From: Tidjanibacter sp.
Lineage (GTDB): Bacteria; Bacteroidota; Bacteroidia; Bacteroidales; Rikenellaceae
Length of the DNA: 49,339 nt
Assembly: GCA_017390585.1 (NCBI GenBank)
Contig: JAFPBB010000061.1
Location: forward strand, 1-49,339
Direction of reading: 5' to 3'
A program made the translations under genes and the position numbers. Under the pieces are notes generated by a model that made no database searches, was not told the DNA's origin, and was given only the letters and a program-made list of their open reading frames with translations. Below, piece by piece: positions 1-49,339 of the stretch. The stretch's first letter is position 1. Every line of letters begins with the position of its first letter.

Positions 1-236
1 GTGAAGGGGTAGTAGGCATAGGGGTAGTAGGTTCCCTCCATCAGTCGTCGGAAACCACCCTTGCCGAACCCCTCTTCGTAGAGCTCGAGGTCTGTGGGGC
101 GCAATCCGGAGACCACGATGTTGACAATCAGTCGAGGCCTTCCGGAGTTGTTATTTTTGGCACTCACACCTGCCGAGCGACCACCTGTGAGGGCGGCTGC
201 GGTGAGCAGGAGGAGTAGCAGTGAGAGTCGCTTCAT
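1..236 (-). CDS. Alkaline phosphatase family protein, PafA-like (N-terminal part only)
   Basis: Only the first 78 codons are inside the window; the rest lies beyond position 1. The peptide starts with a hydrophobic signal sequence (MKRLSLLLLLLTAAALTGG). It then has RPRLIVNIVVSGLRPTDLEL followed by a GKGGFRRLMEGTYYPYAYYP-like segment. This matches the start of Bacteroidetes PafA-type phosphatases / type I phosphodiesterases, where K/R-P-x-L-V-V-x-I-V-V-D-Q-x-R-x-D-x-L precedes a GGF-rLl motif. In the typical family that V-D-Q aspartate is a metal ligand, but here the matching stretch reads VVSGLRPTD, so the canonical Asp-Gln is replaced. The protein should be periplasmic or exported. The identification rests on the N-terminus alone, so the substrate (phosphomonoester or diester) cannot be stated. 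Confidence 0.6.
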   Translation of the reverse strand, partial: MKRLSLLLLLLTAAALTGGRSAGVSAKNNNSGRPRLIVNIVVSGLRPTDLELYEEGFGKGGFRRLMEGTYYPYAYYPF

Positions 237-258
237 ATTGGTTGGGAAATATAGGGCG

Positions 259-289
259 TAAAGGTATAAATATCTTTGATATTTAACAA
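259..289 (-). promoter_or_regulatory. Bacteroidetes-type promoter for the PafA-like gene
   Basis: On the minus strand there is a TTG at 289-287, a 20-bp spacer, and TACCTTTA at 266-259, close to the -33 TTTG / -7 TAnnTTTG pattern of the primary Bacteroidetes sigma factor. The spacer holds a perfect 7-bp inverted repeat (AAATATC-AAA-GATATTT) that could be an operator. The start codon follows about 23 bp downstream. Confidence 0.5.
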
Positions 290-337
290 CGCTTCGGGGC
301 GATTATTTACTCGTTCCCCATCGTGGTTGGTGCCACT

Positions 338-1315
338 CTATTCGCCTGCCACCGCGTCGGAGAAGTGTGCCACATAGTCGGAGGCGATGGGGTTGTTGGG
401 GAAATCCCTCAGCAACTGCTCGGCTTGGAGTCGCATCGCACCTCGGAAGGCCACGTATTCGGAGCTCTCGGGATGGAGTGGGCGGTGGTTTCGGGCCTCG
501 GCAAGGCGTGCAAATTGCGCTCCGCTTCGGCGAGCTTCGGGCGAGAGGTAGGCCTCTGCAAAGAGCTCCCACACATACTCCACAGCCACCCTCGAGGGGT
601 GGACCATATCTTCGCCATAGAATCGGTAGTCGCGCAAGTCGTCGACAAGGGCCTCATAGGCAGGGAAGTAGTGGCACCTCTCGGGGTGGGCACCCACCAC
701 CTCATCCACGGCCACTCGGAGCGTGGCTTTCGAGAGCGAGTTGCCCTCCAGCCCGTCGGCGAGGTGGCGTATGGGGCTCACGGTGAACAAGATGTGCTTC
801 TCGGGTAGCCTCGCCACGATTCGCTCCAGCGCCTCCACAACCTCACCCACCTCGAGTCGTCGGCGAGTGAACTCACGTGCGGGCACCTTGTGGCAATTGG
901 CCACCACCTCTCCCTCGCGTTCGTAGACCCACGCTGTGCCGAGCGTCACAACAACCCACTCGGCTCTGCGGAGTGCCTCCCCACCCTCTTCGATGGCTCC
1001 ATTGATGGCCGCCGCCACGCGCTCTCCATCGGGGCCGTCGAAACAGCCGTGGGTGTCGAACGAGAAGGCCAAGTTGCCCCTATGGGAGAGCTCATCGGGG
1101 ACCACGGTGCGCCTCTCCACCATTCGGCCTATGGCGCGCTCGATGGAGAGGGGGTTGTAGAGTGTGCCGAGAGGGTTGGAGAGGGTCTCAATCCCCACCC
1201 TCACAAGGCGCTCTGCCACCTCCTCTGCGAAGCAGGAGCCTATGGAGAACACTCTCATCTGTTGGTCCAACCTACTCTGGCTGGGGCGGATATCTATCTG
1301 TGTGCGGAATTTCAT
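338..1315 (-). CDS. GSCFA domain-containing protein
   Basis: A 325-aa protein of the GSCFA family, named after its GSCFAEEVAERL-type motif, seen here near residue 25 (FSIGSCFAEEVAERL). The family resembles GDSL/SGNH esterases, with the Ser of GSCF as presumed nucleophile and a C-terminal DxxH-type segment (YGEDMVHPSRVAVEYVWELF) supplying Asp/His. It is very common in Bacteroidetes and its substrate is unknown. The start at 1315 (MKFRTQIDIRPS) is preferred over upstream in-frame codons because it begins at the conserved KFRTxxxI segment and lies just downstream of a promoter. The gene is transcribed away from ispE. No signal peptide is visible, so a cytoplasmic enzyme is likely. Confidence 0.85.
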   Translation of the reverse strand: MKFRTQIDIRPSQSRLDQQMRVFSIGSCFAEEVAERLVRVGIETLSNPLGTLYNPLSIERAIGRMVERRTVVPDELSHRGNLAFSFDTHGCFDGPDGERVAAAINGAIEEGGEALRRAEWVVVTLGTAWVYEREGEVVANCHKVPAREFTRRRLEVGEVVEALERIVARLPEKHILFTVSPIRHLADGLEGNSLSKATLRVAVDEVVGAHPERCHYFPAYEALVDDLRDYRFYGEDMVHPSRVAVEYVWELFAEAYLSPEARRSGAQFARLAEARNHRPLHPESSEYVAFRGAMRLQAEQLLRDFPNNPIASDYVAHFSDAVAGE

Positions 1316-1338
1316 TGGTGTGGATAGTGAAAGATTTA

Positions 1339-1381
1339 TTTGCTCAACACAAAGATAGGGATTATATTTGTAGTCACACAA
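1339..1381. promoter_or_regulatory. Overlapping divergent promoters for ispE (+) and the GSCFA gene (-)
   Basis: Plus strand: TTTG at 1339-1342, a 20-bp spacer and TATATTTG at 1363-1370, a perfect Bacteroidetes -33/-7 pair 50 bp ahead of ispE. Minus strand: TATCTTTG at 1357-1350 with a TTG at 1381-1379. The two promoters overlap, so polymerase binding at one should interfere with the other. Confidence 0.7.
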
Positions 1382-1419
1382 TCGGAACCCCATAAGTTTC
1401 ACCCCCAAGAGTGCAGAAA

Positions 1420-2235
1420 ATGACAATCAAAGCCTACCCGAAAATAAACCTCGGACTCGACATTCTCCGCAAGCGCGACGACGGCTTCCACGACATCGAC
1501 ACCCTGATGCTCCCCATCAAGGCCGTGGCCGACACCCTCACCATTGAGCCCAACACCACGGGCGGATGTTCCCTCCACATCGAGGGTCTCCAGGTGGACT
1601 GCTCTGCCGAGCGCAACCTCGTGGTGCGTGCGTGGATGCTCCTCAAGGAGCTCTACGATGTGGGCGGGGTCGATATGCAGCTCCACAAAGCCATCCCCTT
1701 TGGTGCGGGACTCGGAGGTGGTAGCGCCGACGCCGCAGCCGCCCTCACGGGCATAGCCAAGCTCTACGAACTCCCCATCTCCGAGGCCGAGCTCATCCAA
1801 CTCGCCTCCCGACTCGGCAGCGACGTCCCCTTTTTCATCCGCTCGGAGCCCACGTTTTGTCGCGGACGCGGCGAGATTATGGAGCCCGCCGAGATGGATT
1901 TGTCGGGGCTGTGGTGCGTGGTCTCCAAGCCTGCCTTTGGCATCTCCACCGCCGAAGCCTATGCGGGAGTCACCCCCTCCATCCCTGCCACTCCCCTCTG
2001 CGAGCGACTCCGCCTTCCCCTCCAGAGGTGGCAGAGCGAGATTGTCAACGACTTCGAGCGCTCGCTCTTCCCGCGCCACACGGCTCTCCCCAACATCAAG
2101 CGCGAGTTGCAACGTTGCGGTGCGCTCTACGCCTCGATGTCGGGCTCGGGCTCGGCAATGTTCGGTCTCTTCGACCACGAACCCACCTACGCCCCCATCT
2201 TTGCCGGCGAGGAAGTCTTTGTGTGCAAGCTCTGA
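1420..2235 (+). CDS. ispE: 4-diphosphocytidyl-2-C-methyl-D-erythritol kinase
   Basis: A GHMP-family kinase of 271 aa that phosphorylates 4-(CDP)-2-C-methyl-D-erythritol with ATP, the fourth step of the MEP isoprenoid pathway. The N-terminal substrate motif (AYPKINLGLDIL) and the glycine-rich ATP loop (PFGAGLGGGSADAAAAL, about residues 89-105) are intact. The C-terminal GHMP motif is MSGSGSAMFGLF. The ATG at 1420 is chosen over the GTG at 1411 because MTIKAYPKINLGL is the usual family start. Length is normal. dxr of the same pathway is 23 kb away in this window. A hairpin terminator follows at 2257-2298. Confidence 0.95.
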   Translation: MTIKAYPKINLGLDILRKRDDGFHDIDTLMLPIKAVADTLTIEPNTTGGCSLHIEGLQVDCSAERNLVVRAWMLLKELYDVGGVDMQLHKAIPFGAGLGGGSADAAAALTGIAKLYELPISEAELIQLASRLGSDVPFFIRSEPTFCRGRGEIMEPAEMDLSGLWCVVSKPAFGISTAEAYAGVTPSIPATPLCERLRLPLQRWQSEIVNDFERSLFPRHTALPNIKRELQRCGALYASMSGSGSAMFGLFDHEPTYAPIFAGEEVFVCKL

Positions 2236-2256
2236 GACTACTATAGCAACAAACAA

Positions 2257-2298
2257 TCGAGGGAGATTGGCGTGTCGATTCACACCAATCTCCCTCGA
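2257..2298. terminator. Bidirectional hairpin terminator between ispE and the EEP gene
   Basis: A perfect 14-bp inverted repeat (TCGAGGGAGATTGG at 2257-2270, complement at 2285-2298), with a further GTG/CAC pairing inside, sits between two convergent genes. Neither side has a long T-run, but the position and stability fit a shared terminator. Confidence 0.7.
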
Positions 2299-2331
2299 CT
2301 CATATCTATCGGTCGGTCTATTTCCCCCGGC

Positions 2332-3531
2332 CTACTCTTCCTCAATCAGCAACACTCTGCACACCAGCGGTTTGTGGTCCGAGAACTCGAGGTCGTAGGA
2401 GGCATACTCCTTGATGTCGAAGTGGTCACCCTCGGGGAAGATGTAGTCGATGCGGAAGAGGTCGAAGAGCCCACGGAAGGTGTGCTCCACGCCTCGGCCA
2501 CAGCTGAGGTAGGCATCATCGAGCCTTCGGCCACGCATAGTGCGGTAGGTGTAGGATACGGGGGTGTCGTTGAAGTCGCCACAGAGAATCACGGGGTGGG
2601 GCGAGGCCTCCACCGCCGCAGCCACACTCTCGGCTTCGGAGGCACGATGGCGGTAGTTGTCGCCCATTTTCGCAGCCACAAGAGAGAGCTTTTCGCCTGC
2701 TGCTTGGTCGTCGATAATACGCACCGAGAGGGTTTCGTGTCGCTCCTCATCCGTGATGCCCGTCGATTGGAGGTGGACATTGAAGATGCGGAGGGTGTCG
2801 CGCCCCATCTTCACATCGGCCCAGATGGCATTGACGTTACTCTCGTCGCTATCGGCCACACCGTGGCGAACAATGGGCCACGTTGAGAGGAGTGCATAAC
2901 CCGCCCCCGTGGAGCTATCCTTCTGCTCGGGGATGGCGTTCACAAAGATGGAGTAGTTGATGCGCGAGAGGTCGTTGCGGAGCTGAGTGAGGGTTTGCGA
3001 GTCGGAGAATTGGGCCTCCTGGAGAGCCACTATGGAGGCTCCCTGCCCATTGAGCCACTCCACAATATCCTCGTAGCGGTTGGTCTTCTGGTCGGGCGAG
3101 AGGAAGTTGGCCACATTGTAGCTCACCAGCACAATGTCGTCCCTTGTGCGCTCCACGGCCGAGGCCTTGCTCGCAAAGTCGGGACGATAGAAGAGTGCAA
3201 TGTTGCTCCCTCCGAGCAGCAACATCGCTCCCGAGACCAAGAACCATTTGCGCCAGCGCACCACCCACCAGAGTGCCGCCACGATATTGAGGTAGTAGAC
3301 CACCTGGAAAAAGAGACCTGCGAGGGTGAATATCGCCGTGCTCCTCGGGTCGACCACCTTGGCGAGCATACCGGCAATGAGTCCGAGGGCTGCGAGGATG
3401 GTGAGAGCCATCATCAGCGAGTCGGCCACAACGAGCAGTGCGCGAGCCACTCCACCTGTGGGGCGTTCGCGTCGTGCGCTACCATATTCGCTGTGGTAGT
3501 AGCCGTCGGTTGTTCTGCGTTTGCGGGTCAT
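2332..3531 (-). CDS. Endonuclease/exonuclease/phosphatase family membrane protein
   Basis: 399 aa. The first ~125 residues hold three hydrophobic segments (residues ~32-58, 64-85, 90-112), so the catalytic domain is tethered to the inner membrane. From ~135 on it is a DNase I-like fold: VSYNVANFL, ALQEAQ (metal-binding Glu), FNVHLQS, ILCGDFNDTP and FSDHKPLV (catalytic Asp-His). Bacteroidales genomes carry this architecture widely; the substrate could be a nucleic acid, phosphoinositide-like lipid or other phosphodiester. It is the last gene of a leftward operon, 24 bp after the rhomboid protease and downstream of mutL. All catalytic motifs are present, so it should be active. Confidence 0.85.
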   Translation of the reverse strand: MTRKRRTTDGYYHSEYGSARRERPTGGVARALLVVADSLMMALTILAALGLIAGMLAKVVDPRSTAIFTLAGLFFQVVYYLNIVAALWWVVRWRKWFLVSGAMLLLGGSNIALFYRPDFASKASAVERTRDDIVLVSYNVANFLSPDQKTNRYEDIVEWLNGQGASIVALQEAQFSDSQTLTQLRNDLSRINYSIFVNAIPEQKDSSTGAGYALLSTWPIVRHGVADSDESNVNAIWADVKMGRDTLRIFNVHLQSTGITDEERHETLSVRIIDDQAAGEKLSLVAAKMGDNYRHRASEAESVAAAVEASPHPVILCGDFNDTPVSYTYRTMRGRRLDDAYLSCGRGVEHTFRGLFDLFRIDYIFPEGDHFDIKEYASYDLEFSDHKPLVCRVLLIEEE

Positions 3532-3555
3532 CTGTCGCTTGGGTTAGTTGCCAAA

Positions 3556-4218
3556 TCAGGGGAACCAAATCTTCCCTTTTTTCTTCCACTCGCGCAGCAG
3601 GAGGAAGCCGAAAATCATACCTCCAAGGTGGGCGAAGTGGGCCACATTGGAGCCCGTGGAGGCCACGCCCCCAAAGAGTTCGAGCACACCATAGAGCACC
3701 ACAAACCACTTGGCCTTCAGCGAGATGGGCGGAAAGAGGAGCATCACAATGTTGTTGGGATGGAGCATTCCGTAGGCGAGCAGGAGTCCAAAGACTGCTC
3801 CCGAGGCGCCCACAGTGGTAAAGCGAGGAATCGAGCGATAGCCTTCGGCCAGGAGCGAGGCCACCTCGGCGTAGTTGACTCCGAGTTGGATGATGCCCGC
3901 GCCCACACCACAGATGAGGTAGTAGAGCAGGAATCGCTTGGAGCCGAGGTCATACTCGATGACCCTACCAAACATCCAGAGAGCCACCATATTGAAGAAC
4001 AAGTGGCCCAGATTGGCGTGCATAAACATATAGCTGAGCAGCTGCACAGCCGTGGTGAGCTTCACGGGGAAGCTGAGCGCGAAGGTCTCATAGAACCAAG
4101 CCTCCAGACCACGGGGCAGCAACTGCTGGGTGAGGAACACGAGCACATTGGCAATGAGCAGGTTCTTCACCACGGGAGGTATGTTCACAGCGGGGCTGTA
4201 GTATCCGTTGTTATTCAT
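3556..4218 (-). CDS. Rhomboid family intramembrane serine protease
   Basis: A 220-aa polytopic protein with about six membrane segments. The rhomboid motifs are all there: MHANLGHLFFNMVALW (the HxxxN of helix 2), the catalytic serine in TVGASGAVFGLLLAYG, and the catalytic histidine in HFAHLGGMIFGFLL. It cleaves membrane proteins within the bilayer; targets are unknown. The start MNNNGYYSPAVNIPPVVKNLL is typical of Bacteroidales rhomboids. It lies 62 bp after mutL and 24 bp before the EEP gene in the same direction. Family membership is certain. Confidence 0.93.
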   Translation of the reverse strand: MNNNGYYSPAVNIPPVVKNLLIANVLVFLTQQLLPRGLEAWFYETFALSFPVKLTTAVQLLSYMFMHANLGHLFFNMVALWMFGRVIEYDLGSKRFLLYYLICGVGAGIIQLGVNYAEVASLLAEGYRSIPRFTTVGASGAVFGLLLAYGMLHPNNIVMLLFPPISLKAKWFVVLYGVLELFGGVASTGSNVAHFAHLGGMIFGFLLLREWKKKGKIWFP

Positions 4219-4280
4219 CGTTTTTCCGTCTCAATTTTCTTGTCTTGTTATTCTCTTTTGCGGTGAGCACCACTCCACCT

Positions 4281-6173
4281 CTATCGTCCGAAGAGGCTCT
4301 CGATGAGTGCGTTGTCCACCATCCTCACCACGGGGGCACAACTGCCCTCGGCGTGGTAGACATCCTCGAGGGTCTCCACCATCTTCTCCACGCTCATCTC
4401 TCCGAGCGGCTTGGCACTGCGCGTGTGGGACAACACCTTGGCGAGTCGCTCCTTGCGCTCCCTTTCGGAGGAGCCCGTTCCGTCGCGGAGCGAGTCGATC
4501 ATCTCATAGATGACCCTCTCGGCCTCGGCCTCATCGGGGAGTTCGGCGGGGTAGGCCACCAGGTCTATGTGGTTGTCGTCCACGAGGTTGTAGTCATATC
4601 CGAAGGTTGCGAAGTACTCCTTCTCATCGCGCAGACACTCCACATCGTCGAGCGAAAAGACCTTCCTCTGCGGGAAGAGAAGTCGCTGTCCCACGGCGGC
4701 CTCGTCGCTGCGGATAAGCTCCATATAGTAGTTGTAGAGGAGCAACTCTCGGGCCTTTTCCATATCGACCACGGCCAATCCGCCGCGGAAGGTGGTGGCC
4801 ACATAGCCGCCACCTATGGGCAAAGCTCCGCTGAAACCACCCAGGTCGTCGGGGGTTATGCACTCCTCGGCGGGCAACAACTGCTCCTCACCAAAGAAGC
4901 ACCCCTCCTCCAGCTCCAACTCTCCCTCGAGGAGAGATGCGTAGCCATCCTTCTGTGGCTGCGAGGGGATGCTCGGGTAGCTCTCCACCCTGTCGGAGAG
5001 GAGGCCGCGATTGCTCCTGCCGCCACCCCCACTCTCTTGACCCGCACTCTCCTCCTCGTTGTCGCGTGCGAAGGGGTTGTAGAAGGGGTTGAGGGTGGTG
5101 CGAGGCTCCTCCAAAGGTCGACGTATGGAGCCATCGAAAACGGGAATCTCCACCTCGCCGAGGTTCTCGAAGTCCATCATCGGGATGACACCCGTTTTTG
5201 CCAACGACTCCCTGACGGCGGCGTTGACAATCTGCCAGATCTCGCTCTCCTCGCTGAACTTCACCTCGGTTTTCTGGGGATGGACATTGACATCCACCTT
5301 CTGTGTATCGACCGTGAGGTAGAGGAAATAGGAGGGGGTGTGACCCGCGGGTATGAGTTTTTCGTAGGCGGCCATCACCGCTTTGTGGATGTAGGGGCTC
5401 TTGAAGAAGCGGCCATTGACAAAGAGGAACTGCTCCTCCTTGCGCTTCTTGGCCGACTCGGGCCTGCCGACATAGCCCTCGATGCGCACAATCGACGTGA
5501 TGGTCGAGACCTCCAGCAACTGCGCCGCCACACTCTTTCCCATCAGGGCCGCAATACGACCCCTAATGGTGCTCTTGGGGAGGTTGAAGAGGGGGGCGTC
5601 GTCGCGGTAGAGTGCAAAGGCCACATCGGGATGACAGAGTGCCACACGTCGGAACTCCGTCTTGATTTTTCCCGCCTCGCGTTCGCTGCTTTCGAGGAAC
5701 TTGCGTCGTGCGGGGACATTGTAGAAGAGGTTGGAGACCTTGAAGTTACTACCCTTGGGGGCCACCACGCTCTCCTGCGAGCGGTATTCGCCACCCTCGA
5801 TGATGATGCGTGTTGCCAACTCCTCGTCGGCGGTGCGGGTAGTGAGCTCCACCTCTGCCACGGCGGCAATGGAGGGGAGCGCCTCGCCTCGGAAACCGAA
5901 GGTCTGGAGCTCATAGATATCCTCGAGCGAGGTGATTTTGCTGGTGGCGTGTTTGTCGAAGGCGAGCCTTGCGTCGGCGGGGGTCATACCCTCTCCGTCG
6001 TCGATCACCTGCACGAGTTCCCTGCCATCGGCGCGGAAGTTGACGGTGACCATCGACGCACCCGCATCGACAGCATTCTCCGTCATCTCCTTCACCACCG
6101 AGGCGGGACTACCCACAACCTCACCTGCGGCTATCTGATTGGCCACACAATCGGGCAATACTCTAATCTTCAT
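4281..6173 (-). CDS. mutL: DNA mismatch repair protein MutL
   Basis: 630 aa. MutL links MutS mismatch recognition to strand removal. The N-terminal GHKL ATPase is complete: ANQIAAGEVV, KEMTENAVDAGAS, IDDGEGM and FGFRGEALPSIAAV, followed by the transducer domain (KRKEEQFLFVNGRFFK). An acidic, Gly/Ser-rich linker spans about residues 345-420 and the C-terminal dimerization domain runs to the end. In that domain, where many MutL proteins have the metal-binding DQHAxxE motif, this one reads VVDMEKARELLLYN, with no Gln-His. The endonuclease may therefore be degenerate. It is second in a leftward operon after a 99-aa membrane protein gene. Confidence 0.95.
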   Translation of the reverse strand: MKIRVLPDCVANQIAAGEVVGSPASVVKEMTENAVDAGASMVTVNFRADGRELVQVIDDGEGMTPADARLAFDKHATSKITSLEDIYELQTFGFRGEALPSIAAVAEVELTTRTADEELATRIIIEGGEYRSQESVVAPKGSNFKVSNLFYNVPARRKFLESSEREAGKIKTEFRRVALCHPDVAFALYRDDAPLFNLPKSTIRGRIAALMGKSVAAQLLEVSTITSIVRIEGYVGRPESAKKRKEEQFLFVNGRFFKSPYIHKAVMAAYEKLIPAGHTPSYFLYLTVDTQKVDVNVHPQKTEVKFSEESEIWQIVNAAVRESLAKTGVIPMMDFENLGEVEIPVFDGSIRRPLEEPRTTLNPFYNPFARDNEEESAGQESGGGGRSNRGLLSDRVESYPSIPSQPQKDGYASLLEGELELEEGCFFGEEQLLPAEECITPDDLGGFSGALPIGGGYVATTFRGGLAVVDMEKARELLLYNYYMELIRSDEAAVGQRLLFPQRKVFSLDDVECLRDEKEYFATFGYDYNLVDDNHIDLVAYPAELPDEAEAERVIYEMIDSLRDGTGSSERERKERLAKVLSHTRSAKPLGEMSVEKMVETLEDVYHAEGSCAPVVRMVDNALIESLFGR

Positions 6174-6210
6174 CTCTTGCTATCAAATTGCTTGGAGCAA
6201 CACCTCTCCA

Positions 6211-6510
6211 CTAAAAGTTGATGCTACGCAGCAGTGCCAGGAAGCCCACAACGAGCAACACCACCAGCAACAGGCGCGATGCGCTACTCTTGCGTCGCAC
6301 GGCAGCCTCTCGCTCGGCTCTCTCGAGTCGTTGCTGGGAGCGCGCACGCAGCAGGTCGCCGGGCTGTCGCTCCTTGTTTGCCTCCTCGCGGGGCGCGTGT
6401 CCGAGTTCTATGCGTCGCTGGTTGCGCGCCTCCTGCTCGGCGTCGTAGTAGCGTGGATTGTAGCTGAATTGGCGGGGTTTGCGCCTCAAAGACTGACCTA
6501 TTCCAAACAT
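6211..6510 (-). CDS. Small C-tail-anchored membrane protein, conserved hypothetical
   Basis: 99 aa, start chosen at MFGIGQSLRRKPRQFSYNPR because upstream in-frame codons lie in the promoter region. The N-terminal two thirds is highly charged (FSYNPRYYDAEQEARNQRR, then repeated Arg/Glu) and probably helical. The last ~22 residues are a single membrane helix (LLLVVLLVVGFLALLRSINF). Proteins with a KPRxFxYxPRYYDxExEAR start are, to my recollection, common beside mutL in Bacteroidales, but I know of no function. It leads the operon with mutL 37 bp behind. A structural or regulatory membrane protein is more likely than an enzyme. Confidence 0.75.
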   Translation of the reverse strand: MFGIGQSLRRKPRQFSYNPRYYDAEQEARNQRRIELGHAPREEANKERQPGDLLRARSQQRLERAEREAAVRRKSSASRLLLVVLLVVGFLALLRSINF

Positions 6511-6551
6511 AAAATGGGGGTATTTATGGATTCCGTTTATTAGACTACTAT

Positions 6552-6584
6552 GGGTGGCCCGTTGTGAAGCCACCCACAAATGTA
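6552..6584 (-). promoter_or_regulatory. -7 element and leader hairpin for the mutL operon
   Basis: TACATTTG at 6584-6577 (minus strand) matches the Bacteroidetes -7 box; no clear -33 is visible. Just downstream on the same strand is a perfect 7-bp inverted repeat (GGGTGGC at 6552-6558 with GCCACCC at 6569-6575). It also lies 27 bp after the dnaJ stop, so it could instead help end the dnaJ transcript, although no T-run follows. Confidence 0.45.
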
Positions 6585-6601
6585 GTTATTTTATTCCGAA
6601 T

Positions 6602-7762
6602 CTATCCGAAAAAGTTTCTCATCCTGTCAAAAATGTTCTGCTCGCCCTTCTCCCCTTCGGCCTTTTTGAAGTTGGGCTGCTCGGCGAGTTTCTCGAGGAG
6701 TTTTTTCTCCTCGCTGGTGAGCTTGGTGGGGATGACGATGTCCACAATGGCCAAGATGTCGCCCCTGCCGTAGCCGTTGACCGAGGGCAGACCCTTACCC
6801 CTCAACCTCAACACCTTGCCTGCGGGGGTGCCGGGGGCAATGCGGATGCGGGCCTTGGAGTCGATGGTGGGCACCTCCACCTCGCCACCGAGGATGGCTG
6901 TGGTCACAGATATCTTCAGGTTGTGGAGCAAATCGTCGCCATCGCGCACAAGCTCGGGATTCTTCTCCTCCTCGATGAGCACGAGCAGATCGCCGTTTAC
7001 TCCGCCCCTGCGGGCTGCGTGGCCCTTGCCGCTGACAGAGAGCTGCATACCCTCTGCAACACCTGCGGGGATGGCAATCTCCACCACCTCCTCGCCACGC
7101 ACAACACCCTCACCGCCACACTTGGGGCAGAAGGCCGTGATGACCTTACCCTCGCCTCCACAAGTGGGACACGCGCGTCGAGTCTGTGCTCTGCCGAAGA
7201 AGCTGTTGACGGTCTCTATGGTGTAGCCTGCACCGTTGCAATTGGGACAGGTGGAGTAGCTGTTGGAGTCCTTAGCACCCGAGCCGCCACACTGGTCGCA
7301 AGCAATCTGCTTGGCGATTTTGATTTTCTTGGTACACCCCTCGGCGATCTCGCTCAGCGAGAGTTTCACCTTCACGCGGATGTCGCCACCGCGCCTAACC
7401 CTCGGAGCACTTCCGCCACCGCCGAAACCTCCGAAGCCACCGAAATGACCTCCGAAGATGTCGCCAAACTGGCTGAAGATGTCCTCCATCGAGAAGCCGC
7501 CGAAGCCGCCTCCGCCACCGAAACCACCGGCTCCGCCCTCCATACCGGCGTGGCCAAATTGGTCGTAGCGGGCCCTCTTCTGGGGGTCGCTGAGCACATC
7601 ATAGGCCTCTGCGGCCTCCTTGAATTTCTCCTCGGCCTCTTTGTCGCCGGGATTTTTGTCGGGGTGATATTTGATGGCTGCCTTTCGGTAGGCCTTTTTC
7701 AATTCGTCGGCGCTGACGTTTTTCTCAACGCCGAGCACCTCGTAGTAATCTCTTTTTGCCAT
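6602..7762 (-). CDS. dnaJ: Chaperone protein DnaJ
   Basis: 386 aa, type I Hsp40 that delivers substrates to DnaK and stimulates its ATPase. The J domain covers residues 1-70 with the HPD motif in [11 protein letters not shown] Gly/Phe-rich region follows (about 80-130, many GGFGG repeats). The zinc centre has four CxxCxGxG repeats ([32 protein letters not shown]). The C-terminal substrate-binding domain contains [18 protein letters not shown]. It is 69 bp downstream of grpE in the same direction, forming the usual Bacteroidales chaperone pair. Confidence 0.97.
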
Positions 7763-7831
7763 AATTGCTTGTTGGGTATCAACATTTTATCTACTTTGCT
7801 TTGGCTCCCCCTGCAGGGGCCCCAAGCGAGG

Positions 7832-8413
7832 CTACTCGCCCACGACCACCTTGGCGTAGCGGATCACCTTCTCCTTGAGTTTGTAGCCCTTCTGCACCAC
7901 GTCGATGATTAGACCCTTCTTGTCGTCACCCGCGGGGAATTTGGCCACAGCCTCGTGGAGGTCGGTGTCGAGGGGGAGACCTATGGCCTCAATCTCGCTC
8001 ACACCCCTACCCTTGAGGGTCTCCTTCATCTTGAGGTGGATGAGCTCCACACCCTCGCGCACGGAAGCCACGTCGGTAGCGGTCTGCATCGCACCCAGCG
8101 CGCGGTCGAAGTCGTCTGCCACAGCCAACATAGCCTTGATGACATCCTCGCCGCCGCTCTCAATGAGCTCCATCTTCTCGCGGAGGGTGCGCTTGCGGTA
8201 GTTGTCGAACTCGGCCGACAGACGGAGATACTTGTCCTTCCACTCCTCGGCCTCGGCATTTGCCGTTTTGGCAGACTCTGCCACCTCGCCCTCTGCCACT
8301 TTGTCAGCCTCGGGGGTGGCGGTTTCAACATTTTCAGCCGCATTGGGCGCTACATTTTCTTCACTAACCTGCTGATTTTCAGCCGTAGTTTTCTCTTTTT
8401 TACACTTGGTCAT
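7832..8413 (-). CDS. grpE: Nucleotide exchange factor GrpE
   Basis: 193 aa. GrpE releases ADP from DnaK. The N-terminal ~60 residues are acidic and Ala/Glu-rich and probably disordered. The long helix begins at EEWKDKYLRLSAEFDNYRKR, a highly conserved GrpE segment. The beta-domain ends with VVQKGYKLKEKVIRYAKVVV, the family signature. The start MTKCKKEKTTAENQQ is the only plausible one. dnaJ follows 69 bp downstream. No -7 box with the exact TAnnTTTG form is visible in the first 100 bp upstream. Confidence 0.96.
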   Translation of the reverse strand: MTKCKKEKTTAENQQVSEENVAPNAAENVETATPEADKVAEGEVAESAKTANAEAEEWKDKYLRLSAEFDNYRKRTLREKMELIESGGEDVIKAMLAVADDFDRALGAMQTATDVASVREGVELIHLKMKETLKGRGVSEIEAIGLPLDTDLHEAVAKFPAGDDKKGLIIDVVQKGYKLKEKVIRYAKVVVGE

Positions 8414-8499
8414 ATTTGGTTTTTGTTTGTTTCTACCCTATGGTGTTCAAAATGTGTGCCGTACACACCCGCGCCACCCCTGCAACGGAGCAGCCCCCA

Positions 8500-8990
8500 C
8501 CACGCACAAAAAAGCGCAGACAACGAGATGAATGCAAGGCGCACACACCTCCCATCCATATCAGACGCACACACCTCCCATCCGCCCCCACTCAAAAAAA
8601 TGCAATATGTGAGGGGATTTTTGTGCCAAACGAGAGAGCGAGTCCGCAGCCCAACTCCCCATCCAACACAAAAAAGCGCAGATAACGAGATGAATGCAAG
8701 GCGCACACACCTCCCATCCGCCCCCCTCAAAAAATGCAATATGTGAGGGGATTTTTGTGCCAAACAAGAGAGCGAGTCCGCAGCTTACTCTCCCTCGCAA
8801 CAAAAAAGCGCAGATAACGAGATGAATGCAAGGCGCACACACATCCCATCCATATCAGACGCACACACCTCTCTTCCGACCCCCCGCAAAAAATGCAATA
8901 TGTGAGGGGATTTTTGTGCCAAACGAGAGAGCGAGTCCGCAGCTTACTCTCGTAAGTGAGGAACTCGCTCTTCGATGTGCGGTGCAAAAA
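8500..8990 (-). repeat. Tandem intergenic repeat array between rplY and grpE
   Basis: About 490 bp built of three tandem copies, beginning near 8506, 8668 and 8799 (roughly 120-160 bp each). On the minus strand every copy holds CTGCGGACTCGCTCTC, then TTTGGCACAAAAATCCCC, TCACATATTGCATTTTTT, GTGTGCGCCTTGCATTCATC and TCGTTATCTGCGCTTTTTT. Copies 1 and 3 carry an extra internal duplication of about 26 bp (ATATCAGACGCACACACC). The last copy (8929-8970) has a complete two-stage hairpin. Several frames stay open across the array, but they show no codon bias or start context, so no gene is called. Related sequence occurs at 48.4-48.6 kb. Confidence 0.85.
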
Positions 8991-9010
8991 GCACCCACAG
9001 AGTGCATTTT

Positions 9011-9568
9011 TTACTTGCCGGACTGACGAGTAGCCAACACAGCAACAACGCTCAAGCTTGCGGGCTGGAGCATAGTAAGACCCTCGAACTGGAGGTCGCC
9101 AACGTTGATGGTCTTACCAACGCCGAGGTTGGTGATGTCGATTACGAGCTCGTCGAGCAGGTGCTCCTCGAGACCCGAAACAGCAAGTTTGCGACGGAGA
9201 ACCTGGAGTTTACCACCGGCCTTAACGCCCTCCGAGTTACCCACGATAGCCACGGGAATCTCGATTGCAACGGGCTTACCTGCAGCTACGCGATAGAAAT
9301 CGATGTGCTGGCAGTAGTCCTTAACGGGGTGGAACTGGGTCTCACGCATAACACCCTTCTCGATGTTGCCATCAATGTTGATCTCCACGATGTAGGATTT
9401 GGGGGTGTAGAGGAGTTTCTTTGCCTCTGCAGCCTCAACGGAGAAGTGGATGGTCTCGCCACCGTTGCCATAGAGCACGCAGGGGATGAGTTTCTCACGA
9501 CGGATGTCTTTTGCGCTTTTTTTGCCGAACTGCTCGCGCTTAACGCCTTTAATCTGAATAGTTTGCAT
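9011..9568 (-). CDS. rplY: 50S ribosomal protein L25 / general stress protein Ctc
   Basis: 185 aa, the long (Ctc/TL5-type) form that binds 5S rRNA. The N-terminal L25 domain includes REQFGKKSAKDIRREKLIPC, VLYGNGGETIHFSVE and HPVKDYCQHIDFYRV. The C-terminal Ctc beta domain includes VAIEIPVAIVGNSEGVKAGG, the LRRKLAVSGLEEHLLDELVI segment and LGVGKTINVGDLQ. The length is a little below the usual 190-220 aa. The gene is monocistronic by appearance, with a promoter at 9660-9667, a structured 5' leader and the hairpin repeat array directly downstream. Confidence 0.95.
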   Translation of the reverse strand: MQTIQIKGVKREQFGKKSAKDIRREKLIPCVLYGNGGETIHFSVEAAEAKKLLYTPKSYIVEINIDGNIEKGVMRETQFHPVKDYCQHIDFYRVAAGKPVAIEIPVAIVGNSEGVKAGGKLQVLRRKLAVSGLEEHLLDELVIDITNLGVGKTINVGDLQFEGLTMLQPASLSVVAVLATRQSGK

Positions 9569-9602
9569 AATAAGAAATGTGTTGAAGTTAATAATGTTAC
9601 TT

Positions 9603-9641
9603 GGGTGACACTCAGTGCGGACTATGCAATTCTCCGCACCC
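9603..9641 (-). promoter_or_regulatory. Structured 5' leader of rplY
   Basis: Within the ~85-nt leader there is a perfect 7-bp stem (GTGCGGA at 9615-9621 with TCCGCAC at 9633-9639, 11-nt loop). An alternative helix can form between GGGTG at 9603-9607 and CACCC at 9637-9641, which shares bases with the first stem, so the two are mutually exclusive. This resembles an autoregulatory ribosomal-protein leader; that function is inferred. Confidence 0.45.
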
Positions 9642-9659
9642 CATAATCACTTGCGGCTG

Positions 9660-9667
9660 CAAAGGTA
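9660..9667 (-). promoter_or_regulatory. -7 box of the rplY promoter
   Basis: TACCTTTG on the minus strand, about 92 bp before the rplY start codon, matches TAnnTTTG. The upstream region consists of ATTCAAA repeats (9670-9703), which offer TTTG elements at 17 and 24 bp rather than the ideal 19-20 bp. Confidence 0.6.
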
Positions 9668-9745
9668 CTAAAAATTTCAGAATTCAAAATTCAAAATTCA
9701 AAATTATTGCTCCATTGTTGCCTCACGCAATGCATTTTAGACTCA

Positions 9746-9777
9746 CAAAACGGGGAGCCACCACTCGGCGACTCCCC
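9746..9777 (-). terminator. Terminator of the PQQ-like lipoprotein gene
   Basis: On the minus strand GGGGAG (9777-9772) pairs with CTCCCC (9757-9752), with further pairing CGCC/GGTG inside, followed by GTTTTG. It starts 30 bp after the stop codon of the lipoprotein gene. Confidence 0.65.
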
Positions 9778-9806
9778 ATCTCTACTCTACCTGTCCCCCT
9801 CACCTC

Positions 9807-11030
9807 CTAATCCAGATAAGGGTATTTGAGTATTTCCTTTTGAGTCACAACGAGGAAACCATCGCTATCCATATACGCAGGAATGCTTGCTTCGAATTGA
9901 GCTTTTTCATACCTCACCACTCCTGCCAACTTACCATTGCGATTGAGATCTCGCACGTCGATTTGATAGACAGACATATGTATGTACGCATAATTGTCGT
10001 GTACTGCTACCCACATAGGAAGGAGATCCAAATCTTTATGATATCTGCTCTCCCAAATCACATCTCCGGAGGTTCCATTTACATACGACAATTCACCTTG
10101 TGCAAGCCTCAAAATATTCCCATTGTCCAACACAACAACTTGGTGAGTAATCTCATAATCGAGGTTATTGCTCCAAACAATCTCTCCTTTTACAAAATCG
10201 AAGCAATACATTGTGCGGCCCTGATTGATGTAAATAACCTCACCTTTGGGTTCGGTAACCACAACCCCAACTTGTTCAACAGCGGGAAGATGATTTTGAT
10301 AGGTTAGCTTATTGTTTGTGACATCATACACATTTAATATCATTGTGCTCTCTCGACTACTATCCTTTTCAAGATCCCACATACAGAAAATAAGGTAGAG
10401 CGTGCCACCAATTGATGCGAGTTTTAGCCCGCCATTGGGGAATACAGAGCCTGTGGTGTTCTCATATAAGATTGTGCTTTCTCCGGTTAGAATGTGGGTC
10501 TTTATTAAACGCACACAATCCTCATCTTGTGGGACTTCAAAATGATAACAATAGTCGTTATACCCCACAACTCCACGCCACATCGCAAGACTCTGCCAAG
10601 AGTCTTTGCTCCACACAATTGTCTGAGTGTCGAGATCGAAGCAATAAAGCGCCGTATCACCTTTATTCACATCTGAGTTCTTACTCATCACCACAAATAA
10701 GTTGTCGTGCAGATATCCTTGATTGATCCAAGAATGGTCTGGGTGTGGGTTGGGAAGATACCACTTGACTTTTTTCTCATCCAACGATACTCCCGCAAAA
10801 CAATGTGTTCCATCGTGGATGTTAACGGCTCTAACCATCAGAGTAGAACCATATTCGTATATGGGTACATTATTCCCCACCGTCCTTTTGTCTTGTAGGC
10901 ATTCGATACTAAATATCGGCACCAACGAAGTATCATCACCTTCGTAGTACATAGGAGGTTGGTTGGGCGTCTCAACACAACCAACTAACAATATGAGTAC
11001 TACTGAAACAACAAACGAATTATATTTCAT
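9807..11030 (-). CDS. PQQ-like beta-propeller lipoprotein, atypical base composition
   Basis: 407 aa. A lipoprotein signal ends in VVLILLVGC. The remainder consists of repeated blades resembling PQQ/quinoprotein beta-propellers: ALYCFDLDTQTIVWS, TMYCFDFVKGEIVWSNNL, and LSYVNGTSGDVIWESRY each have the aromatic...D/G-x-x-x-W pattern. No catalytic residues can be assigned; related folds act as scaffolds or binding proteins. The gene and its upstream region are far more AT-rich than all neighbours, with many A/T-ending codons (by eye around 40-45% GC against nearly 60% elsewhere). Recent horizontal acquisition is likely. It has its own promoter and terminator. Function is not known. Confidence 0.8.
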   Translation of the reverse strand: MKYNSFVVSVVLILLVGCVETPNQPPMYYEGDDTSLVPIFSIECLQDKRTVGNNVPIYEYGSTLMVRAVNIHDGTHCFAGVSLDEKKVKWYLPNPHPDHSWINQGYLHDNLFVVMSKNSDVNKGDTALYCFDLDTQTIVWSKDSWQSLAMWRGVVGYNDYCYHFEVPQDEDCVRLIKTHILTGESTILYENTTGSVFPNGGLKLASIGGTLYLIFCMWDLEKDSSRESTMILNVYDVTNNKLTYQNHLPAVEQVGVVVTEPKGEVIYINQGRTMYCFDFVKGEIVWSNNLDYEITHQVVVLDNGNILRLAQGELSYVNGTSGDVIWESRYHKDLDLLPMWVAVHDNYAYIHMSVYQIDVRDLNRNGKLAGVVRYEKAQFEASIPAYMDSDGFLVVTQKEILKYPYLD

Positions 11031-11066
11031 AAACCCTTGTATTAAATTTATTGTACTCCAAAATCA

Positions 11067-11105
11067 CCCCCCCCCAAGATAGGAAAATAAAATCAAAAAA
11101 GCAAA
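11067..11105 (-). promoter_or_regulatory. Promoter of the PQQ-like lipoprotein gene with a G9 tract
   Basis: Minus strand: TTTG at 11105-11102, exactly 20 bp, then TATCTTGG at 11081-11074, followed at once by a run of nine G (11075-11067, overlapping the last two bases of the box). The tract lies where transcription should begin. Length change in the tract would alter the -7 box context or the 5' end. Confidence 0.6.
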
Positions 11106-11297
11106 TAAAAACCTCGAAATCAATTGAAATTCAACAATTTTACCTATCATCAGCACCAACAATTAGTGCCCAAAGGGGAAATTGATAACGCCTCCGACAA
11201 TCTCCGGTGGTCACACACTCCCACTTTTACCAACAACTGACTACTCCACGCGAGCAAGGGCCACGGTGGCCACCCCGCAAATACCCACTTTGGGGGA

Positions 11298-11328
11298 TTG
11301 ACTTCCGAGTCGAAAGAGGTTATTTTTG
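11298..11328 (+). promoter_or_regulatory. Promoter of feoAB
   Basis: TTG at 11298-11300, a 20-bp spacer and TATTTTTG at 11321-11328 give a Bacteroidetes promoter 27 bp before the feoAB start. No clear Fur-box-like inverted repeat is visible. Between 11106 and 11297 nothing else was recognised, apart from a short palindrome GGCCACGGTGGCC near 11270. Confidence 0.6.
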
Positions 11329-11355
11329 CAGCAGCAAAAATAACCAACAGAGTCT

Positions 11356-13854
11356 ATGAAACTTTCCGAACTCAAAAATGGTGAACAGGCCATCATCGTC
11401 CGAGTGGCAGGTCACGGCGGATTCCGCAAGCGCATTATGGAGATGGGCTTCGTGCGTGGTGTGGAGGTGAGCTCCGTGCAGGACTCGCCGATGCACGACC
11501 CCGTGAAGTACACCGTGATGGGCTACGACGTCTCCCTGCGCCGCAGCGAGGCCGAGATGATCGAGGTGCTGCCCGCAGGCGAGGCCAACCTCCCCATTGA
11601 GACGGCCGCACCCTCCTTCACCTGCAACTCCATCTGTGAGAGTTGCGCGGTGGGCAACTGCACCTCCCGCGGAGCCCGCACCCTCCGCAGAAACGAGATC
11701 AACGTGGCCCTTGTGGGCAACCCCAATAGTGGCAAGACCTCCCTCTTCAACGTACTCTCGGGCAGCAGCGAGCACGTGGGCAACTACAGCGGTGTGACCG
11801 TCGACGCCAAGCTCGGCAAGCTCACCTACAAGGGCTACCGCATCAACATCACCGACCTGCCCGGCACCTACTCCCTCTCGGCCTACACCCCCGAGGAGGT
11901 CTACGTGCGTGAGCATCTCTACAACTCTATGCCCGACGTCATCCTCAACACCGTCGTGGCCTCCAATCTCGAGCGCAATCTCTATCTCACCACCGAGCTC
12001 ATCGACCTCAACCTACGCACCGTTGTGGCGCTGAATATGTACGACGAGCTTCAGCAGAGCGGCGCCCGCCTCGACTACAACTCGCTGGGTGCGATGATCG
12101 GCATCCCAATGATACCCACCATTGCCAAGAGTGGCTACGGCATAGAGCCCCTGCTCAACGCCATCATCGACCTCTTTGAGGGTCGCAATGCCGACGCCCG
12201 CCACGTCCACATCAACTATGGCCACTCCCTCGAGGGCCAGATCCGCCGCCTCTCCGACACCATCCGCACCGCCCCCGACCTACCCAAGCAGTTCCCCGTG
12301 CGCTATTGGGCCATCAAGCTCCTCGAGCGCGACACCAAAGCCATCAGTCAGCTCACCGTCTGCAAGGACCTGCTGATGTGGAAGGAGTTGGCCGAGGAGG
12401 GTGCTGCAAAAGTGGAGGCCGAGGTGGGTAGCGACATCGAGACCATCCTCAGCGACCACAAATACGGATTTATTGCCGGCGCACTCGAGGAGACTCTCCA
12501 CGAGAAGGGTGCCGACTTCAACCACCACTCGCGCCGCATCGACCGCTTTGTGGCCAACCGTTGGACCGGCTTCCCGCTCTTCATTCTGCTGATGTGGCTG
12601 ATGTTTTGGGCCACCTTCACCCTCGGCGGCTACCCCCAGGAGTGGATTGAGGCAGGATTTGGATGGTTGGGCGAGTGGCTGTGGGGCGTGATGCCCGAGG
12701 GTGCTCTGCGCGACTTGGTTGTGAACGGCATTGTGAGTGGCGTGGGCAGCGTGGCCGTGTTCCTCCCCAACATCCTGATTCTCTATCTCTTCATCTCGCT
12801 GATGGAGGATTCGGGCTATATGGCTCGCGCGGCTTTCATTATGGACAAGCTGATGCACCGTATGGGGCTCCACGGCAAGTCGTTCATCCCCCTGCTGATG
12901 GGCTTTGGCTGCAACGTGCCCGCCATTATGGCCACGCGCACCATCGAGAGTCGCTCCTCGCGTCTGATAACCATCCTTGTCACTCCGTTTGTGTCGTGCA
13001 GTGCCCGCCTGCCCGTCTTTTTGCTCTTGGCCGGCACTTTCTTCCCCCACGGTGCCGCCACGGTGCTCATTGGGCTCTACCTGCTCGGCATCCTTGTGGC
13101 CTTCCTCACGGCTCGCCTCTTGCGCCTTTCGAAGTTCAAGCGCGACGAGACCCCCTTTGTTATGGAGCTTCCGCCCTACCGTATGCCCACTCTGCGTGCC
13201 ACGGTCAAGCATATGTGGGATAAGTGTGCCCAATATATCCGCAAGATAGGCACCACCATCCTGCTGGCCACCATCCTCATCTGGGCCCTCTCCTACTACC
13301 CCCGCCCCACGAGTGACAAGGTTGTTGCCACCCCCACCGAACTCGCAGCGAACACCCCCTCCGAGGTCGGCACAAACGAGGCACCCACTGCAGAAATTGC
13401 CACAGCAGAGATTGCCACAGCAGCTGCAAACACCGCCTCTGCCGCCACACTCAGCGCCGAGGGTGAGCGCTACTCCCAATCCTTCATCGGACGCATAGGC
13501 CACTTCATTGAGCCTGCGATGCGCCCCCTCGGACTCGATTGGCGTGCGGGCGTGGCCCTGCTGACGAGCATTCCTGCCAAGGAGTTGGTGGTGAGCACAA
13601 TGGCTGTGCTCTACGGTGGCGACGACATTGCCTCCCTCTCGCGCAATATCACCACCCACAGCGGCCTCACCCCTGCCTCGGCCCTTGCTTTTATGGTCTT
13701 CATACTCCTCTTCTTCCCCTGCATTGGCACATTGGCGACCATCAAGGCGGAGACGGGCAGTAGGGGTTGGATGTGGTTCACGGCGCTCTACAACACAGCC
13801 ATTGCGTGGCTCCTTGCCCTGCTGACATTCCACCTCGGCAACATCATCTTCTGA
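11356..13854 (+). CDS. feoB: Fused FeoA-FeoB ferrous iron transporter
   Basis: 832 aa. Residues 1-75 are a FeoA SH3-like domain (MKLSELKNGEQAIIVRV ... GYDVSLRRSEAEMIEVLP). After a Cys-rich linker (CNSICESCAVGNC, about 93-105) comes the FeoB G domain: G1 VGNPNSGKTSLFN, switch region NYSGVTVDAK, G3 DLPGTYSLS and G4 NMYDE. The C-terminal half carries the Fe(II) permease with Gate motifs, including the GFGCNVPAIMATRTIE and CSARLPVF signatures. A 45-residue Ala/Thr/Glu-rich stretch (about 655-700, with AEIATAEIATAAA) interrupts the loop before the last core helices. FeoA-FeoB fusion is normal for Bacteroidetes. The gene stands alone between its promoter and a strong terminator. Confidence 0.96.
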   Translation: MKLSELKNGEQAIIVRVAGHGGFRKRIMEMGFVRGVEVSSVQDSPMHDPVKYTVMGYDVSLRRSEAEMIEVLPAGEANLPIETAAPSFTCNSICESCAVGNCTSRGARTLRRNEINVALVGNPNSGKTSLFNVLSGSSEHVGNYSGVTVDAKLGKLTYKGYRINITDLPGTYSLSAYTPEEVYVREHLYNSMPDVILNTVVASNLERNLYLTTELIDLNLRTVVALNMYDELQQSGARLDYNSLGAMIGIPMIPTIAKSGYGIEPLLNAIIDLFEGRNADARHVHINYGHSLEGQIRRLSDTIRTAPDLPKQFPVRYWAIKLLERDTKAISQLTVCKDLLMWKELAEEGAAKVEAEVGSDIETILSDHKYGFIAGALEETLHEKGADFNHHSRRIDRFVANRWTGFPLFILLMWLMFWATFTLGGYPQEWIEAGFGWLGEWLWGVMPEGALRDLVVNGIVSGVGSVAVFLPNILILYLFISLMEDSGYMARAAFIMDKLMHRMGLHGKSFIPLLMGFGCNVPAIMATRTIESRSSRLITILVTPFVSCSARLPVFLLLAGTFFPHGAATVLIGLYLLGILVAFLTARLLRLSKFKRDETPFVMELPPYRMPTLRATVKHMWDKCAQYIRKIGTTILLATILIWALSYYPRPTSDKVVATPTELAANTPSEVGTNEAPTAEIATAEIATAAANTASAATLSAEGERYSQSFIGRIGHFIEPAMRPLGLDWRAGVALLTSIPAKELVVSTMAVLYGGDDIASLSRNITTHSGLTPASALAFMVFILLFFPCIGTLATIKAETGSRGWMWFTALYNTAIAWLLALLTFHLGNIIF

Positions 13855-13898
13855 CACCTATTAGTATAGAGTGGTGCCATCAGCACACACCTTGACAC

Positions 13899-13939
13899 AA
13901 AGCGAAAGGGTCTCCACATTCTGGAGACCCTTTCGCTTT
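13899..13939. terminator. Strong bidirectional terminator between feoAB and lysC
   Basis: A perfect 17-bp inverted repeat: AAAGCGAAAGGGTCTCC at 13899-13915 and its complement at 13923-13939, 7-nt loop. The arms begin with AAA and end with TTT, so a short U-tract appears on both strands. The two flanking genes converge on it. Confidence 0.85.
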
Positions 13940-13971
13940 CCGGCTGCCACACTCGCGGCTGCCGCTGATTT

Positions 13972-15234
13972 CTATTTACCCCTACGCAGGATGCGCAGCA
14001 CCTTTCGGGAGCGCTGACTCATATAGACGTCATCGTTCTCCACAAATTGGGCGAGTTGCTCGTGGGTGTAGCCACGGATGGTGAGGAGCTCCATATCGGT
14101 GTTGTACTTCACGGAGAAGCCACCCGCGTGGAGGTCGTCGACAATCTCCTGCATATACCTCGACGCGTCGATGCAGAGTGCCATACTGATTGCGGAGTTC
14201 TGCACCAGATGTACCTTGGCCCTGTGGCGCTCCAAGATGGCAAAGACCTCGGCCATACGCTCCTCGAGGATGAAGGAGTAGTCGCGGGGCTTGATGGAGA
14301 GCAGCGTCTGTCCCTTCTTGAGGATGAGTATGGGTGTGTCGATGGGCTTGGAGATGCTCTCCTTGATGACACTTCCGGGCAGCGAGGGGTTCACAAAGCA
14401 CTTCACATAGAGGGGTATGCTCTTATTCTGGAGAGGCTTGATGGTCTTGGGATGGATGATTTGTGCGCCGCTGTAGGCCAACTCGATGGCGTCGAGATAG
14501 GTGAGCTCGGGGATGTAGGAGACGTTCTCAAACTGCTTGGGGTCGCCATTGAGGATGCCCTCCACATCTTTCCAGATGGAGACACTCTCGGCCTCGAGGA
14601 TGTAGCCTGCCACGGCAGCCGAGTAGTCGGAGCCTTCGCGTCCGATGGTTGTGGTGGCACCCTGCTCGGTGGCACCGATGAAGCCCTGCGACACCACCAC
14701 CTTTGCGGGGGAGGTCTCCACGGCCCTCAGGAGTCGGGGGGTGGAGGCTTCGATGTCGATGTTTGCATCGCGGAAGCGGCTGTTGGTGAGGAATATCCTG
14801 CGGATGTCGAGCCACTCGGCGCGGATGCCGTCGAGGTTGAGATAGTCGGCCACGATGGATGTGGAGATGAGCTCGCCGAAGCTGACGATGCGGTCATACC
14901 ACTCCTCGTAGGTGCGGCTCTTGGGGTTGGCCAGGGTAATGATCTCCTCGAGCTCCTGATAGAAGCCGCGCACACGCTCGGGGAGGTGGGGTTGTCCCCA
15001 GAGGTCGGCGAGGATCTCGGCGTGGTAGTCGACAATGGTCTGCATAGCCACCACGGCTTCGCCCGTGTGACCCTGCCAGAAGGCCTCCATCACTCGCTCG
15101 AGCGCATTGGTAGTTTTGCCCATTGCGGAGACGACAATGAAGAGTCGTCCCTCGGTGTTGCGTGCGATTTGTGCCAGGTTACGCACACCTGCGGCCTCCT
15201 TGACAGAGGCGCCGCCAAATTTGTATACTTTCAT
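13972..15234 (-). CDS. lysC: Aspartate kinase (monofunctional)
   Basis: 420 aa. It phosphorylates aspartate, the first step to lysine, threonine and methionine. The start MKVYKFGGASVKEAAGVRNL carries the KFGG substrate motif; earlier in-frame codons lack it. Kinase motifs follow: FIVVSAMGKTTNAL, EWLDIRRIFLTN, TTIGREGSDYSAAVAG. Two ACT domains occupy about residues 285-420 (LILKKGQTLLSIKPRDYSF and beyond) and probably bind lysine or threonine. There is no homoserine dehydrogenase domain, so this is not the fused ThrA form. The gene ends close to the 13.9-kb terminator. dapD of the lysine pathway lies 1.5 kb upstream on the other strand. Confidence 0.93.
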   Translation of the reverse strand: MKVYKFGGASVKEAAGVRNLAQIARNTEGRLFIVVSAMGKTTNALERVMEAFWQGHTGEAVVAMQTIVDYHAEILADLWGQPHLPERVRGFYQELEEIITLANPKSRTYEEWYDRIVSFGELISTSIVADYLNLDGIRAEWLDIRRIFLTNSRFRDANIDIEASTPRLLRAVETSPAKVVVSQGFIGATEQGATTTIGREGSDYSAAVAGYILEAESVSIWKDVEGILNGDPKQFENVSYIPELTYLDAIELAYSGAQIIHPKTIKPLQNKSIPLYVKCFVNPSLPGSVIKESISKPIDTPILILKKGQTLLSIKPRDYSFILEERMAEVFAILERHRAKVHLVQNSAISMALCIDASRYMQEIVDDLHAGGFSVKYNTDMELLTIRGYTHEQLAQFVENDDVYMSQRSRKVLRILRRGK

Positions 15235-15291
15235 CTCTCTTGGGTTGTGTTCTATGTGTTTGTGGTTATGTGTGGGAGACATTCGGACTCT

Positions 15292-16617
15292 TTAGAGGGT
15301 GTCGACCGCCTGCCCTTTGTTCTTGAGATATTTGTAGATCTCCTCTGTTGCGAGCGAGATTTTGGTCACCGAGAAATCCTCTCCCTGGGGGAATACAAAC
15401 ATTGTGTCGGAGAGGGTACTGAGGTCCACACAATCGCGCTTCCAGCGGCGGTAGTCATACTCGATGTGGATGGAGTAGCGCTGTGCTGCGGGGATTGAGA
15501 GCGAGTAGTCGAGTCCGTCGAAATTGCCCTTGAGCAGGAAGCCCTCCATATTGTGAACGAAGTGTGCGGTGCCGAGCTCGAGGAAGTTGCGGGGGTGTGG
15601 GAGTGCGCGCACATCGGCCTCCACCTCGAGCGAGTAGGTGCCGGCCTCCACCTCGCGGCGCACGTTCTGCCTCTCCCACTCATACCAATCGGGGATGTGG
15701 GCGAAGTAGGTCTCACCCTCCACGGCCTCCATCTGACCATATTCGGTCATCACCCATCGGTGGCCACACTCCTTGCACCAGAGTTCTGCCCCCTTGGAGG
15801 CCATACGATACTCCTTGCCACAGTGGGGGCATTGGTAGAGCACCTTGTGGAGACCTTCGGCACGAGTGCGCTTGGTCATACGGATCTGGTTGTCGCGCTG
15901 CCAAGCGAAGTCGTCGTAGTAGAACTCGCGGTCGATGACCTCCATAATCTGGTTGTAGTCCATCTTCTCAATCTCCTCCACCGAGAGAATCTGCTTCATT
16001 GTGGCTTCGGTCTTGATGAGTCGGTCGCCGGTGTGCCAGAAGGGGGAGTTGATGTGGTTGCCCTGAGTGATGAGGGTCACCACGGGGAGCTTGAGGAGCT
16101 TGACGAGTTTGCCGAGCGAGGGGGGAAGGATGGCGTTGGTGCCGCAGAGGGAGTAGCGAGCCTCGGGATAGAAGGCCACGATTTTGCGACGCTCCTTGAC
16201 CTCACGGAGCTGCCTCACGAGTCGGGTGTCGTTGGTGAACTTACGCTTGGGGATGCATCCCACGCGCGCCATCAGCCACTGGAGTATGCCTCCTATGCCC
16301 ACAAAGCCGTCGATGGCCACGATGTAGTAGGCCTGATTGGGGAAGGTCGCCTTGATGGCCACCATAAAATCGTAGAAAGCATTGTGGTTGCACAGCAGGA
16401 GGTAGGGTCGCTTGACGCCCTCCATATTGACTCTCTTGATGCGCGTGCGGTGGAGCCAGGTCACGGGGAATGATGCAATCCACATCACAGGTCGCAACCA
16501 CCACGACACTCTGCGCGGTTTCTTGCTCATATCGAGCCTTTTGGCATCCTCCTGCAAGGGGGTGCGGTCGTCGAGCTGACGATGAGTTGGGGTGCTATCT
16601 GCGGTGTTATTTTTCAT
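15292..16617 (-). CDS. PlsC-type acyltransferase with C-terminal zinc ribbon
   Basis: 441 aa. Residues ~60-240 resemble glycerophosphate acyltransferases: LLLCNHNAFYDFMV holds the HxxxxD catalytic pair, and FYPEARYSLCGTNA stands in for the usual FPEGTRS motif. Two hydrophobic segments near residues 38-52 and 100-118 suggest inner-membrane association. Around residues 270-300 a zinc ribbon is clear (CPHCGKEYRM ... CKECGHRW). The remaining ~140 residues are of unknown fold. It may acylate lysophosphatidate or another polar acceptor; the zinc ribbon part has no assigned role. The start at 16617 is chosen because the -7 box at 16650 lies just upstream; 16530 (MSKKPRRVSWW) is an alternative. lysC follows 57 bp downstream. 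Confidence 0.75.
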   Translation of the reverse strand: MKNNTADSTPTHRQLDDRTPLQEDAKRLDMSKKPRRVSWWLRPVMWIASFPVTWLHRTRIKRVNMEGVKRPYLLLCNHNAFYDFMVAIKATFPNQAYYIVAIDGFVGIGGILQWLMARVGCIPKRKFTNDTRLVRQLREVKERRKIVAFYPEARYSLCGTNAILPPSLGKLVKLLKLPVVTLITQGNHINSPFWHTGDRLIKTEATMKQILSVEEIEKMDYNQIMEVIDREFYYDDFAWQRDNQIRMTKRTRAEGLHKVLYQCPHCGKEYRMASKGAELWCKECGHRWVMTEYGQMEAVEGETYFAHIPDWYEWERQNVRREVEAGTYSLEVEADVRALPHPRNFLELGTAHFVHNMEGFLLKGNFDGLDYSLSIPAAQRYSIHIEYDYRRWKRDCVDLSTLSDTMFVFPQGEDFSVTKISLATEEIYKYLKNKGQAVDTL

Positions 16618-16649
16618 AGAGAAGTGAAAATTGTGTTGAATATGAGGGA

Positions 16650-16752
16650 CAAATGTAATAAAAATATGTGAGAATCCCACAAGCCACCCCTTGGGGCTGC
16701 AAAAAGCAGGCCTCGGGAGGTTTGGAACTGTGCGTAAAAATCGCTACATTTG
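16650..16752. promoter_or_regulatory. Divergent promoters: acyltransferase (-) and dapD (+)
   Basis: Plus strand: TTTG at 16721-16724, a 20-bp spacer and TACATTTG at 16745-16752, a perfect match 43 bp ahead of dapD. Minus strand: TACATTTG at 16657-16650, 32 bp ahead of the acyltransferase start, with a weaker TTG about 22 bp upstream. Between them lies the small palindrome GCTGCAAAAAGCAG (about 16697). Confidence 0.7.
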
Positions 16753-16795
16753 CGTCTCTTGTAACATAACATCCAACCAACATCACAACCAAACT

Positions 16796-17617
16796 ATGAT
16801 TGAGAATCTCCGTCAACATATCGAGGCCGCTTGGGAGAACCGCGACCTCCTCCGCAACCCCGAGGTGCTGGAAGCCATTGAGCAGGTCGTAACCCTTCTG
16901 GACGAGGGCGAACTCCGCGTGGCCGAGCCCACCGAGGAGGGTGAGTGGAGGGTGAATGAGTGGGTCAAGAAGGCCGTAATCCTCTATTTCCCCACCCACG
17001 AGATGACCACTTCCCACGCCGGCGAACTCGAGTTCTACGACAAACTCCCCCTCAAACGCGGCTACAAGGAGCTTGGAGTCCGCGTGGTGCCCCACGCCGT
17101 AGCCCGCCGCGGTGCCTACCTGGCTCCCGGAGTGATTCTTATGCCGAGCTACGTCAACATTGGTGCCTATGTCGATAGCGGCACTATGGTCGACACCTGG
17201 GCCACCGTGGGCTCGTGTGCCCAGATTGGCAAGGGGGTCCACTTGAGTGGTGGCGTAGGCATCGGCGGTGTCTTGGAGCCTGTGCAGGCCTCTCCCGTCA
17301 TCATCGAGGACAACTGCTTCATCGGCTCGAGGTGCATCGTTGTGGAGGGTGCCCACATCGGACGCGAGTCGGTGCTGGGAGCCAACACGGTCATCACCGC
17401 CTCCACCAAGATTATCGACGTCACCGGCCCCGAACCCGTTGAGTACAAGGGCTATGTACCACCCCGCTCGGTGGTCATCCCCGGCAGCTATATGCGCCAC
17501 TACCCCGCGGGCGACTATGGAGTGAGCTGTGCGCTGATTATCGGCCAGCGCAAGGAGAGCACCGACAAGAAGACCTCCCTCAACGACGCGCTGCGCGAGT
17601 TTGGCGTCTCCGTATAA
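16796..17617 (+). CDS. dapD: 2,3,4,5-tetrahydropyridine-2,6-dicarboxylate N-succinyltransferase
   Basis: 273 aa. It succinylates tetrahydrodipicolinate in the lysine/diaminopimelate pathway. The N-terminal helical domain runs to ~100 and a left-handed beta-helix of hexapeptide repeats follows: MPSYVNIGAYVDSGTMVDTW, ATVGSCAQIGKGVHLSGGVG and DNCFIGSRCIVVEGAHIG are classic DapD segments. The ATG at 16796 (MIENLRQHIEAAWENRD) follows the promoter directly. birA starts 54 bp downstream in the same direction, so the two may be co-transcribed. Confidence 0.95.
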   Translation: MIENLRQHIEAAWENRDLLRNPEVLEAIEQVVTLLDEGELRVAEPTEEGEWRVNEWVKKAVILYFPTHEMTTSHAGELEFYDKLPLKRGYKELGVRVVPHAVARRGAYLAPGVILMPSYVNIGAYVDSGTMVDTWATVGSCAQIGKGVHLSGGVGIGGVLEPVQASPVIIEDNCFIGSRCIVVEGAHIGRESVLGANTVITASTKIIDVTGPEPVEYKGYVPPRSVVIPGSYMRHYPAGDYGVSCALIIGQRKESTDKKTSLNDALREFGVSV

Positions 17618-17671
17618 CCCCGCCGAGACCCTCCCACCACACCCACTCATCACACAAAGCAAAGAACACAA

Positions 17672-18388
17672 ATGGCAGTATTCATCTACAAATCCCTCCC
17701 CTCCACCAACACCGAGGCACGCAAACCCGGCTATCGCCACGGCGACGCCATCATTGCACGCGAGCAGACCGCCGGACGCGGCCAGAGGGGCAATAAGTGG
17801 AGCAGCACCGCGGGTGAGAACCTCACCTTTTCGCTGGTGTGGGAGCCCACCTTCCTCGAGGCCAAGCGACAGTTTCTCCTCTCGGAGGCTGTGGCCCTCG
17901 CTCTTGTGGACACCCTCCGAAAATATGACATCCGCCCCAAGATTAAGTGGACCAACGACATCTATGTGGGCAACAAGAAGATTTGCGGCATCCTCATCGA
18001 GCACGACCTCGGCACCGAGGGCCACCTTGCTCGCACCATTGTGGGCATCGGTCTCAATGTGCTCCAGAGGGAGTTTGAGTCGTGGGTGCCCAACCCCACC
18101 TCTATGGCTCTGCTCACCAACGGTGCCCTCGACATCAACGCCGTATTCCAGGAGCTCTACGACTCTCTCGAGGCCCGCTATGCACAACTCCAGAGCGACC
18201 CTGCCGCCATCGAGAAGGAGTATGGCGAGTTGCTCTACCGACTCGAGGAGCTCCACACCTATGCCCTCCCCAACGGCAAGCGTTTCGCGGGAGTCATCCG
18301 TGGGGTGCGCTCCTCGGGCGAACTGCTTGTGGAGAGCGAGGGTATGGTTGTGCCCTACCTTTTCAAGGAGATAGAGTTCATCATCTAA
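17672..18388 (+). CDS. birA: Biotin--[acetyl-CoA-carboxylase] ligase
   Basis: 238 aa, the short form without an N-terminal DNA-binding domain, so it is an enzyme and not a biotin repressor. It makes biotinyl-AMP and transfers biotin to carboxylase carriers. Motifs: STNTEA near the start, the biotinyl-AMP loop EQTAGRGQRGNKWSS, KWTNDIYVGNKKICGILIE with the catalytic Lys, and VGIGLNV. The C-terminal SH3-like domain ends in the LLVESEGMVVPYLFKEIEF region. It lies behind dapD and ahead of an ECF sigma factor with its own promoter. Confidence 0.95.
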   Translation: MAVFIYKSLPSTNTEARKPGYRHGDAIIAREQTAGRGQRGNKWSSTAGENLTFSLVWEPTFLEAKRQFLLSEAVALALVDTLRKYDIRPKIKWTNDIYVGNKKICGILIEHDLGTEGHLARTIVGIGLNVLQREFESWVPNPTSMALLTNGALDINAVFQELYDSLEARYAQLQSDPAAIEKEYGELLYRLEELHTYALPNGKRFAGVIRGVRSSGELLVESEGMVVPYLFKEIEFII

Positions 18389-18442
18389 CCCACTCACAAG
18401 GGCCGACAATCGACCATCGAGAAAAAAAAGTGAAAAAAAGTT

Positions 18443-18480
18443 AAGGGGGCGTGCAACGTTTTGCCCCCTTTGTGCATCTA
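18443..18480 (+). promoter_or_regulatory. Candidate ECF-type autoregulated promoter
   Basis: An A-tract (18422-18439) precedes TGCAAC at 18452-18457 and GCATCTA at 18474-18480, with about 16 bp between. The arrangement (A-rich upstream element, GCAAC-type -35, GTCTA-like -10) is that of Bacteroidetes ECF sigma promoters rather than TAnnTTTG. An 8-bp inverted repeat (AAGGGGGC 18443-18450 / GCCCCCTT 18463-18470) spans the same stretch and may also end the birA transcript. Confidence 0.5.
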
Positions 18481-18501
18481 CACAGTGAGAGAGAAAGGCA
18501 A

Positions 18502-19038
18502 ATGACCATCGAGAGCATCATAGATGGCCTCCGTAGAGGCGACAGCGAGGCTCGCAGAGAACTGTACCAGAGGTACGCCACGGCGATGTTTTCGCTGGTG
18601 AGGCGCTACGTCAAGGTGCGTGCTGCGGCCGAGGATGTCTTTCACGATGGTTTCGTTGTGCTCTACACGAAGATAGGCGACTACCGCGGCGAGGGCTCCT
18701 TTGAGGGGTGGATGAAACGCATCTTTGTCAATGCGGCCCTCAACCACCTGCGCCAAAGCTCGGGCAAAGGGTTTGTAGACAACGACATCGGCGACCTACC
18801 TCCGGGGCGCACGGGAGGAGCTCCACCCGACGCCCTGGCGACACTCTCGGATGAGGAGTTGAGGCGGGCAATAGAGAGCCTGCCGGAGGGCTACCGAACG
18901 GTGCTGAACCTCCACGCAGTCGAGGGGTATAGCCACGCAGAGATTGCCCAGATGCTCGACATTGGCGAGACAACAAGCAGGAGCCAATACCTGAGGGCTA
19001 AGGCCCGACTTGCCGAAATCATAGGCCGCCACCACTAA
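18502..19038 (+). CDS. ECF-type RNA polymerase sigma factor
   Basis: 178 aa. Region 2 is at about residues 10-85 (ARRELYQRYATAMFSLVRRY, AAEDVFHDGFVVLYTKIGDY, FEGWMKRIFVNAALNHLR). Region 4 is at about 115-170 (ESLPEGYRTVLNLHAVEGYS, HAEIAQMLDIGETTSRSQYL). Regions 1 and 3 are absent, as in extracytoplasmic-function factors. The ATG at 18502 (MTIESIIDGLRRGD) is chosen over a GTG at 18451, which lies inside the predicted promoter. The next gene encodes its probable anti-sigma partner, so it should be held inactive at the inner membrane until an envelope signal arrives. Confidence 0.92.
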   Translation: MTIESIIDGLRRGDSEARRELYQRYATAMFSLVRRYVKVRAAAEDVFHDGFVVLYTKIGDYRGEGSFEGWMKRIFVNAALNHLRQSSGKGFVDNDIGDLPPGRTGGAPPDALATLSDEELRRAIESLPEGYRTVLNLHAVEGYSHAEIAQMLDIGETTSRSQYLRAKARLAEIIGRHH

Positions 19039-19137
19039 CGGGCCGAGCCAACCAATGGGAGCCCACCGCTCCCGACTGCAAACCACAGCGACACAAGTCG
19101 CACACAGAGGAACAAAACGAAGAAGAGAAAGACTACG

Positions 19138-20427
19138 ATGAAAGACTACGATAAATACGACCACATCCTTGGCGACAAGCTCTCGGGCCTGCGCGAGGAG
19201 CCCCCTGCGGATATGTTCGACCGCATCGAGGCCACCCTTGCCGCTATGGCTGCAGCCGAGGGCGAGAGTGCCGAAAGTGCAAGAGAGGAGCAACCCAAGG
19301 TTGTTCCCTTGTGGCGCGGAGGATTGTGGCGCACGATAGGAATGAGTGTGGCCGCCGCAGCAGTTGCGGTGGCAGTGATGGTGGGAGTGCGCCTGGAGGC
19401 ACCCGAGGTGTTCGCACCCGTGGAGCTCGCCTCTATGCCCCATCTGAGTGCCCCCACAAGGCTCACCACACCCTCGCTCCCCACCCCCATTGAGAATAGA
19501 GTTGCCGCCATCGCCCCCGCAGAGAGCTGGCTCATTGCCTCCCACGCCCCTCTCACCACCGCCACCCCCGATGTGGAGGTGCTCAAGAGCACAACCTCGG
19601 AGGCGGATGACAACCAGAGCACCCTCGAGCAGAGCGCACGCAAGAGTCGCACCTCCACCCATCGCAAGTCGCGCCGCAACCGCAGCCGCCAGGAGGTGGA
19701 GTCGCTGGAGAACTATTGGCGCGAGAATCTCAAGCAAGAGAGCTCGGGTGGCATCAACCTGCTCCGCCCCTCGGAGATCGCCGTTGTGGCCACCAATGTG
19801 GGCTTCAACAACAGCGACCACATCTCCTCCAACATCGCCCAGAGCCAAATGGTTGCCTCGGAGCGCCACAACCTCGGCGGCACCTATGTCAACCCCTTGT
19901 TGCAGAGCCAGCAGCAGAGCGCCGAGCTGAAACACTTTATGCCCACCACCTTTGGTCTCTCGCTCGGCTACACCCTCTCCGACAATCTCTCCATCCACAC
20001 CGGCTTGCAGTTCACCTTCCTCCATTCGGAGAGCCAGACCGAGGCTGCGGTGAGCCGCTATGAACACCGCCGCTCGATGGACTATGTGGGCATCCCCATT
20101 GGCCTTGCCATCGACCTTGTGGAGTACAACAGCTTCGGCCTCTACACCTCGCTCGGCATCGCCGCCGACCTCAACATCTCCGCCACGGATGGTTTCTATG
20201 TCGACGGCAGCATCGTCCGCACCGACGCCCTCGATGTTCCACTCATCACCCTCTCGGCGGAGGCTCTCTTCGGCTTGGAGTATAACTTCTGGGGCAACCT
20301 CGGCCTCTATGGCGAGGTGGGCTGCACCTATCGCGCCATCAACCGCGAGAACTACCCCGAGAGCTACTTCACCCTCCACCCCTTCAGCTTCGCCACCCGC
20401 TTTGGCCTGCGCTGGAGCTTCAACTAA
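19138..20427 (+). CDS. Dual-membrane-spanning anti-sigma factor (Dma-type)
   Basis: 429 aa with three parts. Residues 1-65 are soluble and charged (MKDYDKYDHILGDKLSGLRE ... PADMFDRIEATL) and fit a cytoplasmic sigma-binding region. One membrane helix lies at ~66-85 (GMSVAAAAVAVAVMVGV). Residues ~86-260 are Pro/Ser/Thr-rich, then Arg/Glu-rich, and probably disordered. Residues ~266-429 show alternating beta strands (TTFGLSLGYTLSDNLSIHTG ... FATRFGLRWSFN) and end in an aromatic strand, as in 8-strand OmpA/PorT-like outer-membrane barrels. This is the layout of the Dma proteins described in Bacteroides, which bridge both membranes and restrain a partner ECF sigma factor. A 13-bp direct repeat (AAAGACTACGATG/A) overlaps the start codon. 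Partnership with the upstream sigma is inferred from gene order. Confidence 0.8.
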   Translation: MKDYDKYDHILGDKLSGLREEPPADMFDRIEATLAAMAAAEGESAESAREEQPKVVPLWRGGLWRTIGMSVAAAAVAVAVMVGVRLEAPEVFAPVELASMPHLSAPTRLTTPSLPTPIENRVAAIAPAESWLIASHAPLTTATPDVEVLKSTTSEADDNQSTLEQSARKSRTSTHRKSRRNRSRQEVESLENYWRENLKQESSGGINLLRPSEIAVVATNVGFNNSDHISSNIAQSQMVASERHNLGGTYVNPLLQSQQQSAELKHFMPTTFGLSLGYTLSDNLSIHTGLQFTFLHSESQTEAAVSRYEHRRSMDYVGIPIGLAIDLVEYNSFGLYTSLGIAADLNISATDGFYVDGSIVRTDALDVPLITLSAEALFGLEYNFWGNLGLYGEVGCTYRAINRENYPESYFTLHPFSFATRFGLRWSFN

Positions 20428-20468
20428 TCTGCCCCAACACACAATAAAATATAAGACACCCAAGCCTT

Positions 20469-21308
20469 ATGGTACGGATTTTCAAACACATAGCCTCACT
20501 CCTTGCCACCCTCGCCACCATTGCGGCGGTGGTGAGTTCGTGCTCGGCAAACTTTGAGCCCAGTATGGATGTGCCCAGTGTCAATGAGCCCGACGGCTTC
20601 GACATCACCTTTGGTGTGCTCAACCCCTACAGCGCCACCATCCTCACCGACAGTGGCACCACCCTCACCATCAAGGAGTATGGCTCCTCCATTGGTGGTC
20701 ACGAGGGCCTCTACGAACACCAGGGGCGCATTGCCTTCAACTACACCATCACCGACATCTACCCCGCGACCGATGGCTACTACATCCGCCTCAACCGCAT
20801 CTACCCCCTCGTGGTTAAGGACATCATCCTCACCCCTGCCGCTGCCACCCCATTCCGTCAGCCCGCCGAGCCCCTGATGAGTAGTGGCCCCAAGGACGAA
20901 CCCATCGAGCCCGAGCTCATCCTTCGCCACCCGGCAATGCCCTCACAGGCCGGTATGAGTGGCGGCTACATCAACATCAATGTGTGCTACCGCTCCGACA
21001 TTTCGCCCGAGGAGCACACCCCCGATGTGGAGCTCTACTTCGATGGCGACGCCTCCACCTCGGACACGCTCTGCTTCCAGCTGATATATGATGCCGAGGA
21101 GGCTTGGGGCAGTGTCAACCAATACCAATGGTTCTCCTTCCGCATTGTGGATGAGATTCTCCCCGCAACTACGGAGGCCAACCTCTATGTATTCTATTGG
21201 AGCTGGTGGCTCAACGAGAGAGACCCCTCGGCAGGCACGGATGTCTACGTCAGCATCCTCCACCCCGACATCTACAGTGGTGGTCGCGTGACCACAATGG
21301 GCCATTAG
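20469..21308 (+). CDS. NigD-like lipoprotein
   Basis: 279 aa. A lipoprotein signal ends in AAVVSSC. The next ~110 residues (FDITFGVLNPYSATILTDSG, TIKEYGSSIGG, GRIAFNYTITDIYPATDGYY, IRLNRIYPLVVKDI) have the beta-rich pattern of the NigD N-terminal OB-like domain. The second half (CYRSDISPEEHTPDVELYFD, DTLCFQLIYDAEE, WFSFRI) matches the immunoglobulin-like C-terminal domain of that family. Family assignment is from pattern memory and is moderate. It lies 41 bp after the anti-sigma gene and is probably in its operon; NigD-like proteins are recurrent neighbours of Dma systems. Role unknown, likely envelope-related. Confidence 0.65.
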   Translation: MVRIFKHIASLLATLATIAAVVSSCSANFEPSMDVPSVNEPDGFDITFGVLNPYSATILTDSGTTLTIKEYGSSIGGHEGLYEHQGRIAFNYTITDIYPATDGYYIRLNRIYPLVVKDIILTPAAATPFRQPAEPLMSSGPKDEPIEPELILRHPAMPSQAGMSGGYININVCYRSDISPEEHTPDVELYFDGDASTSDTLCFQLIYDAEEAWGSVNQYQWFSFRIVDEILPATTEANLYVFYWSWWLNERDPSAGTDVYVSILHPDIYSGGRVTTMGH

Positions 21309-21396
21309 TGGGTGACTCGCGCCCCACTTGGAGGTGGAAAATCCATTCTGTGGGGGAGAAAAAAGCGGCGAGAGCGAAAAAAAATCGCCCGAACGC

Positions 21397-21426
21397 TTGC
21401 AGATATAGAAAAAAGCACTACTTTTG
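21397..21426 (+). promoter_or_regulatory. Promoter of tRNA-Gln
   Basis: TTG at 21397-21399, a 19-bp spacer and TACTTTTG at 21419-21426. The mature tRNA begins 11 bp further on, so transcription should start only a few bases before it. Confidence 0.75.
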
Positions 21427-21436
21427 CAGTCGCAAT

Positions 21437-21507
21437 TGGGCTGTGGTGTAATGGTAACACAACAGATTCTGGTCCTGTTATTCATGGTTCGAGTCCGTGC
21501 AGCCCAA
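21437..21507 (+). tRNA. tRNA-Gln (anticodon CUG)
   Basis: 71 nt without an encoded CCA. The acceptor stem is TGGGCTG (21437-21443) with CAGCCCA (21500-21506) and discriminator A. The D arm is GTG...CAC. The anticodon stem ACAGA/CCTGT has one A-C mismatch next to the loop; the loop TTCTGGT gives anticodon CTG. The T arm is CATGG-TTCGAGT-CCGTG. It holds one of only two CATG tetranucleotides seen in the window. A terminator follows at once, so it is transcribed alone. Confidence 0.93.
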
Positions 21508-21509
21508 CT

Positions 21510-21548
21510 AAAGAGAGACGCTTCAATGAAGCGTCTCTCTTTTTTTTG
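21510..21548 (+). terminator. Rho-independent terminator of tRNA-Gln
   Basis: AAAGAGAGACGCTTC (21510-21524) pairs perfectly with GAAGCGTCTCTCTTT (21528-21542) around a 3-nt loop, followed by a run of T to 21547. It starts 2 bp after the tRNA. Confidence 0.92.
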
Positions 21549-21611
21549 TCGAATTTATTCTTCGGCACACTACCCTATCAGTTTCAGCCATATTTGTGCC
21601 CACCCGACTAA

Positions 21612-21666
21612 GGCCAAGCAATCTCTACACTAAAAGTTTTTGGTGAAGCTTTTTACAAAAAGCTTC
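21612..21666 (-). repeat. 55-bp palindromic intergenic repeat, copy 1
   Basis: Reverse-oriented copy of a 55-bp element that occurs twice more at 27669-27723 and 27833-27887. It is made of a 22-bp perfect palindrome (arms GAAGCTTTTTG), then an imperfect palindrome (CACCAAAAACTTTTAGTG), then a less conserved tail ending in GGCC. The three copies are identical over the first 40 bp. Confidence 0.9.
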
Positions 21667-21675
21667 GAAGAAGAA

Positions 21676-21780
21676 CAATTTTAATCCCCCTACGGGGTCT
21701 TTTAATTGCTCACGCTCGGCATAGTCTGCAAGCAGCCTCTGCTCTCGCTCACTCGCAATTTTGAATTTTGAATTTTGCAT
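21676..21780. repeat. 105-bp composite hairpin repeat, copy 1
   Basis: CAATTTTAAT, a small hairpin (CCCC..GGGG), CTTTTAATTGCTCACGCTCG, a 24-nt hairpin (GCA-AG-CTGC / GCAG-CT-TGC with mismatches), CTCGCTCACTCGCAATTTTG and two more TTGAATTT units. The second copy is at 48141-48245. Fixed segments are identical, while the hairpin arms differ but still pair. It lies between the tRNA terminator and the 3' end of the phosphoesterase gene. Confidence 0.9.
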
Positions 21781-21793
21781 TCTGCCCCCTCCA

Positions 21794-22288
21794 TTATCGC
21801 TCCAGCTCCCACACCTCCAGGTCGCGCGGGGTGCCTCCATCGAGGACAAAGCGCACAGCGGTGCGAACGCGGTGGAAACCATTGTTGCCAGCAGCCCCGG
21901 GGTTGATGTTGAGCACCCCAAGTTGCTTGTCGTAGCCCACGCGCAGGATATGGCTGTGGCCACAGACGAATATGGCGGGTCGGAGCGAACGGATGCGACC
22001 ATAGACCTCGCGCGTGTAGCGCCCACCATAGAAGCCTATGTGGGTCATCAGAATCTTCACACCCTCGCGCTCGAAACAGCGCCACTCGGGGTAGGTGAGT
22101 CGGAGGTTGTGGTCGTCGATGTTGCCGTAGACCGCCACCACGGGCTTCCCGAGGGAGGCTATCTGCTCGGCAGTGGCGAGGTTGCCGATGTCACCCGCAC
22201 ACCAAATCTCGTCGACCTCGGCGAGAAATCGGCGTAGGGGCTGGTCGAAGCAGCCGTGGGTGTCGGAGATAATGCCTACTTTGAGCAT
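21794..22288 (-). CDS. YfcE/MJ0936-family metallophosphoesterase
   Basis: 164 aa. The binuclear metal site is complete: GIISDTHGCFD, CAGDIGN, VYGNIDD, LMTHIGFYGG and FVCGHSHILRV. The C-terminus NINPGAAGNNGFHRVRTAVR is the usual end of the family. These enzymes hydrolyse phosphodiesters in vitro; the natural substrate is unknown. The start MLKVGIISDTHG (22288) is taken because the family begins directly with the first strand; an upstream in-frame ATG at 22330 would add a hydrophobic stretch (MGWWALLCAMTLLA) without family support. It points toward the repeat cluster at 21.6-21.8 kb. Confidence 0.9.
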   Translation of the reverse strand: MLKVGIISDTHGCFDQPLRRFLAEVDEIWCAGDIGNLATAEQIASLGKPVVAVYGNIDDHNLRLTYPEWRCFEREGVKILMTHIGFYGGRYTREVYGRIRSLRPAIFVCGHSHILRVGYDKQLGVLNINPGAAGNNGFHRVRTAVRFVLDGGTPRDLEVWELER

Positions 22289-22409
22289 CGCCAGCAGCGT
22301 CATCGCGCACAGAAGAGCCCACCACCCCACAGCGAGAGCCCAACTGCACTATCTGTGGCCGTGGGCACTCTCCGCATTGGGGGAGGGTATCTGTTGCGCT
22401 CGGTTGGTG

Positions 22410-22769
22410 TTAGAAGGGCATATCGTCGATGGGTGCGGAGGCCCAAGCGGGCTCCTCGGTTGCCATCGGGGGCATCTCGGCTGCGGGTGCGGGAGCCTCA
22501 GGCGCTTTGCGGGTGAGCTTCCACGCGCGAGCCTCGGTGTACCAACGTCCGTTGTACTCCCTCGACTCGAGGTTGATGGAGACCTCCACCTGCTCACCGG
22601 GCTTGAGTGCAGCCGCCTCTGTGGCCTTTTCGCCCCAGAAGCCCACGCACAACTTGCGGTTGAAATCGCCGGGCAGTTCAAACACCACCTCCTGCTTTGT
22701 CCACTCTCCACGGGCACTTGTGCCCTTCACCACAGGGAGAACCCTGTAGACCAATCCTTCGAAATCCAT
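22410..22769 (-). CDS. DUF3127 domain-containing protein
   Basis: 119 aa. The first ~90 residues are a DUF3127 domain, a small OB-fold-like domain found in Bacteroidetes and some phages: GLVYRVLPVVKGTSARGEWT, QEVVFELPG, KLCVGFWGEKA, GEQVEVSINLESREYNGRWY. The tail is Pro/Ala/Met-rich and ends in an acidic DDMPF, like the tip of single-stranded-DNA-binding proteins. This suggests a role with ssDNA-processing enzymes, but no function has been shown to my knowledge. It is 60 bp downstream of nothing on its strand except the glycosylase/alkyltransferase gene (stop at 22830), which may share its transcript. Confidence 0.85.
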   Translation of the reverse strand: MDFEGLVYRVLPVVKGTSARGEWTKQEVVFELPGDFNRKLCVGFWGEKATEAAALKPGEQVEVSINLESREYNGRWYTEARAWKLTRKAPEAPAPAAEMPPMATEEPAWASAPIDDMPF

Positions 22770-22829
22770 AGTTTTTTCTCTTTATTTTATGACTTAATAT
22801 TTATAGTTTTCCACATACACCTTGCACCA

Positions 22830-23990
22830 TCACCTTATTCTCTGCGCGGCGATTTGCTCACCTCGGAGCAGCGAGGCCTTCTTGTCGTTGCCGGCATTGT
22901 AGGAGCCGAGCGAGCCGTCGGCGTGAATCACGCGGTGGCAGGGAATCAACACAGCAATGGGGTTGGCACCCACCGCATTACCCACCGAGCGATAGGCCTT
23001 CGTGAAGCCCGTGGCGGCGGCGATGTCGGCATAGCTCACCGTGATGCCATAGGGGACCTTCAGCAACTCCCTCCACACCTTGCGTTCGAAGGAGGTTCCC
23101 TCCAAATAGAGGGTAATCTTCTTGGGGCCCTTTCCCTCCAGCAGCGCCACGATTTGGCGGTGGCAGACCACCTCACACTCCTCCAGCACAGCACCCTTCA
23201 TATCGGCACGCAACTCGTCGAGAGCCTCATCGGGGTCGTCGGCAAAGGCCACACGGCAGACACCCTTGGCGGTGGAGGCGATGAGCATACGCCCATAGGC
23301 GGTGTCGTAGAGACCATAGAAGATGGTCTTGTCGCGGAGCCTTGTGAATCCGAGCGGGCGGATGGTCACCTCGAGTTGCCTGCGAGGCAGCGAATTGCCA
23401 TAGGCCCAGAGGTAGAGCGAGGCCACCGAGCAGGCGGGCGAGAAGAGTCGCTTGTAGTGTTCGAATCGCTTGGGGGTGAGATTCTTTTCGCCATAGAGAG
23501 TTGCGAGTGTGCGACGTAGCACGAGGTCGCCATAGGAGAGCACATTCTCCCTGCCGAGCGAGAACATCATCAGCATCTCGGCGCTCCAGAGTCCCACACC
23601 ATTGAGCGAGGTGAGCTTCTGTGCCAACGCCTCGTCGTCGAGAGCGCGGAGCTCCTGCTCGGCGAACTCTCCTGCCACAAAGCGCTCTGCTGCTTGGGCA
23701 ATCCACTGTGCCTTGCGTGCGGGGAGCCCGAGCCTGCGCAACCCCTGCTCACCGAGCGAGGCCACCCTCTCGGGAGTGACGGCCCCCACCTCACCAACGA
23801 TCTTCCCAAAGCTCCTCTCGGCCACCGAAGCAGCCACCTGCTGACTCACAATATTACGCACCAGCGAGCCAAAGAGGGGCTCGTTGGTATCCCTTTCGAT
23901 GTAGCCAAATTGCTCAATAATTTGTGCCATACGCGGCTCCACGCGACGCAGATGTTCCACCTTGTCGACAAAAGGAAAGAGGGAGTTCAT
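22830..23990 (-). CDS. Fused DNA-3-methyladenine glycosylase / methylated-DNA-protein-cysteine methyltransferase
   Basis: 386 aa. Residues ~1-200 are an HhH-GPD glycosylase of the AlkA type: FGSLVRNIVSQQVAASVAER, the helix-hairpin-helix LTSLNGVGLWSAEMLMMFSL and the catalytic aspartate in LSYGDLVLRRTLA. Residues ~205-386 are an O6-alkylguanine-DNA alkyltransferase: a short N-terminal RNase H-like part, then GTSFERKVWRELLKVPYG, SYADIAAATG, VGNAVGANPIAVLIPCHRVI with the acceptor cysteine, and a C-terminal GSLGSYNAGNDKKASLL. One polypeptide thus removes alkylated purines and reverses O6-alkylguanine. The start is ATG 23990 (MNSLFPFVDKVEHL) because the open frame upstream is antisense to the next gene. 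The order glycosylase-then-methyltransferase is unusual. Confidence 0.88.
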   Translation of the reverse strand: MNSLFPFVDKVEHLRRVEPRMAQIIEQFGYIERDTNEPLFGSLVRNIVSQQVAASVAERSFGKIVGEVGAVTPERVASLGEQGLRRLGLPARKAQWIAQAAERFVAGEFAEQELRALDDEALAQKLTSLNGVGLWSAEMLMMFSLGRENVLSYGDLVLRRTLATLYGEKNLTPKRFEHYKRLFSPACSVASLYLWAYGNSLPRRQLEVTIRPLGFTRLRDKTIFYGLYDTAYGRMLIASTAKGVCRVAFADDPDEALDELRADMKGAVLEECEVVCHRQIVALLEGKGPKKITLYLEGTSFERKVWRELLKVPYGITVSYADIAAATGFTKAYRSVGNAVGANPIAVLIPCHRVIHADGSLGSYNAGNDKKASLLRGEQIAAQRIR

Positions 23991-24014
23991 AGCAGTGAGG
24001 GGTTGGTTGAGACA

Positions 24015-24063
24015 CAAAGATACGAAATTATCGGTGGAAATCAATCGAAATTGATTATCTTTG
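24015..24063. promoter_or_regulatory. Divergent promoters: glycosylase fusion (-) and M23 peptidase (+)
   Basis: Minus strand: TATCTTTG at 24022-24015 with a TTG at 24044-24042 (19-bp spacer). Plus strand: TATCTTTG at 24056-24063; its -33 is weak. The two identical -7 boxes face apart around an inverted repeat AATCAATCG/AATTGATT (24039-24056). Confidence 0.6.
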
Positions 24064-24101
24064 GCAGGCGATTGGCCAAAAAAAACGAAGCACTGATTCC
24101 T

Positions 24102-24959
24102 ATGAGCAACGGCAACATCCGCTACATACTGAAGAATTTCACCCGCCGCCACCGAGTGAGCATCACCGACGACAACAACCGAGAGGTGTGGTACACCTTC
24201 ACCAAACCCCACCGAACCATCCTCTATATGCTCGGCTTCATCCTCGTCATCTTTGCAGCCTCGCTCCTGGTGGCAGCCTTCACCACCGTGCTCGACATCG
24301 TCCCCGGCTACGACGGCATCGACTCGCGCCGACAGATGGTGGAGAACATCATCCGCCTCGACTCCCTCGAGCGCGAGCTCAACTATATGAGGGTCTACAC
24401 CGACAATGTGGCACAGATTATGGAGGGTCGCGGCCCCGTGGTGCGTTCCCACACCCCCGCCGACCAGGAGCGCATCTCCACCGAGAAGGAACTCGTGGCT
24501 CCCTCTTCGCTCGATAGTCTGCTCCGCAACCAGATGGAGAAGAGCGACCGCTATGGGCTCAACACCAAGAGTGAGCGCACCAAACCCTCCAACGAGGAGA
24601 TGGTGTGCCCTGTGGGTGCCACCGTTGTGGAGCGCTTTACTCCTGCGCTGGGTCGCTATGGAGTGCGCCTTTCCGTGGCCGACATCCAGCAGGTCTGTGC
24701 CGTAGGTAGCGGCACCGTGGTGTTGTGTGTCTACGAAACCCACGGCTACACCCTCCAGATTCAACACTCCTCCAACTTCCTCTCCACCTACCGCGGGCTG
24801 GGTCAGGCCCACAAACGTGTGGGTGAGCGCGTGGAGGCGGGTCAGGCCATAGGTGCCACCTGGAACGAAGAGACCCACTCGGGCAACAGCACCGAGATAG
24901 AGATAGAGTTCTGGTTCGACGGCAAGGCCGTAGACCCCGAGCACTACATCACCTTTTAG
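24102..24959 (+). CDS. M23 family metallopeptidase, membrane-anchored
   Basis: 285 aa. A short cytoplasmic N-terminus (MSNGNIRYILKNFTRRHRVS) is followed by one membrane helix (~residues 43-65), a coiled segment (~75-110) and a periplasmic LytM/M23 domain (~165-285). The start of the domain reads MVCPVGATVVERFTPALGRY. Residues expected for zinc binding (HxxxD and HxH) are not clear: the equivalent segments are GRYGVRLSVAD and LQIQHSSNFLSTYRGL. The domain may therefore be inactive and act as an amidase activator (EnvC/NlpD-like). Such proteins with an N-terminal helix are common in Bacteroidetes. dxr follows 81 bp downstream. Confidence 0.78.
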   Translation: MSNGNIRYILKNFTRRHRVSITDDNNREVWYTFTKPHRTILYMLGFILVIFAASLLVAAFTTVLDIVPGYDGIDSRRQMVENIIRLDSLERELNYMRVYTDNVAQIMEGRGPVVRSHTPADQERISTEKELVAPSSLDSLLRNQMEKSDRYGLNTKSERTKPSNEEMVCPVGATVVERFTPALGRYGVRLSVADIQQVCAVGSGTVVLCVYETHGYTLQIQHSSNFLSTYRGLGQAHKRVGERVEAGQAIGATWNEETHSGNSTEIEIEFWFDGKAVDPEHYITF

Positions 24960-25040
24960 CCCTTTGGCGCATAGATGGGAAGCCCCCTCAATAGTCAACA
25001 AGCAAAGTTAGGAACAACACACAACAATAGGTTAGTTTAG

Positions 25041-26204
25041 ATGAAACAGCGACTCGCCCTGCTCGGCTCAACGGGTTCGATTGGCCGACAGACACTCGAC
25101 ATAGTACGCCGCCGCCCCGAGGAGTTCGAAATCACCACCCTCACCGCAGGCAACCAATGGGAGGAACTCGCACGCCAAGCGCTCGAATTCCACCCCGACA
25201 GCGTCGTCATTGCCAACAAACAACACTACGCCCCCCTCTGCGAGGCCCTCGCCAAGGAGCCCATAAAGGTCTATGCCGGCTCGGAAGCTCTCGAGCAGGT
25301 GGTGGGCGGAGGCGAGGTCGACACGGTGGTCAACGCCTTGGTGGGCTATGCAGGTATGCTCCCCTCGCTGGCGGCAGTGAAGGCCTCCAAGCGACTCGCC
25401 CTGGCCAACAAGGAGAGCCTTGTGGTGGCGGGTGAGCACATCATCCGCGAGGCCGCAGCCCACAATGTCCCCATCCTCCCCATCGACTCCGAGCACTCGG
25501 CCATCTTCCAGTGCTTGGCAGGAGAGAGCAGTGCCCCCCGCAGGGTCATCATCACCGCAAGTGGCGGTCCCTTCCTCCGCACCCCCGCCGAGGAGTTGGA
25601 GCGCGTGAGTGTGGCTCAGGCCCTCGCCCACCCCAATTGGTCTATGGGCGCAAAGATCACCATCGACTCCTCCACCCTCGTCAACAAGGGCTTCGAGGTC
25701 ATCGAGGCGCGCTGGCTCTTTGGACTGAGACCCGAGCAGATAGACGTGTTGGTCCACCCCCAATCGATAGTCCACTCAATGGTGGAGTTCGACGACGGCG
25801 CCATCAAGGCACAGCTCGGCACCCCCGATATGCACCTCCCCATTCAGTATGCACTCCGCTTCCCCGAGCGCGGTGAGCTGGGCGAGGAGAGGCTCGACTT
25901 TGCCAAGTGTGCCACCCTCACCTTCGAGAAGCCCGACACGGAGCGCTTCCCGCTGCTCAACACCGCCTACGAGTGCCTCCGCAGGGGTGGCAACAGCTGC
26001 TGTGTGATGAATGGCTCCAATGAGGTGGCTGTGGCAGCATTTTTGGCGGGTGAGATAAAATATACCGACATTGCTCGCGTTATAATTGGGACCCTCGAGC
26101 GGGCGCAGTTTGTGGCTGCACCCACCATCGAGGAGTATGCAGCCTCCAATCAGGAGTCGAGGGCCATATCGAGTGAGATTGCCTCCCGCCTCCGACTGAA
26201 ATAG
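25041..26204 (+). CDS. dxr: 1-deoxy-D-xylulose 5-phosphate reductoisomerase
   Basis: 387 aa. The enzyme converts DXP to MEP with NADPH, the committed step of the MEP route. It has the NADPH loop GSTGSIGRQTLDIVR at residue 9, ALANKESLVVAG, the metal and substrate residues in ILPIDSEHSAIFQCL, SGGPFLRTP, WSMGAKITIDSSTLVNKGFE and the C-terminal helical domain. The length is normal. It is followed 72 bp later by rseP, a neighbour seen in many Bacteroidetes, and both probably belong to one operon with the M23 gene. Confidence 0.97.
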   Translation: MKQRLALLGSTGSIGRQTLDIVRRRPEEFEITTLTAGNQWEELARQALEFHPDSVVIANKQHYAPLCEALAKEPIKVYAGSEALEQVVGGGEVDTVVNALVGYAGMLPSLAAVKASKRLALANKESLVVAGEHIIREAAAHNVPILPIDSEHSAIFQCLAGESSAPRRVIITASGGPFLRTPAEELERVSVAQALAHPNWSMGAKITIDSSTLVNKGFEVIEARWLFGLRPEQIDVLVHPQSIVHSMVEFDDGAIKAQLGTPDMHLPIQYALRFPERGELGEERLDFAKCATLTFEKPDTERFPLLNTAYECLRRGGNSCCVMNGSNEVAVAAFLAGEIKYTDIARVIIGTLERAQFVAAPTIEEYAASNQESRAISSEIASRLRLK

Positions 26205-26276
26205 ACCACCCACCACCACAATCAAGTGGAAGAGGGCGAACATAACACCCCAACCAACAACAATTAGTCAGAACGT

Positions 26277-27584
26277 ATGGATGTAGCTATCAAAATATTG
26301 CAGTTCATCTGCTCCTTCACCCTCCTTGTGATGGTCCACGAGATGGGCCACCTCCTGCTGGGCAAGCTCTTTGGCGTGAGAGTGGAGGAGTTCCGCATCT
26401 TCTTCGGCAAGGCTTGGTTCAAGCGTCGCTGGGGCGAGACCGAGTATGGCATAGGCTGGCTGCCCTTTGGTGGCTACGCCAAGCTCGCAGGTATGGTCGA
26501 CGAGAGTATGGACACCGAGCAACTCAAGAGTGCCCCCCAACCCTGGGAGTTTCGCTCCAAACCCGCGTGGCAACGCCTGCTGATAATCCTCGGCGGCGTG
26601 ATGATGAACGCCATCCTCGCCTTTGTCATCTATGTGGGCATAAGCCTCGCTTGGGGCGACCGCTACATCTCCAATAGCCAGATGCCCTACGGCTATGTCT
26701 ACAGCGACTATGCCAAGGCTCTCGGCTTCGAAGATGGCGACAAGATTGTCTCCATAGCTGGCACCCCCATCGAGGACTACGCACGCATCCTCCCCACCCT
26801 CATCATCGAGGAGGAGAAGAGCATCGTGGTGCTTCGCAATGGAGAGGAGCTCACCATCGACATCCCCGTGCAGAGCGTTATGGAGCTCTCCGAGCAGACC
26901 GACTTTCTCACCCCACGCCTCCCCTTCGTGGTGGCCAATGTTGTGGAGGGAATGGGCGCCGCGGAGGCAGGACTCCGCAGTGGCGATGAGGTTGTGGGTG
27001 TCGACGGCCAGGAGGCCCGCTTCTACGACCAGATAGCCCCCGCACTCCTCGCCCACGCCGGCGACACCATAGGCCTCACCCTGCTGAGGGATGGCGCCCC
27101 TGTGGAGTGCCGCGTGGTAGTGTCGGCGGAGGGACAAATAGGTGTTGGTCTCGCCTCGGCGGAGTATATACCCGTGGCAAATAGGAGCTACACCCTCCTC
27201 GAGGCCATACCCCGCGGTGCGGAGAGAGTTGTGGAGGAGATGCGCGACTATTGGAAGCAGCTGAAGATGATTGTGCGCCCCCAGACGGAGATGTACCGAG
27301 CCCTCGGCGGCCCCATAGCCATTGGCGGCATCTTCCCCAACGAGTGGAATTGGGAACACTTCTGGAAGATTACGGCGCTGCTGTCGGTGGTGCTTGCGAT
27401 TATGAACGTGCTGCCCATCCCTGCGCTCGACGGCGGCCACGCCTTGTTCATTGTCATTGAGATGCTCACGGGTCGCCGCCCGAGTGACAAGGTGATGATG
27501 GTGGCCCAAGCCATAGGAATGACCTTGCTGCTGCTGTTGATGTTCTACGCCACCGCCAACGACATCACGCGCCTGTTCCGATAG
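26277..27584 (+). CDS. rseP: RIP metalloprotease RseP (site-2 protease)
   Basis: 435 aa. The zinc motif is VHEMGHLL (HExxH, residues 21-25) in the first membrane helix, and the second signature is VLPIPALDGGHALF near residue 390. Two PDZ domains lie between (about residues 130-215, KALGFEDGDKIVSIAGTPIE; and 218-300, GAAEAGLRSGDEVVGVDGQE). It cleaves anti-sigma factors or signal-peptide remnants within the inner membrane. A possible target in this window is the single helix of the Dma-type anti-sigma factor; that link is inference. Directly downstream is a 370-bp repeat cluster. Confidence 0.95.
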   Translation: MDVAIKILQFICSFTLLVMVHEMGHLLLGKLFGVRVEEFRIFFGKAWFKRRWGETEYGIGWLPFGGYAKLAGMVDESMDTEQLKSAPQPWEFRSKPAWQRLLIILGGVMMNAILAFVIYVGISLAWGDRYISNSQMPYGYVYSDYAKALGFEDGDKIVSIAGTPIEDYARILPTLIIEEEKSIVVLRNGEELTIDIPVQSVMELSEQTDFLTPRLPFVVANVVEGMGAAEAGLRSGDEVVGVDGQEARFYDQIAPALLAHAGDTIGLTLLRDGAPVECRVVVSAEGQIGVGLASAEYIPVANRSYTLLEAIPRGAERVVEEMRDYWKQLKMIVRPQTEMYRALGGPIAIGGIFPNEWNWEHFWKITALLSVVLAIMNVLPIPALDGGHALFIVIEMLTGRRPSDKVMMVAQAIGMTLLLLLMFYATANDITRLFR

Positions 27585-27590
27585 CTCATT

Positions 27591-27627
27591 ATTTGGCGAC
27601 TGCCGTCTTTATTTGGCGACTGCCGTC
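27591..27627 (+). repeat. Two tandem 17-bp repeats, 20-bp period
   Basis: ATTTGGCGACTGCCGTC occurs at 27591-27607 and 27611-27627 with TTT between, just after the rseP stop codon. The GCGAC core is shared with the palindrome that follows. Confidence 0.85.
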
Positions 27628-27639
27628 GCTTTCTTCTTT

Positions 27640-27661
27640 GCGACTTTTTATAAAAAGTCGC
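27640..27661. repeat. 22-bp perfect palindrome, copy 1
   Basis: Two arms of GCGACTTTTTA, perfectly self-complementary. A second identical copy is at 27778-27799. It has the same shape (5 GC-rich bases + T5) as the GAAGCTTTTTG palindrome beside it. Confidence 0.9.
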
Positions 27662-27668
27662 CCTCTTC

Positions 27669-27723
27669 GAAGCTTTTTGTAAAAAGCTTCACCAAAAACT
27701 TTTAGTGCAGACTTTGCTCGGCC
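27669..27723 (+). repeat. 55-bp palindromic intergenic repeat, copy 2
   Basis: Same element as at 21612-21666 (reverse) and 27833-27887. It carries the GAAGCTTTTTG palindrome and CACCAAAAACTTTTAGTG, then a tail ending CTCGGCC. Confidence 0.9.
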
Positions 27724-27777
27724 AAAATAAGGCTGACACGGCGAAGAGATACGCAGTATCTCGCGGAAAATTTTTGG

Positions 27778-27799
27778 GCGACTTTTTATAAAAAGTCGC
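27778..27799. repeat. 22-bp perfect palindrome, copy 2
   Basis: Identical to 27640-27661. Between the copies is GAGATACGCAGTATCTC (27745-27761), a further 7-bp inverted repeat. Confidence 0.9.
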
Positions 27800-27832
27800 A
27801 GAACAAACCGCGACGTCAGTCGCAAGAAAAAC

Positions 27833-27887
27833 GAAGCTTTTTGTAAAAAGCTTCACCAAAAACTTTTAGTGTAGACCTTGCTCAGCC
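27833..27887 (+). repeat. 55-bp palindromic intergenic repeat, copy 3
   Basis: Third copy, same strand as copy 2 and 164 bp from it. The tail reads GTAGACCTTGCTCAGCC. It is followed by the CAATTTTGAATTTTGAATT unit that also ends the 105-bp composite repeat. Confidence 0.9.
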
Positions 27888-27918
27888 CTTTTATCAATTT
27901 TGAATTTTGAATTAAACA

Positions 27919-27960
27919 GCGCCACACACCCTCGTCGAAATTGACAAAGGTGTGTGGCGC
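27919..27960 (-). terminator. Terminator of the PUL operon (after the CotH gene)
   Basis: A perfect 12-bp inverted repeat GCGCCACACACC (27919-27930) / GGTGTGTGGCGC (27949-27960), 18-nt loop, begins 31 bp after the CotH stop codon on the minus strand. A weak GTTTAATT follows. Confidence 0.75.
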
Positions 27961-27990
27961 CGTAAAATAAAGGGCCTCAAGATAGGCTCG

Positions 27991-29853
27991 CTACCAAGTG
28001 GCGAAGATGGAGTTCAGAGTGTTAACGCGATCGACATAGAGGTCATACATCTTCTCCACAGCGTCGTCGAACGACAGATTTACATCGCCATTGATGTTAC
28101 CCGTGGTGGCAGGATTCCAGACGGCGAAGTTCTTCTTGGCCGACTCGCCCAGATAGTCATACTCCGCGAGGATGAAACTCTCCACAGCCACAAACTTGGG
28201 ATAGAGAGCCTCCCAACGCTCCTTGGCCAAAGCCTTGAAGGCGGGATCCTGGAAGAGACGTCCATACCAAATGGCGCCCTGCATAAAGAGCTTACCCTTG
28301 GCCTGAGGCGAAGCACTATAGGAGAAGGTGCCCCAATCGAAATCCCAGATGGGACCTGCGGTGAGCTTGCCGCCGCGATCCTTGTGCATATATACGCTAC
28401 CGGGGTTGGCGAGCTCGTGGTTGATGCAGATCTCATAGACGAGCCAATAGTCCACAAAGGATTGCACATCCAGCTTGGAGGGATAGCCCGTAGCGGGGTC
28501 CTTGAAGTTGTTGCCGTAGATGATAGACTCCACCTCGTTGAAGTAGTTTTTGCCCCACTCAAGCTGCTTCTTGGTGATATCATCCTCGTCGGGGAACTTG
28601 ATGGAGCTGGGGAATCCGCGGGGTGTCCACCATTGGTTGACGTTGTCGAAGTGGAAGTCCATCTCGTAGACATAGCCGCCGGTGATGGCCTCGCCCGACT
28701 CGTCGGAGCTCTCCATTTCGGTGATGTTGATGCGGTTCTTGTCGATGCGGATTTGCTCGGCCACGAGGTAGTTGCCAATGTATCGGCCATTGAGGAAAAC
28801 CTCCACAAACTCGGTCCTCGGGGTCCAGGCGAGGGAGGTCTGCTCGGCGATGTGGTAGGCCACGCGGTTACGCATCATCGTGCGGTCCATAGTGTTGGCG
28901 AGCAGCACCCAGCGTTTGTGCTTGGGCATACCGAGCACGGAGGTTTTGGAGGGGAACTTGAGAGCATAGGGCTTCTTGTCGTAGCCCCAGGTGGAGTTAC
29001 CGCGACCCTTGATTTCCACATCGGTGGTGGCGATATCCTCGAAGCGACCTGCGCCGTAGATGGAGATGGAGGCATCCTTCCAATCATCCTTGGAGACGAT
29101 ATCCTTGCCATCGTTGGTGTTGATGGTCATCACGGGGAGTCCGGAGAAGTTTTTGAGTTCCACCTTGAAGGTGGCGGTGTTGCCATTGGGCAGCTCCACG
29201 GTGTATGTCACGGGTGCGGAGAAGTCCACGGGGGTGACACCCGAGGTCTGCTCCTTACCACCCACGGTGACCTTGCCCTCTGCCTCGAAGGAGGGGATGA
29301 GGGTGAGGTTGGTGAGGAGGTTGTCGGTGGCGCCATAGAAGCTACTCTTCTCGGGGTCGAACTCGAGGGTCACGCTCTTGGTGAGAGTGGGGTTGAGCGA
29401 CTTCTCGATGCGGAAGTTCTTGAGTCCGAGGGCGGCTTTGTAGCCACACACGCGGAAGGGGTTGGAGCGCACCACGGTGCCGTCGGCGCTCTTGAAGTCG
29501 AGCGTGAGCTCGAAGTTGTAGTCGTCGGCATAGGCCTCATCCCTGAGGATGGCGGAGAAGAAGCCGTTCTCGCGGGGCTGGATGCGCTCGAGGACTACCT
29601 CTTTGGGGCTCTTGGTGGAGCCCTTCTTTCGGAGCAGCACCTCGTAGTTGGAGAGTGTGAACACTTCGGCGTCGTAGACCTTGAACACCACATCGGCAGT
29701 GCCCTCGGGCAGGAGGATTTCGGGGGTGTCGGCATCGATCACCTCCACGGTGTGGAACTTTTTCTGCTGAGTGGGCTCGTCGGGCTGCTCACAGCTTGTC
29801 AGGGCGAGCAGGAGTGCGAGAGCCGCAAGGGAGAATGATTTGAGCAATTTCAT
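27991..29853 (-). CDS. CotH kinase family lipoprotein
   Basis: 620 aa. A lipoprotein signal ends in LLALTSC, followed by acidic EQPDEP, which favours surface display. Residues ~30-300 form beta-rich domains. The CotH atypical kinase domain covers ~300-600: DVEIKGRGNSTWGYDKKPYA, WVLLANTMDRTMMRNRVAYH, VEVFLNGRYIGNYLVAEQIR and the metal-binding AGPIWDFDWGTFSYS. In spore formers CotH phosphorylates coat proteins; the role in Bacteroidetes is unknown. It is the last gene of the leftward PUL operon, 45 bp after GH16. An alternative start at 29862 adds three residues (MTT). Confidence 0.88.
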   Translation of the reverse strand: MKLLKSFSLAALALLLALTSCEQPDEPTQQKKFHTVEVIDADTPEILLPEGTADVVFKVYDAEVFTLSNYEVLLRKKGSTKSPKEVVLERIQPRENGFFSAILRDEAYADDYNFELTLDFKSADGTVVRSNPFRVCGYKAALGLKNFRIEKSLNPTLTKSVTLEFDPEKSSFYGATDNLLTNLTLIPSFEAEGKVTVGGKEQTSGVTPVDFSAPVTYTVELPNGNTATFKVELKNFSGLPVMTINTNDGKDIVSKDDWKDASISIYGAGRFEDIATTDVEIKGRGNSTWGYDKKPYALKFPSKTSVLGMPKHKRWVLLANTMDRTMMRNRVAYHIAEQTSLAWTPRTEFVEVFLNGRYIGNYLVAEQIRIDKNRINITEMESSDESGEAITGGYVYEMDFHFDNVNQWWTPRGFPSSIKFPDEDDITKKQLEWGKNYFNEVESIIYGNNFKDPATGYPSKLDVQSFVDYWLVYEICINHELANPGSVYMHKDRGGKLTAGPIWDFDWGTFSYSASPQAKGKLFMQGAIWYGRLFQDPAFKALAKERWEALYPKFVAVESFILAEYDYLGESAKKNFAVWNPATTGNINGDVNLSFDDAVEKMYDLYVDRVNTLNSIFATW

Positions 29854-29898
29854 CGTTGTCATCTATTTGTTTCTATTGTTATTTTCCTGAGGGTGTGG

Positions 29899-31395
29899 CT
29901 ACTCTTTCTTGAATACGCGCACATAGTCGATCTCGTAGGTGGCGGGCAGGCAGCTCTCATCCAGACCCATTGCGCCGCCCCAATTGCCGCCCCAAGCGAG
30001 GTTGAGCTTGAGGTAGAAGGGGTTGAAGAAGGGCCAGGTGTCGTAGTTACCCTTGCCATCGTTGTGGAAGGTGAAGTGGAGCTCGCCATCGAAGAAGAAT
30101 CGGATGTAGTCGGCCGTCCACTCACAGGCGTAGGTGTGGAACTCCTTTTGCGCCGTGGAGAGGAAGATTTCGTGGGTCTTCTGGGTGCCGATGGAGTGGT
30201 AGTAGGCCTGGCAGTGGATGCTGGAGGAGACGTAGTTGGGGTGGTAGCCGACGTGCTCCATAATGTCGATCTCTCCGTCGCCGGGCCAGCGGGTGAAGTT
30301 CTTGGGCATCATCCAGAAGGCGGGCCAAGTACCCTTACCCACGGGGAGCTTGAGGCTCGCCTCGAAATAGCCGTAGGTCCAACTCTCCACGGTGTTCATA
30401 CGCACCGAGAGGACCTCACTGCCCACCTTTTTGGCAGTAATCTTGAGCGTTCCGTCGCTCACGAGAGCCACGGTGTCCCTATCGCGCCTACCGCTGACGT
30501 AGGTCTGCTTCTCGTTGTTACCCCAGCCGCCTCCGCCGGTCTCATACCACCACTTGGAGTTGTCGGGCAGGCTTCGTCCTGCCGAGTTGAACTCATCCTG
30601 CCACACCATACGGTAGCCCGCGGGGGTGGGAATCTCGGGCTCCACATAGACCGCGCCCTCGGGGATGACAAAGCCTTTGGGGGCCTTGAAGCCTGTCCAC
30701 ACGAGGATTTCGGTGAGCGGGTTGCCCGTGCAATCGAGCGTCTCGAGGGAGGGGTTGAGTCGGATGTTGAGCGAGGTGAGCTGGTTGTTCTTGCAGTTGA
30801 GGGCGCGCAACTTGGGGAGCGAGGAGATGTCGAGCGTGGTGAGGCGGTTGCCACTGCAATCTATGCTCTCGATGTTGGGAAATTGAGCCACACCCTCGAG
30901 CGAGGCGATGCCTGCCGAGGGGACATCGATGCTGCGTATGGGCTCTGCCTCCACCGAGGAGAGCACTCCGTCGCCATCGACATCGTAGGCAGCGATGAGC
31001 GCCGCCATAAAGGCCTCATCGGCAACCTCCACAGCCTCCACCAGGTAGTTCTGGCGAACGGGTATATATTTATATGTATCACCCGATTTGACCATCAGTT
31101 CCGTGGTACGCACCTCGGAGCCGCGGTTTTCGGTGACCGTAACTTTCAGTTTTGTAGTTCCTCGGATGCCGCCGCTGCGCGAGATTTTGCACCAATCAAC
31201 GAGCGAGGAGATTCCCCAATCGCAATCGGCCTCGATGGTTAGTTCGGCACTTGCAGCCTCCGAGGAGAATGTGAGCGAAGCGGGGCTCCACTCGATTTGT
31301 GCCTCGGGCTTGGGGGTGTCGGTTTGTGGGGTCTCGTTGCAGGCTCCTGCGAGCGAGCTGGCGATGATTGCTACAAGGAGAAGGATTTTATTCAT
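29899..31395 (-). CDS. GH16 endo-beta-glucanase lipoprotein with BACON and LRR-like domains
   Basis: 498 aa. The start MNKILLLVAIIASSLAGAC is a lipoprotein signal; the next residues NETPQTD include acid, fitting the surface. Order: BACON domain (~35-125, ASLTFSSEAASAELTIEADC), an EF-hand-like loop (AYDVDGDGVLSSVEA), three leucine-rich repeats (IESIDCSGNRLTTLDISSL and two more), then GH16 from ~250. The catalytic motif is DGEIDIMEHVG with both glutamates, and WPAFWMMP precedes it. Members with this motif cleave beta-1,3- or mixed beta-1,3/1,4-glucan internally. It lies after a strong terminator in the operon, so its level may be lower than that of SusCD. Confidence 0.93.
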   Translation of the reverse strand: MNKILLLVAIIASSLAGACNETPQTDTPKPEAQIEWSPASLTFSSEAASAELTIEADCDWGISSLVDWCKISRSGGIRGTTKLKVTVTENRGSEVRTTELMVKSGDTYKYIPVRQNYLVEAVEVADEAFMAALIAAYDVDGDGVLSSVEAEPIRSIDVPSAGIASLEGVAQFPNIESIDCSGNRLTTLDISSLPKLRALNCKNNQLTSLNIRLNPSLETLDCTGNPLTEILVWTGFKAPKGFVIPEGAVYVEPEIPTPAGYRMVWQDEFNSAGRSLPDNSKWWYETGGGGWGNNEKQTYVSGRRDRDTVALVSDGTLKITAKKVGSEVLSVRMNTVESWTYGYFEASLKLPVGKGTWPAFWMMPKNFTRWPGDGEIDIMEHVGYHPNYVSSSIHCQAYYHSIGTQKTHEIFLSTAQKEFHTYACEWTADYIRFFFDGELHFTFHNDGKGNYDTWPFFNPFYLKLNLAWGGNWGGAMGLDESCLPATYEIDYVRVFKKE

Positions 31396-31518
31396 AAGAG
31401 TGAGTCGGTATTTGGGCACCTGCAGCTGCGAGCCGAGTGCGCCAATGTTCAGTCCGCACCACTCCACACCATCTCTGGGTGGGGAGGTTTGGCGGTGTGA
31501 TTTATAGGTATGTTTACT

Positions 31519-31560
31519 AAAAAATGGCGGGGGCCTCCCCTCACGGATGTGGCCCCCGCC
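31519..31560 (-). terminator. Intra-operon terminator between the SusE-like and GH16 genes
   Basis: GGCGGGGGCC (31560-31551 on the minus strand) pairs perfectly with GGCCCCCGCC (31535-31526), followed by ATTTTTTAG. It starts about 15 bp after the SusE-like stop codon. No -7 box is seen between it and GH16, so GH16 and CotH probably depend on read-through. Confidence 0.88.
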
Positions 31561-31574
31561 GTGGTTATAGAGCC

Positions 31575-34109
31575 TTACTCAATCTCGGTGTGCTCCTGGA
31601 AGAGGATGTCTTTGATGACAATCTCGGTGTCAGCAGCGCAACCGCCGAAGTCGAAGATGAGGCTGATTGCGGTCATATCCTTACCGGGCATATTAGCCAC
31701 CTTGTAGACAAACTCCTCCTCTGCAGTCAAGGGGTGACGATCTGCAAAGTAGAAGTGGTTGTCGTCGCCGGTCTGAGTGAGTTTCACGGTCACACCGGGA
31801 TGGTCGCTATTGGAGGTCATCTTCAGATAGAAGTCGTAGTTCTTATCTGCCGAAGTGGTCATATCGGTGAGGAACTTCACCTGAGCCTGCCACTGGTCGG
31901 TGGTAGCTGCGGGGAGCAAGAAGGTGTAGTTGTTGCCATCCTGCTCAACGGTAGGATTGTCGATCTGTGCCCAGCCGGGAGCGTAGTAGTACTCCATCGA
32001 GTTTACGTTGCAGCTGGTCCAGAGGTTACCTGCCGAGGTGGGATCCCACTGGGTGAGGTCGCCGAAGCGAGCCTTCTTAACCTCCATATCGAGGATGCCG
32101 CCGTTGTCGGTGAAGAAGAAGGTGTAGAAACCTGCGGTGGGACCACCCTCCATAGTGTGGATGTTACCATCGTCACCGGGAATGTTGAAGAAGCCATTGT
32201 CGGTCACAACGCCATATTGAGCCTTGGTCCACTCAAGACCCCAATCGCTCTGGCCGAATACCTTGATCGAGCCGCCCTCGGCCTTCATCCAGAGGGTGAT
32301 GCGATACTGGTTCTCGCTGATGCGTGCCATAGGCATAGGAGCCTCGCCGGTGTTCCAGCCGATGAGCTGACCCTCGGGCTTACCACCACCGTCACCGATG
32401 ATCCAGAGAGCCTTACCGTTGTCGTAGGTAGCCTTTGCGCCGCCGCTCATAGGAACAACCTTGAGCCAACCCTCGAGTTTCTGGATGCGGTAGTCGCCAT
32501 CCACAGCCAAGAATTTGAGAGTGGTGGGGTTAACCATCTCGAAGAAGTCGGGATCGATCCACATAGTGGAGAGGTCGATGCCGGTCACCTCAAGCTCCTC
32601 GTTCTGAGCGATGGTGAGGTCTGCGGGACCCTCGGAGATGCTCACGCCACCGATGGTAGCCTCGGGAGCCTTGAAGTCGCGTGCGCGGAGCTTAATCTGC
32701 CAGTAGCAGCCGGGGTTCTCGGCCACGAGGGTGATGTTGCTCTCGCTGATCTCGGTTACGTGGAATACGGGGTTCTCCCAAACTACATCCGAAGGAACGT
32801 AGATAAGAGGAGTGTTGGGTGCCAGGGTGATGGTCGAGCCGTCGAATACATAGGTACTCTCGGTAACGGGCCACTCGATGTCGATATCGGGCTCAACACC
32901 GGGGTTGGGACCAATGAGGGTCACGCCCCAGTTGATATACATCTTACCATCTGCGCCGGGGTTGTAGACATACTTGCCGTCGGGATAGAAGGTAACCTCG
33001 TCGTCGTAGAGACCGGTGTTTGCCTTGTCGTTTGCAGGAGCGCTCCACCAGCCGGCGGGATTCTCCACGCTCTCGCCACAACCGAGGTGACCCTGAGCAT
33101 TGCTATCCATTACCCAAACCTTACCTGCGCCGTCGGTACCTGCGAGCATCTCCTCGGGGGTAACAACCTTAACGGCGGGGATGAACTCATATTTCCAAGC
33201 GATGGGGCCGCCACCATTGCCGGTGGGGGTGTACCACACGAGGTTGAGTTTCTTCTTCATAGTTGCCACAGCACTCTCAACAACGAGGTAGCGGGGGTTG
33301 GTGAGTGCCTCATCGTGGGGAACGTAGGAGAGGTTCTTGCCCTCCTCGAGCACGAGCCAGATCTCCTCGATGCCGGCCTCGTTCCAAACCTGCTCAAATG
33401 CGTAGGTCGACTCGAAGGGCTCCACGGTGATAGCATAGTCCTCGGTGAGCGAGGGGTCGGTGCCGGGAAGGGTCGAAACGTCGTGGTTGACATAGAGCGA
33501 GCCATCCTCACCAGGGTTGAAGAGATACTTACCGTCGGCGGTGAAGGTCATCCTATCGTCGTAGAGACCCACGCCATCTTTGCCACCTGCGGGGCAGCTC
33601 CACCAACCGGTAGGATTGCCAACGGAGTCGCCGCAACCGAAGTGGTCGTTGACATTCGATGCCCACATCCACTCCTGCGAAGCGTTGTTGGAGATGGCGT
33701 TGTAGTACTTCGAAGCATCGAAGGGATCGCGATAGGTGTTGGCGAGGGTGAACTCTTTGTAGAGCGAGCCCTCCGAAACGCCACTTGCGTTGTAGGCTTT
33801 CACCTCAACCGAGTGGGTACCGGCGTCGCGGAAACGTGCGGTGTAGCCATTGACGGTCACAGCATATTTCTTCTTATCGGCAGCGTTGTCGGGACGAGCC
33901 TCATCCGAGAAGATCCACATAGGGGTCATAGCGGGGTTTTTCAGCGTGAAGGTAACCTCGTTGGTTTCGTCATTGACGATGATCTCCACATCCAACTCCG
34001 AGGCCACGGGGAGGTTTCCCTTGTCCACTGTGGGGAAGTCGGGCGTACAGCTGCTCACAGCAAACATTGTTGCAGCAGCCATTGCGATATATTTAATAAA
34101 CTTTTTCAT
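31575..34109 (-). CDS. SusE-like surface glycan-binding lipoprotein
   Basis: 844 aa. The lipoprotein signal ends in MFAVSSC followed by TPDFPTVD (surface-type). After an Ig/PKD-like domain (~25-120) come two long internal repeats, about residues 150-320 and 333-500, sharing HxGCGxSVxNPxGWWSxPA, GLYDDxxTF, GKYxxNPGxDGxxYxN and a Y/F-rich end. A third domain (~560-680) has IGDGGGKPEGQLIGWNTGEA, as in SusE/SusF starch-binding modules. The last ~150 residues (LWTSCNVNSMEYYYAPGWAQ) look like a carbohydrate-binding jelly roll. No catalytic motif is present. Its position after susD and its length fit a surface binding protein for the locus. Confidence 0.82.
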   Translation of the reverse strand: MKKFIKYIAMAAATMFAVSSCTPDFPTVDKGNLPVASELDVEIIVNDETNEVTFTLKNPAMTPMWIFSDEARPDNAADKKKYAVTVNGYTARFRDAGTHSVEVKAYNASGVSEGSLYKEFTLANTYRDPFDASKYYNAISNNASQEWMWASNVNDHFGCGDSVGNPTGWWSCPAGGKDGVGLYDDRMTFTADGKYLFNPGEDGSLYVNHDVSTLPGTDPSLTEDYAITVEPFESTYAFEQVWNEAGIEEIWLVLEEGKNLSYVPHDEALTNPRYLVVESAVATMKKKLNLVWYTPTGNGGGPIAWKYEFIPAVKVVTPEEMLAGTDGAGKVWVMDSNAQGHLGCGESVENPAGWWSAPANDKANTGLYDDEVTFYPDGKYVYNPGADGKMYINWGVTLIGPNPGVEPDIDIEWPVTESTYVFDGSTITLAPNTPLIYVPSDVVWENPVFHVTEISESNITLVAENPGCYWQIKLRARDFKAPEATIGGVSISEGPADLTIAQNEELEVTGIDLSTMWIDPDFFEMVNPTTLKFLAVDGDYRIQKLEGWLKVVPMSGGAKATYDNGKALWIIGDGGGKPEGQLIGWNTGEAPMPMARISENQYRITLWMKAEGGSIKVFGQSDWGLEWTKAQYGVVTDNGFFNIPGDDGNIHTMEGGPTAGFYTFFFTDNGGILDMEVKKARFGDLTQWDPTSAGNLWTSCNVNSMEYYYAPGWAQIDNPTVEQDGNNYTFLLPAATTDQWQAQVKFLTDMTTSADKNYDFYLKMTSNSDHPGVTVKLTQTGDDNHFYFADRHPLTAEEEFVYKVANMPGKDMTAISLIFDFGGCAADTEIVIKDILFQEHTEIE

Positions 34110-34152
34110 ACTTTACCTTTTATAATTAAAGTAGTCCTACTCTCTTTATCGA

Positions 34153-35673
34153 CTAATAGGGGTTCTGGGTCATCTTGTGAGCCTCGTCCACCTTGTCCAT
34201 CTCGCCCTGAGGAATGGGCCAATACTTCTTGTTGATGGTCCAATCGGTGGTCCTCCACTCGTGGTTGGCAGCGGTGAGCACCTCTGCAGCCTTGCCGGTA
34301 CGAACCAAATCCCAGTAGCGTTTGCCCTCGCCGAGGAACTCTTTACGACGCTCCTTGAGGATCTCGTCGATGTTGCACTCGGTGGAGAGAGTTGCGCCTG
34401 CGCGAGTCTGCACCTCGTTGAGTTTTGCAAGACCCTTGTCGCCCTGCTGGAGGAGCAACTCAAACTCAGCTGCGTTGAGCAGAACCTCCGAGTAGCGGTA
34501 GATGCGCTGGTTGTTGCCGTGGTTCATATCGCCGTCGGCCTTCTGACCGTGGTTGCCATTGAGGCGAGCGATATACTTCTTGAGGAAGTTGCCGGTATCC
34601 TGCCAACGGGGGGTGTAGTCGGCTGCGCCGGTGTCGGCCATAAACTTAGCATAGTTCAAGATACCGCCATCCTTACGCTGGTCGCCATCCTCATACATCT
34701 CGTAGGCGTGTGCAGCAACGGGCGAGAAGCCCCAACCGTCGCAGTAGACACTCTTACATCCGGGGATGCCGATGAGCATAGGATATACGGTACCACCGGT
34801 AGCGATGGGCGAACCCCACGAGCGAACAGCGCCCTCGGAGACGTAGTTGATCTCCCAGATGGACTCCTGGCTCCACTCGCCGCTCTCCTCCCAGATGCCT
34901 GCGAAGTCATCAACCAAGCCGTAGCTATTCGAGTTGATGATCTCGTTCATATAGCCCAGGGCGGTTGCATAGCGCGAGATGTCGTTCTGGTACATAACCA
35001 TCTCGGCATAGAGCATATAGGCCATAGCGGTGGTCACGCGACCCTCCTCGCCACCAACGGCCTTCATAGGCAGAGCGTTGAGAGCCAATGCGTCCTCAAT
35101 CATCTTGATAACGTTGGCATAAACCTCGTCTGCATTGATCTGGTCGGTGTAGTAGGGAGCGGTGAGGTTGGCATCGTAGAAGGGAATGTTGCCCCAGAAT
35201 TTCCAGAGAACATTGTAGTAGTATGCCTTCAGAATCATTGCCTCTGCAACGTAGCGATTTTTCACGTCGGCGGGGATGTTCTCCATAATTGCGGCCTCCT
35301 CGATAACGATGTTGGAGCGGTTGATACCGGAGTATGCGATGGTCCAAATCTGGTTGCAGCAATCCACAGCGGTTGCGGTGTAGTAGTGGGTTTTCACGAG
35401 CACGGGCTGGTCACCGTCGTTGGAGCCGCCGCAGTAGATGTCGTCTGCCATAATGTCCGAAACCATATTCAGAGCATTATACTGGTAGAAATAGTCGAAC
35501 CAGTTGAGGGGGTCGTAGGCGGCCACCACGCTGGTGAAGAGTCGGCTCTCCTCGGTGAAGTAGTTCGACCTGAGAATCTCGGTGGTCGAGTCCACGGTGA
35601 GGAAATCCTCTGTACAGCCGTTCAGTCCAAGAGCAGCCAGTACACTAATAGCAAATAATTTAATCTTTTTCAT
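34153..35673 (-). CDS. susD: RagB/SusD family nutrient uptake lipoprotein
   Basis: 506 aa. Lipoprotein signal ending in AALGLNGC with TEDFLTVD, the usual SusD start. Helical TPR-like segments bear the family landmarks (RLFTSVVAAYDPLNWFDYFY, AEAMILKAYYYNVLWKFWGN and YRYSEVLLNAAEFELL). The C-terminus is the usual ERRKEFLGEGKRYWDLVRTG ... KYWPIPQGEMD. SusD forms the lid of the SusC transporter and binds glycan on the surface. It lies 22 bp after susC and 43 bp ahead of the SusE-like gene. Confidence 0.96.
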   Translation of the reverse strand: MKKIKLFAISVLAALGLNGCTEDFLTVDSTTEILRSNYFTEESRLFTSVVAAYDPLNWFDYFYQYNALNMVSDIMADDIYCGGSNDGDQPVLVKTHYYTATAVDCCNQIWTIAYSGINRSNIVIEEAAIMENIPADVKNRYVAEAMILKAYYYNVLWKFWGNIPFYDANLTAPYYTDQINADEVYANVIKMIEDALALNALPMKAVGGEEGRVTTAMAYMLYAEMVMYQNDISRYATALGYMNEIINSNSYGLVDDFAGIWEESGEWSQESIWEINYVSEGAVRSWGSPIATGGTVYPMLIGIPGCKSVYCDGWGFSPVAAHAYEMYEDGDQRKDGGILNYAKFMADTGAADYTPRWQDTGNFLKKYIARLNGNHGQKADGDMNHGNNQRIYRYSEVLLNAAEFELLLQQGDKGLAKLNEVQTRAGATLSTECNIDEILKERRKEFLGEGKRYWDLVRTGKAAEVLTAANHEWRTTDWTINKKYWPIPQGEMDKVDEAHKMTQNPY

Positions 35674-35695
35674 AGTATTAAGCCGTTTTGGATGA

Positions 35696-38600
35696 TTAGA
35701 AAGTTACGTTAGCACCGAAGGTGAGGGTGCGAGCCTGGGGATATACACCACGGTCGATACCATAGGCAGTACCGAAGCTGGAGTTACCACCGGTAACCTC
35801 GGGATCACAACCGGTATATTTGGTCAGGGTGAAGAGGTTGTCGCACGAAACGTATACCCTCACGCGGGAGATTGCAAACTTCTCGGTCAGATTTGCGGGC
35901 AGAGTGTAGCCCAGCTGGATGTTCCTCATACGGATGAAAGAAGCGTCCTCCAACCAGTAGTCCGAAACGCGATAGTTCTCATTCTTCGACTCAAACTCAA
36001 ACTTGGGTGCCGAGTTGGTTGTGCCCTCGCCGGTCCAACGGTTGAGAATGTTCTTGGGAAGGTTGATGGAGTAGAGGTCGGTACGGCGGCTTACGTTGAA
36101 GACGTCGTTACCTGCCTGGCCCTGCAAGAAGGCGCTGAAGTCGAAGTTCCTCCACTCGAGGGTGAGGTTCAAACCGAAGGTCCAATCGGGAGTACCCTTA
36201 CCGATGATGGTACGGTCGTCCTCGTTGATAATACCATCCTCGTTGATATCAACCCAACGGAAGTCACCGGGGGTTGCATTGGGCTGAATGAGAGTGGTGT
36301 TGCCCTCTGCGTCGGTGTGGGTGTAGGCGTTAACCTCGTCCATATTCTGGAACACGCCTGCGGTCTGCCAGCCCCAGAAGTAGGGGAATACCATACCGAG
36401 GTCACCACGGGTGAGGGTACCGATCTTGTGGCTATCACCGGTCAGATAGGTCGACTCGTCGCCGAGGTGGGTGAGTTTGTTGGTGTTGTAGGATACGTTG
36501 GCATTGATACCATAGTTGAGCTCGCCTGCCCTACCGCGGTAGCCGAGGTCGATCTCGATACCTTTATTCACCATATTACCCACGTTACCGATAGGTGCGG
36601 AGTCACCTGCGTAGCTGGGAACCTGCATTGCCATCAGCATACCGCGAGTCTCTTTGGTGTAGTAGTCGAGGCTGAGGGTGAGCGAGTTGTTGAAGAAGCC
36701 CAGGTCAACACCGAGGTCGGTCTGTACGGACTCCTCCCACTTGATGTTGGGGTTGGCAAGACCGTTGGGTTTGTTACCCACGATGATGGTCTCGGTGCCA
36801 CCAACGCCGAAGGGATAGTTGTTACCCGACACCATAGTGGTGGTGTAGCGCATATCACCGATCGAGTCGTTACCGTTCTTACCCCACGATGCGCGAACCT
36901 TCATTGCGCTGATGAGGTCGATGTTCTGCAAGAACTCCTCGTTCTTCACGTTCCAACCTGCCGAAAGCGAGGGGAATACGCCCCACTTGTTGTTGGGACC
37001 GAAGCGCGACGAACCATCACGACGTACGGTTGCCTGCAACATATATTTCTCTGCGTAGTTGTACGATGCACGAGCGAAGTAGGATGCAAGGCGGTAGGGG
37101 GTCGAGTGATAGTAGCCATAGACGCTCTGCCAGCCGTCTGACGAGGTACCGGTTGCGAAGTTGATGTTGGCCATATATTCGTTCACCTCGGGGAGGTTGC
37201 TCTTCGAGCCACCCACCTGTGCGCCATTCTGCGAGATGGCTGCCTGACCGAGCAGGATCTGGAAGTTGTGGTCCTCAATCTGCTTCTCATAGGTCAAGGT
37301 GTTCTCAATCTGCCACCTGAGGCTGCGGTTCATCTGCTGGTATGCGCTGGTTGCATACTGGGGTTTGTAGGTCACAACCTTCTCGCCTTGCTCGTTGTAG
37401 GAAACCTCCTCGGATACCTGGTCGAGGTTGAAGGACTTCTGGTTGCGATAGTACTGCATATTGTAGCCGTGGTTGCCCCAGAACGAAAGGTCGGCACCGA
37501 ACGAAGTGCGGAAGGTGAGGCCCTCTGCAATCTGCAGGTCGAGAGCTGCGTTGGCCACGAACTTATCGGTGTTGTACTTGGTTGCGGGGAGCTGCATAGT
37601 TGCCAGGGGGTGCTGGAGCTCATTGTAGACACCACCGTCCACCATCGAGTAGACCTTACCCTCGGCGTCGCGGATCATGTGGGGGAATACATAGAGTTTC
37701 GAACCATCGGGCTGAGCGATGAAGATCTCTTTGTACTGCTCAATCTCCTCCTCGGTTGCGTAGATAGCCTGGAGGGGGCTCATTGCCATTGCCGAGCCGA
37801 GAACGGTACCGAACTCCGAGCTCTCGCCTACGCTACCCACCGAGTTGATGTTTGCATAGGATACGTTCACCGAAACGGTTGCTTTGTTGAAGAGTGCGCG
37901 GCTGCTGCTCTTATCGAAGAGGGTAGCCTGGGTGTTGGCACGGAGGGTGAGACGGTCGTAGTTCGAAACGCCATAGTTACCGCCGACGATACCGTCCTGT
38001 GCGAAGTAACCTGCCGAGAACATATAGTTAACCTTGTCGCTTGCGCCACTCACCTGCACCTGGTGCTGCTGAACGGGAGCGTTCTTGTTGAGAACGGCGT
38101 CAACCCAGTCGGTACCCTTGCCGAACGAGTAGGGATCGGCGTAGCGGGGAGCCTTACCTGCGTTGATGTCACCCTCGTTCATCATAATTGCATACTCGGT
38201 AGCGTCGAGAACCAGAGGTTTGCGCCATACGTTCTGCATACCATAGGAGTAGTCGTATGTGATGACTGCATCGCCCGATTTACCCTTCTTGGTGGTAACG
38301 AGAATTACACCGTTTGCTGCACGAGCACCATATACTGCTGCGGAAGCTGCATCTTTGAGCACCTCAACGCGCTCGATATCGCTGGGGTTGAGGTAGTCGA
38401 TACCGCCCGAGAGGGCCATACCGTCGACGATATAGAGGGGCTGCGAGTCGTTGATGGAGCCGATACCGCGGATACGCACCTGCGACGATGCACCGGGAGC
38501 ACCCGAAACCTGCTGAACTGCCACACCGGAGGAGAGACCACGCAGAGCGTTGTCGATACGGGTGGGAGCCGATTTCTCGATTGCGTCCTCCGAGATCGAG

Positions 38601-38974
38601 GAGATGGCGGCGGTCACCACGCTCTTCTTCTGGGTACCGTAACCGATAACCACGATGTCCTCGAATACCTCAGCCTCGCTCTCGAGGGTGAAGTTGATCA
38701 CCGAGCGGCCATCTACAGCCACGGTCACGGTGGTCATACCGAGGTAGGAAACAGTAAGGTGGTTCTTAGCAGGGTCTGCAACAGCGATGGTATACTCGCC
38801 GTCGACGCCTGTAATAGTACCTTGGTTGGTCTCATCAACCATCACAGTTGCACCGATTACGGGTTCACCGGAGGTGTCTTTGACCGTACCTCTCACTTGC
38901 TGTGCGTAGATACTGCCACAGCCGACGCCCATCATCGCGAGGAAGAGGGCGATTTTAAGTGTAAAGTTTTTCAT
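35696..38974 (-). CDS. susC: SusC/RagA family TonB-linked outer membrane protein
   Basis: 1092 aa. A signal peptide (to about residue 24) is followed by a CarboxypepD_reg-like domain (VRGTVKDTSGEPVIGATVMV), the TonB box region, and a plug with the SusC signatures (LRGLSSGVAVQQVSGAPGAS, QVRIRGIGSINDSQPLYIVD, VEVLKDAASAAVYGARAANG). The barrel ends in ARTLTFGANVTF with a terminal Phe. It imports glucan oligosaccharides with SusD. It is the first gene of the leftward operon. One of the two CATG tetranucleotides of the window is at 37676-37679, at His-Met. Confidence 0.97.
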   Translation of the reverse strand: MKNFTLKIALFLAMMGVGCGSIYAQQVRGTVKDTSGEPVIGATVMVDETNQGTITGVDGEYTIAVADPAKNHLTVSYLGMTTVTVAVDGRSVINFTLESEAEVFEDIVVIGYGTQKKSVVTAAISSISEDAIEKSAPTRIDNALRGLSSGVAVQQVSGAPGASSQVRIRGIGSINDSQPLYIVDGMALSGGIDYLNPSDIERVEVLKDAASAAVYGARAANGVILVTTKKGKSGDAVITYDYSYGMQNVWRKPLVLDATEYAIMMNEGDINAGKAPRYADPYSFGKGTDWVDAVLNKNAPVQQHQVQVSGASDKVNYMFSAGYFAQDGIVGGNYGVSNYDRLTLRANTQATLFDKSSSRALFNKATVSVNVSYANINSVGSVGESSEFGTVLGSAMAMSPLQAIYATEEEIEQYKEIFIAQPDGSKLYVFPHMIRDAEGKVYSMVDGGVYNELQHPLATMQLPATKYNTDKFVANAALDLQIAEGLTFRTSFGADLSFWGNHGYNMQYYRNQKSFNLDQVSEEVSYNEQGEKVVTYKPQYATSAYQQMNRSLRWQIENTLTYEKQIEDHNFQILLGQAAISQNGAQVGGSKSNLPEVNEYMANINFATGTSSDGWQSVYGYYHSTPYRLASYFARASYNYAEKYMLQATVRRDGSSRFGPNNKWGVFPSLSAGWNVKNEEFLQNIDLISAMKVRASWGKNGNDSIGDMRYTTTMVSGNNYPFGVGGTETIIVGNKPNGLANPNIKWEESVQTDLGVDLGFFNNSLTLSLDYYTKETRGMLMAMQVPSYAGDSAPIGNVGNMVNKGIEIDLGYRGRAGELNYGINANVSYNTNKLTHLGDESTYLTGDSHKIGTLTRGDLGMVFPYFWGWQTAGVFQNMDEVNAYTHTDAEGNTTLIQPNATPGDFRWVDINEDGIINEDDRTIIGKGTPDWTFGLNLTLEWRNFDFSAFLQGQAGNDVFNVSRRTDLYSINLPKNILNRWTGEGTTNSAPKFEFESKNENYRVSDYWLEDASFIRMRNIQLGYTLPANLTEKFAISRVRVYVSCDNLFTLTKYTGCDPEVTGGNSSFGTAYGIDRGVYPQARTLTFGANVTF

Positions 38975-39152
38975 AGGCTTTTAATTAGTTAGTGAAATAT
39001 GTGAGTTGAGTTTTGGTTTCAGGTTATGGTGGTGCCTCGCCGAGCTTTGCCTCCCCGCAGCGGAGTGGATGGCTCTCAAATCGATAGTAAATATACCTAA
39101 ATAACGTGTACGCTCGCACGCGAGGGGGCGATTAAGTGGATAGAAGTGGAAG

Positions 39153-39195
39153 TGATAGTTGCCTAAAAGTGCAACTATCAAGCGGTTAACCGCTT
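39153..39195. promoter_or_regulatory. Two adjacent perfect palindromes upstream of susC
   Basis: TGATAGTTGC (39153-39162) pairs with GCAACTATCA (39171-39180), 8-nt loop. It is followed at once by AAGCGGTTAACCGCTT (39180-39195), a perfect 16-bp palindrome. They lie about 180 bp upstream of susC and 210 bp after the regulator gene. No T-run follows on either strand, so operator sites are more likely than terminators. The 431-bp gap 38975-39405 has no gene; no TAnnTTTG box is visible on the susC strand, the nearest being TATATTTA about 110 bp upstream of susC. Confidence 0.55.
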
Positions 39196-39287
39196 TGGTT
39201 TTTCAAAAAAAAGTGGACACCATTTCTTGACTAAACGGTAGATTTTCGGCTCCGAACGGCAAAAATCCCGCCCCGAAACGCACGCAA

Positions 39288-39305
39288 CACTCCATCATTG
39301 GAGTG
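39288..39305. promoter_or_regulatory. Perfect 7-bp inverted repeat flanked by GCAAC
   Basis: CACTCCA-TCAT-TGGAGTG, bordered by GCAA on the left and GCAACC on the right. It lies between susC and the regulator gene. A further hairpin, CCCCTGC-TATT-GTAGGGG, lies near 39327-39344. Either could end the regulator transcript or bind a protein. Confidence 0.4.
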
Positions 39306-39405
39306 CAACCACAACGGCATTTCGCCCCTGCTATTGTAGGGGAAAATAAGAGGGTAGCAAATGGAGAAAAACCCCTTCAGGATTGTTCCGCGCAGGGCAC
39401 TGCCA

Positions 39406-41088
39406 CTACGACTTGAAGGAACCGATGGTGCGGATAACCTGCTCAAAGTCGTCGCGGTTGCCACGCGCACGATTCTTCACCTTCGCGCGATAGTTATAGA
39501 TGGTGTTGACCGAGTAGTGCAACAGCAGCGCAATCTTCGACGAGTCGGTGATGCCGAGGCGTATGAGTGCAAAGATTCGGAGCTCCGTGTTGAGCCTCTC
39601 GCCCTTCTTGAGCTCAATCTGGCCCTCGTCGTCGAGGAGCGAATTGAACTCCTCCACGAAGTTGGGATAGAGATTGAGGAATGCCGAGTCGAAGACCTCA
39701 TAGAAGTGCTCCTTCTCCGCCTCGATGATGTCGTTGGAGGGGAACTCGCGATTGAGCTCGCTGATGGAGCCACTCATAATGCCCTTACGCACACGACGTT
39801 GCATAGAGGCAATCTTGTCGATGTAGTCCGAGCACATCGAGAGGAACAGACCGATGTACTCCTCCTTGACCATATTGGCCTCGGCGATGGAGAGGTTGAG
39901 TTGCGAGAGCTGACGGTTGGTCTCCTTGAGGGCGTCGTTCACCGCCTGCACCTCGTCGTTTTTGGCTCGCAGTTGGCGTTGGGCGCGACTTGTACGGCGC
40001 AGCAACATAACGACATAGATGCACACAGCCAGGAGAATGGCCGCCATAAAGGAGGTCATAATAGTGAGCCTACGCTGCATCTTCTGCTGTCGGCTGACGC
40101 TGTTGTGATAGTCCTGCTCGATGGTGTTCATACGGATAGCCACCTGCCATTGGCGGAGCTTGGCATTGTAGGAGATGGCGTCGTCGGTGGAGCGGCGGAT
40201 GTAGCGGAAGGCGCGCTCAATGTCGCCGTCGGCCGAGAGGAGCGAGGCGAGCATACAGAGCGAGGCGGTGTCCTTGATGGCCAAACGGGTGTCGACGGCG
40301 GCGGAACGTATGAGCCACAGGGCCTGATTGGTGGTGTCGCCGAGTCGCTCATAGACCATCGAGAGGAAGTAGGCCGCAATGGCGTAGGTGTGCTCGGTGG
40401 GCTGCGAGAGTGCCAGGAGTTGCTCGGCAGTGTGGAGCGCCTCCTCATAGTGCTGGGAGTCGTAGAGGTCGAGGAGTCGGGTGGAGAGGGAGTCGCGCGT
40501 GTAGTTGGGGGTGCGCTCGGCTATATCGCGCGGGAGTTCATAGAGTTGGCGGCGGTAGTGGGCGAGATTGGTGGCGCACTCCTTGGCCATCTCGAGGTCC
40601 TTGGAGTACTCCATAAAATCCCTATTGAAGTGGATGCAGGTGAGATAGTACTCCGCCAGACGCTCCTCGGCAAGACTCTCCACATCCACACGCGAGAAGG
40701 AACCGAGTGCCTCGGCATACATACCGGCCACAGTGTAGAGCTTGGCAATGGCCAGATGACTCTCACCGATGAGCGCCTCATCGCCAATGGCATTGGCATA
40801 CTCGAGTGCGAGATTTCCATAGCTGAGTGCCGCGTCGAGATTGTAGGCAAAATGCTCCTCATAGAGACGGTGGGCATAGTCGTAGGCCTTGACGGGGGAG
40901 GTCTCGGCACCAAGCAAATCCTTGAAGTGGGCTATGCGTCCCTCGCGTACGGAGGTGTATTCGTCGGCGGTGCGGAGAATGTCGTCGAGCTGTTCGAGTT
41001 CGGCTCGGAGACTCCTGTCGAGCTGTGCGGCAGCGGGAATTTGCGCCGCCAGCAGGAGTGCAAGGAAGAGTGTGGAAAGTGGTTTCAT
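39406..41088 (-). CDS. DUF6377 / SusR-type membrane-spanning transcriptional regulator
   Basis: 560 aa. A signal peptide (~1-21) leads to a periplasmic helical TPR-like sensor (~25-340; RLYEEHFAYNLDAALSYGNL, HLAIAKLYTVAGMYAEALGS). One membrane helix is at ~343-364, followed by a coiled coil (~370-405) and a cytoplasmic region ending in a LuxR-like helix-turn-helix (~510-545, SSKIALLLHYSVNTIYNYRA). This is the arrangement of SusR, which senses an oligosaccharide in the periplasm and turns on its locus. It stands between susC and the divergent GH30-GH3 genes and should control both. It has its own promoter at 41108-41138. Confidence 0.85.
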   Translation of the reverse strand: MKPLSTLFLALLLAAQIPAAAQLDRSLRAELEQLDDILRTADEYTSVREGRIAHFKDLLGAETSPVKAYDYAHRLYEEHFAYNLDAALSYGNLALEYANAIGDEALIGESHLAIAKLYTVAGMYAEALGSFSRVDVESLAEERLAEYYLTCIHFNRDFMEYSKDLEMAKECATNLAHYRRQLYELPRDIAERTPNYTRDSLSTRLLDLYDSQHYEEALHTAEQLLALSQPTEHTYAIAAYFLSMVYERLGDTTNQALWLIRSAAVDTRLAIKDTASLCMLASLLSADGDIERAFRYIRRSTDDAISYNAKLRQWQVAIRMNTIEQDYHNSVSRQQKMQRRLTIMTSFMAAILLAVCIYVVMLLRRTSRAQRQLRAKNDEVQAVNDALKETNRQLSQLNLSIAEANMVKEEYIGLFLSMCSDYIDKIASMQRRVRKGIMSGSISELNREFPSNDIIEAEKEHFYEVFDSAFLNLYPNFVEEFNSLLDDEGQIELKKGERLNTELRIFALIRLGITDSSKIALLLHYSVNTIYNYRAKVKNRARGNRDDFEQVIRTIGSFKS

Positions 41089-41107
41089 AGGTGGTTAATA
41101 TTATCAC

Positions 41108-41138
41108 AAATGTAGCAATTATTTTCGGGAATTCCAAG
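41108..41138 (-). promoter_or_regulatory. Promoter of the SusR-type regulator gene
   Basis: Minus strand: TTG at 41138-41136, a 20-bp spacer and TACATTTG at 41115-41108, 19 bp ahead of the start codon. This is a good match, so the regulator is probably expressed without induction. Confidence 0.7.
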
Positions 41139-41150
41139 CCCCTCAATCCA

Positions 41151-41202
41151 CTTTTTGCAAACGTCAAGTGGCAGACAATCAGCGTGTAGACTTTTTGCAA
41201 AT
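41151..41202. promoter_or_regulatory. Direct repeat ACTTTTTGCAAA with 40-bp spacing
   Basis: ACTTTTTGCAAA occurs at 41151-41162 and again as ACTTTTTGCAAA at 41191-41202, exactly 40 bp apart. The first copy lies inside an imperfect palindrome (CCACTT ... AAGTGG). The repeats sit between the regulator promoter and the GH30 -7 box, where a regulator dimer could bind. Confidence 0.5.
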
Positions 41203-41246
41203 CCACATTTTGGCCTCACACGCTTCCCTCCCCCTGCTCTATTTCG

Positions 41247-41254
41247 TATATTTG
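41247..41254 (+). promoter_or_regulatory. -7 box of the GH30-GH3 operon
   Basis: TATATTTG, about 104 bp ahead of the GH30 start. No good -33 is present at 19-21 bp, which is typical of promoters that need an activator; the direct repeats at 41151-41202 lie 45 bp upstream. Confidence 0.55.
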
Positions 41255-41357
41255 TAGGAACGGGCGCGCGCACATCCCGCGCGAGCAGGCGCACGAGCCC
41301 CCTCGGAGCGCACCTCAATCTGCCCCACACACGCCACAAACAAAAACCTAAATAACT

Positions 41358-43103
41358 ATGATTGGCAACTTGATTTTCCGTCCCCTGCTCTGCATCGCCA
41401 CCCTTCTGATGGCCTCCTGCGGAACACAAACCCCCGATGACAACGGCACCGACAAACCCTCCGGCACTCCCGCTGTGGAGATAACCCTCGGCACCATCAC
41501 CGAGACCACCGTGGAGGCAACCCTCAACTTCACCAACGGCGAGGTGTGCTATTGGGCCGTACTCCCCGCAGGCGAGAGCGTAGCCTCGGGCTATGCGCTC
41601 AAGAAGGTGGGCAAGGCCATCAACGCCAGCGGTAGCATCATCGCCGAAGGTCTCACCCGTGGCAAGAGCTACACCCTCTATGCCGCTGCCGCACGCGGCG
41701 ACGAGTATGGCAAGGTTGTGAGCGCCGAGTTCACCACCCAGAAGATAGTCACCACCCTCCCCGCCAAGGGTTGGCAGACCACTGCCGACAAGCGCAAACT
41801 CTTCGAGGCCATCACCATAGCCGATGAGAGCGCCGCACCCGCCAGCAGCAGGGTCATCACCCTCAACGACGCCGTAACCTACCAGACCATCGACGGTTGG
41901 GGCCCCGCCATCACCGGCTCCACCTGCTACAACCTCCTTCTGATGGACCAGAGGGACCGCACCAACCTCCTCCGCGAGGTGTTCGATCCCGTGGAGGGTA
42001 TGAACTACTCCTTCATCCGCATCTCCATCGGCTGCTCCGACTTCTCGCTCGAGGAGTACACCTGCTGCGACACCCCCGGCATTGAGAATTGGCAGTTCCC
42101 CGAGCTCGACGAGCGCGACCTGCTGCCCATCCTGCGCGAGATCTACGCCATCAACCCCAATGTGAAGATCGTTGCCGCCCCCTGGACCTGTCCCAAATGG
42201 ATGAAACTTGCAGTCAATAGCAACGCTCCCCACGATAAGTGGACCAGCGGCCGCCTCAATCCCGCATACTACGAGGACTATGCCACCTACTTCGTTAAGT
42301 GGATCAAGTATATGGAGTCCAAAGGCTTCCCCATCTACGCCGTGAGTCCCCAGAACGAGCCCCTCAACCACGGCAACTCGGCATCGCTCTATATGCCTTG
42401 GGACCATCAGCGCGACTTCGTGGGCAAACACCTCGGCCCCGCCTTTGAGCAGAACGGCATCGAGACCCAAATCTGGGCCTATGACCACAATTTCGACGTG
42501 CCCGACTATGTGAAAAACATCTACAAGAGCACCTCGGCCAAATATTTCGACGGCTCGGCTTGGCACGCCTACGGCGGCAACAAGTCGGTCCTCGGCGACA
42601 TCCACAAGGCAGCTCCCGAGAAGGGCATCTACTTCACCGAGCAGAGCATCGGCACTTGGTGTCCCAACTTCGGCGACAACCTGATGTGGACAATGAGGGA
42701 GATCTGCATCGGCACCGTCAACCTCCACTGCAAGGCCGTCCTCTTCTGGAACTTCCTCCTCGACGCCAACCGTGGCCCCAACCGTCCCAATGGCGGCTGC
42801 ACCACCTGCTACGGATTTGTCGACTTTGTCGACGGTGGCCACAAGACCCTCAACCGTCGCAGCCACTACTACTCCATCGCCCATATGTCGAAGGTGGCAC
42901 AGCCCGACGCCCTCCGTATCGGCTCCTCCATCGACCAGAGCACCGGCGGCGTGAGCTTCACCGCCTTCCTCAACCCCGACGGCACCCACTCCATCGTGGT
43001 GCTCAACGAGGGTAAGGCTCAGCGCTTTATCGTGGAGGATGGCAAGGGTGGCAGCTTCTCCTTCGAGGCGGCCGAGAGGTCCGTAAGCTCCATCATCTGG
43101 TAG
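41358..43103 (+). CDS. GH30 glucanase lipoprotein, probable endo-beta-1,6-glucanase
   Basis: 581 aa. Lipoprotein signal ending in LLMASC; GTQTPDDNGTD follows, acidic enough for surface export. A fibronectin-III-like domain (~35-130) precedes the GH30 catalytic barrel (~165-480). IDGWGPAITGSTC is the family start, SPQNEPLNHG holds the acid/base glutamate and IYFTEQSIGTW the nucleophile glutamate. A C-terminal beta-sandwich (~485-581) follows. GH30 enzymes of Bacteroidetes PULs with this pattern cleave beta-1,6-glucan (pustulan, yeast glucan); glucosylceramidase is the alternative. The GH3 gene follows 60 bp later in the same transcript. Confidence 0.9.
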   Translation: MIGNLIFRPLLCIATLLMASCGTQTPDDNGTDKPSGTPAVEITLGTITETTVEATLNFTNGEVCYWAVLPAGESVASGYALKKVGKAINASGSIIAEGLTRGKSYTLYAAAARGDEYGKVVSAEFTTQKIVTTLPAKGWQTTADKRKLFEAITIADESAAPASSRVITLNDAVTYQTIDGWGPAITGSTCYNLLLMDQRDRTNLLREVFDPVEGMNYSFIRISIGCSDFSLEEYTCCDTPGIENWQFPELDERDLLPILREIYAINPNVKIVAAPWTCPKWMKLAVNSNAPHDKWTSGRLNPAYYEDYATYFVKWIKYMESKGFPIYAVSPQNEPLNHGNSASLYMPWDHQRDFVGKHLGPAFEQNGIETQIWAYDHNFDVPDYVKNIYKSTSAKYFDGSAWHAYGGNKSVLGDIHKAAPEKGIYFTEQSIGTWCPNFGDNLMWTMREICIGTVNLHCKAVLFWNFLLDANRGPNRPNGGCTTCYGFVDFVDGGHKTLNRRSHYYSIAHMSKVAQPDALRIGSSIDQSTGGVSFTAFLNPDGTHSIVVLNEGKAQRFIVEDGKGGSFSFEAAERSVSSIIW

Positions 43104-43163
43104 AGAGTGCCCACCGCTACGCAATCAAAAAAAAAGAACGAACAACCATAACTACACAAAGCT

Positions 43164-45377
43164 ATGAAGACCAAATTGACACTCATCGCAATGGCCGCAT
43201 TGCTGCTCGGCTCGTGCTGCTCGCGCCCCGAGACACCCACCTATCTCAACCCCAACGCTCCCCTCGAGGAGAGGGTTGAGGATGCACTCGCAAGGATGAC
43301 CATCGAGGAAAAAATCGATATCATCCACGCCCAATCCAAGTTCTCCTCCCCCGGTGTGCAGCGCCTCGGCATCCCCGAGCTGTGGTGTACCGATGGCCCC
43401 CACGGCATCCGTCCCGACGTGCTCTGGGATGAGTGGGAGCAGGCAGGCTGCACCAACGACTCCTGCGTGGCTTTCCCCGCACTCACCGCTCTGGCCGCAT
43501 CGTGGAACCGCGACGCCTCGGCACTCTATGGTAAGAGCATCGGCGAGGAGGCTCGCTACAGGGAGAAGGACGTGTTGCTCGGCCCCGGCGTGAACATCTA
43601 TCGCAGCCCTCTGAATGGTCGCAACTTCGAGTATATGGGCGAGGACCCCTATCTGGCAGCCCAGATGGTGGTGCCCTATGTGCGTGAGGTGCAGAAGAAT
43701 GGCGTTGCCACCTGCGTGAAGCACTATGCACTCAACAATCAGGAGGCCCACCGCCACACCACCGAGCCCGTCTTGGACGACCGCACCCTCTATGAGATCT
43801 ACCTGCCCGCCTTCAAAGCAGCCGTGCAGGAGGGTGGCAGCTGGTCGATTATGGGTGCCTACAACCTCTATGAGGGCGAGCACGCCTGCCACAACAACCG
43901 CCTGCTCAACGAGATTCTCAAGGGCGAGTGGGGCTTCGACGGCGTGGTCATCTCCGACTGGGGCGGCACACACAACACCGAGGAGGCCATCCGCAACGGC
44001 CTCGACCTCGAGTTTGGCTCCTGGACCGACGGCCTGGCCAACGGCTCCTCCAATGCCTACGACAACTACTACCTCGCCGACCCCTACCTCCGCCTCATCC
44101 GCGAGGGTAAGGTGGGCACCGAGGAGCTCGACGACAAGGCTCGTCGCGTGTTGCGACTCATCTTCCGCACCTCGATGAACACCTCCAAACCCTTCGGCTC
44201 GCTTCTCTCGGAGGCCCACATCGAGGCCGCAAGGAAGATTGGCGAGGAGGGCATCGTGCTGCTCAAGAACGACAACCAGACCCTCCCCATCTCCCTCGAG
44301 AACAAACCTCGCATTGCCGTCATCGGTGAGAACGCCATCAAGATGATGACCGTGGGCGGCGGCTCCTCGTCGCTGAAGGTGGCAAAGGAGGTATCGCCTC
44401 TCGATGGCCTGAAGGCCGCTGTGGGCGACAAGGCCGAGGTGATCTACGCGCGCGGCTATGTGGGCGACGTCACCGGTGAGTACAACGGCGTTGTGGCCGC
44501 TCAGGACCTCAACGACAACCGCTCCGAGAAGGAACTCATCGCCGAGGCTGTGGCTCTGGCCAAGGAGTGCGACTGGGTGGTGATGTTCGGTGGTCTCAAC
44601 AAGGCCTCCCATCAGGATTGCGAGGACTCGGACCGCTTCGGACTCGAGCTCCCCTACGCACAGAACCGTCTTATCGAGGCTCTGGCCGAGGCCAACCCCA
44701 AATTTGTCTATGTGAACATCTCGGGTAACGCCGTTGCAATGCCTTGGGTGGAGAAGGTGCCCGCCATCGTTCAGGGCTGGTTCCTCGGCTCGGAGGCCGG
44801 CAACTCGCTCGCCAACATCCTCCTCGGCAATGCCAACCCCTCCGGCAAGCTCCCCTTCACCTTCCCCGTAAGGCTTGAGGATTGCGGCGCACACGCTGTG
44901 GGCGAGTATGGCGGCACCGGCAAGGTACACTACAACGAGGGCATCCTCGTGGGCTACCGTTGGCACGACACCAAGGCCATCGCTCCCCTCTTCGCATTTG
45001 GCCACGGTCTCTCCTACACCACTTTCGACTACTCCGACGCACGCCTCTCCTCGTCGACCATCAAAGAGGGTGGCAAGGTGAAGGTCTCCGTGACCGTAAC
45101 CAACAGCGGCAAGGTGGATGGCCAGGAGATCGTTCAGCTCTACGTGGGCGACTGCGAGTCGTCGCTGCTGCGCCCCGCCAAGGAGCTCAAGGGCTTCGAG
45201 AAGGTGGCCCTGAAGGCTGGCGAGAGCAAGAAGGTGGAGATCGAACTCCCCTACGAGGCTCTCTGCTTCTTCGACGACGCGGCCCACGCTTGGAGAGCCG
45301 AGAAGGGCGACTTCAAGATCTACGTTGGCTCCGCCTCCGATGACATCCGCGCGACCCTCGATTTGCGACTCAAATAG
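43164..45377 (+). CDS. GH3 beta-glucosidase lipoprotein
   Basis: 737 aa. The lipoprotein signal ends in ALLLGSC and the next residues (CSRPETP) lack an acidic run, which points to the periplasm. N-terminal (alpha/beta)8 domain: WCTDGPHGIRPDVLWDEWEQ, VKHYALNNQEAHRH and the nucleophile Asp in GVVISDWGGTHN. The alpha/beta sandwich with the acid/base glutamate region follows (WVVMFGGLNKASHQDCEDSD), then a C-terminal fibronectin-III-like domain (VSVTVTNSGKVDGQEIVQLY). It releases glucose from beta-linked gluco-oligosaccharides and would act on products of GH16 and GH30. A rho-independent terminator is at 45399. Confidence 0.95.
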   Translation: MKTKLTLIAMAALLLGSCCSRPETPTYLNPNAPLEERVEDALARMTIEEKIDIIHAQSKFSSPGVQRLGIPELWCTDGPHGIRPDVLWDEWEQAGCTNDSCVAFPALTALAASWNRDASALYGKSIGEEARYREKDVLLGPGVNIYRSPLNGRNFEYMGEDPYLAAQMVVPYVREVQKNGVATCVKHYALNNQEAHRHTTEPVLDDRTLYEIYLPAFKAAVQEGGSWSIMGAYNLYEGEHACHNNRLLNEILKGEWGFDGVVISDWGGTHNTEEAIRNGLDLEFGSWTDGLANGSSNAYDNYYLADPYLRLIREGKVGTEELDDKARRVLRLIFRTSMNTSKPFGSLLSEAHIEAARKIGEEGIVLLKNDNQTLPISLENKPRIAVIGENAIKMMTVGGGSSSLKVAKEVSPLDGLKAAVGDKAEVIYARGYVGDVTGEYNGVVAAQDLNDNRSEKELIAEAVALAKECDWVVMFGGLNKASHQDCEDSDRFGLELPYAQNRLIEALAEANPKFVYVNISGNAVAMPWVEKVPAIVQGWFLGSEAGNSLANILLGNANPSGKLPFTFPVRLEDCGAHAVGEYGGTGKVHYNEGILVGYRWHDTKAIAPLFAFGHGLSYTTFDYSDARLSSSTIKEGGKVKVSVTVTNSGKVDGQEIVQLYVGDCESSLLRPAKELKGFEKVALKAGESKKVEIELPYEALCFFDDAAHAWRAEKGDFKIYVGSASDDIRATLDLRLK

Positions 45378-45398
45378 AAGGGCCCGAAAAATAACACA

Positions 45399-45443
45399 AG
45401 GGCAGGGAGTGGGGTGCAACATCCCCACCCTTGCCCTCTTTTT
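45399..45443 (+). terminator. Rho-independent terminator of the GH30-GH3 operon
   Basis: AGGGCA (45399-45404) pairs with TGCCCT (45432-45437) and GTGGGG (45409-45414) with CCCCAC (45423-45428), followed by CTTTTT at 45438-45443. It starts 22 bp after the GH3 stop codon. Confidence 0.85.
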
Positions 45444-45473
45444 CACCCACGTTTTCACTCCCAACAGCCAACA

Positions 45474-45968
45474 ATGAAGAACTTTGTGGCCATAGATTTT
45501 GAGACGGCCAACTCCAGCCCCACGAGCGTCTGCTCGGTGGGCGTGGTTGTGGTGCGCGAGGGCGAGGTGGTGGAGCGATTCTACAGCCTCATCCACCCCA
45601 CCCCCAACTACTACTCCCACTTCTGCACCGCCGTCCACGGACTCACCGACAGCGACACACGCCACTCACCCCTCTTTCCGGAGGTGTGGCAAGCCATCGA
45701 GAAGAAGATTGAGGGGCTCCCGCTTGTGGCCCACAACGCCTCGTTCGACAGCCGCTGCCTGCGCGCCGTGATGGAGCACTACGGCATCGCGTCGGCGGGC
45801 TACACCTTCCACGACACCCTCGCCGCCTCGCGCCGCCACTTCCACCGCACCCTCCCCAACCACCAGCTCCACACCGTGGCCGAGGCGTGTGGCTACGACC
45901 TCCGACACCACCACCACGCACTTGCCGATGCGGAGGCGTGCGCTGCCATTGCACTGAAAATCCTGTGA
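45474..45968 (+). CDS. 3'-5' exonuclease, DnaQ/DEDDh family
   Basis: 164 aa. The DEDDh residues are all visible: Asp and Glu in FVAIDFETANSS (residues ~4-13), Asp in VAHNASFDSRCL, and His-Asp in HHHALADAEACAAIAL. It resembles stand-alone DNA polymerase III epsilon-like exonucleases that trim DNA or RNA 3' ends. The ATG at 45474 follows the GH3 terminator by about 30 bp, so it may be read from leftover transcription or an unseen promoter. It has no evident link to glucan use. Confidence 0.92.
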   Translation: MKNFVAIDFETANSSPTSVCSVGVVVVREGEVVERFYSLIHPTPNYYSHFCTAVHGLTDSDTRHSPLFPEVWQAIEKKIEGLPLVAHNASFDSRCLRAVMEHYGIASAGYTFHDTLAASRRHFHRTLPNHQLHTVAEACGYDLRHHHHALADAEACAAIALKIL

Positions 45969-45993
45969 TACAAAGGGTTGCTCCCTGCACATA

Positions 45994-46031
45994 ACACGAG
46001 AGGCCGTCGCGGTGGCGACGGCCTCTCGTGT
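45994..46031. terminator. Bidirectional terminator between the exonuclease and the acetyltransferase
   Basis: A perfect 17-bp inverted repeat: ACACGAGAGGCCGTCGC at 45994-46010 with its complement at 46015-46031, GGTG loop. It lies between two convergent genes. Confidence 0.85.
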
Positions 46032-46057
46032 ATCTATTGCGCGAACAAAACGAACTG

Positions 46058-46585
46058 CTACTCTCGGAGCAACTTGATGTAGGCCAAGCGGCTACTTTCA
46101 TACCACACCACGCCACAATAGGCATAGCCGAGGCGCGAGACGATGTGTTGCATAGTGCGGTTGTCGGGGTGGGTGTCGACGCGGATGGAGGGGACTCGCC
46201 CCGCCGCCTCACGCTCGGCCAACTCCATAAAAGCAACTCCCCAGCCACGCCCCACGGCATCCTCCGCCACACAGAGTCTGTGAACGGTGGCATAGTCACC
46301 CCCAATGGGCCAACTCCCACCCTCGAGGTGGTCGTAGGCAGGCTCGCCATCGTAGGTCACAGCCCCATAGGCCACAACCCTACCCTCGGCCACCACCACC
46401 CTGCCATAGCCGAGTCGGAGGTCCTCCTCGATACGCCCACGATTGGGGTAGCCGTTCTGCCATTGGTCGATGCCCGCACCGCGAAGTCGCGCCTGTGCCT
46501 CTCGCACCATATCTACAATGCGCTCCACATCGCCCTCCTCGGCAGGGCGAAAAATGTGGGGAGTGGGGTGGATGGAGGTGGACAT
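46058..46585 (-). CDS. GNAT family N-acetyltransferase
   Basis: 175 aa. GNAT features in order: FRPAEEGDVERIVDMVREA (N-terminal strand/helix), WQNGYPNRGRIEEDLRLG, VAYGAVTYDGEPAYD, the core strand YATVHRLCVAEDAVGRGWGV with the CoA pyrophosphate loop (usually Q/RxxGxG/A; here GRGWG), and VDTHPDNRTMQHIVSRLGYA. Small-molecule or protein acetyltransferases of this type cannot be assigned a substrate by sequence. A TATATTTG -7 box is at 46630-46623 on its strand. Confidence 0.9.
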   Translation of the reverse strand: MSTSIHPTPHIFRPAEEGDVERIVDMVREAQARLRGAGIDQWQNGYPNRGRIEEDLRLGYGRVVVAEGRVVAYGAVTYDGEPAYDHLEGGSWPIGGDYATVHRLCVAEDAVGRGWGVAFMELAEREAAGRVPSIRVDTHPDNRTMQHIVSRLGYAYCGVVWYESSRLAYIKLLRE

Positions 46586-46656
46586 TGCAGGTCGTCGAAT
46601 GAAGGGATAACTATCTGTAATTCAAATATATTGTCGGCATAAAGCCACGCGCAGGG

Positions 46657-47898
46657 CTACTCCACCTTGAGCTGAATGGCCTCGATGTAGCTCTTCTGGA
46701 TGACGCAGTTCTCAAAGCGGCTATTCTCCACAAACTCCATCATCAGCCTGCGTGCCTCACTCTGCGAGGGTCGAGCCGCACGAATCTCCGCATAGGTGCC
46801 CCTGGGAGCCTCGGAGAAGTTGCGCACGAGCTCCCAACCCTCGGGCTCGGGGATGCCCACGCAGCAGCTGTTGGTGAGCTTCTTGTAGGGCCAGAAGGTG
46901 TAGCCTATGTTGTTCTCCACCATTGCGTTGCAGAAGTCGGCCATCCACTCGTCGGTGTTGTGGCCAATCTCGCCCATATACATAGGTCGGTTGGTCTTGT
47001 CGCGGAAGTCGATGAAGCCGCGGATGGCATCGGCGGTGGCAGGGCCTCCATAGCGATGGCAGGAGTACATAATGCCCTCGTCGAAGAGGGTGTTCTCCAG
47101 CGGCTCGAAGTTGCTGTTCCACTGCGCGCCACCGAGGATGATGACGTGGTTGCGGTCCACCTTGCGGATGGCCTCCACACCTATGCGATAGAGGTCGGCA
47201 AGCTTGCCATTGAGCTCGGGCACATTGTCGAAATAGGGGGCAATGGGCTCGTTGAGCAGGTCGTAGCCGAGGATGATGGGCTCATCCTTGTAGTGGTCGG
47301 CAATGCGCTGCCAGATGGAGGCGTAGAGCTCCTGCGCCTTGGGGCACTCGAGCAACCAGGGGTAGCCGTGGCTGTCGTCGATGTTGTCGCCCGTCTGACC
47401 CGCAGGTGCGTCGTGCATATCGAGAATGAGGTAGAGACCCTTGCCACGACACCACTCCACAAGGCGGTCGATGCGCTCAAAACCATCCTGATTGGCTGTG
47501 AGCCCCATATAATCCTCGTCGGTGAAGAGCTTGTAGTGGAAGGGTACGCGGATGGTGTTGGCACCCGTGGAGGCGATGAAATCGATGTCGGCCTCGGTGA
47601 TGTAGTTGTCCTTGAAGGCGGCCCAAAACTCGTCGGTGAAGGTGGGCCCCACCAGCTGTCGGAACATCAGGTCGATGGCACCGGCAGAGTTGGTGCGCTG
47701 GAAACCAAACATATAGCCCTCGGGATTGAGCCAATTGCCGAGATTGGTGCCTCGGATGAAGAATTTGCTACCATCGGGTGCAATGAGGTTGGGGCCGTCG
47801 ATGGTGATGAAGTCGGGATTGGAGTTGATGGCCTGTGGCGTGTGGTTGCAAGAGAGCGCCGCAAGAGCCGCAAGAAGAATAGAGATTAGTCGTTTCAT
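46657..47898 (-). CDS. GH5 family glycoside hydrolase lipoprotein
   Basis: 413 aa. The lipoprotein signal ends in LAALSC and the next residues (NHTPQAIN) carry no acid, suggesting a periplasmic enzyme. The (alpha/beta)8 barrel shows FIRGTNLGNWLNPEG (resembling exo-beta-1,3-glucanases), NTIRVPFHY, LILDMHDAPAGQTG, the acid/base glutamate in GYDLLNEPIAP and the nucleophile in MYMGEIGHNTDEW. The GTNLGNWLNPEG and DMHDAPG-like segments favour beta-1,3- or beta-1,6-glucosidase activity over cellulase. It lies leftward, separated from GH3 by two unrelated genes, but fits the same substrate. Confidence 0.9.
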   Translation of the reverse strand: MKRLISILLAALAALSCNHTPQAINSNPDFITIDGPNLIAPDGSKFFIRGTNLGNWLNPEGYMFGFQRTNSAGAIDLMFRQLVGPTFTDEFWAAFKDNYITEADIDFIASTGANTIRVPFHYKLFTDEDYMGLTANQDGFERIDRLVEWCRGKGLYLILDMHDAPAGQTGDNIDDSHGYPWLLECPKAQELYASIWQRIADHYKDEPIILGYDLLNEPIAPYFDNVPELNGKLADLYRIGVEAIRKVDRNHVIILGGAQWNSNFEPLENTLFDEGIMYSCHRYGGPATADAIRGFIDFRDKTNRPMYMGEIGHNTDEWMADFCNAMVENNIGYTFWPYKKLTNSCCVGIPEPEGWELVRNFSEAPRGTYAEIRAARPSQSEARRLMMEFVENSRFENCVIQKSYIEAIQLKVE

Positions 47899-47955
47899 AG
47901 CAATGTGTGTTTAGAAGTGATAGGCAACAATGTGTGCAGACCAAGGGTCCACCCT

Positions 47956-47963
47956 CAAAGATA
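47956..47963 (-). promoter_or_regulatory. -7 box of the GH5 gene
   Basis: TATCTTTG on the minus strand, 58 bp ahead of the GH5 start. No TTG at 19-21 bp upstream. Confidence 0.5.
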
Positions 47964-48065
47964 CACATAATTTTTGAGAACACCACACCCCCTCCCATCA
48001 ACACAGCAAAAAACACCCCTCCCCTTTCGTAGGGGAGGAGAACACACGCTCCCGCCTTTCAGGCA

Positions 48066-48086
48066 CCCCCTCTAACTTAGAGGGGG
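48066..48086. repeat. 21-bp palindrome, copy 1
   Basis: Arms CCCCCTCTAA and TTAGAGGGGG around a central C. The element occurs again, with a central G, at 48280-48300. Short hairpins of the same style (CTCCCC-TTTCGTA-GGGGAG at about 48020) lie nearby. The whole gap 47899-48657 has no gene. Confidence 0.85.
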
Positions 48087-48140
48087 AGTAATGGGAGGAG
48101 TATATTGGAGGAGTTAATTTGAGTAATGCGCCGAAGGCCC

Positions 48141-48245
48141 CAATTTTAATCCCTCTTCGAGGGCTTTTAATTGCTCACGCTCGGCAGAGCAAACAAGTTT
48201 GTTCTGCCCTCGCTCACTCGCAATTTTGAATTTTGAATTTTGCAT
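48141..48245. repeat. 105-bp composite hairpin repeat, copy 2
   Basis: Same element as 21676-21780. The first hairpin is CCCTC-TTC-GAGGG and the second GCAGAGCAAAC-AA-GTTTGTTCTGC, 11 pairs with one G-T. Fixed parts are identical to copy 1. It lies between the GH5 promoter and the region downstream of gdhA. Confidence 0.9.
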
Positions 48246-48279
48246 TTTGAATTAAAGGAAACGCACCACCCACAAAATT

Positions 48280-48300
48280 CCCCCTCTAAGTTAGAGGGGG
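48280..48300. repeat. 21-bp palindrome, copy 2
   Basis: Arms identical to 48066-48086 with the central base changed to G. A short TCAC-GAA-GTGA hairpin follows at about 48303. Confidence 0.85.
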
Positions 48301-48426
48301 TGTCACGAAGTGACGGGGGCGTGTGTCAATGTTGAATCCCCCGATACCCATAAGCATATATGCGCGCACGCACACACGCGCGCGACCACCACATCCCCAC
48401 AAAAAGCCCCCAACAAATGCACAAAA

Positions 48427-48530
48427 AGCGCAGATTGTTGAGGGATTTTTGGGCCAAACAAAGGAGCGAGCCCGCAGGCATCGGAACGATGCATTTGTGA
48501 GGGTGGTGCTACCCCAGCTTTCGGGAGAAT
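48427..48530 (-). repeat. Degenerate copy of the 8.5-9.0 kb repeat family
   Basis: On the minus strand: CCCTCACAAAT, a hairpin GCATCG-TTC-CGATGC (48492-48478), CTGCGGGCTCGCTCC, TTTGTTTGGCCCAAAAATCC and AATCTGCGCTTTTTG. This is the same module order as in each unit of the array at 8500-8990. Confidence 0.75.
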
Positions 48531-48531
48531 A

Positions 48532-48614
48532 AAAAAACACAGATAAGCGAGCGGATTTTAGGCGCACAAGAAAATCTCCCCCGCAGTTTGCTTACGCAAA
48601 TGAGGGGGAGATTT
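48532..48614 (-). repeat. Two-stage hairpin element downstream of gdhA
   Basis: On the minus strand: outer arm AAATCTCCCCC (48614-48604) pairs with GGGGGAGATTT (48582-48572), inner arm TTTGC (48600-48596) with GCAAA (48591-48587), with CTCA before and CTGCG after the inner stem. TAAAATCCGCTCGCTTATCTG and a T7 run follow (to 48532), so it can end the gdhA transcript. Element 8929-8970 has the same plan. Confidence 0.8.
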
Positions 48615-48657
48615 ATCGATGTGCAACGCCAAAGGCGCCGCTTATATGCGTTTTTTA

Positions 48658-49339
48658 TTAGATGACGCCCTGCTCAAGCATAGCCTGTGCCACCTTCATA
48701 AAGCCTGCAATGTTTGCACCCTTAACGTAGTCAACGGTACCGTCGGCCTTCTCACCGAAGCGTACGCACTGCTCGTGGATGCTCTGCATAATGAAGTGGA
48801 GTTTGTCGTCAACCTCCTGAGCCGACCAGCTGAGGTGAGCAGCGTTCTGAGTCATCTCGAGACCCGAAGTTGCAACACCACCTGCGTTCACAGCCTTACC
48901 GGGAGCGAAGAGGATGCCTGCGTTCTGGAATGCAGCGATAGCCTCGGGGGTGCAACCCATATTCGAAACCTCGCAGCAGCACCAGGTGCCGTTTGCCAGA
49001 AGCTCCTTAGCATCGTCGCCGTTGAGCTCGTTCTGGAATGCGCAAGGAAGAGCGATGTCGCACTTCACGCTCCAAGCCTTCTTGCCAGCGGTGAACTTAG
49101 CAGCCTCGGGGAACTTGGTTGCCATATCCTCAACTTTGTTGCGGTTGGAAGCACGCATCTCGAGCATATAGTCGATCATCTCCTTGGTGATACCGCCGGG
49201 GATCTCGCAAACGCCGTCGGGACCCGAGATAGCGATAACCTTACCGCCGAGCTCGGTAGCCTTGGTAGCAGCACCCCAAGCTACGTTACCGAAGCCGGAG
49301 AGGGCGATGGTCTTGCCAGCGATGTCCTTGCCGGCCAAC
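48658..49339 (-). CDS. gdhA: NADP-specific glutamate dehydrogenase (C-terminal part only)
   Basis: 226 residues of the C-terminal half; the start lies beyond the window. The nucleotide-binding domain begins at DIAGKTIALSGFGNVAWGAA (GxGNVA motif) and continues with VSNMGCTPEAIAAFQNAGIL, APGKAVNAGGVATSGLEMTQ and a C-terminal helix YVKGANIAGFMKVAQAMLEQ. It interconverts 2-oxoglutarate plus ammonia and glutamate and is the main ammonia-assimilation route of Bacteroidales. The hexameric bacterial form of about 445 aa is expected. Directly downstream is the two-stage hairpin element. Confidence 0.95.
   Translation of the reverse strand, partial: LAGKDIAGKTIALSGFGNVAWGAATKATELGGKVIAISGPDGVCEIPGGITKEMIDYMLEMRASNRNKVEDMATKFPEAAKFTAGKKAWSVKCDIALPCAFQNELNGDDAKELLANGTWCCCEVSNMGCTPEAIAAFQNAGILFAPGKAVNAGGVATSGLEMTQNAAHLSWSAQEVDDKLHFIMQSIHEQCVRFGEKADGTVDYVKGANIAGFMKVAQAMLEQGVI

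Follow-up and report, generated by a model that had tools for sequence, protein, structure and literature searches.

Long residence of a Type II restriction system makes avoidance of its sites more frequent, and avoidance can persist as "traces of lost systems" in genomes that lack a system encoded by their relatives, according to Rusinov et al. 2015 (PMC4687349). Such avoidance is generally treated as a statistical effect of moderate size; that survey sets its threshold at an observed/expected (O/E) ratio of 0.78, and its main text does not mention CATG. For Helicobacter pylori, which carries a system related to the one considered below, CATG density was reported not to be significantly linked to the presence of the nuclease (PMC10423294). 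Here we describe a 49,339-nt stretch of DNA (positions 1..49339, hereafter the window) from a Tidjanibacter sp. genome (G000), in which this four-letter word has been almost fully removed.

Near-total loss of CATG in the window and its source genome

The window contains 2 CATG against 213 expected from trinucleotide frequencies, a deficit with a Poisson log10 P of about −88. This confirms an earlier note on this DNA, which had counted two copies against some 180 by chance (185 from base composition alone) at a GC content of about 58%, a figure that we revise to 57.1%. The deficit extends to 591 kb of the source genome, with 31 CATG vs. 2455 expected (O/E = 0.013; four contigs totaling 10 kb were read as N), and to predicted genes, with 4 CATG vs. 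638 ± 17 after shuffling synonymous codons within genes. CATG is thus strongly under composition-corrected expectation at all three levels, as is characteristic of restriction-site avoidance.

Both residual copies lie where the earlier note had placed them. One (21483..21486, forward strand) is in tRNA-Gln (21437-21508), by our reading in the structurally constrained T-stem, and the other (37676..37679) is formed by a CAC/ATG (His-Met) codon pair in a reverse-strand gene (35696-38974) that the note had named susC. The avoidance of C before Met that it had described for a gene it called feoB (11356..13854, forward strand) is complete: 0 of 27 pre-Met codons end in C, with ATC, TTC, TAC, and AAC dominant gene-wide. 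Elsewhere in the source genome, four residual CATG sit within an apparently imported AAA/RloB gene pair and two more just after it, so that unprotected sites are tolerated at present.

Of the 16 palindromic tetranucleotides, two alone are near zero in coding DNA, CATG (O/E 0.006) and CTAG (0.027); GATC (0.36) and TTAA (0.38) come next. The equal depletion of many unrelated palindromes that the earlier note had named as a refutation is therefore not observed. The absence of CTAG from the window (0 vs. 100 expected) had been overlooked in the earlier note. CTAG is also near-absent from congeners with normal CATG, and its loss is thus a separate, genus-wide background. This low CTAG, without an evident cause, is the one observation in favor of a compositional or codon-usage bias, or of an assembly or library artefact, behind the CATG deficit as well. 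We give this explanation virtually no credence: synonymous shuffling refutes composition and codon usage as the cause of the loss, CATG is at a normal level in other members of the genus, G304 as a near relative among them, and in aligned DNA the sites differ by substitution.

Codon frames and substitutions at CATG sites

CATG has been purged nearly completely from each of the three codon frames, the silent changes falling on a different letter of the word from frame to frame. In the nnC/ATG frame, 4 of 1380 codons end in C, compared to 57% before other codons starting with A. In the CAT/G frame CAT is never used (0/239, vs. 92/733 elsewhere), and the nCA/TG frame likewise shows no A (0/213, vs. 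1900/12,281 elsewhere). Because loss in every frame proceeds through different letters, decay of the C explains the pattern less well than does selection against CATG as a unit.

Substitutions between relatives bear on the same question. Alignments of at least 300 bases and at least 70% identity between G304 and the source genome yielded 84 CATG of G304 that differ in the source genome, the two most frequent words at these positions being CATA and TATG (33/84 together). This is what a mutational process destroying CATG, such as methyl-C deamination or a Vsr-like repair bias, would predict, and the earlier note had proposed a repair or modification process turning CATG into TATG or CATA. However, the remaining 51 of the 84 states are other words, and the CAT/G and nCA/TG frames have been cleared, via T and A respectively, as fully as nnC/ATG has via C. 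The signature of 5-methylcytosine deamination or Vsr-type repair, i.e., single-transition loss with the other frames spared, was looked for in the three frames and in the substitutions and is absent. In addition, the methylases of the candidate cassette described below match the D12 and N6_N4 families, which act on amino groups and not on C5. We therefore reject C-to-T decay on the frame pattern and the substitution evidence, consider a mutational cause of any such kind highly improbable, and conclude that selection acted on the motif rather than mutation on one base. The excess of TATG and CATA that the earlier note had reported does exist but is mild (145 observed vs. 113 expected and 258 vs. 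188 in the window), and GATG (365 vs. 191) and CATC (390 vs. 233) are raised more.

A candidate CATG-cutting cassette among relatives

CATG depletion switches on and off within the genus: among 23 genomes, 13 are depleted, 9 normal, and 1 intermediate. At the level of the family (Rikenellaceae), depletion is associated with an NlaIII/IceA-type nuclease (R, PF05315), found in 10 of 268 genomes from three genera. With depletion defined as <30 RYCATGRY per Mb, a threshold chosen after the data had been seen, all 10 carriers are depleted (10/60 depleted vs. 0/208 other genomes, Fisher P = 1.7e-7, relatedness uncorrected). With other cut-offs the counts are 6/45 vs. 4/223 at 15 per Mb (P = 0.002, relatedness uncorrected) and 10/69 vs. 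0/199 at 50 per Mb. Across 295 genomes of the order (Bacteroidales), no PF05315 match passed the family cut-off, and two weaker matches were seen.

The match of R to PF05315 is full-length and over the curated cut-off (E = 1e-117), and R is flanked by methylases in the order M1 (PF01555), R, an optional EVE-domain gene, and M2 (D12). A D12 adenine methylase homologue adjoins R at 85 of 88 loci, a count in which duplicates as well as partial matches figure. By homology, and given the CATG depletion of family carriers, the R homologues probably cut CATG and the methylases probably place m6A in it. Several features suggest that the cassette is mobile. At loci L097-L100 the R copies are 96–98% identical in different flanks, and across L096-L107 the cassettes retain CATG (25/88) whereas their flanks do not (37/637), with a cassette GC of 0.34–0.40 vs. 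0.45–0.56 in the flanks. Third positions of M1 from L098 agree with those from L099 and L100 at only 0.61–0.62, so the cassette is not uniformly young. Plasmids gave one partial 44% match to the nuclease (Priestia) and phages none, and the 31 candidate stretches in viral contigs included no relative.

Outside the family, many carriers of R have non-depleted CATG, including Rodentibacter (O/E 0.66–0.70), a Treponema (0.82), and Helicobacter cetorum (1.22). In a non-exhaustive set of 78 named carrier loci, collected with two short peptide patterns, flanks have an O/E <0.2 for CATG in only 28 of 71 cases and nearly as often for GGCC (26/72), CTAG (25/62), and GATC (24/73), considering expected values >5 for medians or >8 for counts (4 of 78 loci were dropped for too little flank).

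Searches for R, M1, and M2 in the source genome (assembly 84.7% complete) found none, and R is undetected in 50 of the 60 depleted family genomes, this one included. The earlier note's other proposed cause, a CATG-specific restriction system, is thus supported for the clade as a whole, in which all 10 nuclease carriers are depleted, but not by the genome that prompted it: the expected association with a cognate system is seen through its relatives, relatedness being uncorrected. One explanation is that most depleted strains do possess the cassette, and that this low-GC variable island was lost in metagenome binning. Detection of R indeed rises with the completeness of depleted genomes (0/12 below 80%, 2/25 at 80–90%, and 8/23 at ≥90%), the cassette is AT-rich relative to its flanks, and G300 (85% complete) lacks R while its close relative G299 (third-position identity 0.86) carries it. 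Yet 6 of the 10 depleted genomes at least 95% complete also lack R; these six are 96–99% complete and include G311 (99%) and the single-contig G527. Overall, we regard incomplete assembly as an unlikely general explanation, albeit one of real weight.

Less likely still is a different CATG-acting system, outside the families searched, sustaining depletion where R is absent. The simulations described below place depleted R-negative lineages under selection until very recently, as such a system would require, but neighbors scanned at 12 of 19 PF01555 methylase loci provided no CATG enzyme. The restriction nucleases recognized there were DpnII, Tsp45I, EcoO109I, and BsoBI, none of which we take to be specific for CATG, along with a homing endonuclease. 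A gene length of 163 aa that recurred between loci was set aside as a lead, the gene being a phosphoesterase in G298 and G307 and a RecX-like protein in G397. In favor of a further system, a PF01555 methylase in G371 has a 347-aa neighbor (L195, 405-1445) that matched no family, PF01555 itself had no match in 10 of the 23 genomes searched, 8 of these 10 being depleted, and a D12 methylase was absent from both the source genome and G311. Reading for methylase motifs covered ~34% of the source genome and ~20% of G311.

Maintenance and decay of the depleted state, and comparison with known systems

Two lineages hold more CATG, with O/E of 0.66 in G304 and 0.43 in G303. These values roughly match simulated neutral regain (~0.7 and ~0.5) for lineages that agree with depleted relatives at 0.60 and 0.64 of third positions, respectively. 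The underlying clock assumes equal branches and uses two genes named by eye, dxr (25041..26204) and an rseP-like gene (26277..27584), both on the forward strand of the window; the two also served for the genus tree, which omits G301 and G313 (no dxr match) and places G303 with a support of 0.57 and G304 with 0.76, several inner nodes being at 0.35–0.76. Chimeric bins were set aside as the source of the higher CATG, since every readable sampled contig was intermediate to high: 0.32–0.84 for G304 (19 of 20 contigs, the other read as N) and 0.17–0.77 for G303 (13 of 20, the other seven read as N). By comparison, the source genome and G311, both depleted, nuclease-negative, and read in quantity, show little or no relaxation.

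We consider it probable that the deficit represents extreme restriction-site avoidance, maintained by an intermittently resident, mobile, CATG-cutting cassette. In this model, a horizontally mobile Type II cassette would reside in some lineages at some times within a group of gut Rikenellaceae, and unmethylated CATG would be exposed to cutting wherever methylation was incomplete or the cassette was lost. This self-cutting would impose a small fitness cost per site, and silent changes would delete sites until mainly constrained (tRNA) and apparently imported copies remained. Once the cassette was away, CATG would return at about the neutral rate. The selection needed is modest, as mutation-selection-drift theory requires only 2Ns of ~4–5 per site for a 77- to 160-fold deficit. 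Intermittent residence would also account for depleted genomes without a cassette. Points against the model are the lack of R in 50 of the 60 depleted genomes, the non-depleted carriers outside the family, the missing link in H. pylori, the divergence of M1 between loci, and the residual CATG tolerated in and after the imported gene pair.

A bolder extension, which we put forward tentatively and hold to be rather less likely than the model itself, is that the CATG-free state constitutes a heritable, population-level immunity, with this family group as cassette reservoir. For a CATG-poor genome, neither acquisition nor loss of the cassette would be lethal. Establishment might therefore be limited to such genomes, among which the cassette would circulate, purging sites even as a minority resident. 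The confinement of family carriers to depleted genomes, the near-identical R copies in different flanks, and the lack of relaxation in the source genome and G311 are consistent with this reading, and the carriers with ordinary CATG outside the family argue against it. If correct, avoidance would be more than a scar and would help decide which restriction systems a genome can hold. Independently of this extension, the purging of some species and not of their close relatives amounts to a natural experiment: sequence alone records how strong selection by a restriction system was, when it set in, and how it decayed, the decay appearing close to a neutral clock. In metagenome assemblies, CATG content could serve to flag past NlaIII-type systems.

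A literature search returned no earlier report of such a case. Avoidance and traces of lost systems were already described (PMC4687349); judged against that article's text, what is new here is the strength of the deficit, its on/off pattern, and, within the family, the occurrence of the nuclease in depleted genomes alone. Compared to the O/E ≤ 0.78 of that survey, which is a threshold and not its lowest value, ratios here are 0.013 (source genome) to 0.026 (G311), and the CATG state switches within one genus that includes partly recovered lineages. An internal parallel exists for another motif and other enzymes: two members of the genus, G300 and G213, encode a DpnII nuclease and a Dam-family methylase and have no GATC in sampled regions (0/38 and 0/80, respectively). 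The closest described relatives of the cassette are NlaIII and IceA1-HpyIM, which it resembles in its full-length PF05315 nuclease and neighboring D12 methylase, and from which (PMC13340068, PMC10423294) it differs by the added PF01555 methylase and occasional EVE-domain gene. The outcome reported for H. pylori is the opposite one: most iceA1 genes are broken, all strains have M.HpyI, and no other methylated motif is as dense as CATG, at 9036 per Mb (PMC13340068, PMC10423294).

CATG deficit and the probable selection behind it

The near-absence of CATG that the earlier note had read from the sequence was borne out by counting: the window contains two sites (21483, in tRNA-Gln, and 37676), where trinucleotide frequencies predict 213 and base composition predicts 185. 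In 591 kb of the 1.75 Mb, 84-contig assembly to which the window belongs as contig C49 (~34% of the genome; 10 kb masked), 31 CATG were found for 2455 expected, and 136 predicted genes (168 kb) retained 4 coding sites compared to 638 ± 17 under within-gene synonymous codon shuffling, a 160-fold deficit. The observation is correct and strong. CTAG, absent from the earlier note, was also rare (0 vs. 100 expected across window positions 1-49339; 20 vs. 1255 in the 591 kb); however, since it is likewise scarce in CATG-normal congeners, its loss represents a background separate from that of CATG.

Codon usage in this genome was compared for the three ways in which CATG can span a codon boundary. 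Third-base C occurred before 4 of 1380 Met codons vs. 8121 of 14,222 other A-starting codons, His before G was always CAC (239/239; CAT elsewhere, 92/733), and NCA was never found before TG (0/213 vs. 1900/12,281 elsewhere). All three codon frames are purged, each by silent choice at a different CATG letter. A C>T process is expected to largely spare the CAT/G and nCA/TG frames, and their clearing argues against C>T decay as the cause, with selection against the whole motif the better-fitting reading; the conversion of CATG into TATG/CATA by repair or modification, also proposed in the earlier note, was accordingly not retained. Across 26 kb aligned at 80% identity with G304, a relative richer in CATG, 1 of the relative's 85 CATG sites was preserved in the window's genome, compared to 33–69% for nine other 4-mers, and CATA or TATG occupied 33 of the other 84 positions.

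The first 22 CATG left in this genome included one in tRNA-Gln, two in tRNA-Met, and six at L013 453-2340, four of them within and two directly past an AAA_21 ATPase and RloB gene pair (L013 133-2340). This pair, with CATG at ordinary density within a nearly CATG-free genome, is apparently a recent import. Two more sites are located at the start of a contig (L001 1-768), in a sigma-70 fragment fused in frame with ribosomal protein L18, probably through misassembly. CATG is thus kept by constrained RNA and an apparently imported gene pair, and is very rare in other genes.

Distribution of the depletion and of a candidate cassette

Using RYCATGRY counts set against the reversed pattern as a genome-wide proxy, the window's genome was the lowest of 295 order genomes (7 vs. 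197, table read by eye), followed by 40/298 and 53/282. The comparison with relatives that the earlier note had suggested gave a divided picture: among 23 genus genomes, 13 are depleted (5–34 sites) and nine are not (465–863), with one, G303, at 195. Across the family, 60 of 268 genomes had <30 sites per Mb, our threshold for depletion, and intermediates above it form a continuum.

The ICEA/NlaIII nuclease (PF05315, hereafter R) was detected in 3 of the 23 genus and 10 of the 268 family genomes, and in none of the 295 order genomes above the cut-off (two weaker matches). All ten family carriers were CATG-depleted (2.2–26 per Mb) while R was found in 0 of 208 non-depleted genomes (Fisher P 1.7e-7, with kinship ignored and the threshold picked after the data were seen). 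Full-strength relatives of the two neighboring methylases, M1 and M2, were confined within the genus to the three R carriers. The gene order is M1 (PF01555), R, and M2 (D12), except that in G297 R and M2 are separated by an additional gene with an EVE domain; such a gene at L023 2188-3324 encodes a 379-aa protein with weak EVE-domain and NucS-like matches. A scan of named genomes yielded 78 R loci from many phyla, and of 88 loci (duplicates and partial matches counted), 85 have an M2 homologue, 76 an M1 homologue, and 22 a homologue of the EVE gene, which in most cases separates R from M2 but in four lies upstream of R. The R gene of L096, from a sheep rectum Tidjanibacter sp. MAG, is identical to the G302 copy, and a ruminant is named in the titles of 8 of the 12 closest R loci. 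The window's host is thus probably a gut-dwelling Rikenellaceae species. We infer that CATG is the target of this cassette in these genomes.

R is 96–98% identical among four loci (L097-L100) whose flanking genes differ, and which appear to belong to G347, G299, G432, and G384, spanning two genera; the cassette may be younger than the split of these genera. Third-position agreement was 0.71–0.79 for R (four pairs compared) and only 0.61–0.62 for M1 in two pairs, pointing to transfer that is old at the strain level and to a cassette that may be mosaic. Across L096-L107, observed over expected CATG was 25/88 in cassettes and 37/637 in flanks, i.e., the cassette is less purged than the surrounding DNA.

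Depletion without the nuclease

Depleted genomes lacking R, the window's genome among them, could reflect a cassette that comes and goes at the strain level, assemblies that miss it, or another CATG agent. The search for methylases in these genomes covered the families PF01555 and PF02086. R detection in depleted genomes rose with completeness (0/12 below 80%, 2/25 at 80–90%, 8/23 at ≥90%), as missed cassettes would predict, yet six depleted genomes that are 96–99% complete still lack R. Re-drawing synonymous codons of the window's genome at random provided a clock, with simulated observed/expected CATG of ~0.44–0.55 at third-position identities of 0.64–0.67 between two branches, and ~0.55–0.73 at 0.59–0.64. 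G303 (identity 0.64 to G299, CATG ratio 0.43) and G304 (0.60 to the window's genome, 0.66) come close to the levels expected had selection ceased around the time they split off, on a clock that takes branches to be equal, draws on two genes, and depends on placements with weak support (0.57 and 0.76, respectively). On this clock, the window's genome has 4 coding CATG vs. 743 when codons are re-randomised, suggesting freedom from selection for at most ~1% of synonymous turnover; depleted R-negative genomes would therefore have been under selection until very recently.

Two other methylase neighborhoods were noted. In depleted G371, a 347-aa ORF (L195 405-1445) without a match in Pfam or PADLOC adjoins a PF01555 methylase. 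G298 and G307 (L187 682-2216; L188 890-2340) each have an N6_N4 methylase that lacks a recognised nuclease as neighbor and adjoins a phosphoesterase resembling, by eye, the window's ORF 21794-22330.

GATC varies within the genus in the same manner as CATG, with 0/80, 0/38, and 0/39 in sampled regions of G213, G300, and G310 and 162/150 in G295. Adjacent DpnII nuclease and Dam-family methylase genes occur in congeners G300 and G213 (L082 1450-3190; L083 1453-3218), and a D12 methylase in G310. The correspondence is not perfect: some GATC-poor genomes (G311) had no D12 match, while G113 has unclassified D12 matches yet ordinary GATC (61/65).

Relation to known restriction systems

Many R carriers outside the family show no CATG depletion, and other palindromes are low near R almost as often as CATG (loci from named genomes), so that possession of R alone does not predict depletion; its residence time may. 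Separately, GTAC was strongly reduced (observed/expected 0.04–0.16) at several Helicobacter-related or Deferribacterales R loci (L125, L127, L134, L157, L172). For H. pylori, two reports (PMC13340068, PMC10423294) describe same-family nuclease genes that are mostly broken, a universal methylase, CATG as the motif of highest density, and no significant association between CATG density and the nuclease. The on/off comparative record among relatives of the window's genome makes the avoidance process measurable. The depletion described here is a case of restriction-site avoidance, a known phenomenon in which systems since lost can leave their traces (PMC4687349), and looks like an unusual extreme among such cases.
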